From Lachnospiraceae bacterium (GTDB lineage: Bacteria > Bacillota > Clostridia > Lachnospirales > Lachnospiraceae), in the NCBI GenBank assembly GCA_017450065.1, contig JAFSYI010000015.1, forward strand, positions 1 through 56,552: a DNA stretch of 56,552 bases, given 5' to 3'. Below are positions 1 to 56,552 of the stretch, one piece after another. Position 1 is the first letter of the stretch. Each line of letters begins with the position of its first letter. The translations under genes and the position numbers were made by a program. The notes under the pieces were generated by a model that saw only the letters and a list, made by a program, of their open reading frames with translations, was not told the origin of the DNA and did not search any database.

Positions 1-8
1 ACACCATG

Positions 9-51
9 GATTCCGAAGGATCGTCGCTGCCAATAGACTCCCTTCGGAATC
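9..51. terminator. 11-bp inverted repeat, possible terminator
   Basis: The arms 9-19 (GATTCCGAAGG) and 41-51 (CCTTCGGAATC) are perfectly complementary with a 21-nt loop. It lies just downstream of the leftward CDP-alcohol phosphotransferase gene. The T-run is poor on either strand, so a terminator role is only plausible. Confidence 0.4.
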
Positions 52-119
52 TTCCTTTCTATAGACTGATTGACAGTATACCAATCAATCCAGCGACAAT
101 CCAATAGATTAAAACAAAG

Positions 120-692
120 TCAGGCTATGTGAGTGCTAACATTATTCTTAACCGTTTCAAACCCTTTTTCATTCCCAATTGTAGTGATCGCCTTGTGCAT
201 GATAAATCTTGGAAAAATCACAAACACGCCTGATAATGCTCCAATGATAATATATAAATCGAGTGGTAATTGAATTATCGACTGCAAAATGCCTGGACTG
301 TGTGCAGCTGCTATACCCCATGCAAAAAATGAAAGAACCATTGATATATATCCGCTCATCGCATCATAAACGCTTCCAAGTCGAGAAAATTGCTTTTTAT
401 ATCTCGCAATATTACCATCTACTCCATCAAGAAGATTCCATAGGAAAAACATTAACCATCCATAACAAAAAACCGTTTTTGTTTCACCTATATACATCAA
501 AACAAAACCTACTATTATTGGAATAATAGATACCAGAGAAATCGCATTCGGTGATACATTAGTATATAAAAATGGAATGGTTAGCACATATGACAATTGC
601 CTTCCTATATAGAAAGCAAAGTAGTCATTTTTTGCAGTTGCCTTCTTTTCTGGACTCATTGTCTTTTGTTCAATTTGTTTTGGTGTAATCAT
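120..692 (-). CDS. CDP-alcohol phosphotransferase family protein, C-terminus probably frameshifted
   Basis: Integral-membrane enzyme of the family that moves a phospho-alcohol or phospho-sugar from a CDP carrier to an acceptor alcohol. The signature reads LLDGVDGNIAR followed by GSVYDAMSGY (about residues 87-115): the first three Asp, the Gly and the Ala-Arg of D-x2-D-G-x2-A-R-x(7-8)-G-x3-D-x3-D are present, but the fourth Asp, the proposed catalytic base, is Gly. Several hydrophobic segments surround it. The 190-residue frame stops after THIA. One base out of frame, positions 59-121 encode a hydrophobic run (FVLIYWIVAGLIGILSISL, then stop) that looks like the missing last membrane helix, so a one-base indel near 122-126 is likely. 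The start overlaps the end of a fragment at 670-837. It is the last gene of the leftward glycan arm. Its substrate is unknown and it may be inactive. Confidence 0.7.
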   Translation of the reverse strand: MITPKQIEQKTMSPEKKATAKNDYFAFYIGRQLSYVLTIPFLYTNVSPNAISLVSIIPIIVGFVLMYIGETKTVFCYGWLMFFLWNLLDGVDGNIARYKKQFSRLGSVYDAMSGYISMVLSFFAWGIAAAHSPGILQSIIQLPLDLYIIIGALSGVFVIFPRFIMHKAITTIGNEKGFETVKNNVSTHIA

Positions 693-837
693 TAAATGAA
701 TCTCCTAGAAAACTATTTCTGAAATTAACATCATGATTATTAGGATTTTCTGGATATCTGATATTTGACTTTTTATATTCATCCAGCTGTTCATGTAACT
801 CTTTATCTATGTATAAACCTATATTTGCTGAATTACT
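670..837 (-). pseudogene. Unidentified open fragment overlapping the CDP-alcohol phosphotransferase start
   Basis: A 55-codon open stretch without a start codon runs leftward. It includes NIGLYIDKELHEQLDEYKK and then SFLGDSFNDYTKTN before its stop at 670-672. It overlaps the first 23 bases of the next gene in another frame, an arrangement typical of translationally coupled operon genes, so it looks like the 3' end of a lost upstream gene. I do not recognise the family. A stop at 838-840 closes the frame upstream. Confidence 0.45.
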
Positions 838-959
838 TTAAACTCTTTGTACGCAAACAACCCCTAATAATTATTTCCCCATATGATGCTTCTATAGATC
901 TTTGAATACTTAATGCCCTTAGCATAAATGTTATAAATGTTTGAAATATTAATTATGGC

Positions 960-1073
960 TCATTTAATCAGATAATCCGGTTTCTCTGCTCCAATTGCTT
1001 TCTTATTAACGTTTTTTTCCAATATCTTCTCTACATTGTATACTGGTATAATTACACTAATTTTAGGTTTCAT
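960..1073 (-). pseudogene. Remnant of a GT2 family glycosyltransferase
   Basis: A 37-codon frame starts MKPKISVIIPVYNVEKILEK, which matches the N-terminal nucleotide-binding strand of GT2 glycosyltransferases (SVIIPVYNVEKYL). It then ends within 17 further residues (ending KPDYLIK), whereas intact enzymes have about 300. An internal deletion appears to have joined the first 20 codons to unrelated or distal sequence. It lies between the GT4 gene and the CDP-alcohol phosphotransferase, so the leftward glycan arm has lost at least one transferase. The rest of 838-1137 is AT-rich and shows nothing else I can name. Confidence 0.75.
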
Positions 1074-1137
1074 TTCATTGTAATCATTGCTCTAGAACAA
1101 TCCTCTTAGATCAAAATAGTTTTTTAAGAAATCATTT

Positions 1138-2265
1138 TTATATCACCAATTCCTTAACTATTCTTATATGCTCATCCGCAGTCCTCTGAGCATCAAACAA
1201 TCTAACTCTTTCCTTGCCCCTCTCTATGACTCGGCTTCTAAGTTCCTTATCATCGTGCAGCTTGATTACAGACTCAGCTGCCCGCTGATAATCATCTATG
1301 TCAAAGAGTATCCCCGCATCTCCGACAACATATGGAATTGCATCGGCCCTTGTAGCCACAATGGGCTTTCCCATATACATATACTCAGGCAAGACTAGGC
1401 CAAAACCTTCCCAACGACTAAGAAGAACTCCCACGCCAAAAAGTCCCTCATAATCCAACGGATTATTTACCCATCCAGTAATTAAGAAAGAATTCTTCAG
1501 CCCAGTCCTCTTAATCTCTTTTTCAGTTTCTCCTCTAAAATGGCCATCTCCAATATCATCTCCGACCATTATGAAGAAAGCATTAGGAATCTTATCCTTT
1601 ACTATCCGTGCCATCTTTACAAACACATCTGGAGCTTTCTGCGCAGTCAAACGTCCAATAGTTCCTACAACGAACGCATCTTCAGAAATTCCAAGTTCTG
1701 ATCTAGTCTTTGGCTTCAGATTCTTGAACTCATCAAAATCAATTCCATTGTTGATAACAACCAACTTATCTTCCTTACAAATTCCATGCTCCAGCGCACT
1801 ATTCTTCTCATACTCCGAAATGCACACAATCTTGTCTGTCATTGGAGCAAGTAATCTCTCAACCATCTCATAGGTCTTAATTCTCTTCTTACTTGCACCT
1901 TTTATGTTGAAAGACCAGCCATGAGCGTTATAAATCAGTCTATTCTTGATTCCTATATCTGCCACCCTTCCAATTGCTCCAGCTTTAGAACTGTGGCAAT
2001 AAACAATATCAGGGTTATAGTGTTTAATAGCCCTCCTAACCTGAATTATTGCTTTGAGATCGTGAGATATCGATATGGCATTGTGCATATCAGGTATTAC
2101 TGCTATGGACTTTACAAGTCCTCTGAATTTATCTTTGTCAAATGAAGTTGAATACACAAGAATGTGTTCGTATTCAGGATATTTTTTCATCTTGGTCAGA
2201 AGGGTGACCAAATAACGTTCTACTCCACCCGGAGCCTCAGCAATATGTAAAATTGTCTTTGGCAT
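1138..2265 (-). CDS. GT4 family glycosyltransferase
   Basis: A retaining GT-B glycosyltransferase of 375 residues, cytosolic or membrane-peripheral, expected to add a sugar from a nucleotide donor to a polyprenyl-linked glycan. The N-terminal domain starts PKTILHIAEAPGGVERYL, with the Gly-rich acceptor loop. The C-terminal donor domain has IGRLTAQKAPDVFVKMARI and RWEGFGLVLPEYMYMGKPIVA, the E-x7-E region of GT4 (about residues 285-305). The length is normal and the frame intact. The closest functional analogues are EpsF- or WcaL-like polysaccharide enzymes; sugar specificity cannot be read. It is the only intact transferase of the leftward arm. It lies downstream of loaP but is separated from it by an IS21 remnant and a direct repeat. 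Confidence 0.88.
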   Translation of the reverse strand: MPKTILHIAEAPGGVERYLVTLLTKMKKYPEYEHILVYSTSFDKDKFRGLVKSIAVIPDMHNAISISHDLKAIIQVRRAIKHYNPDIVYCHSSKAGAIGRVADIGIKNRLIYNAHGWSFNIKGASKKRIKTYEMVERLLAPMTDKIVCISEYEKNSALEHGICKEDKLVVINNGIDFDEFKNLKPKTRSELGISEDAFVVGTIGRLTAQKAPDVFVKMARIVKDKIPNAFFIMVGDDIGDGHFRGETEKEIKRTGLKNSFLITGWVNNPLDYEGLFGVGVLLSRWEGFGLVLPEYMYMGKPIVATRADAIPYVVGDAGILFDIDDYQRAAESVIKLHDDKELRSRVIERGKERVRLFDAQRTADEHIRIVKELVI

Positions 2266-2309
2266 TTAATTCTCTCCTGACTTTGTTTATTATTGTGGGC
2301 TTTCCAAAA

Positions 2310-2595
2310 AATAATGGGGTACTATCCAGAAATACTGGGGTTTCCCCACTTTTACTTATTGCTCTCCTAACTATAATGGGCGTATCAAAAACCTCCTTGC
2401 TATACCGGGGGTTTTTATGCACCTTATCCAATCACAGTACAGTTCAGGTTCTCCAAGAAATAATGGGGTACTATCCAGAAATACTGGGGTTTCCCCACTT
2501 TTACTTATTGCTCTCCTAACTTTAATGGGCGTATCAAAAACCTCCTTGCTATACTGGGGGTTTTTATGCACCTTATCCAATCACAGTACAGTTCA
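2310..2595. repeat. 137-bp direct repeat, two near-identical copies
   Basis: 2310-2446 is repeated at 2459-2595 (offset 149 bp) with only two visible base differences. Each copy contains the short palindrome TGGGG-TTT-CCCCA. On the minus strand each copy can be read as a short peptide (VHKNP..YSKEVFDTPI), but the 149-bp offset puts the two copies in different frames, so conserved coding is unlikely. The pair lies upstream of the GT4 gene, in its possible leader. Confidence 0.9.
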
Positions 2596-2698
2596 CTGAT
2601 ACAGTACATTGTTCATTCACCCTGTCCTACTTCCATATCTGACCAGTTCCATTGTATTCCCTGATACTTCCCTGTATCATTAACCCGTAACTTCATAA

Positions 2699-2736
2699 CA
2701 GCAGGGGCTTAAAGGCCGATTTACTTCCCCCTGCTG
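2699..2736. other. Hairpin, 9-bp stem
   Basis: CAGCAGGGG at 2699-2707 pairs with CCCCTGCTG at 2728-2736 across a 20-nt loop. It lies between the direct repeat and the istA remnant. It could be a relic of an element end or a weak terminator. Confidence 0.45.
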
Positions 2737-2749
2737 CACAATCTAAAAC

Positions 2750-2807
2750 CAAACGGAGAATCCTTCTGAAAGAGATGACACTCTATATATCAGGTGTCCT
2801 CCGTTTG
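2750..2807. other. Two-tier inverted repeat next to the IS21 remnant
   Basis: CAAACGGAG (2750-2758) pairs with CTCCGTTTG (2799-2807), and an inner GACAC/GTGTC pair lies inside. It sits 29 bp from the truncated end of the istA remnant. It may be a terminator or an element end; no T-run supports a terminator. Confidence 0.4.
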
Positions 2808-2835
2808 AGGATTAGCATACATATAAGCCTATCTT

Positions 2836-3189
2836 TCACCCTCTCTTCTTCCACTCCGCCACATACCCTGCCACGCTCCGGTAGCTGCAGTCATACCCTG
2901 CTACTTCTTTGGAAAGCCGCTCATGGATCATCCGCGCACTGTGTCTTTCCTTGCGTGGAGCGTTCTTATCTTCGGTAAGCCATTTATCGATCAGTGGTTT
3001 ATAGGGATCGAGCTTATAATGACGTCCGCCATTGGCGGACTTCAGGGATTCATCGGAATCCTTCATGTCAACGTACTTGGTAACAGTCTTTCGGTTATGA
3101 CCGGTGATACGAGCGATTTCTACGATACTTTCTATACCTTTTCGGTAATAAAGGTCACGGATCTTCTGCTTCTCTTCTATTGACAACAT
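2836..3189 (-). pseudogene. istA: IS21 family transposase IstA, N-terminal remnant
   Basis: A 117-codon frame opens with MLSIEEKQKIRDLYYRKG and continues ARITGHNRKTVTKYV, the N-terminal helix-turn-helix of IS21 IstA, followed by the usual RPHHYKLDPYKP-like linker. Full-length IstA is about 400-500 residues with a DDE catalytic domain. Here the frame ends at AEWKKRG with the whole catalytic domain missing, and no istB follows. It is therefore a dead fragment. It lies in the same direction as loaP and the GT4 gene, between them, so an insertion followed by deletion probably rearranged this operon. Confidence 0.82.
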
Positions 3190-3362
3190 ATTATTTTCAT
3201 TCCCTGCATCACTGTCTGTTACCCGGCTCGCTCATTTATGCATAGCTTCGCCACGGAGTCTGACTTTCTTCACGATCAGTCCACACCCCATGACCTTAAT
3301 TACGCTATGTTTATACATCCCGGCTACCGCGTCCCATACGTCGTGTAACCTTAGATGTATAT

Positions 3363-3869
3363 TTAATCCGCCGGCCTCTTTTCCAGAACATTCAGGCACA
3401 GCTGAGCCTCGACCTTCCTGTCGCACATATTCAGCTCTATATATGCGAGCCTCTTATGACGGTCTACCCGGATTATCCTGCTCTCAAGACCCTTGAGCGG
3501 GCCTTCCTTAACTATGATCTCGTCGCCCTCGATGATGCCGATACTCTCATCCACGGTCTCGTCATCTCCTATAAGGCTCTCAAGGAACTTCTGCTCTTCA
3601 TATGAAATAGGAAGATAGTCATCCGAAAGCCTTACAGGCTTCGCGTAATCGGTTATCTTCCCTATATTCCTGATCACTGCTTCTATATCATCAGTTACGG
3701 CAAATATATAACCGGCGAACATGATCTTTTTCTTGCTAATCCATTTACCCTTGCAGTTATATTTGCCGGTCCGGTATATTACCTTGAAGTCTGCCTCCGG
3801 TATCAGCAGGGAAGCCTCGTTTCTTACCGCTTCCTCACGCCCCGCCATCGTCTGGATCACATACCACAT
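3363..3869 (-). CDS. loaP: LoaP-type NusG paralog, processive antiterminator
   Basis: A 168-residue NusG-family protein. An NGN domain starts WYVIQTMAGREEAVRNEASLL and contains KKIMFAGYIFAV. It is followed by a KOW motif (IIEGDEIIVKEGPLKGLESRI, about residues 117-138). LoaP proteins bind RNA polymerase and a leader RNA hairpin and allow read-through of long biosynthetic operons; they are encoded beside polysaccharide or antibiotic clusters. The start at 3869 is preferred over an ATG two codons upstream because AAAGG lies 8 nt before it. Its own leader carries the hairpin at 3909-3939, which recurs before the heptose operon. The general nusG is not in this window. Transcription runs left, toward the IS21 remnant and the GT4 gene. 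Confidence 0.85.
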   Translation of the reverse strand: MWYVIQTMAGREEAVRNEASLLIPEADFKVIYRTGKYNCKGKWISKKKIMFAGYIFAVTDDIEAVIRNIGKITDYAKPVRLSDDYLPISYEEQKFLESLIGDDETVDESIGIIEGDEIIVKEGPLKGLESRIIRVDRHKRLAYIELNMCDRKVEAQLCLNVLEKRPAD

Positions 3870-3908
3870 ATGCATATCCTTTATCAGCTTCTATTACAGT
3901 CGCAAAGT

Positions 3909-3939
3909 AGCGTTCGGAAACGTTTACTTTTCCGAACGC
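3909..3939 (-). promoter_or_regulatory. 31-bp dyad element, leader copy before loaP
   Basis: Within 3910-3939 two 14-bp half-sites (GCGTTCGGAAACGT and the complement of GCGTTCGGAAAAGT, 13/14 identical) flank a central TT. In leftward RNA this gives an 11-bp hairpin with an 8-nt loop. The same 31 bases occur in inverted orientation at 8277-8307. It lies about 40 bp upstream of the loaP start. A TATGAT hexamer on the minus strand at 3968-3973 could be a -10 element, placing the dyad in the transcribed leader; no good -35 is visible. It may be a LoaP recognition hairpin or a recombinase crossover site. Confidence 0.7.
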
Positions 3940-4047
3940 CACTCCCCAAAAATTCATTAATAATGATATCATACTTTTTTTCTATTTTCCACACCATATT
4001 TATGTAAAATGTTATGATTTTATGTTTTATTATTGTAGAAAACGAAC

Positions 4048-4073
4048 AAAAAGCTCCCCAAGGGGAGCTTTTT
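4048..4073. terminator. Bidirectional intrinsic terminator
   Basis: AAAAAGCTCCCC (4048-4059) and GGGGAGCTTTTT (4062-4073) form a 12-bp perfect stem with A and T tracts on both sides. It separates the leftward recombinase gene from loaP, so loaP should have its own promoter between 3876 and 4047. Confidence 0.85.
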
Positions 4074-4158
4074 ACTAATTTGTTATGTGGGTTATTATCT
4101 TTGGTGATCAGCCGAGAACTGATATCCCCTGCCGGCCAGGCAAGAAATATAGGCTTCA

Positions 4159-4752
4159 TCATTCCATCCTGGATGCCCTGTCGAAAAAGGTTGTACGCGG
4201 CATGTTGCACAGCATTGCAGCCTCAGTGACAGTCAGTTCCTTCCGCTTGTATCTGCGGTAGACCTCCGCAAATCCGGCGGGAAGCGGAGAAGGAGTTCTT
4301 CCGAACCTTACCCCTCTTGCCTTGACTGCCGCTATTCCTTCGGCCTGTCTCATCCTTATGTTCATCCTCTCGGTTTCGGAAATGTAGCTGAGAAGTGCCA
4401 GAACTATATCGCTTAAAAAGGTATCCATCAGATCCTTTCCGCGTCTTGTATCAAGCAGAGGCATATCTATTATGACTATATCCGCCTTCTTCTCTTTAGT
4501 AATGAATTTCCACTGCTCGATTATCTCTTCATAGTTTCGACCTAATCGGTCAATGCTCTTGATGTAGAGCACATCACCTGCTGAGATCCTTCGCATAAGG
4601 CGCTTATACATCTTGCGTTCGAAATCCTTCCCGGACTGCTTATCAACGTAGATAAATTCGTCCTCGACCCCCATCTCATGCAGTGCAATGATCTGACGGA
4701 TCTCATTCTGGTCCTTCGAGCTGACACGTGCATAACCATAGATTCTACCCAT
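4159..4752 (-). CDS. Serine recombinase, resolvase/invertase family
   Basis: A 197-residue site-specific recombinase of Hin/Tn3-resolvase size. The catalytic N-terminal domain starts MGRIYGYARVSSKDQN, with the nucleophile Ser in Y-x-RVS. It continues with YIKSIDRLGRNYEEIIEQW, the conserved LDRLGR-type motif (about residues 65-83). The C-terminal helix-turn-helix is about residues 158-195 (ELTVTEAAMLCNMPRTTFF). The start at 4752 is preferred because GAAAGGAG lies 10 nt upstream; an ATG ten codons earlier lacks a ribosome site. It is followed by the terminator at 4048-4073. Such enzymes resolve cointegrates or invert DNA between short sites with a 2-bp core. The inverted dyads at 3909 and 8277 fit that geometry, but no link is proven. 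Confidence 0.88.
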   Translation of the reverse strand: MGRIYGYARVSSKDQNEIRQIIALHEMGVEDEFIYVDKQSGKDFERKMYKRLMRRISAGDVLYIKSIDRLGRNYEEIIEQWKFITKEKKADIVIIDMPLLDTRRGKDLMDTFLSDIVLALLSYISETERMNIRMRQAEGIAAVKARGVRFGRTPSPLPAGFAEVYRRYKRKELTVTEAAMLCNMPRTTFFDRASRME

Positions 4753-4854
4753 TTTCTTTGTTCTCCTTTCGCTTATAGACATTTGTTTTGAATGAGTTTC
4801 TTCATATTATGATTGAAGGGGCAAAAGCCCATCAATATAATAGCTAAACGCACC

Positions 4855-6628
4855 TTGATAACTTCATAAAACTCAGATAGTGGATGATTTTCCCGGGAAA
4901 TGGTCATCTGAGGCTATATATAGACTCGTTTACCCCACTTTTATCAGCCATTTACCGTACATTGGGCGTACTTATCCCTGCTGTGCAGATATTTTGACAG
5001 CTTGGTGAAATTAAGTGCTGCGACCTTGTATCCGAACCAGTGCTTCATTCGGATCTTCCCACGGACAGGCATTGTATCGAGATCGTACCGTCTGCGGAGA
5101 ATTGAAGGGATCGTTTCTACTCCGTTCCTGATACGGGCTATTATCCTGAATGTTTCTGTATGCATGGTTCGCTGTATCTTTGCTCTCTCTGATGATTTTG
5201 CTGAGACATGTACAACGGCTTTCCTGTTTCCGATCTTAGGATTACATTCATCTTTGTGAGAACAGTTTTCACAGCACCGTTTATCAAATGATGCCCTGCA
5301 CTGTCCTGTGCTGTTTACATAGGAGCCGCTTACAGGTTTATTCCCGACGGGACAGGATATGATCGATCGTCCATCCGGGGAGAACACGAAGTCGGCATAT
5401 ATGTCCTTGGTCTCGCGACCGGTAAGGTCTGTAGTGATGAGGTTTATATTTTTCTCTGCTGCCTTCTTCCTGAGGTCATCACTTGCATATGCTCCATCGG
5501 TGACCAGGGTTCGATGTTCCGGGGTTTTGGTCTCGGTTTCAAGATGTTCATCAAGAAAGTCCGTGTCACTGTGGTTGTTCTGCTCAAACTGATAGTCTGT
5601 TACTATCGAACCGTTCTCACCAACATCTTCGGTCACATTTGCAGCATAACCACGGTTCGGTTTTCCTGCCTTTTCCCTGAAGGTCGCTTCCGGATCGGCA
5701 GGGTTCTGAAGGACGTTTGAATCCATACCGCCATCTTCTTTTGTTCTTAATCGGAGGCTACCATCAGCGTTACGTATCGTCTGTTCCCTGATGACCCGTA
5801 TCAGGAGCTGGTATTGGTTTACTTCATCGAAACTGCCTTCGCATGATCTTAAAAGGTTGTCAGCATCATTCAGTATTACTTGTATACGGTTGTCTTCCGG
5901 CTCGCTCTTTTTATGATAAATGACTGCATTCATGTCATTTGGATCATAATAATGCTCAAGCCCTCGAAGCTTATCATCATAACCGTTTTTATGAAGATAG
6001 ATGACGAAGTTTGAAAGGCAGGTATAGAGCAGTTCCAGACGGCTGAGTCGTTTAATGTTGGAGGCGATCATCATGGAATCCATTCGCTGTATCTGTCCGC
6101 TGATGTTCATAAGCTTTGCCATTTCAGATGAAAGTTCATTTACACATTCGTGGATAAGATCTACACCATGTTCTGTCTCGTATGTGAGGCAGCGGTTACG
6201 GAATCTTTTGAGTGTGGTATCGGACATCGGCTGCTCTTTAAAGCTTGTAGTGTGGAGTGCTGTCTGATACCGGACATCAAACAGGATGGATTCAAAAATC
6301 TCATCATCTGTCTGGTTCCGTAACTCCTTTAGTATCAGAGCACCTACAGTTACATTCACCGGTGTGTTGGGACGTGATGCCTTATCGCTGTATAATACCG
6401 AGAACTTCTCCTCATCTATCAACGGAAAGATATGATCAGCGAATTGAGTGGCCCATGACCGATCGAGCATTTTCTTTTCGCGTTCGGTCAACCCCCACAA
6501 AGCATCATCGAAAGTCATCTGCTGAGCATCATTTTTAACGAATGACATAGATAGTATCCTCACTAAGATTTGATACCTCTATTATACCATGCAATACAGT
6601 ATTTGTCTGGGTTTTATGAAGTTATCAA
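4855..6628 (-). mobile_element. Complete IS1182-type insertion sequence
   Basis: A single DDE transposase gene is bracketed by 25-bp terminal inverted repeats: TTGATAACTTCATAAAAC at 4855 onward matches the complement of 6604-6628, with two mismatches over 25 bases. The size, about 1.77 kb, is normal for the family. CTAAAC lies just outside both ends (4844-4849 and 6633-6638) and may be a target duplication. The transposase is unbroken, so the element may still be mobile. It inserted between the recombinase gene and the Rpn-like remnant. Confidence 0.8.
4944..6548 (-). CDS. IS1182 family DDE transposase
   Basis: A 534-residue transposase that cuts and joins the ends of the element at 4855-6628. 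It opens with an N-terminal region typical of IS1182 (TEREKKMLDRSWATQFADHIFPLIDEEKF), then PVNVTVGALILKELRNQTDDE and the QIQRMDSMMIASNIKRLSR segment carrying the first catalytic Asp. HRTLVTDGAYASDDL carries the second Asp. A Cys-rich patch (CCENCSHKDEC) comes before the C-terminal RYDLDTMPVRGKIRMKHWFG region. The start at 6548 is preferred: GTGAGG lies 9 nt upstream, and the in-frame GTG at 6563 is that ribosome site. The frame is intact and the length normal. Confidence 0.9.
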   Translation of the reverse strand: MSFVKNDAQQMTFDDALWGLTEREKKMLDRSWATQFADHIFPLIDEEKFSVLYSDKASRPNTPVNVTVGALILKELRNQTDDEIFESILFDVRYQTALHTTSFKEQPMSDTTLKRFRNRCLTYETEHGVDLIHECVNELSSEMAKLMNISGQIQRMDSMMIASNIKRLSRLELLYTCLSNFVIYLHKNGYDDKLRGLEHYYDPNDMNAVIYHKKSEPEDNRIQVILNDADNLLRSCEGSFDEVNQYQLLIRVIREQTIRNADGSLRLRTKEDGGMDSNVLQNPADPEATFREKAGKPNRGYAANVTEDVGENGSIVTDYQFEQNNHSDTDFLDEHLETETKTPEHRTLVTDGAYASDDLRKKAAEKNINLITTDLTGRETKDIYADFVFSPDGRSIISCPVGNKPVSGSYVNSTGQCRASFDKRCCENCSHKDECNPKIGNRKAVVHVSAKSSERAKIQRTMHTETFRIIARIRNGVETIPSILRRRYDLDTMPVRGKIRMKHWFGYKVAALNFTKLSKYLHSRDKYAQCTVNG

Positions 6629-6678
6629 TGTACTAAACAAGGGTACCTTTTGACCCTTTAATCATATTATATATATGA

Positions 6679-6768
6679 ATTGAGCCGGCCGTTGACATGG
6701 ACCGGTGGAATGAACTCCGGAGTGAAGAATACCTTAAGGAACAGCAGGTGATTATGGAAGCGGTATAA
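6679..6768 (+). pseudogene. 3' remnant of an Rpn/PD-(D/E)XK family gene
   Basis: Thirty codons read VDMDRWNELRSEEYLKEQQ and end VIMEAV-stop. They closely match residues 196-225 of the intact gene at 7189-8022 (VDMGRKNELWRGEYLKEQQ). No start or catalytic domain precedes it; upstream lies the IS1182 element. The copy stops where the intact gene continues into its coiled-coil tail. The sequence after the stop (6769-6925) also resembles that after the intact gene (8048-8200), so a whole block was duplicated about 1.3 kb apart. The rest of 6564-7188 is AT-rich. Confidence 0.85.
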
Positions 6769-6771
6769 AAG

Positions 6772-6805
6772 GACAAGTCGCAGAAACTATGGCTTGTTCT
6801 TTTTT
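6772..6805 (+). terminator. Degenerate terminator copy
   Basis: ACAAG (6773-6777) and CTTGT (6793-6797) form a short stem followed by a T-run. It resembles the better-formed terminator at 8053-8084, which follows the intact Rpn-like gene. Confidence 0.5.
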
Positions 6806-6851
6806 GTACAGAATCTTTACTTACTCACGTCTATTTCTTTTTTTATGATAC

Positions 6852-6925
6852 CGACAGGCGGATTCGGTGTTTTGCTGTTTTGGCGTGTCTCCTGCATGTG
6901 TCCCGGAAAAAAATCGACACGCGGA
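6852..6925 (+). repeat. GACACGCC hairpin repeat, copy 1
   Basis: A unit opening CGACAGGCGG (6852) holds GGCGTGTC (6882-6889) and is followed by CGACACGCGG (6915). The complementary GACACGCC and GGCGTGTC words can pair. Related units lie at 8132-8231. Function unknown. Confidence 0.6.
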
Positions 6926-7100
6926 AATGAAACAATTAAATATTTGATTCCTAGACTCGCCTCATCATTGTCGGCCATTTACAATTAAGTAATGACAAGC
7001 AGGCGGAATTGTGTTATTCTTTCCGTAAAGGTAGGCAGATATTTCATATTTATAACTATTTCAGGTTATCTCATACGTTTCTTTAGCGTTTCAGGAATTC

Positions 7101-7130
7101 TTGCTTATACCAATACATTTACAATATAGG
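7101..7130 (+). promoter_or_regulatory. Candidate promoter of the Rpn-like gene
   Basis: TTGCTT (7101-7106) and TATAGG (7125-7130) are separated by 18 bp and end about 58 bp before the start codon. A sigma-A-type match is plausible but not strong. Confidence 0.4.
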
Positions 7131-7188
7131 CAGGGATTTCAGATAATATTATTCACTCGGTTCCTGTCTTGAAAAAGGAGGGAAAAAT

Positions 7189-8022
7189 ATGAGTGAAAGT
7201 ATTTATAAGAAGAGTTATGAGGAGTTAGGCTTTACTGATTATTTCATGTTTGGCAAGGTGATGGAGGATCCTAAGCTGTGCCACGACGTTCTCGAATGCC
7301 TGCTGCAGATGCCGGTAGGTGAGATAGTCGATAATCAGCGTGAGAAGGAATTCCGCCATACCAGGGACGGAAAGTATGTACGTCTTGATATCTTCAGCAG
7401 ATCGGATAAGGGTGTAAGCTATGATACCGAGATGGAAAACCTCAATGGTAAAAGCATCGAATGGCACGCATATCCGAGAAGATGCAGGTATTATCAGGCA
7501 AACATGGATATCAACTTTCTTAATGCAGGAGAACCGTATGCGGATCTGCCTGAAAGCAATGTGATCTTTATTTGCACATTCGATCCGTTTGGGCTGGGAT
7601 TAAGTCAGTATACTTTCAGGGAACGTTGTGATGAGAAGAACTCCCTTCTGCTCGGGGATGGGACAGCTAAGTATTTCTTTAACTGTACGTATAAAGGTGG
7701 AGAGATTCCGGAGGCTATCAGAATGTTATATGATTATATAGAGACCGGGGCAGCCGGTGATGAACTTACGAAGAAGATTGAGACAGCAGTTGACATGGGC
7801 CGGAAGAATGAACTCTGGCGCGGAGAATACCTTAAGGAACAGCAGGTGATCATGGAAGCGGTCCGGGCCGAAAGGGATAATACCGAAGCGGAACGCAAGA
7901 GGGCTGATAAGGCAGAAAAACGGGCTGAAGAGGGACGCAGGAGGGCTGATGAAGCCGAAAAACGGGCTGAAAATGCAGAGGCGCGAATCAAGGAACTTGA
8001 GGCCTTGCTGGCAGCGAAGTGA
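7189..8022 (+). CDS. Rpn/PD-(D/E)XK nuclease family putative transposase
   Basis: A 277-residue protein of the recombination-promoting nuclease or PD-(D/E)XK putative transposase family, which is common and often duplicated in Lachnospiraceae. The N-terminus SYEELGFTDYFMFGKVMEDP is the family opening (..DYAFKKLF..). The nuclease core is YVRLDIFSRSDKGVSYDTEMEN (about residues 63-85), with Asp and E-x-E in place of the more usual D...E-x-Q/K. The C-terminal third is a charged coiled coil with repeated RADEAEKRAE units (about residues 225-275). A strong ribosome site (AAAGGAGGG) precedes the start. A decayed 3' copy lies 1.1 kb upstream. Whether it moves DNA or acts as a nuclease or defence protein is open. 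Confidence 0.8.
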   Translation: MSESIYKKSYEELGFTDYFMFGKVMEDPKLCHDVLECLLQMPVGEIVDNQREKEFRHTRDGKYVRLDIFSRSDKGVSYDTEMENLNGKSIEWHAYPRRCRYYQANMDINFLNAGEPYADLPESNVIFICTFDPFGLGLSQYTFRERCDEKNSLLLGDGTAKYFFNCTYKGGEIPEAIRMLYDYIETGAAGDELTKKIETAVDMGRKNELWRGEYLKEQQVIMEAVRAERDNTEAERKRADKAEKRAEEGRRRADEAEKRAENAEARIKELEALLAAK

Positions 8023-8052
8023 TTTACAATAGTTTATTTTATGATATGAAAG

Positions 8053-8084
8053 AACAAGTTGCAGAAACTGTGACTTGTTTTTTT
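8053..8084 (+). terminator. Intrinsic terminator after the Rpn-like gene
   Basis: AACAAGT (8053-8059) and ACTTGTT (8073-8079) form the stem, with an inner CAG/CTG pair, followed by a run of T to 8084. Confidence 0.75.
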
Positions 8085-8131
8085 GTATAAAATCTTTTCT
8101 TACTCACTTCTATTTCTTTTTTTCATGATAT

Positions 8132-8231
8132 CGACACGCCGAACCGGAGTTTTTTGATTTGGCGTGTCCCCTACAAGTAACCCGGAAATAATTCGACACG
8201 CGGATATGGAGGTTTGCTGTTTTGGCGTGTC
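8132..8231 (+). repeat. GACACGCC hairpin repeats, copies 2 and 3
   Basis: CGACACGCC (8132) pairs with GGCGTGTC (8161-8168). A second unit follows from CGACACGCGG (8194) to GGCGTGTC (8224-8231). The units are about 62 bp long and similar to 6852-6925. They sit just before the leader of the heptose operon and could be attenuator-like structures or inactive repeats. Confidence 0.6.
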
Positions 8232-8276
8232 TTCTTCAAGTTCCCCTGAAAAATACATGTATGGATTTAAGTTTCA

Positions 8277-8307
8277 GCGTTCGGAAAAGTAAACGTTTCC
8301 GAACGCT
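8277..8307 (+). promoter_or_regulatory. 31-bp dyad element, leader copy before the heptose operon
   Basis: This is the exact reverse complement of 3909-3939. Half-sites 8277-8290 and 8293-8306 flank a central AA (8291-8292). In rightward RNA it gives the same sequence as the loaP leader gives in leftward RNA: an 11-bp stem GCGTTCGGAAA/TTTCCGAACGC around an 8-nt loop. It ends 126 bp before the first operon gene. The remaining leader (8308-8433) is AT-rich with no clear terminator. Confidence 0.7.
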
Positions 8308-8433
8308 GTTTTCGACCAACCGGCTGTGCAAGCAAAACTACAGAGCAAGATATATAGCACTTGAGTGGTATTATGGCTGAAGTATATGACAAGATAATAA
8401 TATTATTAATTTGAAAAGGAACGGAATTACTTC

Positions 8434-9768
8434 ATGAATACTGTAATCATGGCCGGAGGGTTTGGTACAAGGATATCAGAGCTATTTCCCGACGTACCAA
8501 AGCCTTTAATACCAATTAAGAATGCAAGCGGAATAGAAAAACCGGTGCTTCAGTGGGAAATCGAGAGCCTTAGAGATCAAGGGTTTAAAGATATAATCCT
8601 TACGGTTTCTTATATGTCCGAACAAATCAGAGATTACTTTGGTGACGGTTCAAAGTTTGGAGTAAAGATTGATTATTTCGTGGAAGAAATTCCGCTGGGC
8701 AATGCCGGGGCTTTGTTTAAGATCCGTAAGAAATTGGGTAACGAACCATTTCTGCTCTTAAATGCTGATTCTGTATTTGAAACAGATTTTAAGCGTATGG
8801 TTAAATTCCATCAAACTCATAATGCCCTTGTTACCATCTTTACTCACCCCAATTCACATCCATATGATAGCGGAATTGTAATTATGGAGAAAGATAAAAG
8901 TGTTAACGAATGGCTCACCAAAGAAGATAGGAGACCTCAGTGGTACAAGAATCGTGTTAATGCAGGACTACATGTTATGGATCCCGACGTTCTGGATATG
9001 ACAGATATTGATCCAACCCTTATTGGTACTAAGGATACAAAAACAGGTAAGAGTATCAAAGTAGATCTGGACAGACAGGTGCTAAAGCCACTCTGCGGAA
9101 CCGGGAGAATGTTTGCCTACGATAGTCCAGAGTATGTTAAGGATATGGGTACGCCCGAGAGATATGAGGCTGTTTCAAGAGATTTCAGGAACGGTATTGT
9201 CAGCAGAAAGAATCTTAAAAACAAGCAGCGTGCAATCTTTTTGGACAGGGATGGAGTCATAAATAAATATGTAGGGTTTTTGCGTAGGATTGATGATTTT
9301 GAACTGTTAGACGGTGCTGCTGATGCAATTAAACAGATCAACAAATCCGGTTATCTCGCTGTAGTGGTAACAAATCAGCCTGTGATCGCAAGAGGTGAGA
9401 TTACAGTTGATGAATTGGAAGAAATCCATAATAAGATGGAGACCCTCTTGGGTGCACAAGGAGCATATATAGATGCCTTATACTATTGCCCTCATCATCC
9501 GGATAAAGGGTTTGAGGGAGAAGTGGAAGAACTGAAGATCAACTGTGATTGCCGGAAACCGAAGCCGGGGATGCTCCTCGCTGCCGCAGCTGATTTCAAC
9601 ATCGATCTAAGCAACTCATGGATGATCGGTGACGGGAAGAACGATGTCGACTGTGGACAAGCGGCCGGGTGCAGGACTGTGTTTATAGGAGAAGCTAGTG
9701 ACGGATGTGAGCCTGATATGACGGCTGAGAACCTGCTTGCAGCTGTGGAGGAGATCCTTGGTAAGTAA
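8434..9768 (+). CDS. hddC-gmhB: Fusion: heptose 1-phosphate guanylyltransferase + heptose 1,7-bisphosphate phosphatase
   Basis: A bifunctional cytosolic enzyme of 444 residues for GDP-D-glycero-alpha-D-manno-heptose. Residues 1-230 are a sugar-nucleotidyltransferase (MAGGFGTRISELFPDVPKPL signature; LNADSVFETDF metal site), HddC-like. Residues 265-440 are a HAD phosphatase of the GmhB type: FLDRDGVIN nucleophile loop, VVVTNQPVIARGE, the zinc site CPHHPD...CDCRKPKPGM, and MIGDGKNDVDCG. The two steps flank the bisphosphate intermediate, the phosphatase giving heptose 1-phosphate and the transferase then adding GMP. It is the first gene of the rightward operon, after the shared dyad leader. An AAGGA lies 13 nt before the start. 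A second, stand-alone GmhB lies at 25143. The anomer is inferred from the HddA partner at 13094. Confidence 0.88.
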   Translation: MNTVIMAGGFGTRISELFPDVPKPLIPIKNASGIEKPVLQWEIESLRDQGFKDIILTVSYMSEQIRDYFGDGSKFGVKIDYFVEEIPLGNAGALFKIRKKLGNEPFLLLNADSVFETDFKRMVKFHQTHNALVTIFTHPNSHPYDSGIVIMEKDKSVNEWLTKEDRRPQWYKNRVNAGLHVMDPDVLDMTDIDPTLIGTKDTKTGKSIKVDLDRQVLKPLCGTGRMFAYDSPEYVKDMGTPERYEAVSRDFRNGIVSRKNLKNKQRAIFLDRDGVINKYVGFLRRIDDFELLDGAADAIKQINKSGYLAVVVTNQPVIARGEITVDELEEIHNKMETLLGAQGAYIDALYYCPHHPDKGFEGEVEELKINCDCRKPKPGMLLAAAADFNIDLSNSWMIGDGKNDVDCGQAAGCRTVFIGEASDGCEPDMTAENLLAAVEEILGK

Positions 9769-10202
9769 TCTGGTGTTGGATGATCACAGTGTGTTCAATA
9801 AGAATGTTTGGATGTGGTGGGCAGATAAGTAACCAAGAGCTGCGGCTACGCCGTTGACCACATGGGGGCAATAAATAATTAATGGTAGCGCTACCGCTGA
9901 AAGCGTGTTCAGTAATTATTGTTTTATGGACAGTGCTTGGATTGTTGGTCTCATAGCTTTTTGGTGGTGCTGTGATTGTAATTCATGATGAGCTTTGATA
10001 CCGAAAACACGACGAAGGAAACAGAGAATAGAGAAGCATGGGTTTCTATCATGGATTATCTGCAATCATAGGAGACTTGAGAGGATTTTTGGGAGATGTT
10101 GATTCGATAAAATACTAGTATGAGTGTCTTACTCTGATAGATGGACACGTGAAAGAAGATATTTAACGGTATGAGACGCAGTATGGGCTGTAGAAAGAGG
10201 AA
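9769..10202. other. 434-bp gap without a recognisable gene
   Basis: There is no convincing coding frame. A perfect 12-bp palindrome GGTAGCGCTACC lies at 9884-9895. A 27-codon frame opening MSFDTENTTKETENREAW starts near 9985 and soon stops; it may be a gene remnant, but I cannot assign it. No terminator is evident, consistent with one transcript through to gmhA. Confidence 0.5.
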
Positions 10203-10862
10203 ATGATGTTAGAAGATAGGGTCCAGAAGCATCTAGACTTATTGATAGAGCGGTATCCATCAATATCCGTATGTGCTGAGGATATTGAAAAAGCATACAG
10301 AATACTTGAAGAGTGCTATGAGGGTGATCATAAACTTCTAATTGCCGGTAATGGCGGATCTGCGGCAGATAGTGAGCATATTGCTGGCGAGCTGATGAAG
10401 CGTTTTGAAACGGCACGTCCGGTTCCACCTGAGTTTAGCCAAAAGCTGAGAGAGATTGATCCTGAGCTTGGGGAAGGACTGGCTAAGAACCTTGAGCGTG
10501 GCCTTGTAGCGATACCTCTCGTGGCGCATGAAGCTCTGACCACGGCATATATCAATGATGTGGATGGCTTAGGGGTATTTGCTCAACAATTATATGGTTT
10601 CGGACGTCCGGGCGATGTGTTCTTGGGGATTTCAACTTCCGGTAATAGCAAGAATGTGATGTGTGCTTCTGTGGTTGCCAGGGCATTGGGCATAAAGATT
10701 ATCGGTCTAACCGGGAAGAACGGAGGCGAACTTGCAACTGTAGCTGATGTAGCAATACGAGTTCCGGAGACGAGCACATATAAAATCCAGGAGCTTCATC
10801 TCCCAGTGTATCATGCCTTGTGCTTGATGCTTGAAGATAGATTCTTCGGTGCCGCTGAGTGA
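10203..10862 (+). CDS. gmhA: Sedoheptulose 7-phosphate isomerase, first copy
   Basis: A SIS-domain isomerase converting sedoheptulose 7-phosphate to D-glycero-D-manno-heptose 7-phosphate, the first step of both heptose routes. It shows LLIAGNGGSAADSEHIAGELMKRF (about residues 45-65), the phosphate-binding GISTSGNSKNV (about 142-152) and a final IQELHLPVYHALCLMLE helix with the metal or active-site His and Glu. At 219 residues it is longer than the 193-residue copy at 23224 because of a PPEFSQKLREIDPELGE-containing insert, so the two copies belong to different subgroups. ATGs at 10203 and 10206 are both possible; spacing from GAGG favours 10206. The end overlaps the following truncated acyltransferase frame. 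Confidence 0.9.
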   Translation: MMLEDRVQKHLDLLIERYPSISVCAEDIEKAYRILEECYEGDHKLLIAGNGGSAADSEHIAGELMKRFETARPVPPEFSQKLREIDPELGEGLAKNLERGLVAIPLVAHEALTTAYINDVDGLGVFAQQLYGFGRPGDVFLGISTSGNSKNVMCASVVARALGIKIIGLTGKNGGELATVADVAIRVPETSTYKIQELHLPVYHALCLMLEDRFFGAAE

Positions 10863-11442
10863 GTATTACAGGAGACAATTTGGATACGTATCTTCTTGTA
10901 TATCACTGCACGTGTTTGATACTTTCGAGGGTAATCTTAAGAAAATATTTGAAGACAGAGGCTTGATTTTGAGCAATAAACGAATTGCGTGGGCTGATTG
11001 GGTAAAAGGAATATTGACGATAGTCATTGCTCATGTGACTCAGTATTTTTCAGGGGCTGATATGTACTTGAATAAGGTGCTTACCAGTTATCATGTCCCT
11101 ATTTTTTTCGTCTGGGGGGAAGTAAGCGCAGGTTTACTATCTCAGAAATATAACTCTGACAGACAGTCCTTTTATACCAAACGATTTAAAAGATACATAA
11201 TTCCCTATGTGCTTTTTTCGTTGTTTAATTCGGCACTTAAACTCGGTGTGTTGTTGGTTACTCATAAGGTGACTTCAGAGGCATTACATAGTGAATTAGT
11301 AGAATTATTCATAACTGGGAATGGAACGGTATGGTTCCTTCCGACTCTATTTCTTGCAGAAATAATCTTCTTCGAGATGTGGGGACACCAATTACTGAGA
11401 TATTGTTTCCATGTGCAATATGCCAATCATTGCAGTTATTAA
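10831..11442 (+). pseudogene. Truncated acyltransferase-3 family membrane protein
   Basis: The frame holds RIAWADWVKGILTIVIAHV, YLNKVLTSYHVPIFFVWGEV and RFKRYIIPYVLFSLFN, the first membrane helices of acyltransferase-3 (OafA/fucose O-acetylase-like) proteins that O-acetylate surface sugars. Family members have about 330-600 residues and ten or so helices; this one stops at 203 residues after GTVWFLPTLFLAEIIFF, followed by unrelated sequence. The first 45 codons (10831-10965) overlap gmhA and do not look like this family, so the true start is unclear and may be a downstream TTG. It is probably a dead gene. Its loss would leave the glycan without this acetylation. Confidence 0.7.
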
Positions 11443-11483
11443 TCTATGGTTTCCTATTCTTAAGGGAGAAATAAAGACGAAAA

Positions 11484-12062
11484 ATGAGTGATAGTAAGTG
11501 GGATATATTAAAAACAAAAGAACTGATTTCAAACAGGTATATATCACTATATAAAGATAAAGTTAGATTGCCTGATGGAATGATTGTAGAGGACTTTTAT
11601 CGTGTTACAGTACCAAATTCATCTGCGATTGTCGCACTTACAGATGAGATGAACATAGTTCTTATAAGACAATACAGATATTGTTACGGAAAAGAACTAA
11701 TAGAATTGCCATCAGGTGTACTTGAAGATAATGAATACGATCCTCTTGATGTCGCCCGCAGAGAATTGTTGGAGGAAACAGGGTATTCTTCTGAAAACTG
11801 GACTTATCTTGGTGCAACAATTGAGAATGCGGCAAAAATGACGAATTATGCACATATGTTTATGGCTACAGGATGTGTAAAAAAAAGAAAGCAAGAGCTG
11901 GATGTGACAGAAAATATTGATGTAGTAGTAATTCCATTTGAAGAAGCAATAGCTAAGGTCATGAAAGGTGAGATTATGTGTAGCGGGCCAGCATACGCTA
12001 TTCTTAAAGCAGAAAGACTGTTGAAAGAAAGAAATAGCGAGAATCAAAGCTGGCATAATTGA
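11484..12062 (+). CDS. NUDIX hydrolase, ADP-sugar pyrophosphatase-like
   Basis: A 192-residue hydrolase of nucleoside diphosphate-X compounds, most like ADP-ribose pyrophosphatases. The Nudix box is GVLEDNEYDPLDVA followed by RRELLEETGY (about residues 76-99). It has the G, E and REL-EE-G residues, but the stretch between the first E and RE is one residue longer than the GX5EX7REUXEEXGU consensus. It is preceded by the usual IRQYRYCYGKELIELPSG strand. Inside a nucleotide-heptose operon it could remove damaged or excess NDP-sugars; the true substrate is unknown. An AGGGAG lies 14 nt upstream of the start. Confidence 0.82.
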   Translation: MSDSKWDILKTKELISNRYISLYKDKVRLPDGMIVEDFYRVTVPNSSAIVALTDEMNIVLIRQYRYCYGKELIELPSGVLEDNEYDPLDVARRELLEETGYSSENWTYLGATIENAAKMTNYAHMFMATGCVKKRKQELDVTENIDVVVIPFEEAIAKVMKGEIMCSGPAYAILKAERLLKERNSENQSWHN

Positions 12063-12095
12063 TTCTGTGAATACATATAACGGAAGGAATGCAAG

Positions 12096-13040
12096 ATGAC
12101 AAATAATGTCAAACAACGAAATGTTCTCGTTATGGGTGGAAGTGGTTTTTTAGGCTCTCAGCTCGTAAGAAGATTACAAGGGTTAGAGGAGTATCAAGTA
12201 TTTGCACCTTCTCATAAAGAACTTGATGCATGTGAATATTCACAGATCGTGAATTTCATCAAAAATAATCAGATTGATATAGTAATTCATGCAGTGGCAA
12301 ATCATGCCGGTATAGGCACCGGAGTGAATCAAGAACTATATTTCCTTGAGTCTAATCTTCTGATGAATTCAAATCTAGTAAAAGCATCTTATGAGAGTGG
12401 TATTGAAAAATTTATCACATTTGGGACATCATGCTGTTATAACAATCCTGAACAGGTAGTGTTCACAGAAGAAGATTATTGGAAGAATAAATCAGAGATT
12501 TCTTACGGAACTTGCAAGAGAGTTATGCTTGAACAGCTTCAGTTACAAAATGCAATGAATTGGGTATATCTCGTTCCACCTAACTTGTATGGGCCTGGAG
12601 ATCACTTTGGCGAGAAACACACACATTTTGTTCCTGCAACATACAAGAAATTCGATGATGCAATTAAGGAAAATACTGGTTTCATCACTGTATGGGGTGA
12701 CGGCTCTCAAATGAGAGATTTTCTGTTTGTGGAAGATTTGATAGATATAATCCTCAAGTCTATAGAGTCTGAGATTCTTGACAGACAGGTTATGAACATT
12801 GCCACAATGAAGGATTCTAGTGTTAAGGAAGTTGTAACACTAATAAGGGAAACTTTGGGTTATATGGATATTGAAATTAAGTGGGACACATCTAAACCTA
12901 CAGGGGTTGGAAGAAAAGTGCTGGATAACTCAAAGTTTTTGAGCTTAATTCCGGACTTCAAGTTTACTAATATTAATTTTGGAATTGAAACCATATCAAA
13001 ATGGCATTTGAATGGGGATTCATATGAAGGACTACTATAA
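12096..13040 (+). CDS. GDP-4-keto-6-deoxy-sugar epimerase/reductase, GDP-fucose synthase-like
   Basis: A 314-residue extended short-chain dehydrogenase. The Rossmann motif is MGGSGFLGSQL (about residues 12-22); TSCCY and YGTCK (about residue 136) give the Ser/Thr and Tyr-x3-Lys catalytic set; FLFVEDLID is the usual late motif. The closest family is GDP-L-fucose synthase/WcaG and the heptose reductases (DmhB/MlghC-like). Together with the 4,6-dehydratase at 14123 it would convert GDP-heptose to a 6-deoxy-heptose. It could instead act on GDP-mannose to make GDP-fucose. GGAAGGA precedes the start. No HldD epimerase signature is seen. Confidence 0.78.
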   Translation: MTNNVKQRNVLVMGGSGFLGSQLVRRLQGLEEYQVFAPSHKELDACEYSQIVNFIKNNQIDIVIHAVANHAGIGTGVNQELYFLESNLLMNSNLVKASYESGIEKFITFGTSCCYNNPEQVVFTEEDYWKNKSEISYGTCKRVMLEQLQLQNAMNWVYLVPPNLYGPGDHFGEKHTHFVPATYKKFDDAIKENTGFITVWGDGSQMRDFLFVEDLIDIILKSIESEILDRQVMNIATMKDSSVKEVVTLIRETLGYMDIEIKWDTSKPTGVGRKVLDNSKFLSLIPDFKFTNINFGIETISKWHLNGDSYEGLL

Positions 13041-13093
13041 ATAATATGAATTTAGTAATACATACAAAATGTGATTAGAAGGGGAAATAGAAA

Positions 13094-14098
13094 ATGATCA
13101 TTACTAAGACACCCTTTAGGATGTCATTTTTCGGCGGCGGTACTGATATTAAGAATTTTTTTTGCGAACATGGAGGAGCGGTTATTTCTACGACATTTAA
13201 CAAATATTGCTATGTCAATGTTAGGCACTTACCCCAGTTCTTTGATTACAGAAATAGAGTGACATATTCAAAAATCGAACTCACAAAAAATAGTGATGAT
13301 ATTGAGCATCCTGCTGTAAGAGAGGCAATGAAAATGCTTGATATGCATGAGTTATCAGTAGCCTATGATGCTGACTTGCCTGCACGGACAGGGTTGGGTA
13401 CAAGTTCTTCTTTCGCTGTTGGGATGATTCAGGCATTTTATGCTTTAAAAGGAAAATATGTTGATAAAAAAAATTTAGCTATTGATGCAATTCGTCTTGA
13501 ACGAGATTTATGCCATGAAGATGGAGGATGGCAAGATCAGATAGCAGCGGCTTATGGAGGAATGAATAGAATAGAATTTTGTGGAAACGGTTTTGAAGTG
13601 CATCCAATTATCATTCATCCCGATAGAAAAGAAGCGCTGAACGATAACCTGATGATGTTCTTTACTGGTTTTTCACGTTTCTCGGCCGAAATCCAAACTA
13701 ATACTAAAAATCATATTAAAGATAAGACAATGCAATTGTTAGAAATGAAATCCCTTGTTGATAGAGCTGAAGAGGTATTGGAAGATAAATATTCTGATTT
13801 GAACGAATTTGGCAGATTATTAGATTATACTTGGAAATTGAAGCAGCAAACAGGGGATAGAATATCTACTAGTTCCATTGATGAAATGTATCAAAAAGCG
13901 ATAGACGCAGGAGCTATAGGTGGGAAGTTGCTAGGAGCAGGCGGTGGTGGATTTTTACTGTTTTATGTTGAGCGTGACAAGCAAGACAGTGTTAAAAAGG
14001 CAATGCAGAACTTACTAGAAATTCCTTTCAAATTTGAAAGCACTGGTTCTGAAATCATTTATTATTCACCTGAACAATATCCGCCGGTTGAACAATAA
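13094..14098 (+). CDS. hddA: D-glycero-alpha-D-manno-heptose 7-phosphate kinase
   Basis: A GHMP-superfamily kinase of 334 residues that phosphorylates heptose 7-phosphate at C1 to give the alpha-1,7-bisphosphate. It has an N-terminal ITKTPFRMSFFGGGTDIKNFF, the ATP-binding loop PARTGLGTSSSFAVG (about residues 96-110), CHEDGGWQDQIAAAYGG and the C-terminal GGKLLGAGGGGFLLF (about 276-290). This exact set is typical of HddA. With GmhA, the GmhB-HddC fusion and this kinase the GDP-heptose pathway is complete inside one operon. The ribosome site is GAAGGGGA. Confidence 0.9.
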   Translation: MIITKTPFRMSFFGGGTDIKNFFCEHGGAVISTTFNKYCYVNVRHLPQFFDYRNRVTYSKIELTKNSDDIEHPAVREAMKMLDMHELSVAYDADLPARTGLGTSSSFAVGMIQAFYALKGKYVDKKNLAIDAIRLERDLCHEDGGWQDQIAAAYGGMNRIEFCGNGFEVHPIIIHPDRKEALNDNLMMFFTGFSRFSAEIQTNTKNHIKDKTMQLLEMKSLVDRAEEVLEDKYSDLNEFGRLLDYTWKLKQQTGDRISTSSIDEMYQKAIDAGAIGGKLLGAGGGGFLLFYVERDKQDSVKKAMQNLLEIPFKFESTGSEIIYYSPEQYPPVEQ

Positions 14099-14122
14099 TA
14101 TAAAAGCGGAGGACTTTGAGTT

Positions 14123-15157
14123 ATGAGCAAAGCACTAATAACTGGTATTACAGGAATGGTAGGATCACATCTCGCAGACTTCCTGCTTGAGAATACAGAT
14201 TGGAATGTATATGGCGTCTGCCGTTGGCGTAGTCCCCTTGATAATGTTTCCCATCTGTTGGATCGGGTCAACAAAAAGGATCGAGTGTTCTTCGAGTATG
14301 CGGATCTTAATGATGAGATGAGCCTTATTACGGTTGTGAACAGGATTAAGCCGGACTACGTGTTCCATCTTGCTGCACAGTCTTATCCACAGACTAGTTT
14401 TATTGCGCCAATTGATACATTGAACACGAATATTCTTGGAACAGCTCGTTTATTGGAAGCATTCCGACTCGCAATGGAAGAGAATAAGGATTACAAGCCT
14501 GTCATACATGTATGCGCAAGTTCAGAGGTCTTCGGACGTATCCCAGCAGAGAAGAAGCCCGAGACAGGTATTCATGAAGAGTGTCAGTTCCACCCGGCAA
14601 GTCCATATGCAATAAGCAAGACGGGTACAGACTTGCTTGGACGATACTATGCAGAAGCATACGGTATGACCGTGATGACCACTCGTATGTTTACGCACAC
14701 AGGTCCGCGTCGTGGCGATGTGTTCCATGAGTCCACATTCGCTAAGCAGCTCGCAATGATCGAGGCAGGCATGATTGAGCCTAAGGTCATGGTCGGAAAC
14801 TTGAAGAGTCTTAGAACATACGCAGATGTTCGAGATGCTGTAAGAGCCTACTATATGCTCGTAACCGTCAATCCGATTCCTGGTGAGTACTACAACATCG
14901 GAGGCAGCTATACATGTGAGGTTGGCGATACATTGAACACACTGATCAGCTATAGCACCATGAAGGATAAGATTGAAATTGTTACAGATCCTGAACGTCT
15001 GCGGCCGATTGATGCAGACCTGCAGGTACCTGATTGCAGGAAGTTTAAGACACACACAGGGTGGGAGCCGAAAATCAGCTTCGAGACAACGATGCATGAT
15101 CTTCTGGATTATTGGCGTGCAAGAGTTAATAAAGGCGAAACATTTCTAACCAGATAA
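14123..15157 (+). CDS. GDP-sugar 4,6-dehydratase, probably GDP-heptose
   Basis: A 344-residue member of the GDP-mannose 4,6-dehydratase family, which makes a GDP-4-keto-6-deoxy-sugar in the cytosol. Motifs are ITGITGMVGSHLADFLL (NADP-binding), VFHLAAQSYPQTSF, CASSEVFG (about residue 132), SPYAISKTGTDLL (Tyr-x3-Lys, about 160) and RMFTHTGPRRGDVF. GDP-heptose dehydratases such as DmhA and WcbK belong to the same family, and the neighbours make GDP-heptose, so heptose is the favoured substrate; GDP-mannose cannot be excluded. It follows hddA by 24 bp with a GGAGG ribosome site. Confidence 0.85.
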   Translation: MSKALITGITGMVGSHLADFLLENTDWNVYGVCRWRSPLDNVSHLLDRVNKKDRVFFEYADLNDEMSLITVVNRIKPDYVFHLAAQSYPQTSFIAPIDTLNTNILGTARLLEAFRLAMEENKDYKPVIHVCASSEVFGRIPAEKKPETGIHEECQFHPASPYAISKTGTDLLGRYYAEAYGMTVMTTRMFTHTGPRRGDVFHESTFAKQLAMIEAGMIEPKVMVGNLKSLRTYADVRDAVRAYYMLVTVNPIPGEYYNIGGSYTCEVGDTLNTLISYSTMKDKIEIVTDPERLRPIDADLQVPDCRKFKTHTGWEPKISFETTMHDLLDYWRARVNKGETFLTR

Positions 15158-15187
15158 TAGAAGTTGAAAGTGTGGAGGATAGAAACC

Positions 15188-15547
15188 ATGTTGATTAAAA
15201 TGATTAAACCGGATTTTGTGTTTGAAAATGAAGCCGGTAGTTTGAAACAGCTGGTTCATGATGGATGGAAACAGGTAAATGTCATTACATCTGTTGCAGG
15301 TGCAATTCGGGGAAATCATTATCACAAATTCAATGAAGAGGGTTTCTATATTATCCAAGGTTCTTTCAAGTTGATTGTATGGAAAGAAGATGAGAAAGAA
15401 GAGTACATAATCAAAGCGGGAAACATGTTCCTTGTTTATCCATATGTCTTCCATACCTTTGAATACATTGAGGATACTGTGTTGGTCTCCATGTATAGCA
15501 AGGGTGTTGAATTATCAGAAACTGAAAAAGATATATGGACGGAATAA
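15188..15547 (+). CDS. Cupin-domain protein, possible sugar epimerase/isomerase
   Basis: A 119-residue small beta-barrel. RGNHYHKFNEEGFYIIQG (about residues 42-59) gives the H-x-H and E-x(n)-G metal-site pattern of RmlC-like cupins. It resembles the sugar epimerase or ketoisomerase cupins (FdtA/WxcM C-terminal, RmlC-like) used after 4,6-dehydratases. Placed directly after the GDP-heptose dehydratase, it may epimerise the keto-intermediate. The start at 15188 follows GGAGG; an earlier in-frame ATG at 15164 has no ribosome site. Confidence 0.65.
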   Translation: MLIKMIKPDFVFENEAGSLKQLVHDGWKQVNVITSVAGAIRGNHYHKFNEEGFYIIQGSFKLIVWKEDEKEEYIIKAGNMFLVYPYVFHTFEYIEDTVLVSMYSKGVELSETEKDIWTE

Positions 15548-15573
15548 ATATGGGAATAGGAGTAGGCACTATT

Positions 15574-16323
15574 ATGGATACAAAGGATATGCGTTTTCTA
15601 AATACACATATTAGCAATCTAAATATGGATGAGGTGAAAGAATTCATCGATGAACGGGTAAATTCTAGAATCCCTGCGCATATTGTCTCACTAAATGTGG
15701 ATCAGGTTGTAAAAATTGAAAAGAATAAAGAATTCGCCAAAATAGTTAAAGATGCAGAACTTGTAATAACAGACGGAACTCCGCTCATTTGGATTTCAAA
15801 AATTAGAAAAACACCTATACATACAAAAATAGACGGACCACGCTTAGGCGAGGAGAGCATAAAGCATGCAGCAAAAAGAGGCTACAGTGTTTTCCTTCTT
15901 GGTGCAAAGGATGGTGTGGCTGTTAAGGCAGCCAAGGAACTAGTGAGAAAGTATAAAGAACTAAAAATCGCTGGAACATATTCACCCCCATTTGGATTTG
16001 AAAAAAACGAAGAAGAAATTGAGCATATAAATAACTTGCTGAGAGAGAGTAAAGCTGACATTCTAATTGTTGGATTGAGTGCTCCAAAGCAGGAAATTTT
16101 TGTTTATAACAACATGATTAATTACCAAATCCCAATATCAATTTCATTAGGTGCAGCTATTGATTTCTATGCCGGAAACATAAAGAGAGCTCCGGAGTGG
16201 GTTAACAAATGCGGTCTTGAATGGCTTTATAGGTTTTTTAAAGAGCCGAAACGACTGTTTAGAAGATATTTTGTTGATGACATTAAAATATTCAAAATAG
16301 TCAGAAAATATAAGGCTGATTAG
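15574..16323 (+). CDS. tagA: WecG/TagA/CpsF family glycosyltransferase (GT26)
   Basis: A transferase of about 249 residues that adds a sugar (ManNAc or ManNAcA in known members) to a polyprenyl-diphosphate-linked first sugar. Motifs are TDGTPLIWISKIR (about residues 66-78), GYSVFLLGAKDGVAVKAAKEL, ILIVGLSAPKQEIF and GAAIDFYAGNIKRAPEWVNKCGLEWLYRFFKEPKRL, the full GT26 pattern including the basic C-terminal membrane-binding tail. The start is uncertain: in-frame ATGs lie at 15535, 15550 and 15574. The last best matches homologue N-termini and has AGGAG upstream, 11 nt away. It suggests a GlcNAc-PP-lipid primer. Confidence 0.88.
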   Translation: MDTKDMRFLNTHISNLNMDEVKEFIDERVNSRIPAHIVSLNVDQVVKIEKNKEFAKIVKDAELVITDGTPLIWISKIRKTPIHTKIDGPRLGEESIKHAAKRGYSVFLLGAKDGVAVKAAKELVRKYKELKIAGTYSPPFGFEKNEEEIEHINNLLRESKADILIVGLSAPKQEIFVYNNMINYQIPISISLGAAIDFYAGNIKRAPEWVNKCGLEWLYRFFKEPKRLFRRYFVDDIKIFKIVRKYKAD

Positions 16324-16333
16324 GAGAGAAAAG

Positions 16334-17161
16334 ATGGAAGGAATGACTCCATTACGCAAAGTTCAATTGATGGAACTGGATATTTTCAACGAGATTGTAA
16401 GAATATGTGATAAATACATGCTTACATATTATATTTCGGGTGGGACATATCTTGGAGCAGTGAGACACAAAGGATTTATTCCGTGGGATGATGATATGGA
16501 CGTAGCAATACCGCGTAGCGATTACAAGAAGTTTCTAAAGATTGCACCAAAAGAGTTACAGAAAGATTTATATCTGGTACATTATTCCGTTTGCAAAACA
16601 AATCTTCAACATGCTCAGATATGCAACCGCACTAAACATCTCCGTGAAAAGAATTCCATGGTAGAAAAAGTGGTGGACGTATTTGTAGATATATTCCCAC
16701 TTGATGGAATTCCAAGCGGAGGACTTAAGCAGAAGCTCCATAAAGCAGGGCTTCTTTATTATCGGATGATGTATGTCTATTCAGTATTTGATGAGTATGT
16801 TTCAATCAATAAACCAAACAGACCACTACATGAAAAGATTCTTCTGGTAATTGGAAAAACAGGTATTCCACAGAAGGTACTGAACAGAGAGAAGCGGATC
16901 AGGAAGTTCGATAACTTTGTCGCAAAATATGATTTTTATAAATCTGACTATGTGCTCAATTTTTCTGGTAGATATAAGTTTAAGAGTATTTTCGACCGGA
17001 AGAAGGTTTATGCCGATGGACGTATGTATGAGTTTGAAGGTGAGATGTTTAACGGTCCGTATGACTATGACTTCTATCTCAAACAGATATATGGGGATTA
17101 CATGAAGCTGCCACCTGAGGATCAGAGGAACTGGCACGAATCGGAAGTGATTGAGGACTGA
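16334..17161 (+). CDS. LicD family phosphotransferase
   Basis: A 275-residue enzyme of the LicD/nucleotidyltransferase-fold family, which attaches a phospho-alcohol such as phosphocholine or phosphoglycerol, from a CDP donor, to a glycan. The signature YISGGTYLGAVRHKGFIPWD followed by DDMDVAIPR lies at about residues 33-62, including the WDDDMD metal motif. VDVFPLD-type and late FNGPYDYDFYLKQIYGDYM motifs complete the family pattern. The next gene encodes a TagD-like cytidylyltransferase, so CDP-glycerol is the likely donor and phosphoglycerol the likely decoration. The gene starts 11 bp after tagA with an AGGAG site. Confidence 0.9.
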   Translation: MEGMTPLRKVQLMELDIFNEIVRICDKYMLTYYISGGTYLGAVRHKGFIPWDDDMDVAIPRSDYKKFLKIAPKELQKDLYLVHYSVCKTNLQHAQICNRTKHLREKNSMVEKVVDVFVDIFPLDGIPSGGLKQKLHKAGLLYYRMMYVYSVFDEYVSINKPNRPLHEKILLVIGKTGIPQKVLNREKRIRKFDNFVAKYDFYKSDYVLNFSGRYKFKSIFDRKKVYADGRMYEFEGEMFNGPYDYDFYLKQIYGDYMKLPPEDQRNWHESEVIED

Positions 17162-17165
17162 TTAT

Positions 17166-17594
17166 ATGAAAAAATATACGATAGGATTCACACAGGGGAC
17201 ATACGATATGTTCCATATAGGTCATCTTAATCTTATCAATCATGCCAAGGAATACTGTGATTACCTGATAGTAGGTGTTAACGCTGATGCACTTGTTCAG
17301 CAGTATAAACATAAAACACCCGTGATAAAAGAGACTGAAAGAGCCGAAATTGTAAGGAATCTAAAAGCAGTTGACGAATGCGTTATCACCACTACACTGG
17401 ATAAACTTGTGGCCTGGGATCAATATCACTTCAATGCTATTTTTATCGGTGATGATTGGAAGGGTAATCCCAGATGGGAACAGACAAAACTTGATCTTGC
17501 AAAAAAAGATGTAGATCTGGTTTTCCTGCCCCACACCGCAGGAGTCAGCTCGACTGGATTGAGGAATGTTGAAGGAAATAAGGTTGAAGAATAA
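17166..17594 (+). CDS. tagD: Glycerol-3-phosphate cytidylyltransferase-like
   Basis: A 142-residue cytidylyltransferase making CDP-glycerol (or a related CDP-alcohol) from CTP. It has TQGTYDMFHIGHLNLI with the HIGH motif at residues 17-20, IVGVNADALVQQYK and the C-terminal VSSTGLR corresponding to ISSTxIR. The length is normal for TagD. The ATG at 17166 is chosen; a TTG at 17151 overlaps the licD stop. Only 4 bp separate it from licD, supporting a joint role in glycan phosphoglycerylation. Ethanolamine or ribitol relatives are alternatives. Confidence 0.85.
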   Translation: MKKYTIGFTQGTYDMFHIGHLNLINHAKEYCDYLIVGVNADALVQQYKHKTPVIKETERAEIVRNLKAVDECVITTTLDKLVAWDQYHFNAIFIGDDWKGNPRWEQTKLDLAKKDVDLVFLPHTAGVSSTGLRNVEGNKVEE

Positions 17595-17709
17595 GCATAA
17601 ACGCATTTCTTATTTACAATTATTCCAAATTTCTAATGATGATCATAACATCAGTTCATAAGCATTTTACCAGAATTGTGAGGAGATAGCTGATTCAACG
17701 GTGATAATA

Positions 17710-18927
17710 ATGAAATCTTATTTAAACAAATTCATAGGTTTAATATACACCTTCTTTTTAAGCAGAAACAAAAACAGAAGGGAAATAAATAATGATAAAT
17801 ATTTGCTTATCATATGTGGGCACATGGGAAATGCCATATTGATAATAGACGGTTTGATGGAGCTCATAAACTATTGCAGAGACACAGGAAAGGAGTTATC
17901 GATAGTCTGTGATCCATATATGTGGAAGACACTTAATAATCTTCAGGAATTAAAAGATGTAAATTATCTCGAAAATGTTCTTGCAGATAATGCCAGATTT
18001 TTTATTGGGAATTTAACAAGAATGCATAAACTTGTAAAAGGATTGGAGTATGAAAAAATAATAACGTCATTACCAATCAATAATGTCGACCACTTCCTTG
18101 CTATTACAATCCCATGCAAAGAGAACTGGTGTATAAAGGATGATATTGAACGCATAAGAAGTATGCGCACGATAGGTTTTGGGTTTATCGAAAAGTGCTA
18201 TTCAAATATGGTAGTTTCCAACGTCGATATGCACGAAACTCAGAGATATAAGAAACTGTTTATGAGCGTCGGGGTTAATGACTATCAGACTTCTATACAT
18301 GACTTAAGAGGCACTTTAAGAACACAAAACAGTAAATATATACCATCGAACAAATATATTACAATTGCGTTGGATTCGATGAATCCAAACAGAAAATGGA
18401 GATTAGAAAAATACTCCTTACTAATAGAAAAATTGTTGCAGAAATATTCTTATGACATAGTCTTGACAGGAACAAACGTTAACGAAATTGAATTCGAAAA
18501 ATGCATCAAAGTAAAATTTAGTAATAACGAAAGAGTTATTGATCTTGTCGGGAAAACCAAGTTTTATGAGTGGCTTTATATTTTAAGTAAGGCTGAGTTT
18601 CATATTGGTGTCGACAGCGGTTCGATCCATTTCGCAACATCAAGCGGCGCACAAGCTTACTGTATTACCGGAGTATGGGATGGACATCGTGTTTTCCCTT
18701 ATCATTGCGATACGTTACCGGAAGGATTACATGAACCCATTTGCATTTACAGAACTGATCTGGATTATGAAAAGCTACCTTGTTATGCATGCAAAGTTAG
18801 AGGAACAGAGTTTGGCACACTCAATAAGGCTTGTAAGAAAGCATGTAAAAAGGGCTACCCTTGTGAATGTCTTGAGAACATTACTGTTGATGACGTTATT
18901 GAATGCTTGGATGCTAACTATAGATAA
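17710..18927 (+). CDS. GT9 heptosyltransferase-like protein with Cys-rich C-terminus, first copy
   Basis: A 405-residue GT-B transferase of family GT9, whose known members transfer heptose from ADP-heptose. The N-terminal part has YLLIICGHMGNAILIIDGLMEL. The donor domain has VLTGTNVNEIEFE, RVIDLVGKTKFYEWLYILSKA and HIGVDSGSIHFATSSGAQAY (about residues 295-320), matching the D-S/T-G-x-x-H motif. The last 50 residues carry seven Cys, with C-x2-C-x13-C-x3-C, the same spacing as in the second GT9 gene at 23905. The start is uncertain (GTG at 17701 or ATG at 17710; AGGAG is distant). A Gram-positive GT9 next to hldE suggests ADP-heptose as donor. Confidence 0.82.
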   Translation: MKSYLNKFIGLIYTFFLSRNKNRREINNDKYLLIICGHMGNAILIIDGLMELINYCRDTGKELSIVCDPYMWKTLNNLQELKDVNYLENVLADNARFFIGNLTRMHKLVKGLEYEKIITSLPINNVDHFLAITIPCKENWCIKDDIERIRSMRTIGFGFIEKCYSNMVVSNVDMHETQRYKKLFMSVGVNDYQTSIHDLRGTLRTQNSKYIPSNKYITIALDSMNPNRKWRLEKYSLLIEKLLQKYSYDIVLTGTNVNEIEFEKCIKVKFSNNERVIDLVGKTKFYEWLYILSKAEFHIGVDSGSIHFATSSGAQAYCITGVWDGHRVFPYHCDTLPEGLHEPICIYRTDLDYEKLPCYACKVRGTEFGTLNKACKKACKKGYPCECLENITVDDVIECLDANYR

Positions 18928-18962
18928 TTCCGGTTATTACGGAATATACGTATGAGGATAAA

Positions 18963-20213
18963 ATGCAACGGAGTAGATTAAACAAATATGTACTCTATTT
19001 TATCATAATATTTCCTTTGGTTATCCCAGAGGGATTGGCTACTTTGTCAAGTACAGCATATAGTTTTATCTTTAGATATGGACGGTTCACGTCTTTTGCA
19101 ATAATTTCTCTGCTGTATTTTTTTAAGTTAAAGAGTAGAAAAAGAACAGTGCCCGTACAATTAAAATATATGATTCTACTAGCAGTATATTGCTTGCTCA
19201 TTACTTTACTCCATGGACTCCGAAGTTCTGATTGGCTATCAGTGTTCTGGCCATGTTTATTTGCTGGAATTATTGTTGATTATGGCCGAAAAGATATAAA
19301 TCTTCTAATAGAAACGCTTTTATTAGTGTTAGAGTTTTGGATTTACATTAATCTTATTTTTATGCTTCTATATCCCAATGGCATGTATGTCAATACAACT
19401 GTAGGATACACAAAAAACTGGGTATTAGGTTATAAAAGTTCATTTCAATATATAATTTATCCAGCTGTCATTTTAGGTTGGCTCAAAAGTTCATATGGAG
19501 GCAGAAAAGCAAGGTTTTGGATATTACTCACAACAAGTATTACCGAAGCCTTAATAAGCAAAAATGCAATGCTTATTGTCGCCCTCATACTTGTACTCAT
19601 ATGTTATCTTTTTAGGTTAACAGAGAATACAAAAATCATGAATCCGATAGTGTATTCTATTGGATTATTGGTTGTGAATATATTGTTTATATTCAGCTTA
19701 ACTTCATTATTAAACACTAAGTTAGGATTGTTTTTCATTGATTATTACGGAAAAAGTACAACCTTAGGAGGCCGAGCATCATACATATGGCCAATCACAA
19801 TAAAAAAAATATTACAGAATCCCTTATTTGGCTACGGAGTAAGGTCATCAGCCGAAAGAAGAATGTTGTACATGAATCGCCCTGCTGCAATCCACGCTCA
19901 TAATCAATTACTTGAAATGCTGTTTATAGGAGGTATTGTCTTTGTTCTTATTTATACCGTCTTTTTCATAAGAATGTACAAAGAGACAAAAGATTGTGCC
20001 GGCAAACAATCCACCAAAATAATATTGTTCGGTTTGTTTGTATTCTTCTGCATGATGTCCGTTGAAATTTTCATAAGATATACCGGATTTGCAGTTTGGA
20101 TATTAATATTTCTTGCCTTTGTTTCCAACGAAATCGATGTGAAATATGAAAGCAGATTATATCAAACAAAGAATTTGGGAAAGTATCCTAGAATAAAGTT
20201 TAAACACATGTAA
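18963..20213 (+). CDS. wzy: Wzy-like O-antigen/capsule polymerase
   Basis: A 416-residue polytopic membrane protein with about ten or more hydrophobic segments and little sequence signature, as usual for Wzy. The O-antigen ligase/polymerase-type loop is visible as TLGGRASYIWPITIKKILQN, then FGYGVRSSAE and AIHAHNQLLEMLFIGGI (about residues 264-322). It should polymerise repeat units at the outer face of the membrane. Placement between the transferases and the flippase fits. The ribosome site is GAGGATAAA. A lipid-A-core ligase (WaaL) is unlikely in a Gram-positive. Confidence 0.8.
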   Translation: MQRSRLNKYVLYFIIIFPLVIPEGLATLSSTAYSFIFRYGRFTSFAIISLLYFFKLKSRKRTVPVQLKYMILLAVYCLLITLLHGLRSSDWLSVFWPCLFAGIIVDYGRKDINLLIETLLLVLEFWIYINLIFMLLYPNGMYVNTTVGYTKNWVLGYKSSFQYIIYPAVILGWLKSSYGGRKARFWILLTTSITEALISKNAMLIVALILVLICYLFRLTENTKIMNPIVYSIGLLVVNILFIFSLTSLLNTKLGLFFIDYYGKSTTLGGRASYIWPITIKKILQNPLFGYGVRSSAERRMLYMNRPAAIHAHNQLLEMLFIGGIVFVLIYTVFFIRMYKETKDCAGKQSTKIILFGLFVFFCMMSVEIFIRYTGFAVWILIFLAFVSNEIDVKYESRLYQTKNLGKYPRIKFKHM

Positions 20214-20245
20214 ATTAAGTATTTGCTATATAGAAGAGGTTGTAA

Positions 20246-21679
20246 ATGGCAGTTAGGTTATCTAACAGAGACTATTTGTGGAGCTACATAGGCGTTTTTC
20301 TTTCACTGTTTGCTAATATCATTATGGTTCCATTTATTATGTATTATCTGGATGGAGATCATTATGGACTTTGGGGTGTATTTCAAAGTCTGGCAGGAAT
20401 AACCGTTCTATTTGACTTCGGTTTCACGACTACTTTTGGAAGAAATATCAATTATTGTTGGAACGGGGCAGAAAGGCTAGAGAAAACAGGAGTAATTTAT
20501 TCAAAAACGCCGGAGCCGAACTTCTACCTGATGAAAAAAACTATGGTAGCATGTCAACGTGTCTTTCTCCTGATTTCCGGCACAGCTCTTCTACTCATGT
20601 TATCAATAGGTACTGCTTATATAGCACATATTTCAAAACCGATTGGAACTTTAGAGCCGCTTATTGCTTGGATAATTTATGCTATAGCTATATTTTTAAA
20701 TCTATATTTCGGATATTACGGTTCTTTCCTCAGAGGAGTTGGTTCCATTGCAGATTTCAATAAAGCCATAGTTTTTTCAAAAGCAGCACAAATTGTGGTA
20801 ACAATACTTTTTCTATGGTTAGGTTTTGGTTTGATCGGTACAGGTGTAGCTTATCTTACATATGGTACTTTATATAGGCTTATTGCCAAGAAAAGGTTCT
20901 ATAAGTACAAAGGAATAGGTGAAGGACTAAAGAAAATAACTATACAAATCCCAGGTACAGAGATTAAAGATATGTTCTTGACTGTGTGGTACAATGCATG
21001 GAGAGAAGGCCTTGTATCACTATCAAACTATCTTTCAAATCAGGCTTGCACAATTATCGTTTCATTATACATGCCCTTAACACAAACAGGGGCTTATTCT
21101 TTAGGTGTTCAGCTTTGTACAGCTGTCGCGCAGGTAGCTGGTGCTATGTATAGATCAAACCAACCGGTTCTTCAATCAGCATATATCAGCAATGATAAAA
21201 AGGCACAAAAGCGTACAATGTCGTTGATTGTCTTTTCATTTACATCTTTGGATATGCTTGGAATGCTTACGGTAACGATCATAGGTCTTCCGATTCTCAG
21301 ACTAATCCGTCCGGAAAGTGTTATTGCACCTACAGTTCTACTGGCACTTGGATTCTACCATTTTATTTTAAATTTCAGAAACTGCTATACATCTTATTTT
21401 TCGTGCACAAATCGTATCCCATATGTGAAGGCATTCATTATCTCCTCTGTTACATGCATTATTTTGGCATATTTATCTATGGGAGAACTTGAAATGGGCA
21501 TCTGGGGAATTATAGCCTCACAGTTGATCAGTCAATTGATGTACAACGCATGGGTATGGACTTTCAAAGCACACAAAGAGTTGAATCTTTCAGCATACGA
21601 AACTGTCTATATGGGTTATGAAGAAATGATGAAGGTTGTTAGAAGTTTTCTTCACAAAGGGAGGATTAATAATGCTTGA
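20246..21679 (+). CDS. wzx: Wzx-like flippase for lipid-linked oligosaccharide
   Basis: A 477-residue MATE/MOP-type protein with about 12-14 predicted membrane segments. The start DYLWSYIGVFLSLFANIIMVPF and the amphipathic loop YYLDGDHYGLWGVFQSLAGI are typical of Wzx. It should flip the undecaprenyl-PP repeat unit across the membrane before Wzy acts. AGAGG precedes the start. Its last 8 bases overlap the hldE start, indicating coupled expression. Confidence 0.88.
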   Translation: MAVRLSNRDYLWSYIGVFLSLFANIIMVPFIMYYLDGDHYGLWGVFQSLAGITVLFDFGFTTTFGRNINYCWNGAERLEKTGVIYSKTPEPNFYLMKKTMVACQRVFLLISGTALLLMLSIGTAYIAHISKPIGTLEPLIAWIIYAIAIFLNLYFGYYGSFLRGVGSIADFNKAIVFSKAAQIVVTILFLWLGFGLIGTGVAYLTYGTLYRLIAKKRFYKYKGIGEGLKKITIQIPGTEIKDMFLTVWYNAWREGLVSLSNYLSNQACTIIVSLYMPLTQTGAYSLGVQLCTAVAQVAGAMYRSNQPVLQSAYISNDKKAQKRTMSLIVFSFTSLDMLGMLTVTIIGLPILRLIRPESVIAPTVLLALGFYHFILNFRNCYTSYFSCTNRIPYVKAFIISSVTCIILAYLSMGELEMGIWGIIASQLISQLMYNAWVWTFKAHKELNLSAYETVYMGYEEMMKVVRSFLHKGRINNA

Positions 21680-23165
21680 TCATAAAAATATACTTGTGAT
21701 AGGCGATGTAATGCTTGACATTTATTACACTGGTGAGGTTAACAGAATTTCTCCGGAAGCTCCGGTCCCAGTATTTAAGAAATTAAACGAGAGATGCGTT
21801 TTAGGTGGTGCCTCAAATGTTGTCGCTAACCTTGCAGCTGCCGGGCAAAAAGCTTCTGTTCTTGCAATGATCGGAAAAGATCGCGATGGAGATAGAATCA
21901 GAGAACTCTTCAAAGAAATTGGAGTAAACAATTCTTTGTTAGCCACATGGAATCGTCCTACAATAACCAAAACCCGATTCCTGGCAGAAAATAATCAACA
22001 AGTTCTTCGACTGGATATCGAAGACAATCAGCCTATAACAAATGATGAAGCCACATCTCTTCTCCAACAACTTAATAGTGTGATCGATCAGTTTGACCTT
22101 ATTCTAATATCAGATTATATAAAGGGCTTACTTACTTATGAGTTCACTCAAGGTATAATCAACATTGCTCGTGAACATGGCAAAAAGGTTTTGGTAGATG
22201 TTAAGGATGCAAGATTCGAAAAATATAAAGGAGCATGGTTATTAAAACCGAACAAGAAAGAACTGCATGATCTTACTAAAATGCCGGTTTCAACTGATGA
22301 TGAGCTTATCTCAGCAGCCAGATATCTTCTTCAGAAATCAGAATGTAGCTACATTTTGACCACTTGTGGATCAAAAGGCATGGTGCTTGTAGGCCCAGAT
22401 ATCGTCTATCATCTCGATACAGTCGGAAAGTCTGTTTATGATGTCACAGGTGCAGGAGATACTACAATTGCCTATCTGACAGCTGCACTGGCAAGTGGTA
22501 TTAATATTCAGGACGCTATGAATATTGCCAATCACGCCGCCGGTATCCAAGTAGGGAAAGTCGGAACATCTGCAGTTTATCTACATGAAGTTGAAGAAGC
22601 TATGACTTCAAAAAGCAGCTACAGAAAGCAAAAGATATTTAGACTAAACGAAAGAAATGACTTGAAAAAGCTGATCGCAGAATGGAAACACAATGGAGAA
22701 ACCATAGTCACAACAAATGGCTGTTTTGATATTATTCATCGCGGGCATATATCGCTTCTTGAGGAAGCTAAATCTTATGGAGATCATTTGATTGTCATGA
22801 TCAATACAGACAAGTCCGTAAAAAGATTAAAGGGGGCTGGCAGGCCAATTAATACTGAAGAAGACAGAGCAATGGTTATTGCTGCTCTTGACTGCGTTGA
22901 TGCTGTGGCTTTATTTGATCCGCTATCAGATAACAAAACAATTCCCGATGAGGATATTGCCGGGATGAGCTTTGAATTGAAAAAGACTGCTTTGGAAGCT
23001 CCAATGGCACTCCTTAAACTGATTGCACCTGATATTCATGCTAAAGGTGGCGATTACTCTGTAGATCAGGTTCCGGAAGCAATATATGCCAAGGAATACA
23101 GAGCAGTCCCGTTCATTCATGGTTACTCTACAACTCGAACAATAGAAAAGAGCAGACAAATGTAA
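21672..23165 (+). CDS. hldE: Bifunctional heptose 7-phosphate kinase / heptose 1-phosphate adenylyltransferase
   Basis: A 497-residue two-domain enzyme of the ADP-heptose route. Residues 1-315 are a ribokinase-fold kinase (LVIGDVMLDIYYTGEVNRISPEAP, GGASNVVANLAAAG, anion hole DVTGAGDTTIAY at about 256). Residues 335-497 are a nucleotidyltransferase (TTNGCFDIIHRGHISLLEEAK, HRGH at about 355; RPINTEEDRA; C-terminal STTRTI). The kinase makes the beta-1,7-bisphosphate and the second domain makes ADP-D-glycero-beta-D-manno-heptose after GmhB acts. Length and motifs match E. coli HldE, a protein rare in Gram-positives. The start at 21672 follows GGGAGG; no HldD epimerase gene is in the window. Confidence 0.92.
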   Translation: MLDHKNILVIGDVMLDIYYTGEVNRISPEAPVPVFKKLNERCVLGGASNVVANLAAAGQKASVLAMIGKDRDGDRIRELFKEIGVNNSLLATWNRPTITKTRFLAENNQQVLRLDIEDNQPITNDEATSLLQQLNSVIDQFDLILISDYIKGLLTYEFTQGIINIAREHGKKVLVDVKDARFEKYKGAWLLKPNKKELHDLTKMPVSTDDELISAARYLLQKSECSYILTTCGSKGMVLVGPDIVYHLDTVGKSVYDVTGAGDTTIAYLTAALASGINIQDAMNIANHAAGIQVGKVGTSAVYLHEVEEAMTSKSSYRKQKIFRLNERNDLKKLIAEWKHNGETIVTTNGCFDIIHRGHISLLEEAKSYGDHLIVMINTDKSVKRLKGAGRPINTEEDRAMVIAALDCVDAVALFDPLSDNKTIPDEDIAGMSFELKKTALEAPMALLKLIAPDIHAKGGDYSVDQVPEAIYAKEYRAVPFIHGYSTTRTIEKSRQM

Positions 23166-23223
23166 ATTGAATAAGGCGATACTTAATAATATGGTATAGC
23201 TGTTAGAAATGAGGAAGATTAAG

Positions 23224-23805
23224 ATGGAAGCAAAAAAACTAATAATTCAACGGTTTCAGGACAGCATCGCATTGAAAGAACAAAATATCAAAGATGATGC
23301 TCTTGTTTCTACTATTGTTAAAATCGCCGAAGAAATTATTGAAGTTATTAAGAACGGAAACAAGCTTATACTATGTGGAAATGGCGGTTCGGCATCTGAT
23401 GCTCTCCATTTCGCCGGAGAGATTGTCGGACGCTTTCAAAAGGAACGCTCTGCATGGGCTGCCGTTGTGTTGAATGCTGATGTAACAACAATGACTGCAA
23501 TCGCAAATGATTATGGATATGATGAAGTGTTTGCAAGACAGGCAGAAGGTCTCACAAAATCAGGCGATCTTTTTATCGGAATCAGTACAAGCGGTAACTC
23601 GGAAAATGTTCTCAGAGCAGTTAAGGTCGCAAAAGGAAAAGGCGCAAAAACCGCAGCATTACTAGGAAAAGATGGTGGAAAAATCTCCAATGAAGTAGAT
23701 TATCCGGTCATTGTGCGGTGTAATATTACAGCAAGAGTTCAGGAAAGTCATATCAACATAATTCACAGCATATGTGAGATAGTTGAGGATGCATTGTCGC
23801 AATGA
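23224..23805 (+). CDS. gmhA: Sedoheptulose 7-phosphate isomerase, second copy
   Basis: A 193-residue SIS-domain isomerase of the standard GmhA type: LILCGNGGSASDALHFAGEIVGRF (about residues 52-75), AIANDYGYDEVFARQAEGL, GISTSGNSENVLRAV and QESHINIIHSICEIVE with the catalytic Glu and His. Length and motifs match the LPS-type GmhA more closely than the first copy at 10203. It follows hldE and precedes a GT9 gene and gmhB, forming a complete ADP-heptose sub-cluster. The start at 23224 is chosen because GAGGAAG lies 6 nt upstream. Confidence 0.92.
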   Translation: MEAKKLIIQRFQDSIALKEQNIKDDALVSTIVKIAEEIIEVIKNGNKLILCGNGGSASDALHFAGEIVGRFQKERSAWAAVVLNADVTTMTAIANDYGYDEVFARQAEGLTKSGDLFIGISTSGNSENVLRAVKVAKGKGAKTAALLGKDGGKISNEVDYPVIVRCNITARVQESHINIIHSICEIVEDALSQ

Positions 23806-23904
23806 ATCATTGCCGGTAGTGTAAAACAGAATATGAAAACTGAGAACCATCATAAGAAATCAACCGCAAGCAGTACCCCTTATGATATATATGGAGCATA
23901 ATAA

Positions 23905-25047
23905 ATGATAGAAAAATTAAGGAAATATCTTTTACTATTAAACGGAGTATTACATCAAAAAAAAGCAAAGAAATCAGAGAGTATTCTGATATTGTTCAGT
24001 GCTGCATTTGGAGATGCCATACTCTTTCAGGACTGTATGCGTGAATTAGTGTATAAATACCCATATGAAGGAAAAAAACGTTTAAGGATATTATGCCGAC
24101 AAAGTGTTAAAGACTTTTACATAAACTCACTTGGATTCTCCGAAAGGTATTTTTGTAAATGCACGTATACAAAGAATCTTAAAGATATTAAAAACGCAAT
24201 AAAAGAACTAGGCAGTGAATCTTATAAATCAATTTATGCTAAAGATGGTGCATTGGAAACTTGTGTGATTGTCTCAAACTTAAGGGCATCAAAAGTAATC
24301 AGAGTAACGTCCGAAGTTGAAATGAACAGTAGAAATCCAGTTAATCGCTACTTGGTAAATAAGTGTTTTACAGATACAACTATAGTGCCTATGGATACAT
24401 GGGAATTAAACAGACATGCTATATTGCTTAACAGATATGAGAACATTCAAGTCAATCCTGTTGTGTCGAATATGAAATCTGTTCTTAATCTTCATCCATA
24501 TTTTGACAACAATAAAATGTATGTAGTTATTAGTACGGATTCTTCTGCTGTATACAGAACATGGAATGCAGAAAAGATTTCTGAAATTATTCATTTTATT
24601 ACAGAGACATATGATTATGATGTAGTACTTTGCGGTACTAATGAATACACTGTTATGGATACATCTAATAGACTGATCAATCTTACCGGAAAGACATCAT
24701 TCAGTGAATGGTTTAGTATAATACAGTTTTCAAAATTGGTTATAGGAGTTGATTCAGCAGCTATTCATGTTGCTCTTTCCTTAGGAACCCCAGCAGTTGT
24801 TCTCAGAGGATACTACGAGGGTAAAAAATACTTCCCCTACCCGGTCGAAGCATGCAATGGCAATATTTGTAAATGCGTAACATCCAAAGCTGAATACAAC
24901 TGCTATCTATGTTTACAGCGAAAAAATATAATTAAGAAAAAAAATCCAATATGTTATTCACAGTGCTATAAAAAGAAAGGAATTATGAGCTGCTTAAATA
25001 ATATTAACGTTGGTCAAGTTAAAGATGCAATAAGAGAAATACTCTAA
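23905..25047 (+). CDS. GT9 heptosyltransferase-like protein with Cys-rich C-terminus, second copy
   Basis: A 380-residue GT9-family GT-B enzyme. The N-terminus ESILILFSAAFGDAILFQDCMREL has the G-D acceptor loop. The donor domain has VVLCGTNEYTVMDTSNRLINLTGKTSF in two parts and LVIGVDSAAIHVALSLGTPAV (about residues 278-298). The C-terminus carries C-x2-C-x13-C-x3-C (Cys 333, 336, 350, 354), exactly the spacing found in the gene at 17710, and ends with an LNNINV-x-QVKDAI helix like that copy's LENITVDDVIE. The two GT9 enzymes probably add successive heptoses. GGAG precedes the start. Confidence 0.82.
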   Translation: MIEKLRKYLLLLNGVLHQKKAKKSESILILFSAAFGDAILFQDCMRELVYKYPYEGKKRLRILCRQSVKDFYINSLGFSERYFCKCTYTKNLKDIKNAIKELGSESYKSIYAKDGALETCVIVSNLRASKVIRVTSEVEMNSRNPVNRYLVNKCFTDTTIVPMDTWELNRHAILLNRYENIQVNPVVSNMKSVLNLHPYFDNNKMYVVISTDSSAVYRTWNAEKISEIIHFITETYDYDVVLCGTNEYTVMDTSNRLINLTGKTSFSEWFSIIQFSKLVIGVDSAAIHVALSLGTPAVVLRGYYEGKKYFPYPVEACNGNICKCVTSKAEYNCYLCLQRKNIIKKKNPICYSQCYKKKGIMSCLNNINVGQVKDAIREIL

Positions 25048-25142
25048 ATAACAAGTAATCATCAAATCGATGACTACTTCTAAATACGTTATTGATACGA
25101 AAATGAATAATACACAAGATTGATATAGGTAACCAAATAACT

Positions 25143-25769
25143 ATGTTAACAGATTTTAATAAAGCGATTTTTTTAGATAGAGACGGAACAATAAATGTAG
25201 AAAAAAATTATCTCTATAAAGTCAGTGACTATGAATTTCTGCCCGGAGTTATAGATGCCCTAAGAATTGCGCAGGATGCAGAATATAAATTGATTATTAT
25301 TACAAACCAAAGCGGAATAGCAAAAGGATACTATACTTTGGCAGAATTCAACTATTTAAATGATTGGATGTTGGATTCTCTGGAAACTCAGGGTATACAC
25401 ATCAACAAAGTATATTATTGTCCCCATCATCCGGATGCAAAAATCCCGGAGTTTAGAGTAGATTGCGACTGCAGAAAGCCTAAATTGGGTTTGTACAATA
25501 AGGCAATAGAAGAGTTTCACCTTGATCTTAATGAGTGCTATGCTATCGGAGATAAGATCAGAGATTGCAGTATATGTGCAACAACGAACTGCCATGGCTT
25601 TTTAATTGCACAAAATGAAAAAAAAGAAATTATAAACGATGTTAAGAACGGACAGTATCGGAATGTAAAATATGCAACAAACTTAAAACAGGCTATTTTG
25701 ATGATAATGGATAGAAAATCGAAAAATATTCAATCAAGTATTCATAGCATGAACGAAAACTACAACTAA
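25143..25769 (+). CDS. gmhB: D,D-heptose 1,7-bisphosphate 7-phosphatase, stand-alone
   Basis: A HAD-superfamily phosphatase of 208 residues: nucleophile loop IFLDRDGTINVE, IIITNQSGIAKGYYT, zinc ligands CPHHPD...VDCDCRKPKLG and YAIGDKIRDCSIC. It removes the 7-phosphate from the bisphosphate, giving heptose 1-phosphate for HldE. It has a lysine-rich C-terminal extension of about 25 residues. As the last gene of the operon, beside hldE and the second gmhA, it probably serves the beta (ADP) route, while the GmhB fused to HddC serves the alpha (GDP) route. The ribosome site is weak. Confidence 0.88.
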   Translation: MLTDFNKAIFLDRDGTINVEKNYLYKVSDYEFLPGVIDALRIAQDAEYKLIIITNQSGIAKGYYTLAEFNYLNDWMLDSLETQGIHINKVYYCPHHPDAKIPEFRVDCDCRKPKLGLYNKAIEEFHLDLNECYAIGDKIRDCSICATTNCHGFLIAQNEKKEIINDVKNGQYRNVKYATNLKQAILMIMDRKSKNIQSSIHSMNENYN

Positions 25770-25821
25770 AATTCAGTGCTTTTTGATAAACTTACCTTGG
25801 TAAAACCATGATACAGCAAGC

Positions 25822-25856
25822 AAAAAGCCGTAGGATGAAACATCCTACGGCTTTTT
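25822..25856. terminator. Strong bidirectional terminator at the end of the heptose operon
   Basis: A 16-bp perfect stem (AAAAAGCCGTAGGATG, 25822-25837, with its complement at 25841-25856) and a 3-nt AAA loop, with T-tracts both ways. It ends the rightward operon and the leftward surface-protein gene at 25875-27641. Confidence 0.95.
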
Positions 25857-25874
25857 GTTTAGTAAAACATATCT

Positions 25875-27641
25875 TTAATTAACTTCTGGAACAAAAACCA
25901 AAATTACACTTGCATTATCACCAAAGGATACCTTCCAATACCTTATATGGGCAGCATCACTCGTAACTATATCAAATACTTTTGACTTAACTTCAAGTAC
26001 GTTGCCATTAATTGTAAAATATTGGTCAGGATTTGCATATGGATAATAGCTATTACCATTTGAACTAAAAGTAATATCTTTAATTCCTTCAGTCGTAGTA
26101 CCGGGATCAAATGTTAATGTTACACCTGTTTCTCCATATTGATTAACACCAAATACAGGTTCAGCTGCAAATTCGGGTGACACATCAACTCCATCGACCT
26201 TAGCAAGCTTCGGTGCAATAACTTCCGGCTCCGGTATCTCCTTCGAAAAACTCCAAGTGAAGTCAAGTGCGGGAACCTTTAAATCAGCCGGAACTGTTTG
26301 GTTATAGGATGCAACTCCTCTGAACCAGAATGCTACTGTCTGGAAAGGCTCATCACGATCTTCTTTCATTGCATACCTATAGGCTTTTGCTCCTGCATCC
26401 CATATGGTCTTATAGTTATTGGGGTTTCCTGCTACTACCTGTGTAAATGCTGCAGCCGCATCTGCATTTGCTGAGCTTGCATCGGCTTCATCACCCTCAC
26501 TTGCTGCGTCCGTTACAACCTTGAATGGAATTTCGGTAGGATTTGAATACTGTTCCTCTTCAGAAGCATCAGTTTGTTCCTCGCCTAAAGCTACGTTGAG
26601 ACCCATGTACATTCCTACTTCATCACTGTATGAGGCTTCATCTGACTCATCATTGACAAGGTAATAGGTGTCTAAGTGATTTCTGAAAGCAGTTACCCCG
26701 GCTTCGTATTTGGCTGTTTCGGCTGCTTCATAAGCATTTTCTGCTGCAATTAAAGCCGCCTGAACCAAATCTGTTGCAACTACTGCATTACCTGTGCTTT
26801 CCGTTTTAAATTGTTTAGTTTTAAACGTTGCGGTTTGCGCTATTCCATTTAAGGTCTCCGCAAAGTCATTATCACGAACAAAATGAGTGGCAAATGTCCA
26901 GATATCATCGGAAACGTATCCTTCTTCACCTTCCTGCTTATCTTCATTTAATGCATTTCGACGACTATTCCAAGCATTCGTGACTGCATCTACTGATTTG
27001 TACTCAGTCAACACGTCCGTGGCCTTCTTATCACTTAAGGTAGGAGCATCCTGAGCAGCGGGATCTTCTTCCAGATATGCGAACTTCTCGCCGCCTTTTA
27101 AAGTAGCCTGAACCGTAAGAGCAAGATCCTCGGTACCTATGTTTATTGCTTCGTACTTCACGCTCTTGTTGTCAAATGTGTTGAGACTCTCTACAGGGTC
27201 CTTACCGAAATCATCGGCTGTATACTTTGCCGTATCATTTATAAAGTATATACCGTTCTTCAGAGCATCTTGGGTAATATTCTCTAATGTGGCATATTTC
27301 TTTGCTTCTGTTCTCTTAACCAGACGCTGGGGATCGAAACCAAAGTCAAAGAGACCCGGCTCGCCGCGCTTGATATTCAGATTAGGGGTTGTGGGAACAA
27401 TTACGTTCGCATAACTTTCGTTAATGCCCACTCCGCTCTCCAGCCAGCCCTGACCTTTCACATGATATGCATTGTCATAAGGCCCGTATTCGCTGTCCCA
27501 GTTCACAAATTCCGGTTCATTGGCATAATCCTCATATCCTTCTAAAATAACCGGCTCCGGATCATTGGCAAATACGCTTGTCGACATACCCAATGTCATC
27601 GTTGCAACCAAACCGATTGCGATAATTTTCTTAGCTTTCAT
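25875..27641 (-). CDS. Secreted protein of unknown function, paralog A
   Basis: A 588-residue exported protein with an Sec signal peptide (KAKKIIAIGLVATMTLGMST followed by SVFA, cleavage near residue 25). The mature part starts with a conserved block: NWDSEYGPYDNAYHVKGQGW, ESYANVIVPTTP, GLFDFGFDPQRLVKRTEAKKY. It continues through acidic, Ala-rich sequence and a second conserved block (FTQVVAGNPNNYKTIWDAG, FQTVAFWFRGVASYNQ, VPALDFTWSFS). It has no LPXTG and no C-terminal membrane helix, so it is either secreted or held non-covalently. It is about as similar to the neighbour at 27777 as a tandem duplicate would be. I do not recognise the family; a fibre- or S-layer-like surface role is a guess. 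Confidence 0.8.
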   Translation of the reverse strand: MKAKKIIAIGLVATMTLGMSTSVFANDPEPVILEGYEDYANEPEFVNWDSEYGPYDNAYHVKGQGWLESGVGINESYANVIVPTTPNLNIKRGEPGLFDFGFDPQRLVKRTEAKKYATLENITQDALKNGIYFINDTAKYTADDFGKDPVESLNTFDNKSVKYEAINIGTEDLALTVQATLKGGEKFAYLEEDPAAQDAPTLSDKKATDVLTEYKSVDAVTNAWNSRRNALNEDKQEGEEGYVSDDIWTFATHFVRDNDFAETLNGIAQTATFKTKQFKTESTGNAVVATDLVQAALIAAENAYEAAETAKYEAGVTAFRNHLDTYYLVNDESDEASYSDEVGMYMGLNVALGEEQTDASEEEQYSNPTEIPFKVVTDAASEGDEADASSANADAAAAFTQVVAGNPNNYKTIWDAGAKAYRYAMKEDRDEPFQTVAFWFRGVASYNQTVPADLKVPALDFTWSFSKEIPEPEVIAPKLAKVDGVDVSPEFAAEPVFGVNQYGETGVTLTFDPGTTTEGIKDITFSSNGNSYYPYANPDQYFTINGNVLEVKSKVFDIVTSDAAHIRYWKVSFGDNASVILVFVPEVN

Positions 27642-27776
27642 TCATCTTCCTCCTTGAACATTATTGGTTGTTTTGTTTATAATGACCACGCCGTACTGCT
27701 GTTCAGTGTTGACGCGATATTACCTGTGTTCTGTTTTTAAGCTCATTTACTGCTCATTTTGATGTCTGTTGAACCA

Positions 27777-29393
27777 TCACTGGCGATCATCCACAAACTT
27801 ATAAATACAGGTGGAAGTTGTTCCTGCAAAGTTCACTTTCAGATATTTGGCACTTCCCATGATGTAGTCAAAGAATGCTTCATTTATTGTTAATTCTTTT
27901 CCTTCGATAGCGAAGTACTGACTGTCAATCGCACTCCAGGTCTCGGCATCCGATGTATCAGCGCATTCAACAGAAGTTACATTCGTATTAAATGCCAAAA
28001 CAATCTTACCATCTACACATGAATCCACAGTAAACTGCTGCGGGATCTCTGTAACAGCCTCTGAATTAACTGACACAAGCTTCGGAGCTTCAGGTATCGT
28101 CTGTGAGAAGCTCCATGTAAAGTCAAGAGCGGGAACTGCCAGTTCATCAGGGATCATATCATTCTCTGTTGCGATCCCTCTGAACCAGAAAGCTACAGTC
28201 TTGAAAGGCTCGGTACGGGCTCCTTCTCCTTCTGAAGGCTTCATGGCGTATCTGTAGGTCTTACTTCCTGTATCCCATATAATTGCATAGTTATCGGGAT
28301 TTCCTTCTACCACTTGAGTAAATGTTGCTGAAGCATCAATCTTGATTGCATTGTTTTCCTCCGGTACTTCGCCGTCACCTGCTGTGTCCTCTACAGCCTT
28401 GAAAGGAGTTTCTACAGATGCCGAATACTCGCCGTTCTCCACTCCCGTTGCTACATTCAGACCCATGTACATGCCTACTGCATCCTCATTGACCGGTGCC
28501 GATGCGTCAGCATCAACCTTAGTTGTCCATTCATTAAACTGCCCTTTAAAATACAGAACAGCAGTGTCTTCTTCAGCATTAAAATCTAAATCCGAAACGT
28601 CATCAAGTACTGAATTTATCAGGCTCGCTCCGGTCGCATCCTCAAACTGCGGTTTGACAAATGTACAGCTTAAAAATTCCTTTATCTGTTTCTTTTGATC
28701 ATCTGAAAAGCAAACGTCCAATGAATCAGCATCTTTTATTGCATTTCCAAAGGCTACTTCATTTTTATTAGCATCTTGGTCCTGTGCTTCTTTCCATGTG
28801 CTTCCGACAGCACCGTTATAAAGATCCATGAACCAATCCAAAGCAGCTACCGGTGCTTCCGCTGGTGCCTTCTCAAGGTACGTGAAGCTGTTTCCGCCCG
28901 ACAGACTTGCTTTGATTGTGAGTGCCAGAGGAACGGTACCTATGTTGGTGGCAGTATACCTGACACTCTTGTTGTCGTATTTATTAAGTTCCTCCTCTCC
29001 TTCCGGGGGATTTACAAAATACACACCTTTGTTAAGAGCATCATTAGTGAATGTATTCTTGTCCTTATACTTTGCCGCTTCTGTTCTCTTGACCAGTCGC
29101 TGCGGATCGAAGCCGAAATCAAACAGCCCCGGTTCACCGCGCTTTAGATCCACGGCAGGTGTTGTAGGCACTATGACATTTGCATAGCTTTCATTAATGC
29201 CTGTTCCTCCTTCCAGCCAGCCCTGCCCTTTTGCATTATATGCGTTGTCATAGGGTCCGAACTCGCTGTCCCAGTTCTCAAAGCCCGGTTCATTGTCGTA
29301 ATTATCAAATTCCGTTGTTGCGAGTACGCTCGTTGACATACCCAAGGTCATTGTCGCAACAAGACCTATTGCAATGATCTTCTTAGCCTTCAT
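27777..29393 (-). CDS. Secreted protein of unknown function, paralog B
   Basis: A 538-residue exported protein with almost the same signal peptide as paralog A and the same blocks: NWDSEFGPYDNAYNAKGQGW, ESYANVIVPTTP, GLFDFGFDPQRLVKRTEAAKY, then NKSVRYTATNIGTVPLALTI, FTQVVEGNPDNYAIIWDTG and FKTVAFWFRGIA. The middle and C-terminal parts differ from A. The NIGTVPLALTIKAS strand pattern recalls beta-sandwich domains of secreted fibre proteins, but no named domain is claimed. The leaders of A and B share a GGCGTG..ATTATA stretch and a TTCAAGGAGGA ribosome site, so the promoter region was duplicated too. Confidence 0.8.
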   Translation of the reverse strand: MKAKKIIAIGLVATMTLGMSTSVLATTEFDNYDNEPGFENWDSEFGPYDNAYNAKGQGWLEGGTGINESYANVIVPTTPAVDLKRGEPGLFDFGFDPQRLVKRTEAAKYKDKNTFTNDALNKGVYFVNPPEGEEELNKYDNKSVRYTATNIGTVPLALTIKASLSGGNSFTYLEKAPAEAPVAALDWFMDLYNGAVGSTWKEAQDQDANKNEVAFGNAIKDADSLDVCFSDDQKKQIKEFLSCTFVKPQFEDATGASLINSVLDDVSDLDFNAEEDTAVLYFKGQFNEWTTKVDADASAPVNEDAVGMYMGLNVATGVENGEYSASVETPFKAVEDTAGDGEVPEENNAIKIDASATFTQVVEGNPDNYAIIWDTGSKTYRYAMKPSEGEGARTEPFKTVAFWFRGIATENDMIPDELAVPALDFTWSFSQTIPEAPKLVSVNSEAVTEIPQQFTVDSCVDGKIVLAFNTNVTSVECADTSDAETWSAIDSQYFAIEGKELTINEAFFDYIMGSAKYLKVNFAGTTSTCIYKFVDDRQ

Positions 29394-29505
29394 TCATTCT
29401 CCTCCTTGAAGCATTTTGTTGGCAGCTATATAATAATCACGCCAAAGATCACATCCTAAGATATAAATGCCGGCGTGTTACTATCTTATCCGTACCGAGC
29501 CCGAC

Positions 29506-29537
29506 TCTGCCGATACGTGAATCGTATAACCGGCAGA
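29506..29537. other. Hairpin between the anchored protein and paralog B
   Basis: TCTGCCG-ATACG (29506-29517) pairs with CGTAT-CGGCAGA (29523-29537) with a 3-nt bulge. There is no T-run on the minus strand. It may be an attenuating or mRNA-processing structure in the leftward transcript. Confidence 0.45.
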
Positions 29538-29587
29538 CCCGGGAAGCCTGCATGTAAAACTGCAGTTAATGCTTGTGAATATTACTG

Positions 29588-30109
29588 TCATTTCTCCACG
29601 ATTATATTCAAGGTTACCCTGAGAGTGCTTAAAGTTTCCTGCTTATCATCCACGAGATGATAGATCATAACGCACTCATGAGTGCCCGCATCCAGCTTTT
29701 TGTCAAGTTTAATGTTATTTATGTCCTTACCTACGGGTATGATGGGAGACTTATATAAGACCTGTGATTCATCTTCTGCCAACACAACATCGAAGTAGAC
29801 ATCATTCGTGTTCATATCACTGTTAGCAACATATGAATCTTCCGATTCGGCGTCCCCTGTCTTGTAATGCCACTCTGTGTTCATCCTTACATTGTAATAA
29901 CCGGGCTCCACATATTCGCGATTGCCCATTTCTTCCAACACTTCATCGGCATTATCTTCGGTTATCAGGGTACTTCTCTTCTCCGGTTCCTCAGGGGTCT
30001 GCGCCGGTGTATCCTTCTTTCCTCTTAACGCCATTACTATTATTACTGCTGCCAATATGGCAATGACCGCTCCCATGATGATGAGTACAGTTTTAGTCTT
30101 CTTAGTCAC
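29588..30109 (-). CDS. Membrane-anchored extracytoplasmic protein
   Basis: A 173-residue protein with one N-terminal membrane helix (TVLIIMGAVIAILAAVIIVMAL, residues 8-29), an acidic Pro-rich linker and a beta-rich outer domain: NDVYFDVVLAEDESQVLYKS, PIIPVGKDINNIKLDKKLDAG, THECVMIYHLVDD, STLRVTLNIIVEK. I recognise this as a conserved small Firmicutes pattern found near secreted fibre-like proteins but cannot name it. It is first in the leftward group with paralogs B and A, so it may anchor or help assemble them. Confidence 0.75.
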   Translation of the reverse strand: MTKKTKTVLIIMGAVIAILAAVIIVMALRGKKDTPAQTPEEPEKRSTLITEDNADEVLEEMGNREYVEPGYYNVRMNTEWHYKTGDAESEDSYVANSDMNTNDVYFDVVLAEDESQVLYKSPIIPVGKDINNIKLDKKLDAGTHECVMIYHLVDDKQETLSTLRVTLNIIVEK

Positions 30110-30468
30110 TGCTATGCCCCTCCGGTTATTTCACACATACTGGATCATTCTGCAATTATGACCATATATATTGTGCATTAATGTCCTTTTCTTATGCAAT
30201 ATTGTGTATTTGTATTATGCAACAATATGACATTTATTGCAAGAACTTTTTACTTTTTTTATGTCTCAGTCTCGATAATACGTGATTTTAGCGTATTTAT
30301 GTGATAAGATTTATTTAGGCGTTTTTTCATTTTGAGATATATCAAGTTGCAAATTACAGATTATATAAATGTATTGTCACGTTTTGCATAAATGTCCAAA
30401 TTTTGATTGTTGCATTCGCAATAAAATGTTATACTGAATAATACGAAGTATTTTGAGGATTCGTCATA
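30110..30468. promoter_or_regulatory. Divergent intergenic region with repeated TTGCATAA-like words
   Basis: An AT-rich control region between the leftward anchored-protein gene and the rightward secreted-protein gene. TTGTGCATTAATGTCC (30171-30186) recurs as TTTTGCATAAATGTCC (30382-30397), 14/16 identical. TTATGCAATATTGT (30192-30205) recurs in part as TTATGCAACAATATGAC (30215-30231). The spacing and similarity suggest operators for one regulator acting on both directions. Confidence 0.5.
30407..30435 (+). promoter_or_regulatory. Candidate sigma-A promoter
   Basis: TTGTTG (30407-30412) and TATACT (30430-30435) with a 17-bp spacer, about 48 bp before the start codon at 30484 and overlapping the end of the repeated-word region. 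Confidence 0.6.
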
Positions 30469-30483
30469 ATGGGAGGGTTTGAT

Positions 30484-31716
30484 ATGAACAGAAAAACCAT
30501 TTGCAGGATATTAGTTTCTTCTCTTCTTCTGACGGGTGTTTTCGGGATTAACGGGTATGCTTATCAGGGTGAGCTGTATGTGGATACGTTAGAGACGGTG
30601 CCTGCAGGTGATGAAGATGTTCTGACGGAGAAAGGAAATCCGGGAAATGGAAATATAGAAGATAATGGTATGATCATATATGATGCAGTCGAACCTGTTG
30701 AATATGTTAATGGGACAGCTGATACTAATAGTGACGGAACGACCCGGAATGGCGATGGAAACGATGAGCAGGTTCCCGGGAGTGCCGCTACCGAATTACA
30801 GGAGGTGACGGGGGCTTCTTCACTGGCCGGCGAAGGTGAAGTAAATATATACTCCGGTAATATAATTGACATGGTCCTGCCCGTCATTCCCGAGAAGGCA
30901 TATGATTTCGTCATGGATCCGCAGGATATATTAAGCAGATACAGTAACTCCAGAGAAGATTACAGCAAATCCAGTATATATTTCACCAGTCACACGGGTG
31001 GTGTCCTTCACAGATCAACGTCTGACGCCGCTCTGGCGATCAACAGGAGTACCGTTCCTGTACTGCTTTCTGTGACTCTGGAAGTGGATAATCCTTATGA
31101 CTGGCCTGTCAGATTCACTGATAAGGGCTCCGTTGAGAATGATAATGAGATGAACGTCACCTTCGAGCTTGTTCCGGTAAGCTTCCATAAGTCGGAGGGT
31201 AACGCAGATGATGTTATATTGGCTGAGGGAACTGCGAGTGATCCCGGAAGTGCTTCCGGGACCGGTTCTGATAACGTTTCTGACGGTGATACTGCTTCCG
31301 GCAGTGATACCGCTTTGGGCAGTGATACCGCTTTGGGCAGTGATACCGCTTCGAATATAATAAAAGATAATGTTGTGGAAGATCTTGAAAGCCCGTTCGG
31401 AAATAAGGATATAACGGAGATCGAAGGTCACAGGATAAGCATTGATGAGAACGGCAGGGCCGAGCTTCAGATGTTTATTCCTGCGGATATTGGTAATTTC
31501 GAGAAATATGGGGATGGCTACATCTTAAAGGAGAATGCTGATTTCACATCATATGGATGGGTAGTTGAGGGTGCATGCAATACGAAGGCTGACTGGTCGG
31601 ATATCATCAGGAAAGGGAAATCCAAAGAGAATATAAATGTACACATCACCTATCAGATGAGGGCATTGACCGAAGAAGAGGCCGCCGTGATGGGTGATGA
31701 GGTGGTTATCCGGTAA
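30484..31716 (+). CDS. Secreted protein sharing a motif with paralogs A and B
   Basis: A 410-residue exported protein with a signal peptide (NRKTICRILVSSLLLTGVFG then INGYA). A long acidic, low-complexity segment precedes IIDMVLPVIPEKAYDFVMDP followed by QDIL (about residues 120-144), which aligns with VIVPTTP...GLFDFGFDPQRLV of the two leftward paralogs; SIYFTS then matches their GVYFVNP. A tract of GSDTAL repeats (31300-31353, three 18-bp units) lies near residue 275. The start at 30484 is chosen: GGGAGG lies 7 nt upstream. It has no sortase signal. Function unknown; probably the same surface system. Confidence 0.78.
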   Translation: MNRKTICRILVSSLLLTGVFGINGYAYQGELYVDTLETVPAGDEDVLTEKGNPGNGNIEDNGMIIYDAVEPVEYVNGTADTNSDGTTRNGDGNDEQVPGSAATELQEVTGASSLAGEGEVNIYSGNIIDMVLPVIPEKAYDFVMDPQDILSRYSNSREDYSKSSIYFTSHTGGVLHRSTSDAALAINRSTVPVLLSVTLEVDNPYDWPVRFTDKGSVENDNEMNVTFELVPVSFHKSEGNADDVILAEGTASDPGSASGTGSDNVSDGDTASGSDTALGSDTALGSDTASNIIKDNVVEDLESPFGNKDITEIEGHRISIDENGRAELQMFIPADIGNFEKYGDGYILKENADFTSYGWVVEGACNTKADWSDIIRKGKSKENINVHITYQMRALTEEEAAVMGDEVVIR

Positions 31717-31854
31717 TCCTCGTGAAACACAATCACAGAGCTCTTGGTACCGCAAACCATTGAATGGATAAGGTATGCTGTTTTCAATGTACAAGGCTTT
31801 GGATGACAGCAACCTTATCTCATAAGAGTGGTTAATGCCCGGAAAAAAAACTAA

Positions 31855-31886
31855 ACACAGGGACGGCATTGAAACCGTCCCTGTGT
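31855..31886. terminator. Bidirectional intrinsic terminator
   Basis: ACACAGGGACGG (31855-31866) pairs perfectly with CCGTCCCTGTGT (31875-31886) over an 8-nt loop. It lies between convergent genes 30484-31716 and 31905-33350; an A-run just before it serves the leftward transcript. Confidence 0.85.
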
Positions 31887-31904
31887 ATTCTTTTGCTGCG
31901 TATA

Positions 31905-33350
31905 TTACATGGCTCCTTCGCCACCCAAAACAACTACTACTGTCTTGAACAGTATCTTTACATCGAGTGCAAATGACCAGTTGGTTATATACTCTGTATC
32001 CAGCTTAACCACCTGTTCGAAGTCTGTGATCTCGCTTCTTCCGCTCACCTGCCACAGGCCTGTAATACCCGGCTTACATGCCAGCCTTGCCCTGTGATGG
32101 AACTCGTATTTCTCCCATTCATCTACTGTCGGAGGTCTCGTTCCGACAAGACTCATCTGACCGGCCAGAACATTAAAGAACTGTGGGAATTCATCAAGGC
32201 TTGTCTTTCTTATGAATTCACCTATTCCGGTCTTCCTGGTTCCGTCCGGAAGTTCCTTATTACCGATTATCCGGGGATCGAAGTCAAGCTTGAACATCAT
32301 GCCGTCCTTGACACGGTTCTTATCCATCAGCTCCTTCTTCCTCTCATCCGCATCCATATACATGGAGCGCAGCTTGAATATCTTGAACTTCTTTCCGTTA
32401 AGTCCTATCCTCTCCTGTCTGTACAGTATGGGGCCCGGACTCTCCTTCTTAATCATGGGACCGACGATCACCATTATAATGAGAGTTATAACCGAGCCTA
32501 TCAAAGCCCCTATTATATCGAAAGATCTCTTAACGAAGTTCTGCATGGGAGTTGCGGAATTGATCGATGATGTCAATACCGTCATCCCGGCTATCTTCTC
32601 GACAAACTGCTTGTTAAGACCCTCTCCGATCGCAGGTACGAGGTAGTGAACCGGTACCGCCATCGTGATACAGTCTTCCACCAGCTTCGCCGTCTTCCTG
32701 TCATCTATCGAACCGTCAATGAATACATCATCGACCCATCTCTTTGCTATATATCCGGAAGCGTCCTCCAGGGATGCCACCACAGGTACACCCTCTATTT
32801 CCTTGATATCAGTCTTCTTATCTATTATCACACCCGCTATGAAGAATCTGCCCACGTTGCTGTTTAACAGCCTCTCAAGCGTCTTTCTTGCGGATGTTGA
32901 ATGAAGGACCACTACCATTACCCGCTTCTTACTGCCGACGAAGAAAACATTCCGGAGTACAGCCTTCCATATAAGCCTCATGATATAGGTTATTATCATA
33001 TACAGTCCATAACCTATGACTATAAGCATTCGGGAATAATCATCACCGAGCTTCGTTACGAAAACATATACCGCTGTAAGTCCGAACACTATGGATGCAT
33101 GTCTTATTACCGAAGTAATCTCTTCAATATAGCCTCTCTTCATAACGTTATGCATAGCGTCAAACAATATGAGCGATGCAAAATCAATGAGCACGAGCCA
33201 CAGAGAAAGATTAACATATATGGATCTTGTATAAGGCACGGTTCCGTGTCTGATCAAAGAAGCGCAGATATAGGCTATCTGAAGGGCTATCTCATCCACT
33301 ATGAAGAAATCAACGTGCTTAAGCCAGTCCTGTTTATATCTCTTGTACAT
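31905..33350 (-). CDS. Polyprenyl-phosphate sugar-1-phosphate transferase (WbaP/CpsE-like)
   Basis: A 481-residue membrane enzyme that starts a polysaccharide repeat unit by moving a sugar-1-phosphate onto undecaprenyl phosphate. Residues 1-125 hold four membrane helices, about 140-250 form the Rossmann-like middle domain, and the catalytic PglC/BacA-like domain is the last 210 residues: KRSFDIIGALIGSVITLIIM, SPGPILYRQERIGLNGKKFKIFKLRSM split around the E-R-I-G motif, TSLDEFPQFFNVLAGQMSLVG and CKPGITGLWQVSGRS. It is complete. No initiating transferase of this type is inside the heptose operon, so this one is a candidate primer for it, though 6 kb away and transcribed in the opposite direction. 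Confidence 0.92.
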   Translation of the reverse strand: MYKRYKQDWLKHVDFFIVDEIALQIAYICASLIRHGTVPYTRSIYVNLSLWLVLIDFASLILFDAMHNVMKRGYIEEITSVIRHASIVFGLTAVYVFVTKLGDDYSRMLIVIGYGLYMIITYIMRLIWKAVLRNVFFVGSKKRVMVVVLHSTSARKTLERLLNSNVGRFFIAGVIIDKKTDIKEIEGVPVVASLEDASGYIAKRWVDDVFIDGSIDDRKTAKLVEDCITMAVPVHYLVPAIGEGLNKQFVEKIAGMTVLTSSINSATPMQNFVKRSFDIIGALIGSVITLIIMVIVGPMIKKESPGPILYRQERIGLNGKKFKIFKLRSMYMDADERKKELMDKNRVKDGMMFKLDFDPRIIGNKELPDGTRKTGIGEFIRKTSLDEFPQFFNVLAGQMSLVGTRPPTVDEWEKYEFHHRARLACKPGITGLWQVSGRSEITDFEQVVKLDTEYITNWSFALDVKILFKTVVVVLGGEGAM

Positions 33351-33510
33351 TTTTCCTCACAACTCAAAGCACATACAGAACCCTCATTATTCCATATGTA
33401 TCAATAGTGTTTTATATCTATTACAAATGCATAGGTTGCTATTTTAACTATTCGCATGCAAAACTTGTTATTATAGTAACCTCTATAAACGCAATAGTCA
33501 AGAAGAAGCC

Positions 33511-35133
33511 TCACAGACTGCATATGTGCCTTCGTAATTTAAGTATCAGTCCCGGCGGTACCGAAAGAGCGTCCATTCCCATATCTATAAAGGTCTCGGT
33601 CAGGCTCATGTCAGAAGCCAGCTCACCGCATATCGTTACCTTGATGCCGGCCTTATGCGCATTTGCGATCGTCATCTCTATCATCTTCATGACAGCTCTG
33701 TGATGTGGTGTATAGAACGGAGCCAGGCTGCTGTTAAGCCTGTCTATCGCAAGTGTATACTGCATGAGATCATTAGTACCTATACTGAAGAAATCAGCCA
33801 TTTCTGCCAGTTCATCCGAAATAAGAGCAGCAGCAGGTGTTTCTATCATGATGCCCTGCTTGACCTTACGGTACGGCTTACCTTCTCTTCCAAGCTCTTC
33901 CTCAGCCTCCGCCACTATCTCCCTGATCCTTACAAGCTCATTTGTCGAAGTGATCATGGGAAACATCATGGCAGCTTCCCCGTACATTGCAGCCCGCAGT
34001 ATGGCTTTTATCTGGGGAATAAATATGCTTTTATCCGTAAGACATAGCCTGATGGCTCTCATTCCAAGCGCCGGATTATCCTCATGTACCTGCCCGTATG
34101 CCTTCAGCTTCTTATCAGCACCAAGGTCAAACGTTCTGAACACTACCGGTTTCCCTTTGACCGCTTCCACTATTTCCTTATATGCTTTGAAATGATCCTC
34201 CTCGGACGGAAGATTATCACGGTCTGTAAAGATGAACTCAGTCCTTGTAAGTCCTATCGCATCACAGTCATTCTCCTCTGCCTTCACTGCGTCGGACGGC
34301 ATTCCGATATTGGCAAACAGCTCAATGCTCCTTCCGTCTTGCGTCTGAGTCTTCTTTCCTATATATTCGCGAAGGCGTGATCTTTCATTTATCCCTTCAT
34401 CTATTAAATGCCGGTAATGACCTACCGTTTCATCATCAGGATGTATTATGACTTTGCCGTCATTCCCGTCTATAACGGCTTCACAGCCTGACTGAGCAGC
34501 CGGCAGACCAACACCCAGTACTACCGGGATCCCAAGGCTCTTAGCAAGGATAACGACATGCGAATATGCCGATCCCTCCCTCATAACAATTCCCTTGATC
34601 CTGCTTTCGTCTGCCTGAACGAGCTCGGAAGGACTTATGTATCCCGCGGCCAGTATGACCGGCTCACTGAATTCCGGTCCGTTATTCTGATCCGCATCGG
34701 AGAGCAGACGTATCAGCTTATTGGACACATCCTTAATATCCACTGCCTTGGCTTTAAGCACTTCATCATCGGTGGATGTAAAGAAATCATAATAGTGCCG
34801 GCTGGCATCACTTACCGCCCATTCCGCATTCTTTCTCTCATCCAGGATATTGGTTTTTATCAGGGAAAGATAATCCTCATCCTGAAGCATCATGGACTGC
34901 GCCGTGAAGATATCGGCATTCTTTGAACCTGCGAGTTCCCTCGTCATGTTATAGACCGATTCAAGACTCTTTATTGTGGAAATACGCGCATTTTCAAACC
35001 TTAGATATTCTGCTTCGGCATCCTGTACGGTTTTCCTTGGAGCATGATACGGGTCACGTTTATATATGTACAGCTTACCAACTGCATAACCGGGAGATCC
35101 GCTTCTCCCTTTTCTTATGATAATATCATCCAT
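33511..35133 (-). CDS. ptsI: PTS enzyme I (phosphoenolpyruvate-protein phosphotransferase)
   Basis: A 540-residue cytosolic enzyme that passes phosphate from PEP to HPr. The phosphorylated His is His192 in REGSAYSHVVILAKSLGIPV, and the PEP-binding TIM barrel has ANIGMPSDA, LTRTEFIF, FRTFDLGADKK, MFPMI and FSIGTNDLMQYTL. The length is slightly below the usual 570-575. No HPr or EII gene lies nearby. The start is 10 bp after ctpA, so it sits in the ftsE-ftsX-M23-ctpA transcript, an unusual place for a PTS gene. Confidence 0.93.
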   Translation of the reverse strand: MDDIIIRKGRSGSPGYAVGKLYIYKRDPYHAPRKTVQDAEAEYLRFENARISTIKSLESVYNMTRELAGSKNADIFTAQSMMLQDEDYLSLIKTNILDERKNAEWAVSDASRHYYDFFTSTDDEVLKAKAVDIKDVSNKLIRLLSDADQNNGPEFSEPVILAAGYISPSELVQADESRIKGIVMREGSAYSHVVILAKSLGIPVVLGVGLPAAQSGCEAVIDGNDGKVIIHPDDETVGHYRHLIDEGINERSRLREYIGKKTQTQDGRSIELFANIGMPSDAVKAEENDCDAIGLTRTEFIFTDRDNLPSEEDHFKAYKEIVEAVKGKPVVFRTFDLGADKKLKAYGQVHEDNPALGMRAIRLCLTDKSIFIPQIKAILRAAMYGEAAMMFPMITSTNELVRIREIVAEAEEELGREGKPYRKVKQGIMIETPAAALISDELAEMADFFSIGTNDLMQYTLAIDRLNSSLAPFYTPHHRAVMKMIEMTIANAHKAGIKVTICGELASDMSLTETFIDMGMDALSVPPGLILKLRRHICSL

Positions 35134-35143
35134 ATATTGATCC

Positions 35144-36385
35144 CTATTTCAGCTCGCTCTTTATTATTTCCACAGCCCTGTCCAGCTGATTGTCTTTTCC
35201 TTCTTTCACGTATGCATCAACATCCAGCTCCAGCTCTTCGTCAGGATCTATTCCCACCTCGTGAATGCTGATCCCGTTCGGAGTATAATAATATGCTATC
35301 GTAACCTTGACGCCTGTCCCGTCACCAAGCGGAAGTATCCGCTGCACTATTCCCTTGCCGAAGGTTTTGGTCCCAAGAATCGTACCTATTCCGTAATCCT
35401 TCACAGCGCCTGTCAATATTTCTGCCGCACTGGCACTGTTCCCGTTAACCAGAAGGACTAAAGGACCGTCATAGAAAGTCTCACCCGATGAGGTGTATTC
35501 GTCTTTATCTCCGTCCTTCTCCTCTGTGTATACTATCAGTCCCTCCGGAAGAAGCTCATCCGCTATTTCAACGCAGGTCTGAACGCTTCCGCCCGGGTTA
35601 TCTCTAAGGTCAAGGATGAGTCCTCTCATCTCTTCTCTTTTCAGCTCATTAAATGCCTTAAGGAACTGATTATAAGTAATATCGTCGAATTCGGATATCT
35701 GGATATATCCGATGCTGTCATCGAGCATCCTGGAATCAACGGTCATTGATTCAACGCTGGCCCTTACTATGTCAAACCGGATAACTCCGTCACGTCCCTC
35801 ACGTTTGACACCTATCTTTACCTTGGTCCCGGCTTTTCCTCTTATTTTCGCCACGGTTATATTAAGGTCGTCACCTTCAACATTCTCTTCATCAACCTCT
35901 ACGATTATATCTCCTGCAAGGATACCTGCTTTTTCGGCGGGCGAATCGGGAATGGGGCGCGTTACCGTTACGACCATTGTCTCGGGATCCTGCGACAGAT
36001 ATGCTCCGATCCCTTCAAAGACTCCCTCTGAGTCCTCCGTCATTTCACTGTATTCCTTTTCGGTATAATAAACGGAATAGGGATCTCCGAGGCTGTCAAG
36101 CAGACCCTTATACAGCCCGTCCTGCATTTCCTCCTTGGAATACTCATTCAGGTAGTATTTCTCAACTATGGACTGAAGGGTTTCGATCTTGTTCTCTGCC
36201 TGAGCATCTATGATCGATTCCGATGGCTTCCCGTAAAATGCGCTGTAATTAAAGCTTCCGGAGCCAAGCATAAAAAGACCCATTACCGCTACCGCAATAA
36301 CGAATACGATCAGCATGATCACAAAAGTTATGACAAAGCCCTGAAGCCTGCCTTTGTTTATTAAACGTTTCTCTGAATTATCCAT
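35144..36385 (-). CDS. ctpA: C-terminal processing peptidase, S41 family
   Basis: A 413-residue membrane-anchored serine protease. It has an N-terminal membrane helix (residues 17-40), a PDZ domain (about 120-205, GIGAYLSQD...AGILAGDIIVEV), and the S41 catalytic domain with NGNSASAAEILTGA (nucleophile Ser319) and TKTFGKGIVQ (Lys344). It should act in the cell envelope on secreted or division proteins. Located between the M23 hydrolase and ptsI, it may process the neighbouring cell-wall hydrolase or other exported proteins. Confidence 0.93.
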   Translation of the reverse strand: MDNSEKRLINKGRLQGFVITFVIMLIVFVIAVAVMGLFMLGSGSFNYSAFYGKPSESIIDAQAENKIETLQSIVEKYYLNEYSKEEMQDGLYKGLLDSLGDPYSVYYTEKEYSEMTEDSEGVFEGIGAYLSQDPETMVVTVTRPIPDSPAEKAGILAGDIIVEVDEENVEGDDLNITVAKIRGKAGTKVKIGVKREGRDGVIRFDIVRASVESMTVDSRMLDDSIGYIQISEFDDITYNQFLKAFNELKREEMRGLILDLRDNPGGSVQTCVEIADELLPEGLIVYTEEKDGDKDEYTSSGETFYDGPLVLLVNGNSASAAEILTGAVKDYGIGTILGTKTFGKGIVQRILPLGDGTGVKVTIAYYYTPNGISIHEVGIDPDEELELDVDAYVKEGKDNQLDRAVEIIKSELK

Positions 36386-36446
36386 TTCTGTTTCCTTAAT
36401 AATTAATTAATTATCGAATCCACCGCTTCGTGGTTCCCTTTATGAT

Positions 36447-37661
36447 CTATTTAAGGTATTTCCAGGGGCTTACGTAGTTACCGTTCAGCCTTACCCCGAA
36501 GTGAAGGTGCGGTCCGGTGCTTCGTCCCGTTGATCCGACTGCCGCTATCTTCTGGCCCTTGCTGACAGCCGCACCCGTTGAGACGTACAGCTTGGATGCA
36601 TGCATGTAAATGGTTAACAGACCGTCACCATGATCTATCATCAGATAGTTACCCATGGTCGATGAATAGCCTGCCCCGACTACATCACCGTCATAAGCTG
36701 CAAGGATGGGAGAACCGGACGGAGCCGCCAAGTCGATACCGTTATGGAACTTCTCCACTCCCAGTGTGGGATGCATTCTCATTCCGTAATCATCAGATAT
36801 CCTTGTGTAATTGGGACAAGGGAACTTAAACATTCCGCCGTCGTAACGCCTTCTGTTTGCTTCCTCAAGACGCTTGCGTTCCTCGGCAATACGGGCCTCG
36901 AGTACTTTTATTATCTCTTCCTGTGCCGCTATCTCGGCTTCGTATTCCTTAACCGCCGCTTCTTTATTGTTAATATCCGCCTCATAAACGGATATCTGAT
37001 TTTCCTTGGTTTTTATAAGCTCCTCAAGGGATCCCTTCTCTGTTTCAAGATCCTGCCTCGCCTCTTCGAGCTCTACCTCCTCCTGCTCAAGCTGTTCCTT
37101 GATATTGGCAATAAGGTTCTGGGTTGCCACAAACTTATCGAGCATCTTCTTGTCATATTCCGACATCTTGGTTATATAATCCGCACGGTTCAGGAAGTCA
37201 ACAAAGGATGAAGAATTGATAAGCATTTCTATATTCGAGGTCTTTCCCTTTTCATAGACGAACTGGATCCTCTTTCTCATGAGACCGTATTGCTGCTGGC
37301 TGTCCCATATTGCTTCGCTCAGCTTCTCACGGGTCTCATCTATTTCCTTCTGCTTATCCTCGATCGCTTCCTCAAGCACCTGGATATTATCTTCTATCAC
37401 AGAAAGATCCTCGTCCAGCTTAACTATATATGACTTTAACTCTCCCTTGGCGCTCTCAAGGTCGGCTATCATCTGCTTGACATCGGTAAGACCTTTCTTA
37501 AGCTGTGCCTTACTGCTCTCAGCGTTCTTCTTTTCCGCCTCACTCTGTTTTATAAGATCGTTTGTAAGCTTTGCTCCACGCACAAATAACGGCATCTCTG
37601 CCGTTAATGCGATCACCGTCACAAATGCGATTACCCTCTTTACGCATTTACTGTTTCTCAT
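36447..37661 (-). CDS. Coiled-coil M23 peptidase, FtsEX-associated cell-wall hydrolase
   Basis: A 404-residue secreted protein. Signal peptide (VIAFVTVIALTAEMPLFVRGA), long coiled coil at about residues 30-265, then a LytM/M23 domain: MHPTLGVEKFHNGIDLAAPS, GDVVGAGYSS, MIDHGDGLLTIYMHASKL, GRSTGPHLHFGVRLNG. The zinc set H...D and H-x-H is complete, so unlike E. coli EnvC the domain is probably catalytic. The order ftsE, ftsX, this gene, ctpA implies that FtsX gates its activity at the septum through the coiled coil, as for PcsB and EnvC. The family is often annotated as murein hydrolase activator. Confidence 0.9.
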   Translation of the reverse strand: MRNSKCVKRVIAFVTVIALTAEMPLFVRGAKLTNDLIKQSEAEKKNAESSKAQLKKGLTDVKQMIADLESAKGELKSYIVKLDEDLSVIEDNIQVLEEAIEDKQKEIDETREKLSEAIWDSQQQYGLMRKRIQFVYEKGKTSNIEMLINSSSFVDFLNRADYITKMSEYDKKMLDKFVATQNLIANIKEQLEQEEVELEEARQDLETEKGSLEELIKTKENQISVYEADINNKEAAVKEYEAEIAAQEEIIKVLEARIAEERKRLEEANRRRYDGGMFKFPCPNYTRISDDYGMRMHPTLGVEKFHNGIDLAAPSGSPILAAYDGDVVGAGYSSTMGNYLMIDHGDGLLTIYMHASKLYVSTGAAVSKGQKIAAVGSTGRSTGPHLHFGVRLNGNYVSPWKYLK

Positions 37662-37831
37662 GTAATTTCCCCTTATTTCAGACGACCGACAATATATAGA
37701 ATCCTGAATTTCCGATGAGTTCGCTTTTCTTTAATTATCCGGCTTCCCCAATCCGGATATCTTTAGCAGATCAAACGAATATTCTTCTGCACCGGGTCAC
37801 ATGATCGAAATGATTATGCCTGTGTTGTCCA

Positions 37832-38731
37832 TTACACCCTCAAATGTCTCTTAACAGATATAAAGCTTCCGAAAAAGCCCAGACCCACACCCAATACCAT
37901 TGCCACAGGGATCAATACCGAAAAGATTTCCCTCGGCGACTGGAACTGAAGAAGATCGTTCAGGATAACAAAATGATCTTCTGCATATCCTGTTATGTAA
38001 TTATACATGTAATATACGGCGGCAAGTGGTATACCTGCTCCTATAAGTCCCAGAAGAACTCCCTCTATAAGGAAAGGGAATCTTACCACGAAATTGGTCG
38101 CCCCGATAAGCTTCATAATACCGATCTCTTCACGACGTACCGCTATACCCATCGAGACCGTATTGCTTATGAGGAAGAGAGATACCGCAAGCAGTATGCC
38201 GATAATTCCGAGCGACACATAGCTTAACATCTTATTGAACTGGGTAAGTATGTTGGCGGTAACGTCGGAATGGTTGATCTCACGCACTCCGTCCACCGTC
38301 TCGAGCCAGGCTACCAGCTCCGGCTGTTTGGATACATCCTTAAGATAGATCTCATAGTTCTCGCTTCCTTCAAGAGGATTATCACCCTCATATCCGTCAG
38401 CATACTCTCCGAGATAGTCTACCTTGAAGGATTCCCAGGCATCACTGGCGGATACATATTCAACCGAAGCGACCTCGCTTCTTCCGCGTATCATCTCTCC
38501 GATCTGCTGTATCTGGCCTTCCGAAATATCCTCATTGAAGAACACCGTAACCGCAACATTCGTCTCGGCCTTTGCTATACTGTACTGGACATTCACTACC
38601 AGAGAATAAAATACTCCAAACAGAAATATACATGCCGCTATTGTGGCTATTGTAGCCAGTGAGAACAGCTTATTGCGGAAAATATTCTTAAATCCCTGTT
38701 TAAAAGTAAAAACAAAAGTACTAATCTTCAT
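37832..38731 (-). CDS. ftsX: Cell-division ABC transporter permease subunit FtsX
   Basis: A 299-residue protein with four membrane helices (first at about residues 22-45, last three at about 170-290) and a large outer loop between helices one and two (NVAVTVFFNEDISEGQIQQIG). The VRREEIGIMKLIGATNFVVRFPFLIEGV motif sits in two parts in the cytosolic region before helix three, as in all FtsX. It pairs with FtsE to control cell-wall hydrolases. The start overlaps the ftsE stop by 11 bp. Confidence 0.95.
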   Translation of the reverse strand: MKISTFVFTFKQGFKNIFRNKLFSLATIATIAACIFLFGVFYSLVVNVQYSIAKAETNVAVTVFFNEDISEGQIQQIGEMIRGRSEVASVEYVSASDAWESFKVDYLGEYADGYEGDNPLEGSENYEIYLKDVSKQPELVAWLETVDGVREINHSDVTANILTQFNKMLSYVSLGIIGILLAVSLFLISNTVSMGIAVRREEIGIMKLIGATNFVVRFPFLIEGVLLGLIGAGIPLAAVYYMYNYITGYAEDHFVILNDLLQFQSPREIFSVLIPVAMVLGVGLGFFGSFISVKRHLRV

Positions 38732-39452
38732 CTATATACTCACCCTTTTCCTCGTCGCTTACTATAACGCCTTTCTTGACCGTTATAACGCGCTTACGCA
38801 TCGCATTAACGATCTCACGGTTATGAGTAACTACCACAACCGTTGTTCCCCTCCGGTTTATTTCCTCCAGAAGCTTCATGATCTCCCATGAATTCCTGGG
38901 GTCGAGATTACCCGTAGGCTCATCGGCAAGAAGGATCGGCGGGTTGTTAACAAGTGCCCTTGCAAGAGCAACCCTCTGCTGTTCACCACCGGACAGCTGC
39001 CTTATCTTACTCTTATATTTCTCGGGAAGTCCTACCAGAGAAAGCATGGCCGGAACGTTCTTCTTGATCTTCTTGGTCGGAACCTCTATAACACGCTGCG
39101 CAAAGGCAACGTTCTCATACACGTTACGATCCTTAAGCAGGCAGAAATCCTGGAATACACATCCTATGTTTCTTCTGTATTTAGGTATCTTGCGCTGTGT
39201 CAGCCTGGCCAGATCACAGTTATTTACGATTATCCTGCCTGTACTGGGCTTAAGCTCTCTTAACAGAAGCTTGATCATCGTCGATTTACCGGAACCGGAA
39301 TCGCCGACTATAAATACGAATTCACCCTTTTCAATCTCCAATGACACATCATTAAGCGCAGGTATTCCGTCATTGGTATAGCTTTTACTCACGTGCTCAA
39401 GCGTGATCATGGCAATATCGTCATAATTTTCATTTTTTCTTGATGAAGCCAT
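38721..39452 (-). CDS. ftsE: Cell-division ABC transporter ATPase FtsE
   Basis: A 243-residue ABC ATPase: Walker A GDSGSGKST, Q-loop GCVFQDFCLL, signature LSGGEQQRVALARALV, Walker B ILLADEPTGNLDP. It energises FtsX and so the M23 hydrolase at division. The start at 39452 (MASSRKNENY) is supported by AGAGGGGAG 9 nt upstream. The frame is open further upstream through a 48-bp tandem repeat (39501-39664), but those Arg/Cys-rich repeats are very unlikely to be part of FtsE. Confidence 0.94.
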   Translation of the reverse strand: MASSRKNENYDDIAMITLEHVSKSYTNDGIPALNDVSLEIEKGEFVFIVGDSGSGKSTMIKLLLRELKPSTGRIIVNNCDLARLTQRKIPKYRRNIGCVFQDFCLLKDRNVYENVAFAQRVIEVPTKKIKKNVPAMLSLVGLPEKYKSKIRQLSGGEQQRVALARALVNNPPILLADEPTGNLDPRNSWEIMKLLEEINRRGTTVVVVTHNREIVNAMRKRVITVKKGVIVSDEEKGEYIDED

Positions 39453-39500
39453 TATTAATTTCTCCCCTCTTAATTTACTCACCTGTATATGTATTATATC

Positions 39501-39664
39501 TTTGCAAGTATGCCTCCTGCTTTTCAGCTCCGCAGGATACGTTCTTTCTTTGCAAGAACGCCTCCTTCTTTTCTGCTCCGCAGGATACGTTCTTTCTTTG
39601 CAAGAACGCCTCCTTCTTTTCTGCTCCGCAGGATACGTTCTTTCTTTGCAAGAACGCCTCCTTC
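39501..39664. repeat. 48-bp tandem repeat upstream of ftsE
   Basis: Units start at 39536, 39584 and 39632 (exact 48-bp period), with a diverged unit at 39501-39535. Each full unit contains the small hairpin CGTTCTT-TCTTTGC-AAGAACG. On the minus strand the array lies in the ftsE leader. Contiguous units without spacers exclude a CRISPR array. Confidence 0.92.
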
Positions 39665-39758
39665 CATTCGTAATCATGTCTGCTCGCTACGCTCACATAC
39701 TCATCGCACTTCGTGCTGGATTACTCATGTCGGACGCGATTCCTGCTTCGCAGGAATT

Positions 39759-39819
39759 ATATGTATATATAAACCGTCTCTTACGTGCAAGCACGACGAT
39801 CCGGATTATATATACATAT
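39759..39819. other. Long AT-rich inverted repeat between the CdaR-like gene and ftsE
   Basis: 39759-39776 (ATATGTATATATAAACCG) and 39802-39819 are complementary except one position. It lies 18 bp beyond the stop of the CdaR-like gene. Nearby 39740-39756 holds the hairpin TTCCTGC-TTC-GCAGGAA. It may act as a terminator or mRNA 3' end, though no clear T-run follows. Confidence 0.55.
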
Positions 39820-39837
39820 TTCTTGCAAATCGCAATC

Positions 39838-40926
39838 TTAAAAATCAAAGTCCTCCATGTATTTCATGTATTTTACGACCATCAGGGCGATCTTGAAGGT
39901 TATTGCATCCTCAAAGACACGCAGGTCCAGATTGGTGGTCTTCTGAAGCTTGTCAAGCCTGTAAACCAGTGTGTTTCTGTGTATGTACAGCTGGCGGCTG
40001 GTCTCGGATACGTTAAGACTGTTCTCGAAGAACTTGTTTATCGTGGTTATGGTCTCCTCATCGAAATCATCCGGTGACTTGCCGTCAAATATTTCCTTGA
40101 TGAACATCTTGCAAAGAGGGATCGGCAGCTGGTATATAAGCCGTCCTATGCCCAGTTCACTGTATGCGATGACATATCTGTCATCAAAGAATATCTTACC
40201 CACGTCAAGAGCCATACGCGCTTCCTTATATGAGCGGCTGACTTCCCTTATCTCCTTTACTATCGTACCGTAGGATACATGAAGATTCCTAAAGCCCTTC
40301 TGTTCAAACAGCTCATAGATCTGATGCGCTGCCTTCGCCACCTCATCATATCCTTCGTTCTGTCCCATTTCGCGGATGATGATGATATTATCTTCATCAA
40401 CTGCGGTGATAAAGTCATTGGTGCGTCCCGAGAACAGCATCTTTACCGCTTCAAGGGAATTATTCTCCTTATCGTTCACCGACTCCGCCACGATCGCTAC
40501 CCTTCTTACATCCGTTTCTATTCTCAGCTTCTGCGATCTGTTATATATATCAACCAGAAGAAGGTTGTCAAGCAGCAGGTTCTTGATAAAGTTATCCTTA
40601 TCGTATCTTTCCTTATAGGCTATCTGCAGGTTCTGTATCTGAAAAGCGGCAATCTTGCCGATCGTATATGCATTCTCCGAGCTTCCCTGGACAACGATTA
40701 TATATTCAAGCTGCTGGTCATCATACACCTTGAAAAACTGATGTCCCTGTATTTCCTGACTCTCTGCCGGAGATTCCGTGAAATTTGCGGCAGCCTCGCG
40801 GAAGTCCCCCGGCTCCCTGAAGGTCGCAGCCAATATCTTTCCATCTGTATCTATTACCCCCAGCTCCGTCTTGGTGATATTCTTCAGTCCATCTACTGTC
40901 GATTGTAAGATTTGGTTAGATATCAT
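39838..40926 (-). CDS. CdaR/PucR family transcriptional regulator
   Basis: A 362-residue regulator. An N-terminal putative ligand-binding domain (ISNQILQSTVDGLKNITK, VIDTDGKILAATF) resembles sugar-diacid recognition domains; the middle is GGDEF-like/CdaR; the C-terminus is the PucR-type HTH_30: FFENSLNVSETSRQLYIHRN and TLVYRLDKLQKTTNLDLR. CdaR relatives sense glucarate or glycerate. Targets are unknown; it is divergent from a membrane glycosyltransferase gene. The start at 40926 follows AAAGGAG with 7-nt spacing. Confidence 0.87.
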   Translation of the reverse strand: MISNQILQSTVDGLKNITKTELGVIDTDGKILAATFREPGDFREAAANFTESPAESQEIQGHQFFKVYDDQQLEYIIVVQGSSENAYTIGKIAAFQIQNLQIAYKERYDKDNFIKNLLLDNLLLVDIYNRSQKLRIETDVRRVAIVAESVNDKENNSLEAVKMLFSGRTNDFITAVDEDNIIIIREMGQNEGYDEVAKAAHQIYELFEQKGFRNLHVSYGTIVKEIREVSRSYKEARMALDVGKIFFDDRYVIAYSELGIGRLIYQLPIPLCKMFIKEIFDGKSPDDFDEETITTINKFFENSLNVSETSRQLYIHRNTLVYRLDKLQKTTNLDLRVFEDAITFKIALMVVKYMKYMEDFDF

Positions 40927-41015
40927 ATTCCTTCTCCTTTGGAAAAGCATAAGTCATACTATACACCCACATTGTATATAATAATACAAGTACCGGAAAA
41001 AATAAAGAAAAAAAG

Positions 41016-41044
41016 TTTTCATTTTTGTTACATTTTACTATATA
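41016..41044 (+). promoter_or_regulatory. Weak candidate promoter of the membrane glycosyltransferase
   Basis: TTTTCA (41016-41021) and TATATA (41039-41044) with 17-bp spacing, in the AT-rich divergent gap between the CdaR-like gene and 41130. Both hexamers are imperfect. Confidence 0.3.
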
Positions 41045-41129
41045 TTGAAAAACTCCGATGAAAAGTATACAATTTATAGTATGGAGCGCAAAACAGACAG
41101 CGCCAATACCCTTCGAAAAGGATCCCCAT

Positions 41130-42650
41130 ATGAAACTCTCATTCATGCGAAACAACAATACGGATACCCCCTCACCGGAAGTTATTAAGACAGACAGAGC
41201 GTCCGACATCACCGCCTATATCCTCGTGATCATCTGCGGTGCGATTTTTATTTCGCTTACCTTCAATAACAACATCTGGCTGGACGAGGCCTTCACAGCC
41301 TCTCTTGTAAATACGGACATGGCCGGTGTTATCAAGCGTTCAATGGCCGATACCCTGCCTCCGCTGTATAACATACTGCTCAAGCTCAGCACCGATATCT
41401 TCGGGTACAGGATTCCCGTCATGAAGATAACGAGCGCCGTTCCCATGATACTGACCATGCTGCTCGGAGCCACCGTGGTACGCAGGCGTTTCGGGTATCT
41501 TACATCATATATTTTTATAATAGCCATAACCTTCATGCCCAATATGTTCTTCTACGGCGTGGAGATAAGGATGTACAGTCTGGGGTTCATGTTTGCTACC
41601 GCATCCGGGATCTGTGCATACGAAGTGGTATGTTCTCCGTCACGGAAGAACTGGTGCATCTTCACTGCCGTAAGCGTGCTTGCCGGGTATTCACATCATT
41701 TTGCCTTTGTAACTGTCGGGTTTGTGTATCTTTATCTTCTGTTATACTGTTTCTTCAACAGGATGGTCAGGTCCTTCATCAAATGTCTGGCGGCCACCTT
41801 CATACTCTATTTTCCCTGTATGCTGGTCACCCTCAAACAGTTAAAGAGCGTAAGCGGCTATTTCTCGATGCCCGAGGTTACATCTTCGGTATTTATCAAA
41901 TACTGCAGATATCCGTTTACAGTCGGCTTTACTCCGTTAAGCATACTTCTTCTCACTGTAACCTTCTTCCTTTTTTTAAGGCGTCTGTTCAGGAGCCCCA
42001 AGAATACGGAAGATATGTTTTCGCTATACTGCTTCCTTATATATTATGGCGTTCTTCTTTTCGGAACCATAATAAGCAGGATCATGACTGCCAATATCTT
42101 TGTTGACCGCTATCTCTTTTTCGCACTCGGTCTGATATGGCTTTTCTTTGCAATAGAGACAGGAAAGCTGACAGAGGCATCGAAGGAAGCAGAAGCCGGC
42201 GGCCGCTTCAACGGGGTATTGACCTTCCTTATCATATTGCTTGAACTGTCGGTGGGCGTTGTCACGTATACAAATGCACTGAAGAGCGAATACGCGCCCG
42301 GAGCAGATGAGGTTATAGCCTTTCTTGGGGAAAACGTCAGCAATGGGGATTCCCTGTATACTCTTGAAGAATACGAGGAGCTGGCTTACTGCCTGACCTT
42401 CTACGACGACCGCCTTACCAACTACGAATCCCTTGAAAACGCGATACATGCTGCCGGCAGCGGTACTGTGTGGGTTGCTGTTATGCACGGATATGAAACG
42501 GCGGATAAGAACCGGCTGCCTGACGGCAACGAAGGTTACGAGGCATATATAGATGAGATAGAGAATAAGGGCTACAGCCTGGAAAGCATGGGACAGTTCA
42601 GCTTCGACAGGTATATGTTCAGGCTGTACAGGTTAACCGGATCAAAGTGA
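41130..42650 (+). CDS. GT39-like polytopic membrane glycosyltransferase
   Basis: A 506-residue membrane protein with about ten or more helices. The N-terminal loop NNNIWLDEAFTASLVNTDMA contains the D-E of the first outer loop of GT-C enzymes (PMT/ArnT-like), with PPLYNILLKLSTDIFG following, as in GT39. FMPNMFFYGVEIRMYSLGFMF is another family landmark (E-x-R-Y-like). It should use a polyprenyl-phosphate sugar to glycosylate a protein or surface polymer outside the membrane. The start at 41130 is supported by AAAAGGA 8 nt upstream; an ATG at 41058 lacks one. Confidence 0.8.
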   Translation: MKLSFMRNNNTDTPSPEVIKTDRASDITAYILVIICGAIFISLTFNNNIWLDEAFTASLVNTDMAGVIKRSMADTLPPLYNILLKLSTDIFGYRIPVMKITSAVPMILTMLLGATVVRRRFGYLTSYIFIIAITFMPNMFFYGVEIRMYSLGFMFATASGICAYEVVCSPSRKNWCIFTAVSVLAGYSHHFAFVTVGFVYLYLLLYCFFNRMVRSFIKCLAATFILYFPCMLVTLKQLKSVSGYFSMPEVTSSVFIKYCRYPFTVGFTPLSILLLTVTFFLFLRRLFRSPKNTEDMFSLYCFLIYYGVLLFGTIISRIMTANIFVDRYLFFALGLIWLFFAIETGKLTEASKEAEAGGRFNGVLTFLIILLELSVGVVTYTNALKSEYAPGADEVIAFLGENVSNGDSLYTLEEYEELAYCLTFYDDRLTNYESLENAIHAAGSGTVWVAVMHGYETADKNRLPDGNEGYEAYIDEIENKGYSLESMGQFSFDRYMFRLYRLTGSK

Positions 42651-42770
42651 CTTACCGCTGTGTTCCGCAAAACACCCGGGGAATCGGGATCGGTACATGC
42701 TTCCGTTACTCTGACCAATTTCAGCCGGTGACTTTTGTGCATATTTTTATGGATATTTTTTATTTTGGTC

Positions 42771-42800
42771 TGTCACATACACATCTCAATATGATATAAT
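42771..42800 (+). promoter_or_regulatory. Candidate promoter of yjfB
   Basis: TGTCAC (42771-42776) and a perfect TATAAT (42795-42800) with an 18-bp spacer, 71 bp before the yjfB start. No flagellar-sigma site was convincing. Confidence 0.5.
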
Positions 42801-42871
42801 ATTATCAGCTATAGGCATCATGATAAATTATATCGTGTTAAGTTTCCGAAGCAACAAATGGAGGTGAAGCT

Positions 42872-43066
42872 ATGGAGATTACACCAATGATAGATATTCC
42901 GTCATTATCGATGGCAATGTCACAGAACAAGGTTATGAGTGATGTAGGGGTTGCAATGCTTGATATGTCGCTTGATAACTTCTCGGAAGCAGGGGATACA
43001 ATGGCCAAACTGATGGAGCAGTCCGTAAATCCTGCTGTCGGTGGAAACATTGATGTTTCCGTATGA
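42872..43066 (+). CDS. yjfB: YjfB family small protein (putative motility protein)
   Basis: A 64-residue protein matching the YjfB pattern: DIPSLSMAMSQNKVMSDVGV, AMLDMSLDNFSEAGDTMAKL, MEQSVNPAVGGNIDVSV. In Bacillus and clostridia such genes are SigD-controlled and linked to motility, but the biochemical role is unknown. A strong TGGAGG site lies 8 nt before the start. It is monocistronic and convergent with the CPBP protease gene, with only 10 bp between the stops. Confidence 0.85.
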   Translation: MEITPMIDIPSLSMAMSQNKVMSDVGVAMLDMSLDNFSEAGDTMAKLMEQSVNPAVGGNIDVSV

Positions 43067-43076
43067 TCAGGGATGA

Positions 43077-44237
43077 CTACATGGAAAACATTGAGAGAAT
43101 CCTGTCCAGGAAGAATATGATGAATATGCACAGTGCGATTGCGATATAGCCCGAAGGGGTGAGCAGTCGCACTTTTCCGTTTGTGTTATTTTCACCGGTT
43201 CCGTTATTTCCGTTGCCGTAGCTGTCTCCGGTGCTTTCTGTGTCTTCACCGATCCCGTTATTTTCGTTGCCGCAGCCGTCTCCGGTGCTTTCTGTGTCTT
43301 TACCGGCTCCGTTATATCTGTTGTCGTCGCTGTTGTCAATGTCCCCGGTATACCGGGTATCTTCTCCGGCATTGCCGGACTTATTCCTGTAGAATATGGA
43401 AACAAATTCCTCCCATCTTCCCTCATGCCTGCATATAGCTATAAATACTCCGAATGCAAGCGCCGATGAGATCAGCGATGCGACCAGCAGGAAGCCTGTC
43501 ATTGCGAGCTTCTGATCGGTCGTCACATCCTCATTTATAAGCTCGAACATATTCTTTCCCATCTCACTGTATACCTTTTCCATTACCAGTAAGAGGATCA
43601 CATTCCACGTATTTATTACCGCATGAGCTGTTATCGATGCCCATATGCTTCCGGTCCCTTCCACCAGCATGCAGAAGACTACTCCGAGTACCAGCGCATA
43701 TGACATCTGATTAAGGTTAAGATGCATAAGCCCGAAATATACAGAGCTAAGTACAGCACCCGCAAGCACGGCGCCGGAACGTCTGAAGCCTCCGAATATT
43801 ATTCCCCTGAAAGCAAATTCTTCACAGAAGGGGCCGAATATCCCTACCATAAATACAGTCAGTGCGGCCGGCATACCCACGAATGCCGCAGACATTTCAA
43901 CAGCGGTATTGGTGGTAAACAGCTGCGAAACAACATTGATAAGGCTTATGAGCGGCATTGTAAGAAATGTGAACAGGATGACCATAAACACGGTTCCCGT
44001 CTTAAGCCGTCTGAACCTCAGCCACTCAAACACATTATCATTACCGGAAATTATGAAAATAAAAGAAGGAACCAGCAGCAGCAGCTGTGTCATCAGCAGC
44101 GCCATAAAGGTCCCTATCTCTACCCCACCCATGGCAAGTACCGAAATGGCGACCGATGCCATGAAGTGCACAATTATCAAACATAAGAAAAAACCGTTAA
44201 CTCTTTTATTATAATAAAGTCTCTGAAGCTGTTCCAT
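43077..44237 (-). CDS. CPBP family intramembrane metalloprotease
   Basis: A 386-residue protein with about eight membrane helices. The CPBP/Abi motifs are present: FCEEFAFRGIIFGGFRR (E-E-x3-R, about residues 137-153), YFGLMHLNLNQMSYA (His) and ITAHAVINTWN (His-x3-Asn). Family members cleave prenylated or membrane substrates or act in bacteriocin immunity. An unusual Gly/Asn/Thr/Glu-rich outer segment with two 54-bp repeats (DTESTGD..GN.NNG, 43201-43308) comes before the last helix. Confidence 0.88.
   Translation of the reverse strand: MEQLQRLYYNKRVNGFFLCLIIVHFMASVAISVLAMGGVEIGTFMALLMTQLLLLVPSFIFIISGNDNVFEWLRFRRLKTGTVFMVILFTFLTMPLISLINVVSQLFTTNTAVEMSAAFVGMPAALTVFMVGIFGPFCEEFAFRGIIFGGFRRSGAVLAGAVLSSVYFGLMHLNLNQMSYALVLGVVFCMLVEGTGSIWASITAHAVINTWNVILLLVMEKVYSEMGKNMFELINEDVTTDQKLAMTGFLLVASLISSALAFGVFIAICRHEGRWEEFVSIFYRNKSGNAGEDTRYTGDIDNSDDNRYNGAGKDTESTGDGCGNENNGIGEDTESTGDSYGNGNNGTGENNTNGKVRLLTPSGYIAIALCIFIIFFLDRILSMFSM
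43201..43308 (-). repeat. 54-bp coding repeat in the CPBP protease gene
   Basis: Two units of 54 bp (43201-43254 and 43255-43308) encode 18-residue Asp/Thr/Gly/Asn-rich blocks, with a third partial copy beyond 43309. Because the unit is a multiple of three, copy-number change would keep the reading frame. Confidence 0.85.
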
Positions 44238-44253
44238 TCAGAATTCTTTCCTT

Positions 44254-44487
44254 TTATGCATTAACCATAAAATTAACAAGCTTATCGATATCCTCGGGCT
44301 CGTAAGCTACTATCTCAAGCTCATCTATGGTTCCGTCAGAAAAAATGTTTGCAAGTGATACATACTGTGAAAGCTTGCTCTTGAGGTTCAGGCGGTCGCC
44401 CTCTCCCGTAACCAGCTCTACCTTACCCTTGCAGGAATCCACTACGCCGAAAAACTTCTCAATGTCATTAATCTTTGTTACCTTCAT
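44254..44487 (-). CDS. Conserved small protein of unknown function
   Basis: A 77-residue soluble protein (KINDIEKFFGVVDSCKGKVE, LVTGEGDRLNLKSKLSQYVS, LANIFSDGTIDELEIVAYEP). It resembles short hypothetical proteins annotated in Lachnospiraceae; no domain is claimed. AAAGGAG precedes the start by 8 nt. It lies between ridA and the CPBP protease gene, same strand. Confidence 0.7.
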   Translation of the reverse strand: MKVTKINDIEKFFGVVDSCKGKVELVTGEGDRLNLKSKLSQYVSLANIFSDGTIDELEIVAYEPEDIDKLVNFMVNA

Positions 44488-44521
44488 ATCTTAACTCCTT
44501 TCTGTTACCGATCATATGCCT

Positions 44522-44902
44522 TCAGGCCAGGGCTATTGCTTCCATCTCCATAAGGACATCCTTCGGAAGCCTTGCAACCTCTACACAGCTCCTTGCGGGA
44601 TAACTGCCTTCTTCGAAGAATTCCGCATATATCGCATTGATCTTTGCAAAATCATTCATATCCTTTATGAAAACAGTAGTCTTTATAACCTTGTCCATAC
44701 TGCTTCCGGATGCTTCAAGCAATGATCTTACATTTGTAAGAACCTGCCTTGCCTGAGCCTCAACACCCTCAACGATCTCTCCGGTCTGAGGTACTACAGG
44801 TATCATACCCGAAGTATAAATGATATCTCCGGCTTTAACTGCCTGTGAATAAGGTCCGATCGCTGCCGGTGCCTTATCTGTGCTTATGATCTTTTTTTCC
44901 AT
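44522..44902 (-). CDS. ridA: RidA family enamine/imine deaminase
   Basis: A 126-residue protein of the YjgF/YER057c/UK114 family, which hydrolyses reactive 2-aminoacrylate and related imines. Motifs are [60 protein letters not shown] and [20 protein letters not shown], including the active-site Arg. The start at 44902 is used; the in-frame GTG at 44911 is within AGGTG, its ribosome site. Confidence 0.95.
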
Positions 44903-44976
44903 GATTTTCACCTGTTTTTCGGTTATTCTTATGCATTAGGTTATTTTATAACACTTTTTTATCGCTTTGTAAATAG

Positions 44977-45843
44977 TTAATTTATTTTCCTTATGACGGT
45001 GTCGGTTATCTCTATGCGCCGTTCCTTATACAATCTGCCCACCGCTCGCTTGAATTCGTTCTTGCTCATGCCGAATTCGCGTCTTATGGTTTCGGGCGAT
45101 GCCTTGTCGTTAAACGGAAGCACACCGTCGAAGGCTTCTATTACTTTCATTACCCTTTCGGCGTCTTCATCCATCTGCATGTAAGCCTTTTTCCTGATAC
45201 TTAGCGTAAGCTTTCCGTCATCCTCAACCCTGGATATCCTTGCCTTAACCTTCTGCCCCACCTTAAGCTCACCGTATAATTCCTTCTTCGGGATAAGCGC
45301 CGAATACTCGTCATCCACGGCCACAAAGGCTCCGAAGTTATCGCTTATAAGATAGACACGCCCTTCCACTTCGTCATCCTTCTTATAATTATGATCGGTA
45401 TTCAGATAATCATAGACATTCATTGTAAGGCAGAGCCTTGAACTCTTGTCAATATACAGCGCCGCAAGGCACTCGTCTCCCGGGCGGAGCCTGCATGTCT
45501 GCTGTTTGAACGGGAGCAGCAGATCCTTCTCAAGTCCCCAGTCGACAAAGGCACCTATCTTCGATACCTCCCTGACCTTAAGCACTGCCGCTTCCCCAAG
45601 CCTGATAAGCGGTCTGTTGACCGTTGCTATGGGCCTGTCCTTACTGTCCTTATATATAAATACCTCTATCTCGCTTCCTACGTGCGTACCGGGCGGCACC
45701 TGTTTTATTGGAAGAAGGATACGCTCATCTGAGCTCCTTCCCGCTGCCCCGGCTGCCGGAAGCTCTGTGGTATCTGCAAGATATGCGCCGTGATCGGCCA
45801 TTTTTACGACTGTAAGCCGTTGTGTTTCTCCTAATTTAAACAT
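44977..45843 (-). CDS. cvfB: CvfB family S1-domain RNA-binding protein
   Basis: A 288-residue protein with repeated S1-like OB folds and a C-terminal winged helix. It has KLGETQRLTVVKMADHGAYL at the start, LKVREVSKIGAFVDWGLEKD and LLLPFKQQ in the second S1-like fold, GRVYLISDNFGAFVAVDDEY in the third, and SPETIRREFGMSKNEFKRAV with GRLYKERRIEIT in the winged helix. CvfB/YitL members bind RNA and affect virulence gene expression in staphylococci. It is the last of a leftward run with ridA some 65 bp downstream. Confidence 0.92.
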   Translation of the reverse strand: MFKLGETQRLTVVKMADHGAYLADTTELPAAGAAGRSSDERILLPIKQVPPGTHVGSEIEVFIYKDSKDRPIATVNRPLIRLGEAAVLKVREVSKIGAFVDWGLEKDLLLPFKQQTCRLRPGDECLAALYIDKSSRLCLTMNVYDYLNTDHNYKKDDEVEGRVYLISDNFGAFVAVDDEYSALIPKKELYGELKVGQKVKARISRVEDDGKLTLSIRKKAYMQMDEDAERVMKVIEAFDGVLPFNDKASPETIRREFGMSKNEFKRAVGRLYKERRIEITDTVIRKIN

Positions 45844-45912
45844 ATATTCCGTTCTTATCCGGATTTATATCCGGTACATCTTTCATCGTTACAGCCTCAA
45901 ATGACAGTCCCG

Positions 45913-47100
45913 TTATCTTTCTGTTTCCGCATTGTACTTATTTACCAGATTGTGGATCCTCTCAAACGGATTGAGCAGATCCGATATCGAAGTATCGTGG
46001 TTCAGCGTATCAATGATGTATGCAATGTACTTACTCATATCGCAGCTTATGTAGTAAGGCTTCTCAAGCAGCTCCGGCATCTGATATACAAGATTGGTGG
46101 TAAGTACCTTGTCGATGATGCCCTGACTGTACGCCTCGTCAAATTCCTCAAGGCCCTTGGTGAACAGACCGAAGGTCGCGGCTATGAATATCCTGTTTGC
46201 CTTGCGCTTCTTAAGCTGTCTTGCAACGTCAAGAACGCTCTCTCCCGAGGAGATCATATCGTCGACAACCAGTACATCCTTTCCTTCCACCGAGGAACCC
46301 AGAAATTCATGGCTGACAATGGGATTACGTCCGTCCACTATCCTCGTATAGTCGCGCCTCTTATAGAACATTCCCATATCAAGTCCCAGCATATTGGAAA
46401 GATAGATGGCACGCTCCATACCGCCCTCATCGGGACTGATCATCATCATGTGTTCCGAATCTATCTTAAGATCCTTTACGGTTCCGAGAAGTCCCTTAAC
46501 GAACTGGTATGCCGGGCGCACGGTCTCGAAGCCTGACAGAGGTATGGCATTCTGTACCCTCGGATCGTGAGCGTCGAAGGTTATGATATTGTCAACGCCC
46601 ATCCTTACCATTTCCTGAAGAGCCAGAGCGCAGTCAAGGGATTCCCTTGCGCTTCTCTTATGCTGGCGGCTCTCATAAAGGAACGGCATGATCACCGTGA
46701 TCCTTCTTGCCTTGCCGCCCACAGCCGCTATTATCCTCTTAAGATCCTGATAATGGTCATCGGGCGACATATGATTCTCCTGGCCGCAGAGCTTATAGGT
46801 CAGGCTGTAATTGGTTATATCGACCAGTATATACAGGTCTGTTCCGCGGACCGATTCATTTATCACGCCCTTGGCTTCTCCGGTCCCGAAGCGGTTGATC
46901 TGTGCATCTAAAATATATGAGTCCCTCTGGTATCCCGCAAACGGAAGGGAATCCTTATGCTCGTTCTCCCTCTCCGTTCTCCACTTTACCAGATACTTGT
47001 CGATCTTATGTCCAAGATCGATACATCCCTCAAGCGGTATCATCCTGAGAGATCCTACTGGTATTGATTCAAGGTTTCTTTTTTCTTCTCGGTTAGGCAT
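45913..47100 (-). CDS. prs: Ribose-phosphate pyrophosphokinase
   Basis: A 395-residue PRPP synthetase, longer than the usual 310-320 because of an N-terminal extension of about 60 residues and internal inserts. It has FLYESRQHKRSARESLDCAL (the RQ/KRxxRE region), NIITFDAHDPRVQNAIPLSG, ISPDEGGMERAIYLSN, and the PRPP loop VLVVDDMISSGESVLDVARQ. It makes PRPP for nucleotide synthesis. It starts 6 bp after dnaC; the dnaC stop lies in its ribosome site (GTGAGGA), so the two are coupled. The class matches a divergent Lachnospiraceae-type Prs. Confidence 0.93.
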   Translation of the reverse strand: MPNREEKRNLESIPVGSLRMIPLEGCIDLGHKIDKYLVKWRTERENEHKDSLPFAGYQRDSYILDAQINRFGTGEAKGVINESVRGTDLYILVDITNYSLTYKLCGQENHMSPDDHYQDLKRIIAAVGGKARRITVIMPFLYESRQHKRSARESLDCALALQEMVRMGVDNIITFDAHDPRVQNAIPLSGFETVRPAYQFVKGLLGTVKDLKIDSEHMMMISPDEGGMERAIYLSNMLGLDMGMFYKRRDYTRIVDGRNPIVSHEFLGSSVEGKDVLVVDDMISSGESVLDVARQLKKRKANRIFIAATFGLFTKGLEEFDEAYSQGIIDKVLTTNLVYQMPELLEKPYYISCDMSKYIAYIIDTLNHDTSISDLLNPFERIHNLVNKYNAETER

Positions 47101-47106
47101 ATGTCC

Positions 47107-48081
47107 TCACTTTCTGCTGGAAGCTCTCTTAATCTTGATCCTCAGATCCTTAATACCTGGTTTGATCATCCTGTATTTACCATATATCCTTGAGAAGGTC
47201 CTCTCCGAATAACGTTCGGATATCTCCTCGATGGACAGGTTTGTCGATATTATGGTTGCCTTATTCCGGTTGTCGCGCTCATTGATGATAAGGAAGAGCT
47301 GGCTTAAAACAAATGAGTTCGGCATTTCCGTTCCCAGATCGTCGATTATCAGCAGATCGCAGTCAAAGATATCCTCATGGACACGGCCGATATCCTCGCT
47401 GACTTCTCCCGACCTGAACGCATACTTTGCAAGTGTATCAAACAGCTGGAAGGCTGTAAAGTATATAACGGAATACCCCTGTTTGAGCAGCTCGTTGGCA
47501 ATGCAGTTGGTAAGAAAGGTCTTTCCCACTCCCACATCTCCGTAGAACAGCAGGTTCTCATATCCTTTGCCAAAATCACGCACATACGCTCTGCAGCTGT
47601 CTATTATCCTCTCCATGCCCGGAAGCTCGGTATCATCATAGTAATCATATGTAAGCGTGTCAAAATTCTCTCTTTCAAGAACCTTGTCGATATTGGACTG
47701 GGCATAAAGATGACGGATGATCGCCTGCTTAAGGCAGCTGCATCTCTTCCCGTCAATATATCCGGTATCCTTACACTCGGAACAGCTGTATACGGGTTCA
47801 AGATAATCCTCCCTGTATCCCGCATCAAGCAGCAGCTGTCTCTTCCTTGCGGTTATCTCTTTAAGCCTGTCTCTTAACGCACTTAAGGCACCTGTATCTC
47901 CGTCGATCAGCCTCTTCCCCAGTTCCAGGGATATGGCCGGTATCGAAGAATCGAGTGCCTCATATTCCGGTATATTCTTATACACCTCGTTCTTTCTTTC
48001 CGTTACGAGGTGTCTTGCTCTATTCTGTTTTTCTTCATAGGTACGCATTATTTCATCGTACTGGGCATTGGAAATAGACAT
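47107..48081 (-). CDS. dnaC: Helicase-loader ATPase, DnaC/DnaI-like
   Basis: A 324-residue AAA+ protein that loads replicative helicase. It has an N-terminal helical domain, a zinc motif CSECKDTGYIDGKRCSC (about residues 96-112), Walker A GDVGVGKTFLTNCIANELLK (about 180), Walker B LLIIDDLGTE and sensor I IISTNLSIEEISERYSERTFSR. The zinc region is as in DnaI of Bacillus. The dnaD gene lies upstream and prs downstream on the same strand, so this is a replication-initiation operon. Confidence 0.93.
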   Translation of the reverse strand: MSISNAQYDEIMRTYEEKQNRARHLVTERKNEVYKNIPEYEALDSSIPAISLELGKRLIDGDTGALSALRDRLKEITARKRQLLLDAGYREDYLEPVYSCSECKDTGYIDGKRCSCLKQAIIRHLYAQSNIDKVLERENFDTLTYDYYDDTELPGMERIIDSCRAYVRDFGKGYENLLFYGDVGVGKTFLTNCIANELLKQGYSVIYFTAFQLFDTLAKYAFRSGEVSEDIGRVHEDIFDCDLLIIDDLGTEMPNSFVLSQLFLIINERDNRNKATIISTNLSIEEISERYSERTFSRIYGKYRMIKPGIKDLRIKIKRASSRK

Positions 48082-48128
48082 ACATCGCCGCTCCTACCAT
48101 GAATACCTTCCGCCCCGATTATACACTA

Positions 48129-49286
48129 CTATCCCTGATTTCTCAATGCATCTTTTTCCAGTTCCGCATAGTCATACTTCCTCTGCGTAAAACCGTTGAA
48201 GCCTCCCTGCTTTTTAACGCTTGTCTTTACAGGATGCTTTTCCGTCTCCCTGGCATGCTTTGCGTCAAGAAGTTCAACATCCTTAAGTTCATATGCTCCC
48301 GCGTTTTTCCAGCTGAGAAGAATGCTGTCGGCATACTCAAAGCTCGCACTGTGTATCGTCATTATCGTCTTTTCGCAGGCCTTTCGGATAAGCCCGATCG
48401 TGAATCCGTATATCCTCTGCCACTTGAAAACATAAGAGATCTCCGGCTCGATCGGATTCCTTCCGGTTATCCCGAAAGCCCTTAACACCTCATATACCTC
48501 AGGAGGAACATTTCCTGTCCTGAGCTTCGCCTGCTCTACTGTTTCGATTCCTGTTTCCGCCCAGTTCTTTGCTACCGACTCGATATATTTGATGTTTTTC
48601 TTCTTATTATTTGCACAGTATTCGATCAGATATTCTATAAGCTCGGTCTTAAACCCGTAGGATTCATACATAAACAGGAAGGTTGATATCTCATCCTGCC
48701 TTAATGTCTTTCCCAGATATTCCTCGGCCACAAACAGAAGCTCGCCCACACCGGGTTCAGCCTTAAACCGTATCAGCTCCTCAGGCGTATACTGTCTCTT
48801 ATTGGAAAAATCAACCACCTGGATATTTCCTCCGATCCCGGATCCGTTTCCCGTCATATCCTCTTCTGCCGGATCGTTTTCCACGGCTCCTGACATATGA
48901 GCGGAACCGTTTCTGCCTTGATCCGCATCTGCCGGAATACCGTCATCAGCCGTTTCACGGATCAGCCCGGCATAAACGCTTCCGTCCGTCTCCCTTATAT
49001 CCATCAGCCGGATACCGGTAATACCACCGTACGAATTAAAGCTCAGCGAAACCACCCGCTTCGAATCCCAGTACTTAAGCGCACGCATTACATCCTTCTC
49101 GGTATAATTAAAACGGTCGGCCATATCATCAACACTGATCATAAGGTCTGAATTAATACACCTGAGCAAATATAAATATATTTTTATCTGAGCATCATTG
49201 GCTTCACACATATAACGATCGATGAAGCTGTTGCTCACTATCGTCACGTCTGAAGAATAATCCCTGCACAGAGTAATTCTGCCCAT
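48129..49286 (-). CDS. dnaD: DnaD-domain replication initiation protein
   Basis: A 385-residue protein with an N-terminal winged helix (INSDLMISVDDMADRFNYTE, KDVMRALKYWDSKRVVSL) and two DnaD C-terminal domains, at about residues 190-250 (KYIESVAKNWAETGIETVEQ: the YxxxIxxxW signature) and about 270-345. An acidic variable linker separates the parts. DnaD/DnaB-type proteins remodel DNA at oriC and help DnaI load helicase. The start at 49286 (MGRITL) is chosen; a GTG at 49295 is possible. A perfect DnaA box lies 128 bp upstream. Confidence 0.9.
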   Translation of the reverse strand: MGRITLCRDYSSDVTIVSNSFIDRYMCEANDAQIKIYLYLLRCINSDLMISVDDMADRFNYTEKDVMRALKYWDSKRVVSLSFNSYGGITGIRLMDIRETDGSVYAGLIRETADDGIPADADQGRNGSAHMSGAVENDPAEEDMTGNGSGIGGNIQVVDFSNKRQYTPEELIRFKAEPGVGELLFVAEEYLGKTLRQDEISTFLFMYESYGFKTELIEYLIEYCANNKKKNIKYIESVAKNWAETGIETVEQAKLRTGNVPPEVYEVLRAFGITGRNPIEPEISYVFKWQRIYGFTIGLIRKACEKTIMTIHSASFEYADSILLSWKNAGAYELKDVELLDAKHARETEKHPVKTSVKKQGGFNGFTQRKYDYAELEKDALRNQG

Positions 49287-49413
49287 CAACCACACCTGCC
49301 ACTAATTATTCCCCTTACTAACTCCCTCAGTAATAGGGATTATAGCACAGAAAGATGCCCCATGGAACAAAATCTTATCATCCGAAAATCCGTTCAGCAA
49401 AGGGTCCCGGCGC

Positions 49414-49422
49414 TGTGGATAA
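49414..49422 (-). promoter_or_regulatory. Perfect DnaA box upstream of dnaD
   Basis: The minus strand reads TTATCCACA, the consensus DnaA box. Further TGTGGA words lie at 49558-49563 and 49571-49576. One box could give DnaA-linked control of the dnaD-dnaC-prs operon; a chance match is possible because murC's terminator accounts for one of the other words. Confidence 0.45.
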
Positions 49423-49519
49423 ATATTAAAAACCGTATGTATTTTATTATGGAAGCCCCGATGTCCCCCAAAACAGACCGACCATTCGATGGGCGGTAAC
49501 TTATTACGTAAACCTAAAA

Positions 49520-49564
49520 ATCCACAGCCGGATTAGGGATAATTCCCCTGCTCAGGCTGTGGAT
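49520..49564 (-). terminator. Intrinsic terminator after murC
   Basis: On the minus strand ATCCACAGCC (complement of 49555-49564) pairs with GGCTGTGGAT (complement of 49520-49529), with an inner GGGG/CCCT pairing, followed by TTTTA. It lies 12 bp beyond the murC stop. Confidence 0.75.
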
Positions 49565-49575
49565 ATTGTGGACAA

Positions 49576-51003
49576 TTATTTTCCGAGCAGTTCCTCACCG
49601 ATTTTTACTACATCTCCGGCTCCCATAGTTATCAACAGGTCCCCGCTCATACAATTTTCTACCAGAAATTCTTCTATCTCTTTGAATGTGGAAAAGCTGT
49701 ACGCATCGCATCCTTTTTTTCTCAGCTCCCTGCATAAAAGCTCTGAACTCATTCCCAGTGTGTCCTTCTCTCTCGCAGCATATATGGGAGCCAGCACTAC
49801 CATATCCGCAAGGGAAAGGGCATCCGCAAATTCATCAAAAAACGCCCTGGTCCTTGTGTAGGTATGCGGCTGGAATACGCATACGATATTCTCATGCGGA
49901 TAGTTCTTCGCAGCCCTTAGAGTGGCTCTTATCTCGGTGGGATGATGCGCGTAATCATCTATGATCGTAATGTCTCCTAGCTTCCCTTTATACTGAAACC
50001 TTCGGTCGGTTCCCTTAAAGTCAAGAAAGGCTCCCGCTATCGTATCAGATCCTATACCAAGATGTTCAGCGAGCGCTATTGCGGCAAGAGCGTTACCGAT
50101 ATTATGCTCTCCGGGAACAAGAAGCCTTATCCTTATGTCTTCGTCCGCTGCCGGTGCTTTATCCCGCGCAGCCGTTAAGTCCTTACTCCTTACAATCTTA
50201 AATGACGCGCAGCCCTTATTATCATATTCAATATCCGACGCCGAATAATCCGCGCCGTTTCCGCCCGCATTTCCCGGAGAAACGGTTATCACCCTGCACT
50301 TAAGCCCCTCCGTGATCTCCGTATATTTATCAATATCCGAACTGATCACCAGCACTCCGTCTTCCGGAATAAGTCCGGCAAATCTCCTAAACGAAGACCT
50401 TATATCGTTTATATCCTTAAAGAAATCCAGATGATCCTCTTCTATATTAAGTATGATGCCGGCGGTGGGATTAAAGCTTAAGAAGCTGTTCGTATATTCG
50501 CAGGCTTCCGTAACAAAATACTCCGACGCACCGATCCTTATATTTCCGCCGATCTCCTTAAGCATGCCGCCCACCGAAACCGTCGGATCAAGCCCCGCCT
50601 TCATAAGTATATCGGTTACCATGGATGTCGTGGTCGTCTTACCGTGTGTTCCCGAAACGGCAACGGCAACCCCGTAATTCTTCATGATCTGGCCAAGCAG
50701 CTCCGCCCGGGTAAGCATGGGGATATTGCGTCTCTTTACCTCCATGAATTCCTCATTGTCTTCTCTTATGGCTGCCGTATAAACAACAAGGTCAATGCCG
50801 TCCTTTATATTATCTGCGCACTGTCCGTAATATACGGTTACGCCCTTTCCTTCAAGCACCCTCGTAAGCTCCGACGGCTCTCTGTCTGAGCCCGATACCT
50901 TAAATCCGCGGTCAAGCAGGATTTCCGCCAGACCGCTCATGCTTATACCGCCTATTCCGATAAAATGAACACTCACCGGATTACTGTAATCGATCGTATA
51001 CAT
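49576..51003 (-). CDS. murC: UDP-N-acetylmuramate--L-alanine ligase
   Basis: A 475-residue cytosolic Mur ligase adding L-Ala to UDP-MurNAc with ATP. It has the N-terminal FIGIGGISMSGLAEILLDRG, ATP loop VSGTHGKTTTTSM (about residues 115-127), NIEEDHLDFF, and DYAHHPTEIRATLRAAKNYP with the C-terminal domain. It is complete and of usual length. No other mur gene lies beside it; it is transcribed leftward with ahcY 36 bp upstream. Confidence 0.96.
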   Translation of the reverse strand: MYTIDYSNPVSVHFIGIGGISMSGLAEILLDRGFKVSGSDREPSELTRVLEGKGVTVYYGQCADNIKDGIDLVVYTAAIREDNEEFMEVKRRNIPMLTRAELLGQIMKNYGVAVAVSGTHGKTTTTSMVTDILMKAGLDPTVSVGGMLKEIGGNIRIGASEYFVTEACEYTNSFLSFNPTAGIILNIEEDHLDFFKDINDIRSSFRRFAGLIPEDGVLVISSDIDKYTEITEGLKCRVITVSPGNAGGNGADYSASDIEYDNKGCASFKIVRSKDLTAARDKAPAADEDIRIRLLVPGEHNIGNALAAIALAEHLGIGSDTIAGAFLDFKGTDRRFQYKGKLGDITIIDDYAHHPTEIRATLRAAKNYPHENIVCVFQPHTYTRTRAFFDEFADALSLADMVVLAPIYAAREKDTLGMSSELLCRELRKKGCDAYSFSTFKEIEEFLVENCMSGDLLITMGAGDVVKIGEELLGK

Positions 51004-51039
51004 TTCTGATTTCCTTTACAATGACTTATTCTTTGCTGT

Positions 51040-52287
51040 TTATACGCTTGCGGAATTAAGATATTTTACCTGTTCCTCAGTCAGAACATCTATATGCTTG
51101 CCGAGGAAAGCAAGCTTCCTTACTGCAACGTCATTATCCACTTCCCTCGGAACATCGATGATCATCTTATCAAGCTGACCCTCATGCTCTACAAGATACT
51201 TGGCCGACAGTGCCTGAATGGCAAATGACATATCCATGATCTCAGCGGGATGTCCGTCGCCTGCTGCCAGATTAACGAGACGTCCCTCGGCAAGTATGTA
51301 TACCCACTGTCCCGTAGGGAGCTTATATCCCATGATATTCTTCCGCATCTCTCTTGTTTCAACAGCATTGGCCTTAAGCCATGCCATATCTATCTCGCAG
51401 TCAAAATGACCTGCGTTACACATGATGGCCCCGTCCTTGACTACCGCAAAATCCTCTTTATCGATGACCTTTTCACAGCCTGTTACCGTAATGAAGAAAT
51501 CTCCTGTCTTTGCGGCCTCATTCATCGGCATTACTTCGAATCCGTCCATTACGGCTTCTATGGCCTTAACCGGATCGACCTCGGTCACTATAACCTTGGC
51601 GCCGAGACCCTTGGCGCGCATGGCCACGCCCTTGCCGCACCATCCGTAACCCGCAACGACGACATTCTTACCGGCAACTATAAGATTGGTGGTCCTGTTG
51701 ATGCCGTCCCACACCGACTGGCCGGTACCGTATCTGTTATCAAAGAAATGCTTGCAGTCCGCGTTGTTTACAAGCACCATGGGGAACTTAAGAGTTCCCT
51801 CCCTGTCCATCGCAAGCAGACGGAGTATACCCGTGGTAGTCTCTTCACAGCCGCCGATAACTCCCGGTATAAGATGTGTAAGCCCGGTATGCATCATATG
51901 TACCAGATCTCCGCCGTCATCAATGATGATATTGGGACCCTGTTCAAGCACGGCTCTTATATGCGCATTATATTCCTCCGGCGTTGCATCATACCACGCA
52001 TGAACCTCCAGTCCTGCCTTAACCAGCGCGGCAGCCACATCATCCTGTGTAGAGAGCGGGTTCGACCCGGTAACGTACATATCCGCTCCTCCTGCCTTAA
52101 GCACAAGACAGAGGTATGCCGTCTTGGCTTCAAGATGGACCGACAGCGCTATCTTCTTGCCTGCAAAGGGCTTAGTCTCACTGAACTCCTTCTCAAGGGT
52201 TCTTAACAGATCGCAGTTCCTCTTAACCCATTCAATCTTTCTCTCACCTGACTCCGCCAGATTAATATCCCTTATCTCACTGCCCAT
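51040..52287 (-). CDS. ahcY: Adenosylhomocysteinase
   Basis: A 415-residue NAD-dependent enzyme splitting S-adenosylhomocysteine to adenosine and homocysteine. The motifs are AKTAYLCLVLKAGGADMYVT, DDGGDLVHMM, GCEETTTGILRL, NADCKHFFDNRYGTGQSVWD and the NAD loop VAGYGWCGKGVAMRAKGLGA. The C-terminus is of the shorter bacterial/archaeal type. The start at 52287 (MGSEIRD) follows AAGGAGG by 6 nt; in-frame ATGs upstream lack a site. A SAM-dependent methyltransferase gene lies next upstream, consistent with recycling of its product. Confidence 0.95.
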   Translation of the reverse strand: MGSEIRDINLAESGERKIEWVKRNCDLLRTLEKEFSETKPFAGKKIALSVHLEAKTAYLCLVLKAGGADMYVTGSNPLSTQDDVAAALVKAGLEVHAWYDATPEEYNAHIRAVLEQGPNIIIDDGGDLVHMMHTGLTHLIPGVIGGCEETTTGILRLLAMDREGTLKFPMVLVNNADCKHFFDNRYGTGQSVWDGINRTTNLIVAGKNVVVAGYGWCGKGVAMRAKGLGAKVIVTEVDPVKAIEAVMDGFEVMPMNEAAKTGDFFITVTGCEKVIDKEDFAVVKDGAIMCNAGHFDCEIDMAWLKANAVETREMRKNIMGYKLPTGQWVYILAEGRLVNLAAGDGHPAEIMDMSFAIQALSAKYLVEHEGQLDKMIIDVPREVDNDVAVRKLAFLGKHIDVLTEEQVKYLNSASV

Positions 52288-52424
52288 TTGTATCCTCCTT
52301 ATTATGGCCGGTAACCATGCGGTTACTGTGATTATTTCGTTCCCGGACAAGAGCACCCATCTGCCGGGAACTTATAAACAGTTGCATTATGTAACCAATA
52401 TATGTGCTGTTCTGAATAGTTAGT

Positions 52425-53615
52425 TCATTTTCTTCTTAGTATAAAATGAAGCTCCGACGAGAATTCGCTCTCATCAAGGACAAGCTGCAGCTTATCCATA
52501 AGCGGAGTGAATTTCTCGGCAAACATATCCGCGAATTCTTCGTTGCCGTTCTTTCTCATTGATACGCTTATGAAGCGGTACAGATCATTGATGTCGGATC
52601 CGAAGCGCCATTCATAAGCTACCTCAAAGCCTATTGACTCTGCCATTACCCTTATGGATTCATCCGTAAAAAGATGTGTATGCGTTCCTCCCATATGCCG
52701 GTTATAGCAGTCCTGAAACGCTGTTTCAAATGCACACGAAAACGAGAACATTGGCACGGAAGCATACAGATATTTAATATTCTTATTGTCTCTTACCGCA
52801 TTAAGGTTATCCTTAAGGTGGATAAGATGCTCAAGCACGCCTATGGCGGATATGACGTTGGCGTCTGTATTCCTTATATAAGACGATGAATCCGTAAGCC
52901 CCACACATTTAAGATACTTCGCCCCTTCTCCGCCTTGCTCTGTTCCGGCTGCAGAAGCTCCATTACTCCCTGTTGCTTCATCAGTACCGGATCCGTCCAT
53001 ACCCATCATCAGATTTCCGAATTCAACCTCGGTATCCGATACCTCGATCCCCGTCGAGCTTATACCGAAGCTGTGAAGGGCAGCCACAAAATAGCCGCAG
53101 CCTGCGCCGATATCCAGATCCCTGATCTCTGAAATCCCGTCCTTTTTAAGACTGTCTATAAGGAACTGCGCCTTGGGAACATATATCATGTTCATCCTGC
53201 GGTCATAGCTTTCCTTATCCTTCATGCTGTAATTCTTCGAATAGTCATCTTCAACATAGACCTTGGACGCAAAATCATCTGTGTCTTCATGCGCGCTGTT
53301 AAGATGACCGCATTCCGGACATACTATATAATCTATGCCGTGCGAACGAACGATACAGTCACCGTGTCCTTTCTCTTCTCCCGCCGGACCGGCTTTACTC
53401 TGTTCACATGCCTTCGTATCTGTCCGGTCATTCCTCGCATCTGCAGGATATCCAAGAGGGCTTCCGCATATCTTGCAGACCGTCCTTAAGGGCTGTCCGT
53501 TTAATATATCTGCCATCCCGTCGGCCATTTTAAGCATTCCGTCATTATTATTGAAAAAGTTCTGCTTCAGCGAATTAAGATCGCCGAAGGATTTGCCGTA
53601 TTTCTTTTCTGTCAT
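52425..53615 (-). CDS. SAM-dependent methyltransferase with N-terminal zinc-ribbon-like motif
   Basis: A 396-residue class I methyltransferase. CKICGSPLG (about residue 42) and a later CPECGHLN form two C-x2-C pairs, separated by a hydrophilic insert of about 50 residues. SAM motif I is DLDIGAGCGYFVAALHSFGI (about residues 170-190), then STGIEVSDTEVEF, and ISAIGVLEHLIHLKDNLNAV as the post-motif. The layout resembles sugar C-methyltransferases and Methyltransf_23 enzymes; the substrate is unknown. Acidic, Ser/Gly-rich inserts look expanded. ahcY follows downstream. Confidence 0.8.
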   Translation of the reverse strand: MTEKKYGKSFGDLNSLKQNFFNNNDGMLKMADGMADILNGQPLRTVCKICGSPLGYPADARNDRTDTKACEQSKAGPAGEEKGHGDCIVRSHGIDYIVCPECGHLNSAHEDTDDFASKVYVEDDYSKNYSMKDKESYDRRMNMIYVPKAQFLIDSLKKDGISEIRDLDIGAGCGYFVAALHSFGISSTGIEVSDTEVEFGNLMMGMDGSGTDEATGSNGASAAGTEQGGEGAKYLKCVGLTDSSSYIRNTDANVISAIGVLEHLIHLKDNLNAVRDNKNIKYLYASVPMFSFSCAFETAFQDCYNRHMGGTHTHLFTDESIRVMAESIGFEVAYEWRFGSDINDLYRFISVSMRKNGNEEFADMFAEKFTPLMDKLQLVLDESEFSSELHFILRRK

Positions 53616-53734
53616 CAGTTACCTCATCATCATCTGTAACATCAGGTGTAATTAATAACATGAGCTGCAATCAGCGTCATGTGCCGTAACAGCAACGTAG
53701 CCGCAATCAGCATCATGAGCCGTAATCAGCAAAC

Positions 53735-53765
53735 AACGTCCGCGCCGTTTACCGGCACGGACGTT
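53735..53765 (-). terminator. Terminator after butyrate kinase
   Basis: 53735-53747 pairs with 53753-53765 (AACGTCCG..GCCG with CGGC..CGGACGTT, one mismatch) around TTTAC. It lies 14 bp beyond the buk stop. Upstream, 53672-53730 holds imperfect repeats of GCAATCAGC(A/G)TCATG. Confidence 0.65.
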
Positions 53766-53778
53766 CTTATCTTAAATA

Positions 53779-54846
53779 TTAGTATTTCATGGCCTCTTCT
53801 TCACCGTTCACAACAGCAAGACCACCCTGTGCAAGAGCAAGCAGCTCATCCTCTCCCGGATATACCGTGAACGGAGCTATCCACTCACAGCGCTTCTTAA
53901 GCTCGGCAACCACATATTTATCATATGCGATACCGCCGGTAACTACTATCCTGTCGACCTTACCGTCAAGAACGGTTGCCATTGCTCCGATATTCTTTGA
54001 TACCTGCATGATAAAGGCATCCCTTACTTCTGCGGCATGGGTATCACCATCCTGAACCATCTTCTCTACATCTCTTAGATCGTTCGTTCCGCAGTATGCG
54101 TTGAATCCGCCGTCTCCGACAAGCTTCTTATACACCTCTGCTTCCGTATACTTGCCCGAGAAGCACATCTTAACAAGATCACCTACGGGAACCGCACCTG
54201 CTCTCTCGGGTGAGAAAGCACCGTCTCCGTCAAGAGCGTTGAATATATCGATAACCTTACCGTTCTTATGAGGACCTACCGATACGCCGCCGCCCATATG
54301 AACGACGATAAGATTAAGATCCTTGTATGCCTTCCCTGCTTCCCTGGCATATCTCTTGGCTACAGCCTTCTGGTTGAGCGCATGGAAAATAGATTTCCTC
54401 GGAAGCTCGGGAACTCCTGAATACCTCGAAATGGGCATAAGCTCATCAACGACAACGGGATCTACGATAAATGAGGGAACTCCCACTTCATCGCCTATCT
54501 CACGCGCAAGGATACCGCCGAGATTGGACGCATGCTGTCCCGAAACACCGACCTTAAGATCCTCTATAAGAGCATCTGATGTTTCATAGGTTCCTCCGGG
54601 TATGGGCTTAAGCATGCCGCCGCGGCCTACCACGAAGTCGAGTGACTTTATGTCGAAATCCTTCTTCTTAAGGAAGTTCGTGATTATTTCCTTACGGAAA
54701 TCCTTCTGATCCACTATCGAAGCGAACTGTGCTATCTCCTCAGTGGTGTGACGCAGTGTTTCATCAAATAATAAGTTCTCATCCTCGAATACGCCGATCT
54801 TTGTCGATGTCGATCCGGGATTGATTATAAGGCTTTTCTTTCCCAT
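53779..54846 (-). CDS. buk: Butyrate kinase
   Basis: A 355-residue ASKHA-fold kinase turning butyryl phosphate and ADP into butyrate and ATP. Motifs are [75 protein letters not shown] and [16 protein letters not shown]. The length matches the family; acetate kinase would be about 400 residues with different motifs. It follows ptb by 94 bp, giving the Ptb-Buk butyrate route. Confidence 0.95.
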
Positions 54847-54940
54847 GTTTTCTCCTTTTCAGTATCTGTCTGTTTTATTAACCTTAACCTGATATATACT
54901 TCCGGTCATGGAAATATCTGACTCACTTATCCGTTCTTTC

Positions 54941-55864
54941 TTATTTCTTCTTCGACAGCTCTTCCGCAACGATAGCGGCAAGTGCGATCGAATTAACCTT
55001 GGTCTCGAACGAATCGGAACGCGAGGTCAGCACTACCGGAGCCTTGGTTCCCGTAAGGATACATCCGTTCTTAACTTCCGGAACCATATGGACTATAGCC
55101 TTGTAGGTAAGATTACCTGAATGGATGTCAGGGAACAGAAGCACATCGGCATCTCCTGCAACCTTACGTCCGGTAGCACCCTTCTCTTCTGCCGCTTCCT
55201 TATAAAGTGCGATATCAAACGAAAGAGGGCCGTCTACGATGCAGTCCTTTATCTCACCTTCTTCGTTAAGTCTTGTAAGCTCTGCCGCTTCCACCGTGCA
55301 GGGCATCTTCTCATTTACCGTCTCAAGCGCTGCAAGAGGAGCAACCTTGGGCATGTTTACGCCGCAGGCCCTGGCTACTTCCACCGTATAATCTATGATG
55401 CATTTCTTATCCTCAAGCGTAGGATACGGCATGAAAGCCACGTCTGTCAGGAACAGGAGCCTGTCAAAGCCGGGGATTTCAAAAACCGCAACATGGGACA
55501 GCGGCTTGCCTGTACGAAGTCCCACTTCCTTATTGAGTACGCTTCTTAAGAATGTGGCTGTCGGAAGCAGTCCCTTCATATACATATCAGCCTCACCGTC
55601 ATGTACCAGCTTAACCGCCTTAAGTGAAGCCTCGGTAACATCCTTCTCATCGATGATCGTATAATCATCCATATTCATCCCGAGCTCTCCGCCTATCTTC
55701 CTTATCTCATCCTCATCACCGACAAGGATGGCATCTGCGATGTCTCTTTCCTTTGCAGCCTTGATGGCCTCCAGAACCGCCTGATCCTGTGCTACTGCGA
55801 CCGCTACCTTTTTCCTGCTGATGGAAGACAGGTTTGCCGTCAGTTCCTTGAAATTCTTTGCCAT
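54941..55864 (-). CDS. ptb: Phosphate butyryltransferase
   Basis: A 307-residue member of the phosphate acetyl/butyryl transferase family, converting butyryl-CoA and phosphate to butyryl phosphate. It has VAVAQDQAVLEAIKAAKERD, DAILVGDEDEIRKIGGELGM, ADMYMKGLLPTATFLRSVLN, VDGPLSFDIALYKEAAEEKG and DVLLFPDIHSGNLTYKAIVH. The length fits Ptb rather than Pta. It lies upstream of buk on the same strand with strong ribosome sites, so the two form the classical ptb-buk operon. Confidence 0.95.
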   Translation of the reverse strand: MAKNFKELTANLSSISRKKVAVAVAQDQAVLEAIKAAKERDIADAILVGDEDEIRKIGGELGMNMDDYTIIDEKDVTEASLKAVKLVHDGEADMYMKGLLPTATFLRSVLNKEVGLRTGKPLSHVAVFEIPGFDRLLFLTDVAFMPYPTLEDKKCIIDYTVEVARACGVNMPKVAPLAALETVNEKMPCTVEAAELTRLNEEGEIKDCIVDGPLSFDIALYKEAAEEKGATGRKVAGDADVLLFPDIHSGNLTYKAIVHMVPEVKNGCILTGTKAPVVLTSRSDSFETKVNSIALAAIVAEELSKKK

Positions 55865-55919
55865 TTCTTCATCCTTCTTTCCTTTACTTTATATCTACCG
55901 AAATCATTCCGGATCGATC

Positions 55920-56321
55920 CTAAAACCCGTTCTCTTCAAACCACTTAAGGCCCTCTGCCTCGGTTATGAAGTACTTATTGACAGTCTCGGGCGAATTGGA
56001 CATCTGTTTATGCCTTGACGACTGCACGGATACCTCATAGGAATTACCCTCTATATAGGCGATGAGCTTACATCCTGCCTTGGCAAGAGTCTCATGAAGC
56101 TTCACATACTGTCCGCTTCCCTTGGGGCTGACCTGCTGAAGCTCTTCAATAAAAGCCATATAGGCGAAGCCCTTCTCGTCATGCCAGTCTTCCGTAAGCT
56201 CTACAATGGTTTCATACAGCCACTCGATCTCGTGCGCATGCGCAACTCCGCGGCCCTTGGAATAAACTATCCTTCTGCTTTCATCAGTCCATACTCTAAA
56301 GCTCTCTTTTTCCTTCTCCAT
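55920..56321 (-). CDS. Conserved protein of unknown function upstream of ptb
   Basis: A 133-residue soluble protein: RVWTDESRRIVYSKGRGVAH, EIEWLYETIVELTEDWHDEK, GFAYMAFIEELQQVSPKGSG, LIAYIEGNSYEVSVQSSRHK, ending ITEAEGLKWFEENGF. The alternating strand-helix layout and C-terminal WFEEN end recall SpoIIAA/STAS-like small proteins, but this is only an impression. The start at 56321 follows GGAGACAGAG; the longer open frame upstream has no ribosome site. It lies 55 bp before ptb, perhaps in the same transcript. Confidence 0.65.
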   Translation of the reverse strand: MEKEKESFRVWTDESRRIVYSKGRGVAHAHEIEWLYETIVELTEDWHDEKGFAYMAFIEELQQVSPKGSGQYVKLHETLAKAGCKLIAYIEGNSYEVSVQSSRHKQMSNSPETVNKYFITEAEGLKWFEENGF

Positions 56322-56509
56322 ACTCTGTCTCCGTCTCAATATGATTATTAACGTAGTACCTTTGAAAATATTCAGAACAGGCTCAAAATACTTCGTATTT
56401 TTCGCTTTATTGGATTCATCCAGCATGTATACTAAATTCGAAAATACCTCATTAAGTATACATGCATGGCTCACACTAAGCTCGAAAAAGTCTACACTTC
56501 GTTTCGGTC

Positions 56510-56544
56510 GGTGCTGAGCAAACATCCCCCGGATGTTTAGCACC
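56510..56544. other. Hairpin near the window end
   Basis: GGTGC (56510-56514) and AAACATCC (56520-56527) pair with GGATGTTT (56531-56538) and GCACC (56540-56544) in one interrupted stem. The rest of 56322-56552 shows no gene. A terminator of a gene outside the window is possible. Confidence 0.5.
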
Positions 56545-56552
56545 CTCGCTAA

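Follow-up and report, generated by a model that had tools for sequence, protein, structure and literature searches.

Genes of two heptose routes within one putative surface-polysaccharide operon of a Lachnospiraceae-like bacterium

Why should a bacterium in which no lipopolysaccharide (LPS) gene was noticed carry enzymes of both the GDP-heptose and the ADP-heptose route side by side? The question is raised by 18 genes, all on the plus strand, that fill positions 8434 to 25769 of the window (the whole stretch of DNA analysed, 56,552 nt), both positions being exact ORF bounds. The cluster carries a GDP-route set, an ADP-route set, two GT9 enzymes, Wzx and Wzy. A sequence-only reading had named the heptose genes and proposed that two heptose modules had been joined; ORF bounds and Pfam/NCBIfam profile searches recovered each named gene at its given place, and the union of both routes in one cluster, on the same strand, was borne out. 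We favor, with a probability of about two in three, a Wzx/Wzy-type surface-polysaccharide operon of an LPS-free Lachnospiraceae-like bacterium, in which two joined heptose modules provide D,D-heptose and 6-deoxy-heptose.

Setting and gene content of the cluster

The Pfam/NCBIfam E-values of the heptose genes are too small for chance, and most matches to heptose-gene families score below the curated NCBIfam cut-offs. The host is probably a Gram-positive, Lachnospiraceae-like bacterium, a status that we infer; Spo0A, taken as a Gram-positive marker, gave a partial, sub-threshold match only. A profile search found no LpxC in the source genome (assembly 88% complete) and matched it in 11/11 other genomes of the same phylum put through the same search, so that the earlier remark on the absence of LPS genes holds for LpxC.

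The source genome is a draft of 100 contigs (3.4% contamination), and the searches turned up no other genome in which the two sets are joined in this way. Both facts would fit a contig that is a chimera of two genomes, whose arms are not natural neighbours. This is quite improbable, since the cluster is a gene-dense single-strand run in which the wzx and hldE ORFs overlap (by 44 bp with a TTG start, by a few bp with a later ATG), the G+C content ranges from 0.33 to 0.42 with no step at the border of the two halves, and GT9a, Wzy and Wzx are placed between the two heptose sets. Co-transcription of the 18 genes is something we infer, terminator-like and promoter-like sites being at chance level; the first gene (8434-9768) is separated from the next by 434 nt.

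Polysaccharide genes accompany the heptose genes. Profile searches identified a WecG/TagA/CpsF glycosyltransferase (15535..16323), a LicD family phospho-transferase (16334..17161), a Wzy_C/O-antigen-ligase family membrane protein (18963..20213) and a Wzx-like flippase (20246..21679; NF041503, 361 bits, cut-off 300), besides a NUDIX hydrolase (11484..12062) and a small cupin (15164..15547). A cytidylyltransferase-like protein (17151..17594) lies near the models for HldE domain II and glycerol-3-phosphate cytidylyltransferase, under both cut-offs. An acyltransferase_3 gene (10831..11442, 203 aa), passed over in the sequence-only reading, covers only the N-terminal part of its model (profile positions 2-139 of 326) and is probably a remnant. 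According to our preferred reading, both arms would start from sedoheptulose 7-phosphate, the two GT9 enzymes would transfer D,D-heptose from ADP onto the lipid-linked unit, other transferases would add 6-deoxy-heptose, and Wzx/Wzy would then export and polymerise the unit. Separate anomers and nucleotides would keep the two heptose pools apart.

The operon is perhaps under the control of a LoaP-type NusG paralogue, a candidate antiterminator encoded on the minus strand (3363..3875; NF033641, 132 bits, cut-off 125). A palindrome able to form a hairpin (8277..8306, plus strand), 127 nt upstream of the first gene, is identical to a copy on the minus strand (3910..3939), 34 nt upstream of loaP. 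An UNCG-type hairpin is absent from the leader, where the stable hairpin has an 8-nt loop, and the two palindromes could alternatively be recombination sites.

The GDP arm

The first gene (8434..9768) encodes an NTP_transferase domain (1.9e-29) followed by a GmhB domain (NF006506, 2.7e-51). The fusion had been described as gmhB-hddC; the fusion itself stands, and the domain order makes it HddC-GmhB. Its GmhB domain scores 148.6 against a cut-off of 149.6 bits and its HddC domain 87.7 against 300, and its nearest fusion relatives stand at 66% (L064, G008) and 59% (L143, G097). The gmhA1 gene (10203..10862; GmhA profile 3.8e-44; 136.6 bits against the TIGR00441 cut-off of 209.45) belongs to an HddA-linked subgroup and, when aligned with GmhA of E. 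coli, shows an insertion of 26 residues. An HddA-like GHMP kinase of the alpha route (13094..14098; 9.8e-38), 68% identical to its counterparts in L064 and L063 and 66% to that in L061, scores 130.4 bits against a cut-off of 600, which is reached by none of the 299 family genomes. GmhA, HddA, GmhB and HddC are thus all encoded together, in three genes.

The arm probably continues to a GDP-6-deoxy-heptose, as suggested by a protein (14123..15157) whose closest solved relative is PDB 7us5, the C. jejuni enzyme (368 bits across residues 3-342, against 180 bits for the runner-up). Its predicted role as a GDP-D-glycero-D-manno-heptose 4,6-dehydratase follows from nearness to 7us5, and it is 92% identical to a protein of genome G270. 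The putative last step would be catalysed by a reductase (12096..13040) whose nearest named family is GDP-L-fucose synthase (169.5 bits, cut-off 500). The reductase keeps a Cys and a His aligned with those of E. coli GDP-fucose synthase, presumably the epimerisation residues. Its partnership with the dehydratase is a guess, since the nearest relative among the compared loci is only 30% identical and no such reductase was seen beside the G270 dehydratase gene. The "alpha, GDP route" of the sequence-only reading was right in its enzymes and incomplete, as it left the dehydratase and reductase unmentioned and the arm looks like a GDP-6-deoxy-heptose pathway.

The same enzyme steps make up the C. 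jejuni capsule pathway (HddA, HddC, GmhA2, 4,6-dehydratase, C4-reductase). The C. jejuni genome, too, encodes both heptose routes and carries two gmhA genes; however, in strain NCTC 11168 the routes share a single GmhB, whose gene lies with those for ADP-heptose and LPS and not among the capsule genes, whereas the window has two. The C. jejuni ADP set also includes HldD, in a Gram-negative cell, whereas no HldD over the cut-off accompanies the window's set. The S-layer glycan of Aneurinibacillus thermoaerophilus is a Gram-positive use of D,D-heptose, via GDP-D,D-heptose (PMC5387315), and the passage that describes it does not mention an ADP route; the window adds the dehydratase and the reductase. 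Among the operon's genes there is no clear glycosyltransferase for a GDP-6-deoxy-heptose, and mobile elements lie on the left flank; the operon may for these reasons be incomplete.

The ADP arm and the GT9 enzymes

The second set opens with a bifunctional HldE homologue (21636..23165; 4.3e-128 across both domains), whose ORF begins at TTG 21636, a later ATG being possible. Its kinase (PfkB, 17-313) and nucleotidyltransferase (CTP_transf_like, 360-477) domains together are 37% identical to E. coli HldE over 502 residues. We call it a divergent HldE homologue because it falls below all three curated cut-offs: 344.7 of 345 bits (TIGR02198, kinase domain), 148.3 of 181.5 (TIGR02199) and 427.9 of 521 (NF008454). 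It retains the HldE motifs GAGD (as GAGDT) and HxGH (as HRGH). Also present is (F/L)xxGxSTT (as FIHGYSTT), whose STT motif has been described in published work on heptose nucleotidyltransferases. The STTR5-type Arg at position 5 of (F/L)xxGRSTT is replaced by Tyr in the window's protein and is present in the same-genus HldE of G684 (L073); published work indicates that this motif is not strictly required for NTP promiscuity.

Both the gmhA2 gene (23209..23805; GmhA profile 1.6e-59; 194.1 bits against the TIGR00441 cut-off of 209.45) and the stand-alone phosphatase gene gmhB2 (25143..25769; 1.1e-50, exceeding the TIGR00213 cut-off) belong to HldE-linked subgroups; in the GmhB tree, the pathway labels need two changes and the subgroups are not cleanly split by pathway. 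Anomer preference could not be read from the GmhB sequences, both being about equally near E. coli GmhB (40% and 44%), and the alpha and beta labels of the two arms are carried over from family names.

HldD had no match over the cut-off in the genome (best 75.8 of 274.6 bits; assembly 88% complete). Eight epimerase matches elsewhere in the genome, considered as candidates, are all sub-threshold, and HldD proteins of 403-424 bits were found in the HldE loci of G178, G236 and G240. ADP-D,D-heptose is consequently the expected end product of the ADP arm. Of the earlier "beta, ADP route", the HldE, GmhA and GmhB assignments were upheld; what it lacked was that no HldD match over the cut-off goes with them.

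The two GT9 enzymes are GT9a (17701..18927; profile 1.5e-12) and GT9b (23905..25047; 7.7e-14). The predicted model of GT9a, for which the fold comparison was made, matches the folds of WaaF, WaaC and TibC; a sequence search of the PDB with GT9b returned nothing at E 0.1. Donor specificity is not readable from the fold, and use of a heptosyl donor is a prediction. The LPS-core pathway (GmhA, HldE, GmhB, HldD, WaaC/WaaF) resembles the window's ADP arm in its HldE and in the WaaF/WaaC-like fold of GT9a, and differs in that the window has no HldD over the cut-off, no LpxC, and GT9s with a four-cysteine motif, CX2C-X13-C-X11/12-C, that is missing in E. coli WaaC, WaaF, WaaQ and WaaU.

This motif raises the possibility that the ADP arm serves protein O-heptosylation, with one or both GT9s acting TibC/AAH-like on a surface protein and the polysaccharide fed by the GDP arm alone. 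The spacing is close to that of the TibC iron-finger cysteines (339, 342, 358, 370), TibC shows high selectivity for ADP-D,D-heptose, which is what a pathway with no HldD should deliver, and two secreted-looking paralogues (25875-29393) adjoin the operon. Nevertheless, we consider this unlikely. First, GT9b reaches 29.7 of the 200 bits of TIGR04414, the family of the autotransporter heptosyltransferases (BAHT), GT9a has no match to it, and the GT9a fold is nearer WaaF/WaaC than TibC. Secondly, four-cysteine motifs, mostly shorter ones, also occur in further GT9s from loci for polysaccharide or LPS, and the Wzx, Wzy, TagA and LicD of the same operon indicate a polysaccharide.

ADP-heptose synthesis had been called classically Gram-negative. 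This was overstated, as its enzymes have been published from Streptomyces (septacidin), archaea, viruses and eukaryotes, and HldE cassettes occur in LpxC-free relatives. Septacidin, a published Gram-positive use of ADP-heptose, would be the precedent for an ADP arm that makes heptose for a secreted small molecule; this is highly improbable here, given that no recognisable nucleoside-antibiotic gene is among the 18 and that GT9, Wzx and Wzy are glycan genes.

Relatives of the two halves and their meaning

The surface-polysaccharide operon that we favor probably arose by joining two heptose modules. In the GmhA tree gmhA1 groups with HddA-linked and gmhA2 with HldE-linked GmhAs, in agreement with the two subgroups proposed earlier, and the two halves have different closest relatives, in which the marker kinase of the opposite half was not seen; this makes the joining of two modules, as first suggested, the best reading. 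The nearest relative of the beta half is a cassette of an uncultured Acetatifactor sp. (CANQEV010000007.1, L067; HldE 70%, gmhA2 68%, gmhB2 48% identity), in which, as in the window, a GT9 adjoins hldE and no HldD match lies within 19 kb; unlike the window's, that genome has no HddA match, in a search run without a positive control. This locus was the only one returned by the search for named relatives, a single-protein query that finds close relatives only. A single-protein query of viral contigs found no relative, and plasmids gave 29 records, all below 60% identity, those with a named organism being Gram-negatives.

Among LpxC-free relatives, HldE cassettes are rare but recurrent, and a GT9 often accompanies them: they were found in 5/298 family genomes besides the window's own, and of the 36 further genomes of the genus 35 gave no match to HldE, the exception being G684. 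Among the 29 genomes that matched the HldE query, the window's included and that of L067 apart, ten also have an HddA-like kinase, and only the window's shows the two kinases clustered together, as far as the contig breaks in several of the genomes let this be read. They share a contig at a distance in G1063 (~20 kb, with housekeeping genes between), G1022 (~48 kb) and G178 (~494 kb), and lie on different contigs in G684 (no HddA within 36 kb around HldE), G172, G240, G978, G742 and G1037; in the last five they may still be neighbours, above all in G172, G240 and G1037, whose contigs are short. Leaving the window's genome aside, HldE and HddA co-occur in 3/5 HldE genomes of the family (hypergeometric p 0.05, or 0.03 once fucokinase-like matches are removed), a statistic too weak to lean on. 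At the same chromosomal site in the genus (anchor sugar-transferase gene, 31905-33350), eight genomes were searched and four compared, and the flanks are not shared.

The scarcity of HldE in the genus, together with the separate contig of the G684 HddA-like gene, the truncated acyltransferase and the mobile elements at the left flank, would also fit a recent accidental join in which one arm is redundant or decaying and a single heptose is made or used. We give this little credence, because neither arm has truncated enzymes or lost catalytic motifs, and because GmhA and GmhB are encoded separately for the two arms, even though a single GmhB could in principle suffice, as it does in C. jejuni.

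In conclusion, the parts of this operon were already known, and the literature already describes ADP-heptose outside Gram-negatives as well as a genome with both routes; among the relatives searched, the combination of these parts in a single cluster was not encountered. ADP-heptose acts as an agonist on ALPK1, a human receptor, and a passage of a 2025 study links it to Gram-negative gut bacteria (PMC12137129). The HldE cassettes in LpxC-free relatives (5/298) suggest that it could also be produced by certain Gram-positive bacteria. With a GmhA and a GmhB for each of two textbook heptose routes, the operon is a natural test of how alpha and beta pools are kept separate. It is possible, and we put it forward tentatively, that an LPS-free and probably gut-dwelling lineage of Clostridia builds one surface glycan from GDP-alpha 6-deoxy-heptose and ADP-beta D,D-heptose, that its GT9s with a TibC-like finger use ADP-D,D-heptose, and that it may be an unrecognised source of ALPK1 agonist.

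Two heptose routes in one operon

The operon comprises 18 ORFs, all on the + strand and mostly spaced by short gaps or overlaps, and the bounds of 8434 and 25769 proposed in the sequence-only reading are exact ORF limits. The widest intergenic gap (434 nt) lies directly 3' of the first gene. Pfam and NCBIfam matches give, for genes 1-9, an HddC-GmhB fusion, GmhA, a truncated acyltransferase, a NUDIX protein, a GDP-fucose-synthase-like reductase, an HddA-like kinase, a GDP-mannose-dehydratase-like enzyme, a cupin and WecG/TagA, and for genes 10-18 LicD, a cytidylyltransferase-like protein, GT9a, Wzy, Wzx, HldE, a second GmhA, GT9b and a second GmhB. These family matches bear out the earlier observation of both heptose routes in one operon. 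Most of the heptose enzymes score below the NCBIfam curated cut-offs, with a shortfall of at most 1 bit for the kinase domain of HldE and for the GmhB of the fusion, a moderate one for both GmhAs and a wide one for HddA and HddC; gmhB2, Wzx and LoaP score above theirs. Judged by their sequences, we regard the sub-cut-off enzymes as divergent homologues. The NUDIX hydrolase (11484-12062), whose closest models are NudE and NudK at scores far below the cut-offs, might hydrolyze a nucleotide sugar.

The separate placement of the paired GmhA and GmhB copies in trees, together with different nearest relatives of the two halves that showed no kinase of the other half, makes the joining of two heptose modules in this lineage probable. 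The GmhA tree has 32 rows, of which 31 are distinct (seven HldE-linked, the window's own copy among them, and 23 HddA-linked). Its pathway labels require one change, and this change separates the two copies of the window, in support of the two gmhA subgroups claimed previously; the program gave a long-branch warning for this tree, in which long branches separate six divergent HddA-linked rows. The GmhB tree (45 rows) places the window's copies in separate starred sets, but its pathway labels require two changes. Among the loci compared, the nearest relative of the dehydratase is in genome G270 (92%), those of HddA (68%) and the fusion (66%) are in G008, and those of HldE (70%) and gmhA2 (68%) are in L067, an uncultured Acetatifactor sp. 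contig (CANQEV010000007.1). G270, G008 and a further relative, G097, were not among the HldE-positive genomes in the family search (299 genomes), and HddA had no match in the genome of L067 in a search run without a positive control.

Predicted products of the two arms

The sequence-only interpretation is partly right, two joined modules being probable, but it was incomplete: the probable 6-deoxy extension of the alpha arm and the lack of an HldD match for the beta arm had gone unnoticed. The alpha arm probably continues past GDP-heptose. Its reductase matches GDP-fucose synthases and retains the Cys and His aligned with the E. coli enzyme, which we take to be the epimerization residues. The dehydratase-like protein matches PDB 7us5, a GDP-D-glycero-D-manno-heptose 4,6-dehydratase, at 368 bits (next entry, 180), and together the two matches suggest a GDP-6-deoxy-heptose. 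Against this reading, the reductase's best relatives among the compared loci reach only 30%, and no such reductase was seen beside the dehydratase of G270. The evidence points to GDP-6-deoxy-heptose as the putative product, a prediction that covers the 6-deoxy-heptose class rather than the sugar configuration. A GDP-6-deoxy-heptose pathway is described for C. jejuni capsules in two reports (PMC10680097, PMC10440746), and in this the proposed alpha arm resembles that system.

No HldD over the cut-off was found in the window's genome (best 75.8 versus 274.6 bits), and the beta arm would therefore end early, at ADP-D,D-heptose. HldE loci of the relatives G178, G236 and G240 carry HldD at 403-424 bits, and G094 and G684 have strong homologues of it; HldD of that kind is absent from the compared stretches of L067, G540 and G607, and G172 has a short contig. 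In the STT motif of the window's HldE, position 5 is Tyr rather than the Arg that has been described as a hallmark of broad NTP use (PMC11573728), although another report finds this Arg not strictly required for such use (PMC11461863). The nucleotide to be expected is ADP. The HldE of G684 (L073/L101, same genus) does carry the Arg of the promiscuity-associated STTR5 motif, which reads LTEGRSTT. Compared with E. coli HldE, the window's protein (21636-23165) has a 24-residue insertion after residue 430, in the nucleotidyltransferase domain.

Candidate regulatory elements and mobile elements in the flanks

A LoaP-class NusG paralogue (3363-3875; 132 bits, cut-off 125) lies divergent to the operon. 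An exact 30-nt palindrome precedes both loaP (3910-3939) and the operon (8277-8306), with the same orientation towards both. Its 28-nt core, searched with a free 8-nt loop and up to three mismatches, has no further occurrence in the 3.2-Mb assembly, and a search of the other compared loci with a shorter exact form gave no match. Folded as RNA, the copies have energies of -20.9 and -29.5 kcal/mol, with z-scores of -5.0 and -6.8, and they are possibly LoaP leader hairpins. The LoaP of Bacillus velezensis requires a leader hairpin, which is described as UNCG-type (PMC12691694), whereas the window's hairpin is not of that type. Alternatively, the copies may be recombination sites, since the segment between them contains a serine recombinase (4159-4782) and an adjoining insertion sequence (4852-6631), in which terminal inverted repeats of 26 nt enclose a DDE transposase.

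Other repeats were observed. An Rpn-type PD-(D/E)XK gene (7189-8022, within 6679-8253) is preceded by partial duplicates, in direct repeat, of itself and its downstream region; a 149-nt tandem direct repeat (2298-2595; two copies, 97% identical) lies beside a GT4 gene; and two adjoining secreted-looking paralogues (25875-29393) share a 234-nt repeat (79% identical) and have no Pfam or NCBIfam match.

Distribution, host and known heptose systems

Counting the window's own genome each time, HldE was found in 6 of 299 genomes of the family (E 1e-20), 2 of 37 of the genus (E 1e-30), 3 of 391 at class level (E 1e-60) and 21 of 398 at phylum level (E 1e-50), nine of the last matching the kinase part only. 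The HddA-like kinase occurs in 57 of the 299 family genomes; seven of the matches fall within open frames 939-1038 residues long, which resemble fucokinase fusions. Of the 29 genomes in which an HldE-like kinase was matched, the window's alone shows both kinases in one cluster, a comparison affected by contig breaks in several; in the nearest other case (G1063) about 20 kb, including housekeeping genes, separates the two kinase loci. Using the window's own divergent GT9s as a detector, which may miss some, a GT9-like gene was found in the compared stretch of six of the nine LPS-free HldE cases besides the window (the G236 match being weak) and in none of 14 stretches with HddA but without HldE. 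Elsewhere in the window's genome, L049 (G000:C83, 13239-17821) holds a further heptose-like set, with an epimerase, an HddA-like kinase, a fusion of a nucleotidyltransferase with GmhB and a GmhA-like protein that is very divergent; other family members have comparable sets (L050, L057, L058).

The nearest named relative of HldE lies on the Acetatifactor contig, labelled Lachnospiraceae, Bacillota by the tree program, and an LpxC search gave no match in the window's own genome. From these results and the kinds of genes present we infer a Gram-positive, Clostridia-type, Lachnospiraceae-like host; the Gram-positive marker Spo0A gave only a partial match, below threshold. LpxC, tested in 21 of 30 genomes, was absent from all 10 of the window's own family, genus or class, that of L067 included, and present in all 11 from elsewhere in the phylum. 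HldE therefore occurs in both LPS-free and LPS-linked settings.

The sequence-only reading called ADP-heptose synthesis classically Gram-negative and tied to LPS. It is not confined there: ADP-heptose enzymes outside Gram-negatives, for septacidin and in other kingdoms, are described in two reports (PMC11573728, PMC11461863). D,D-heptose is described in the Gram-positive S-layer of Aneurinibacillus (PMC5387315), and both routes with two gmhA genes in one genome are already known from C. jejuni. The titles and abstract openings of the heptose literature searched, mostly outside subscription papers, held no description of both routes in one operon or of ADP-heptose in Lachnospiraceae, which is weak evidence of novelty. 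In conclusion, as far as we infer its function, the operon varies on heptose systems already known: it would direct a glycan that is LPS-free and probably Wzx/Wzy-dependent, and it combines a putative GDP-6-deoxy-heptose arm with a putative ADP-D,D-heptose arm.
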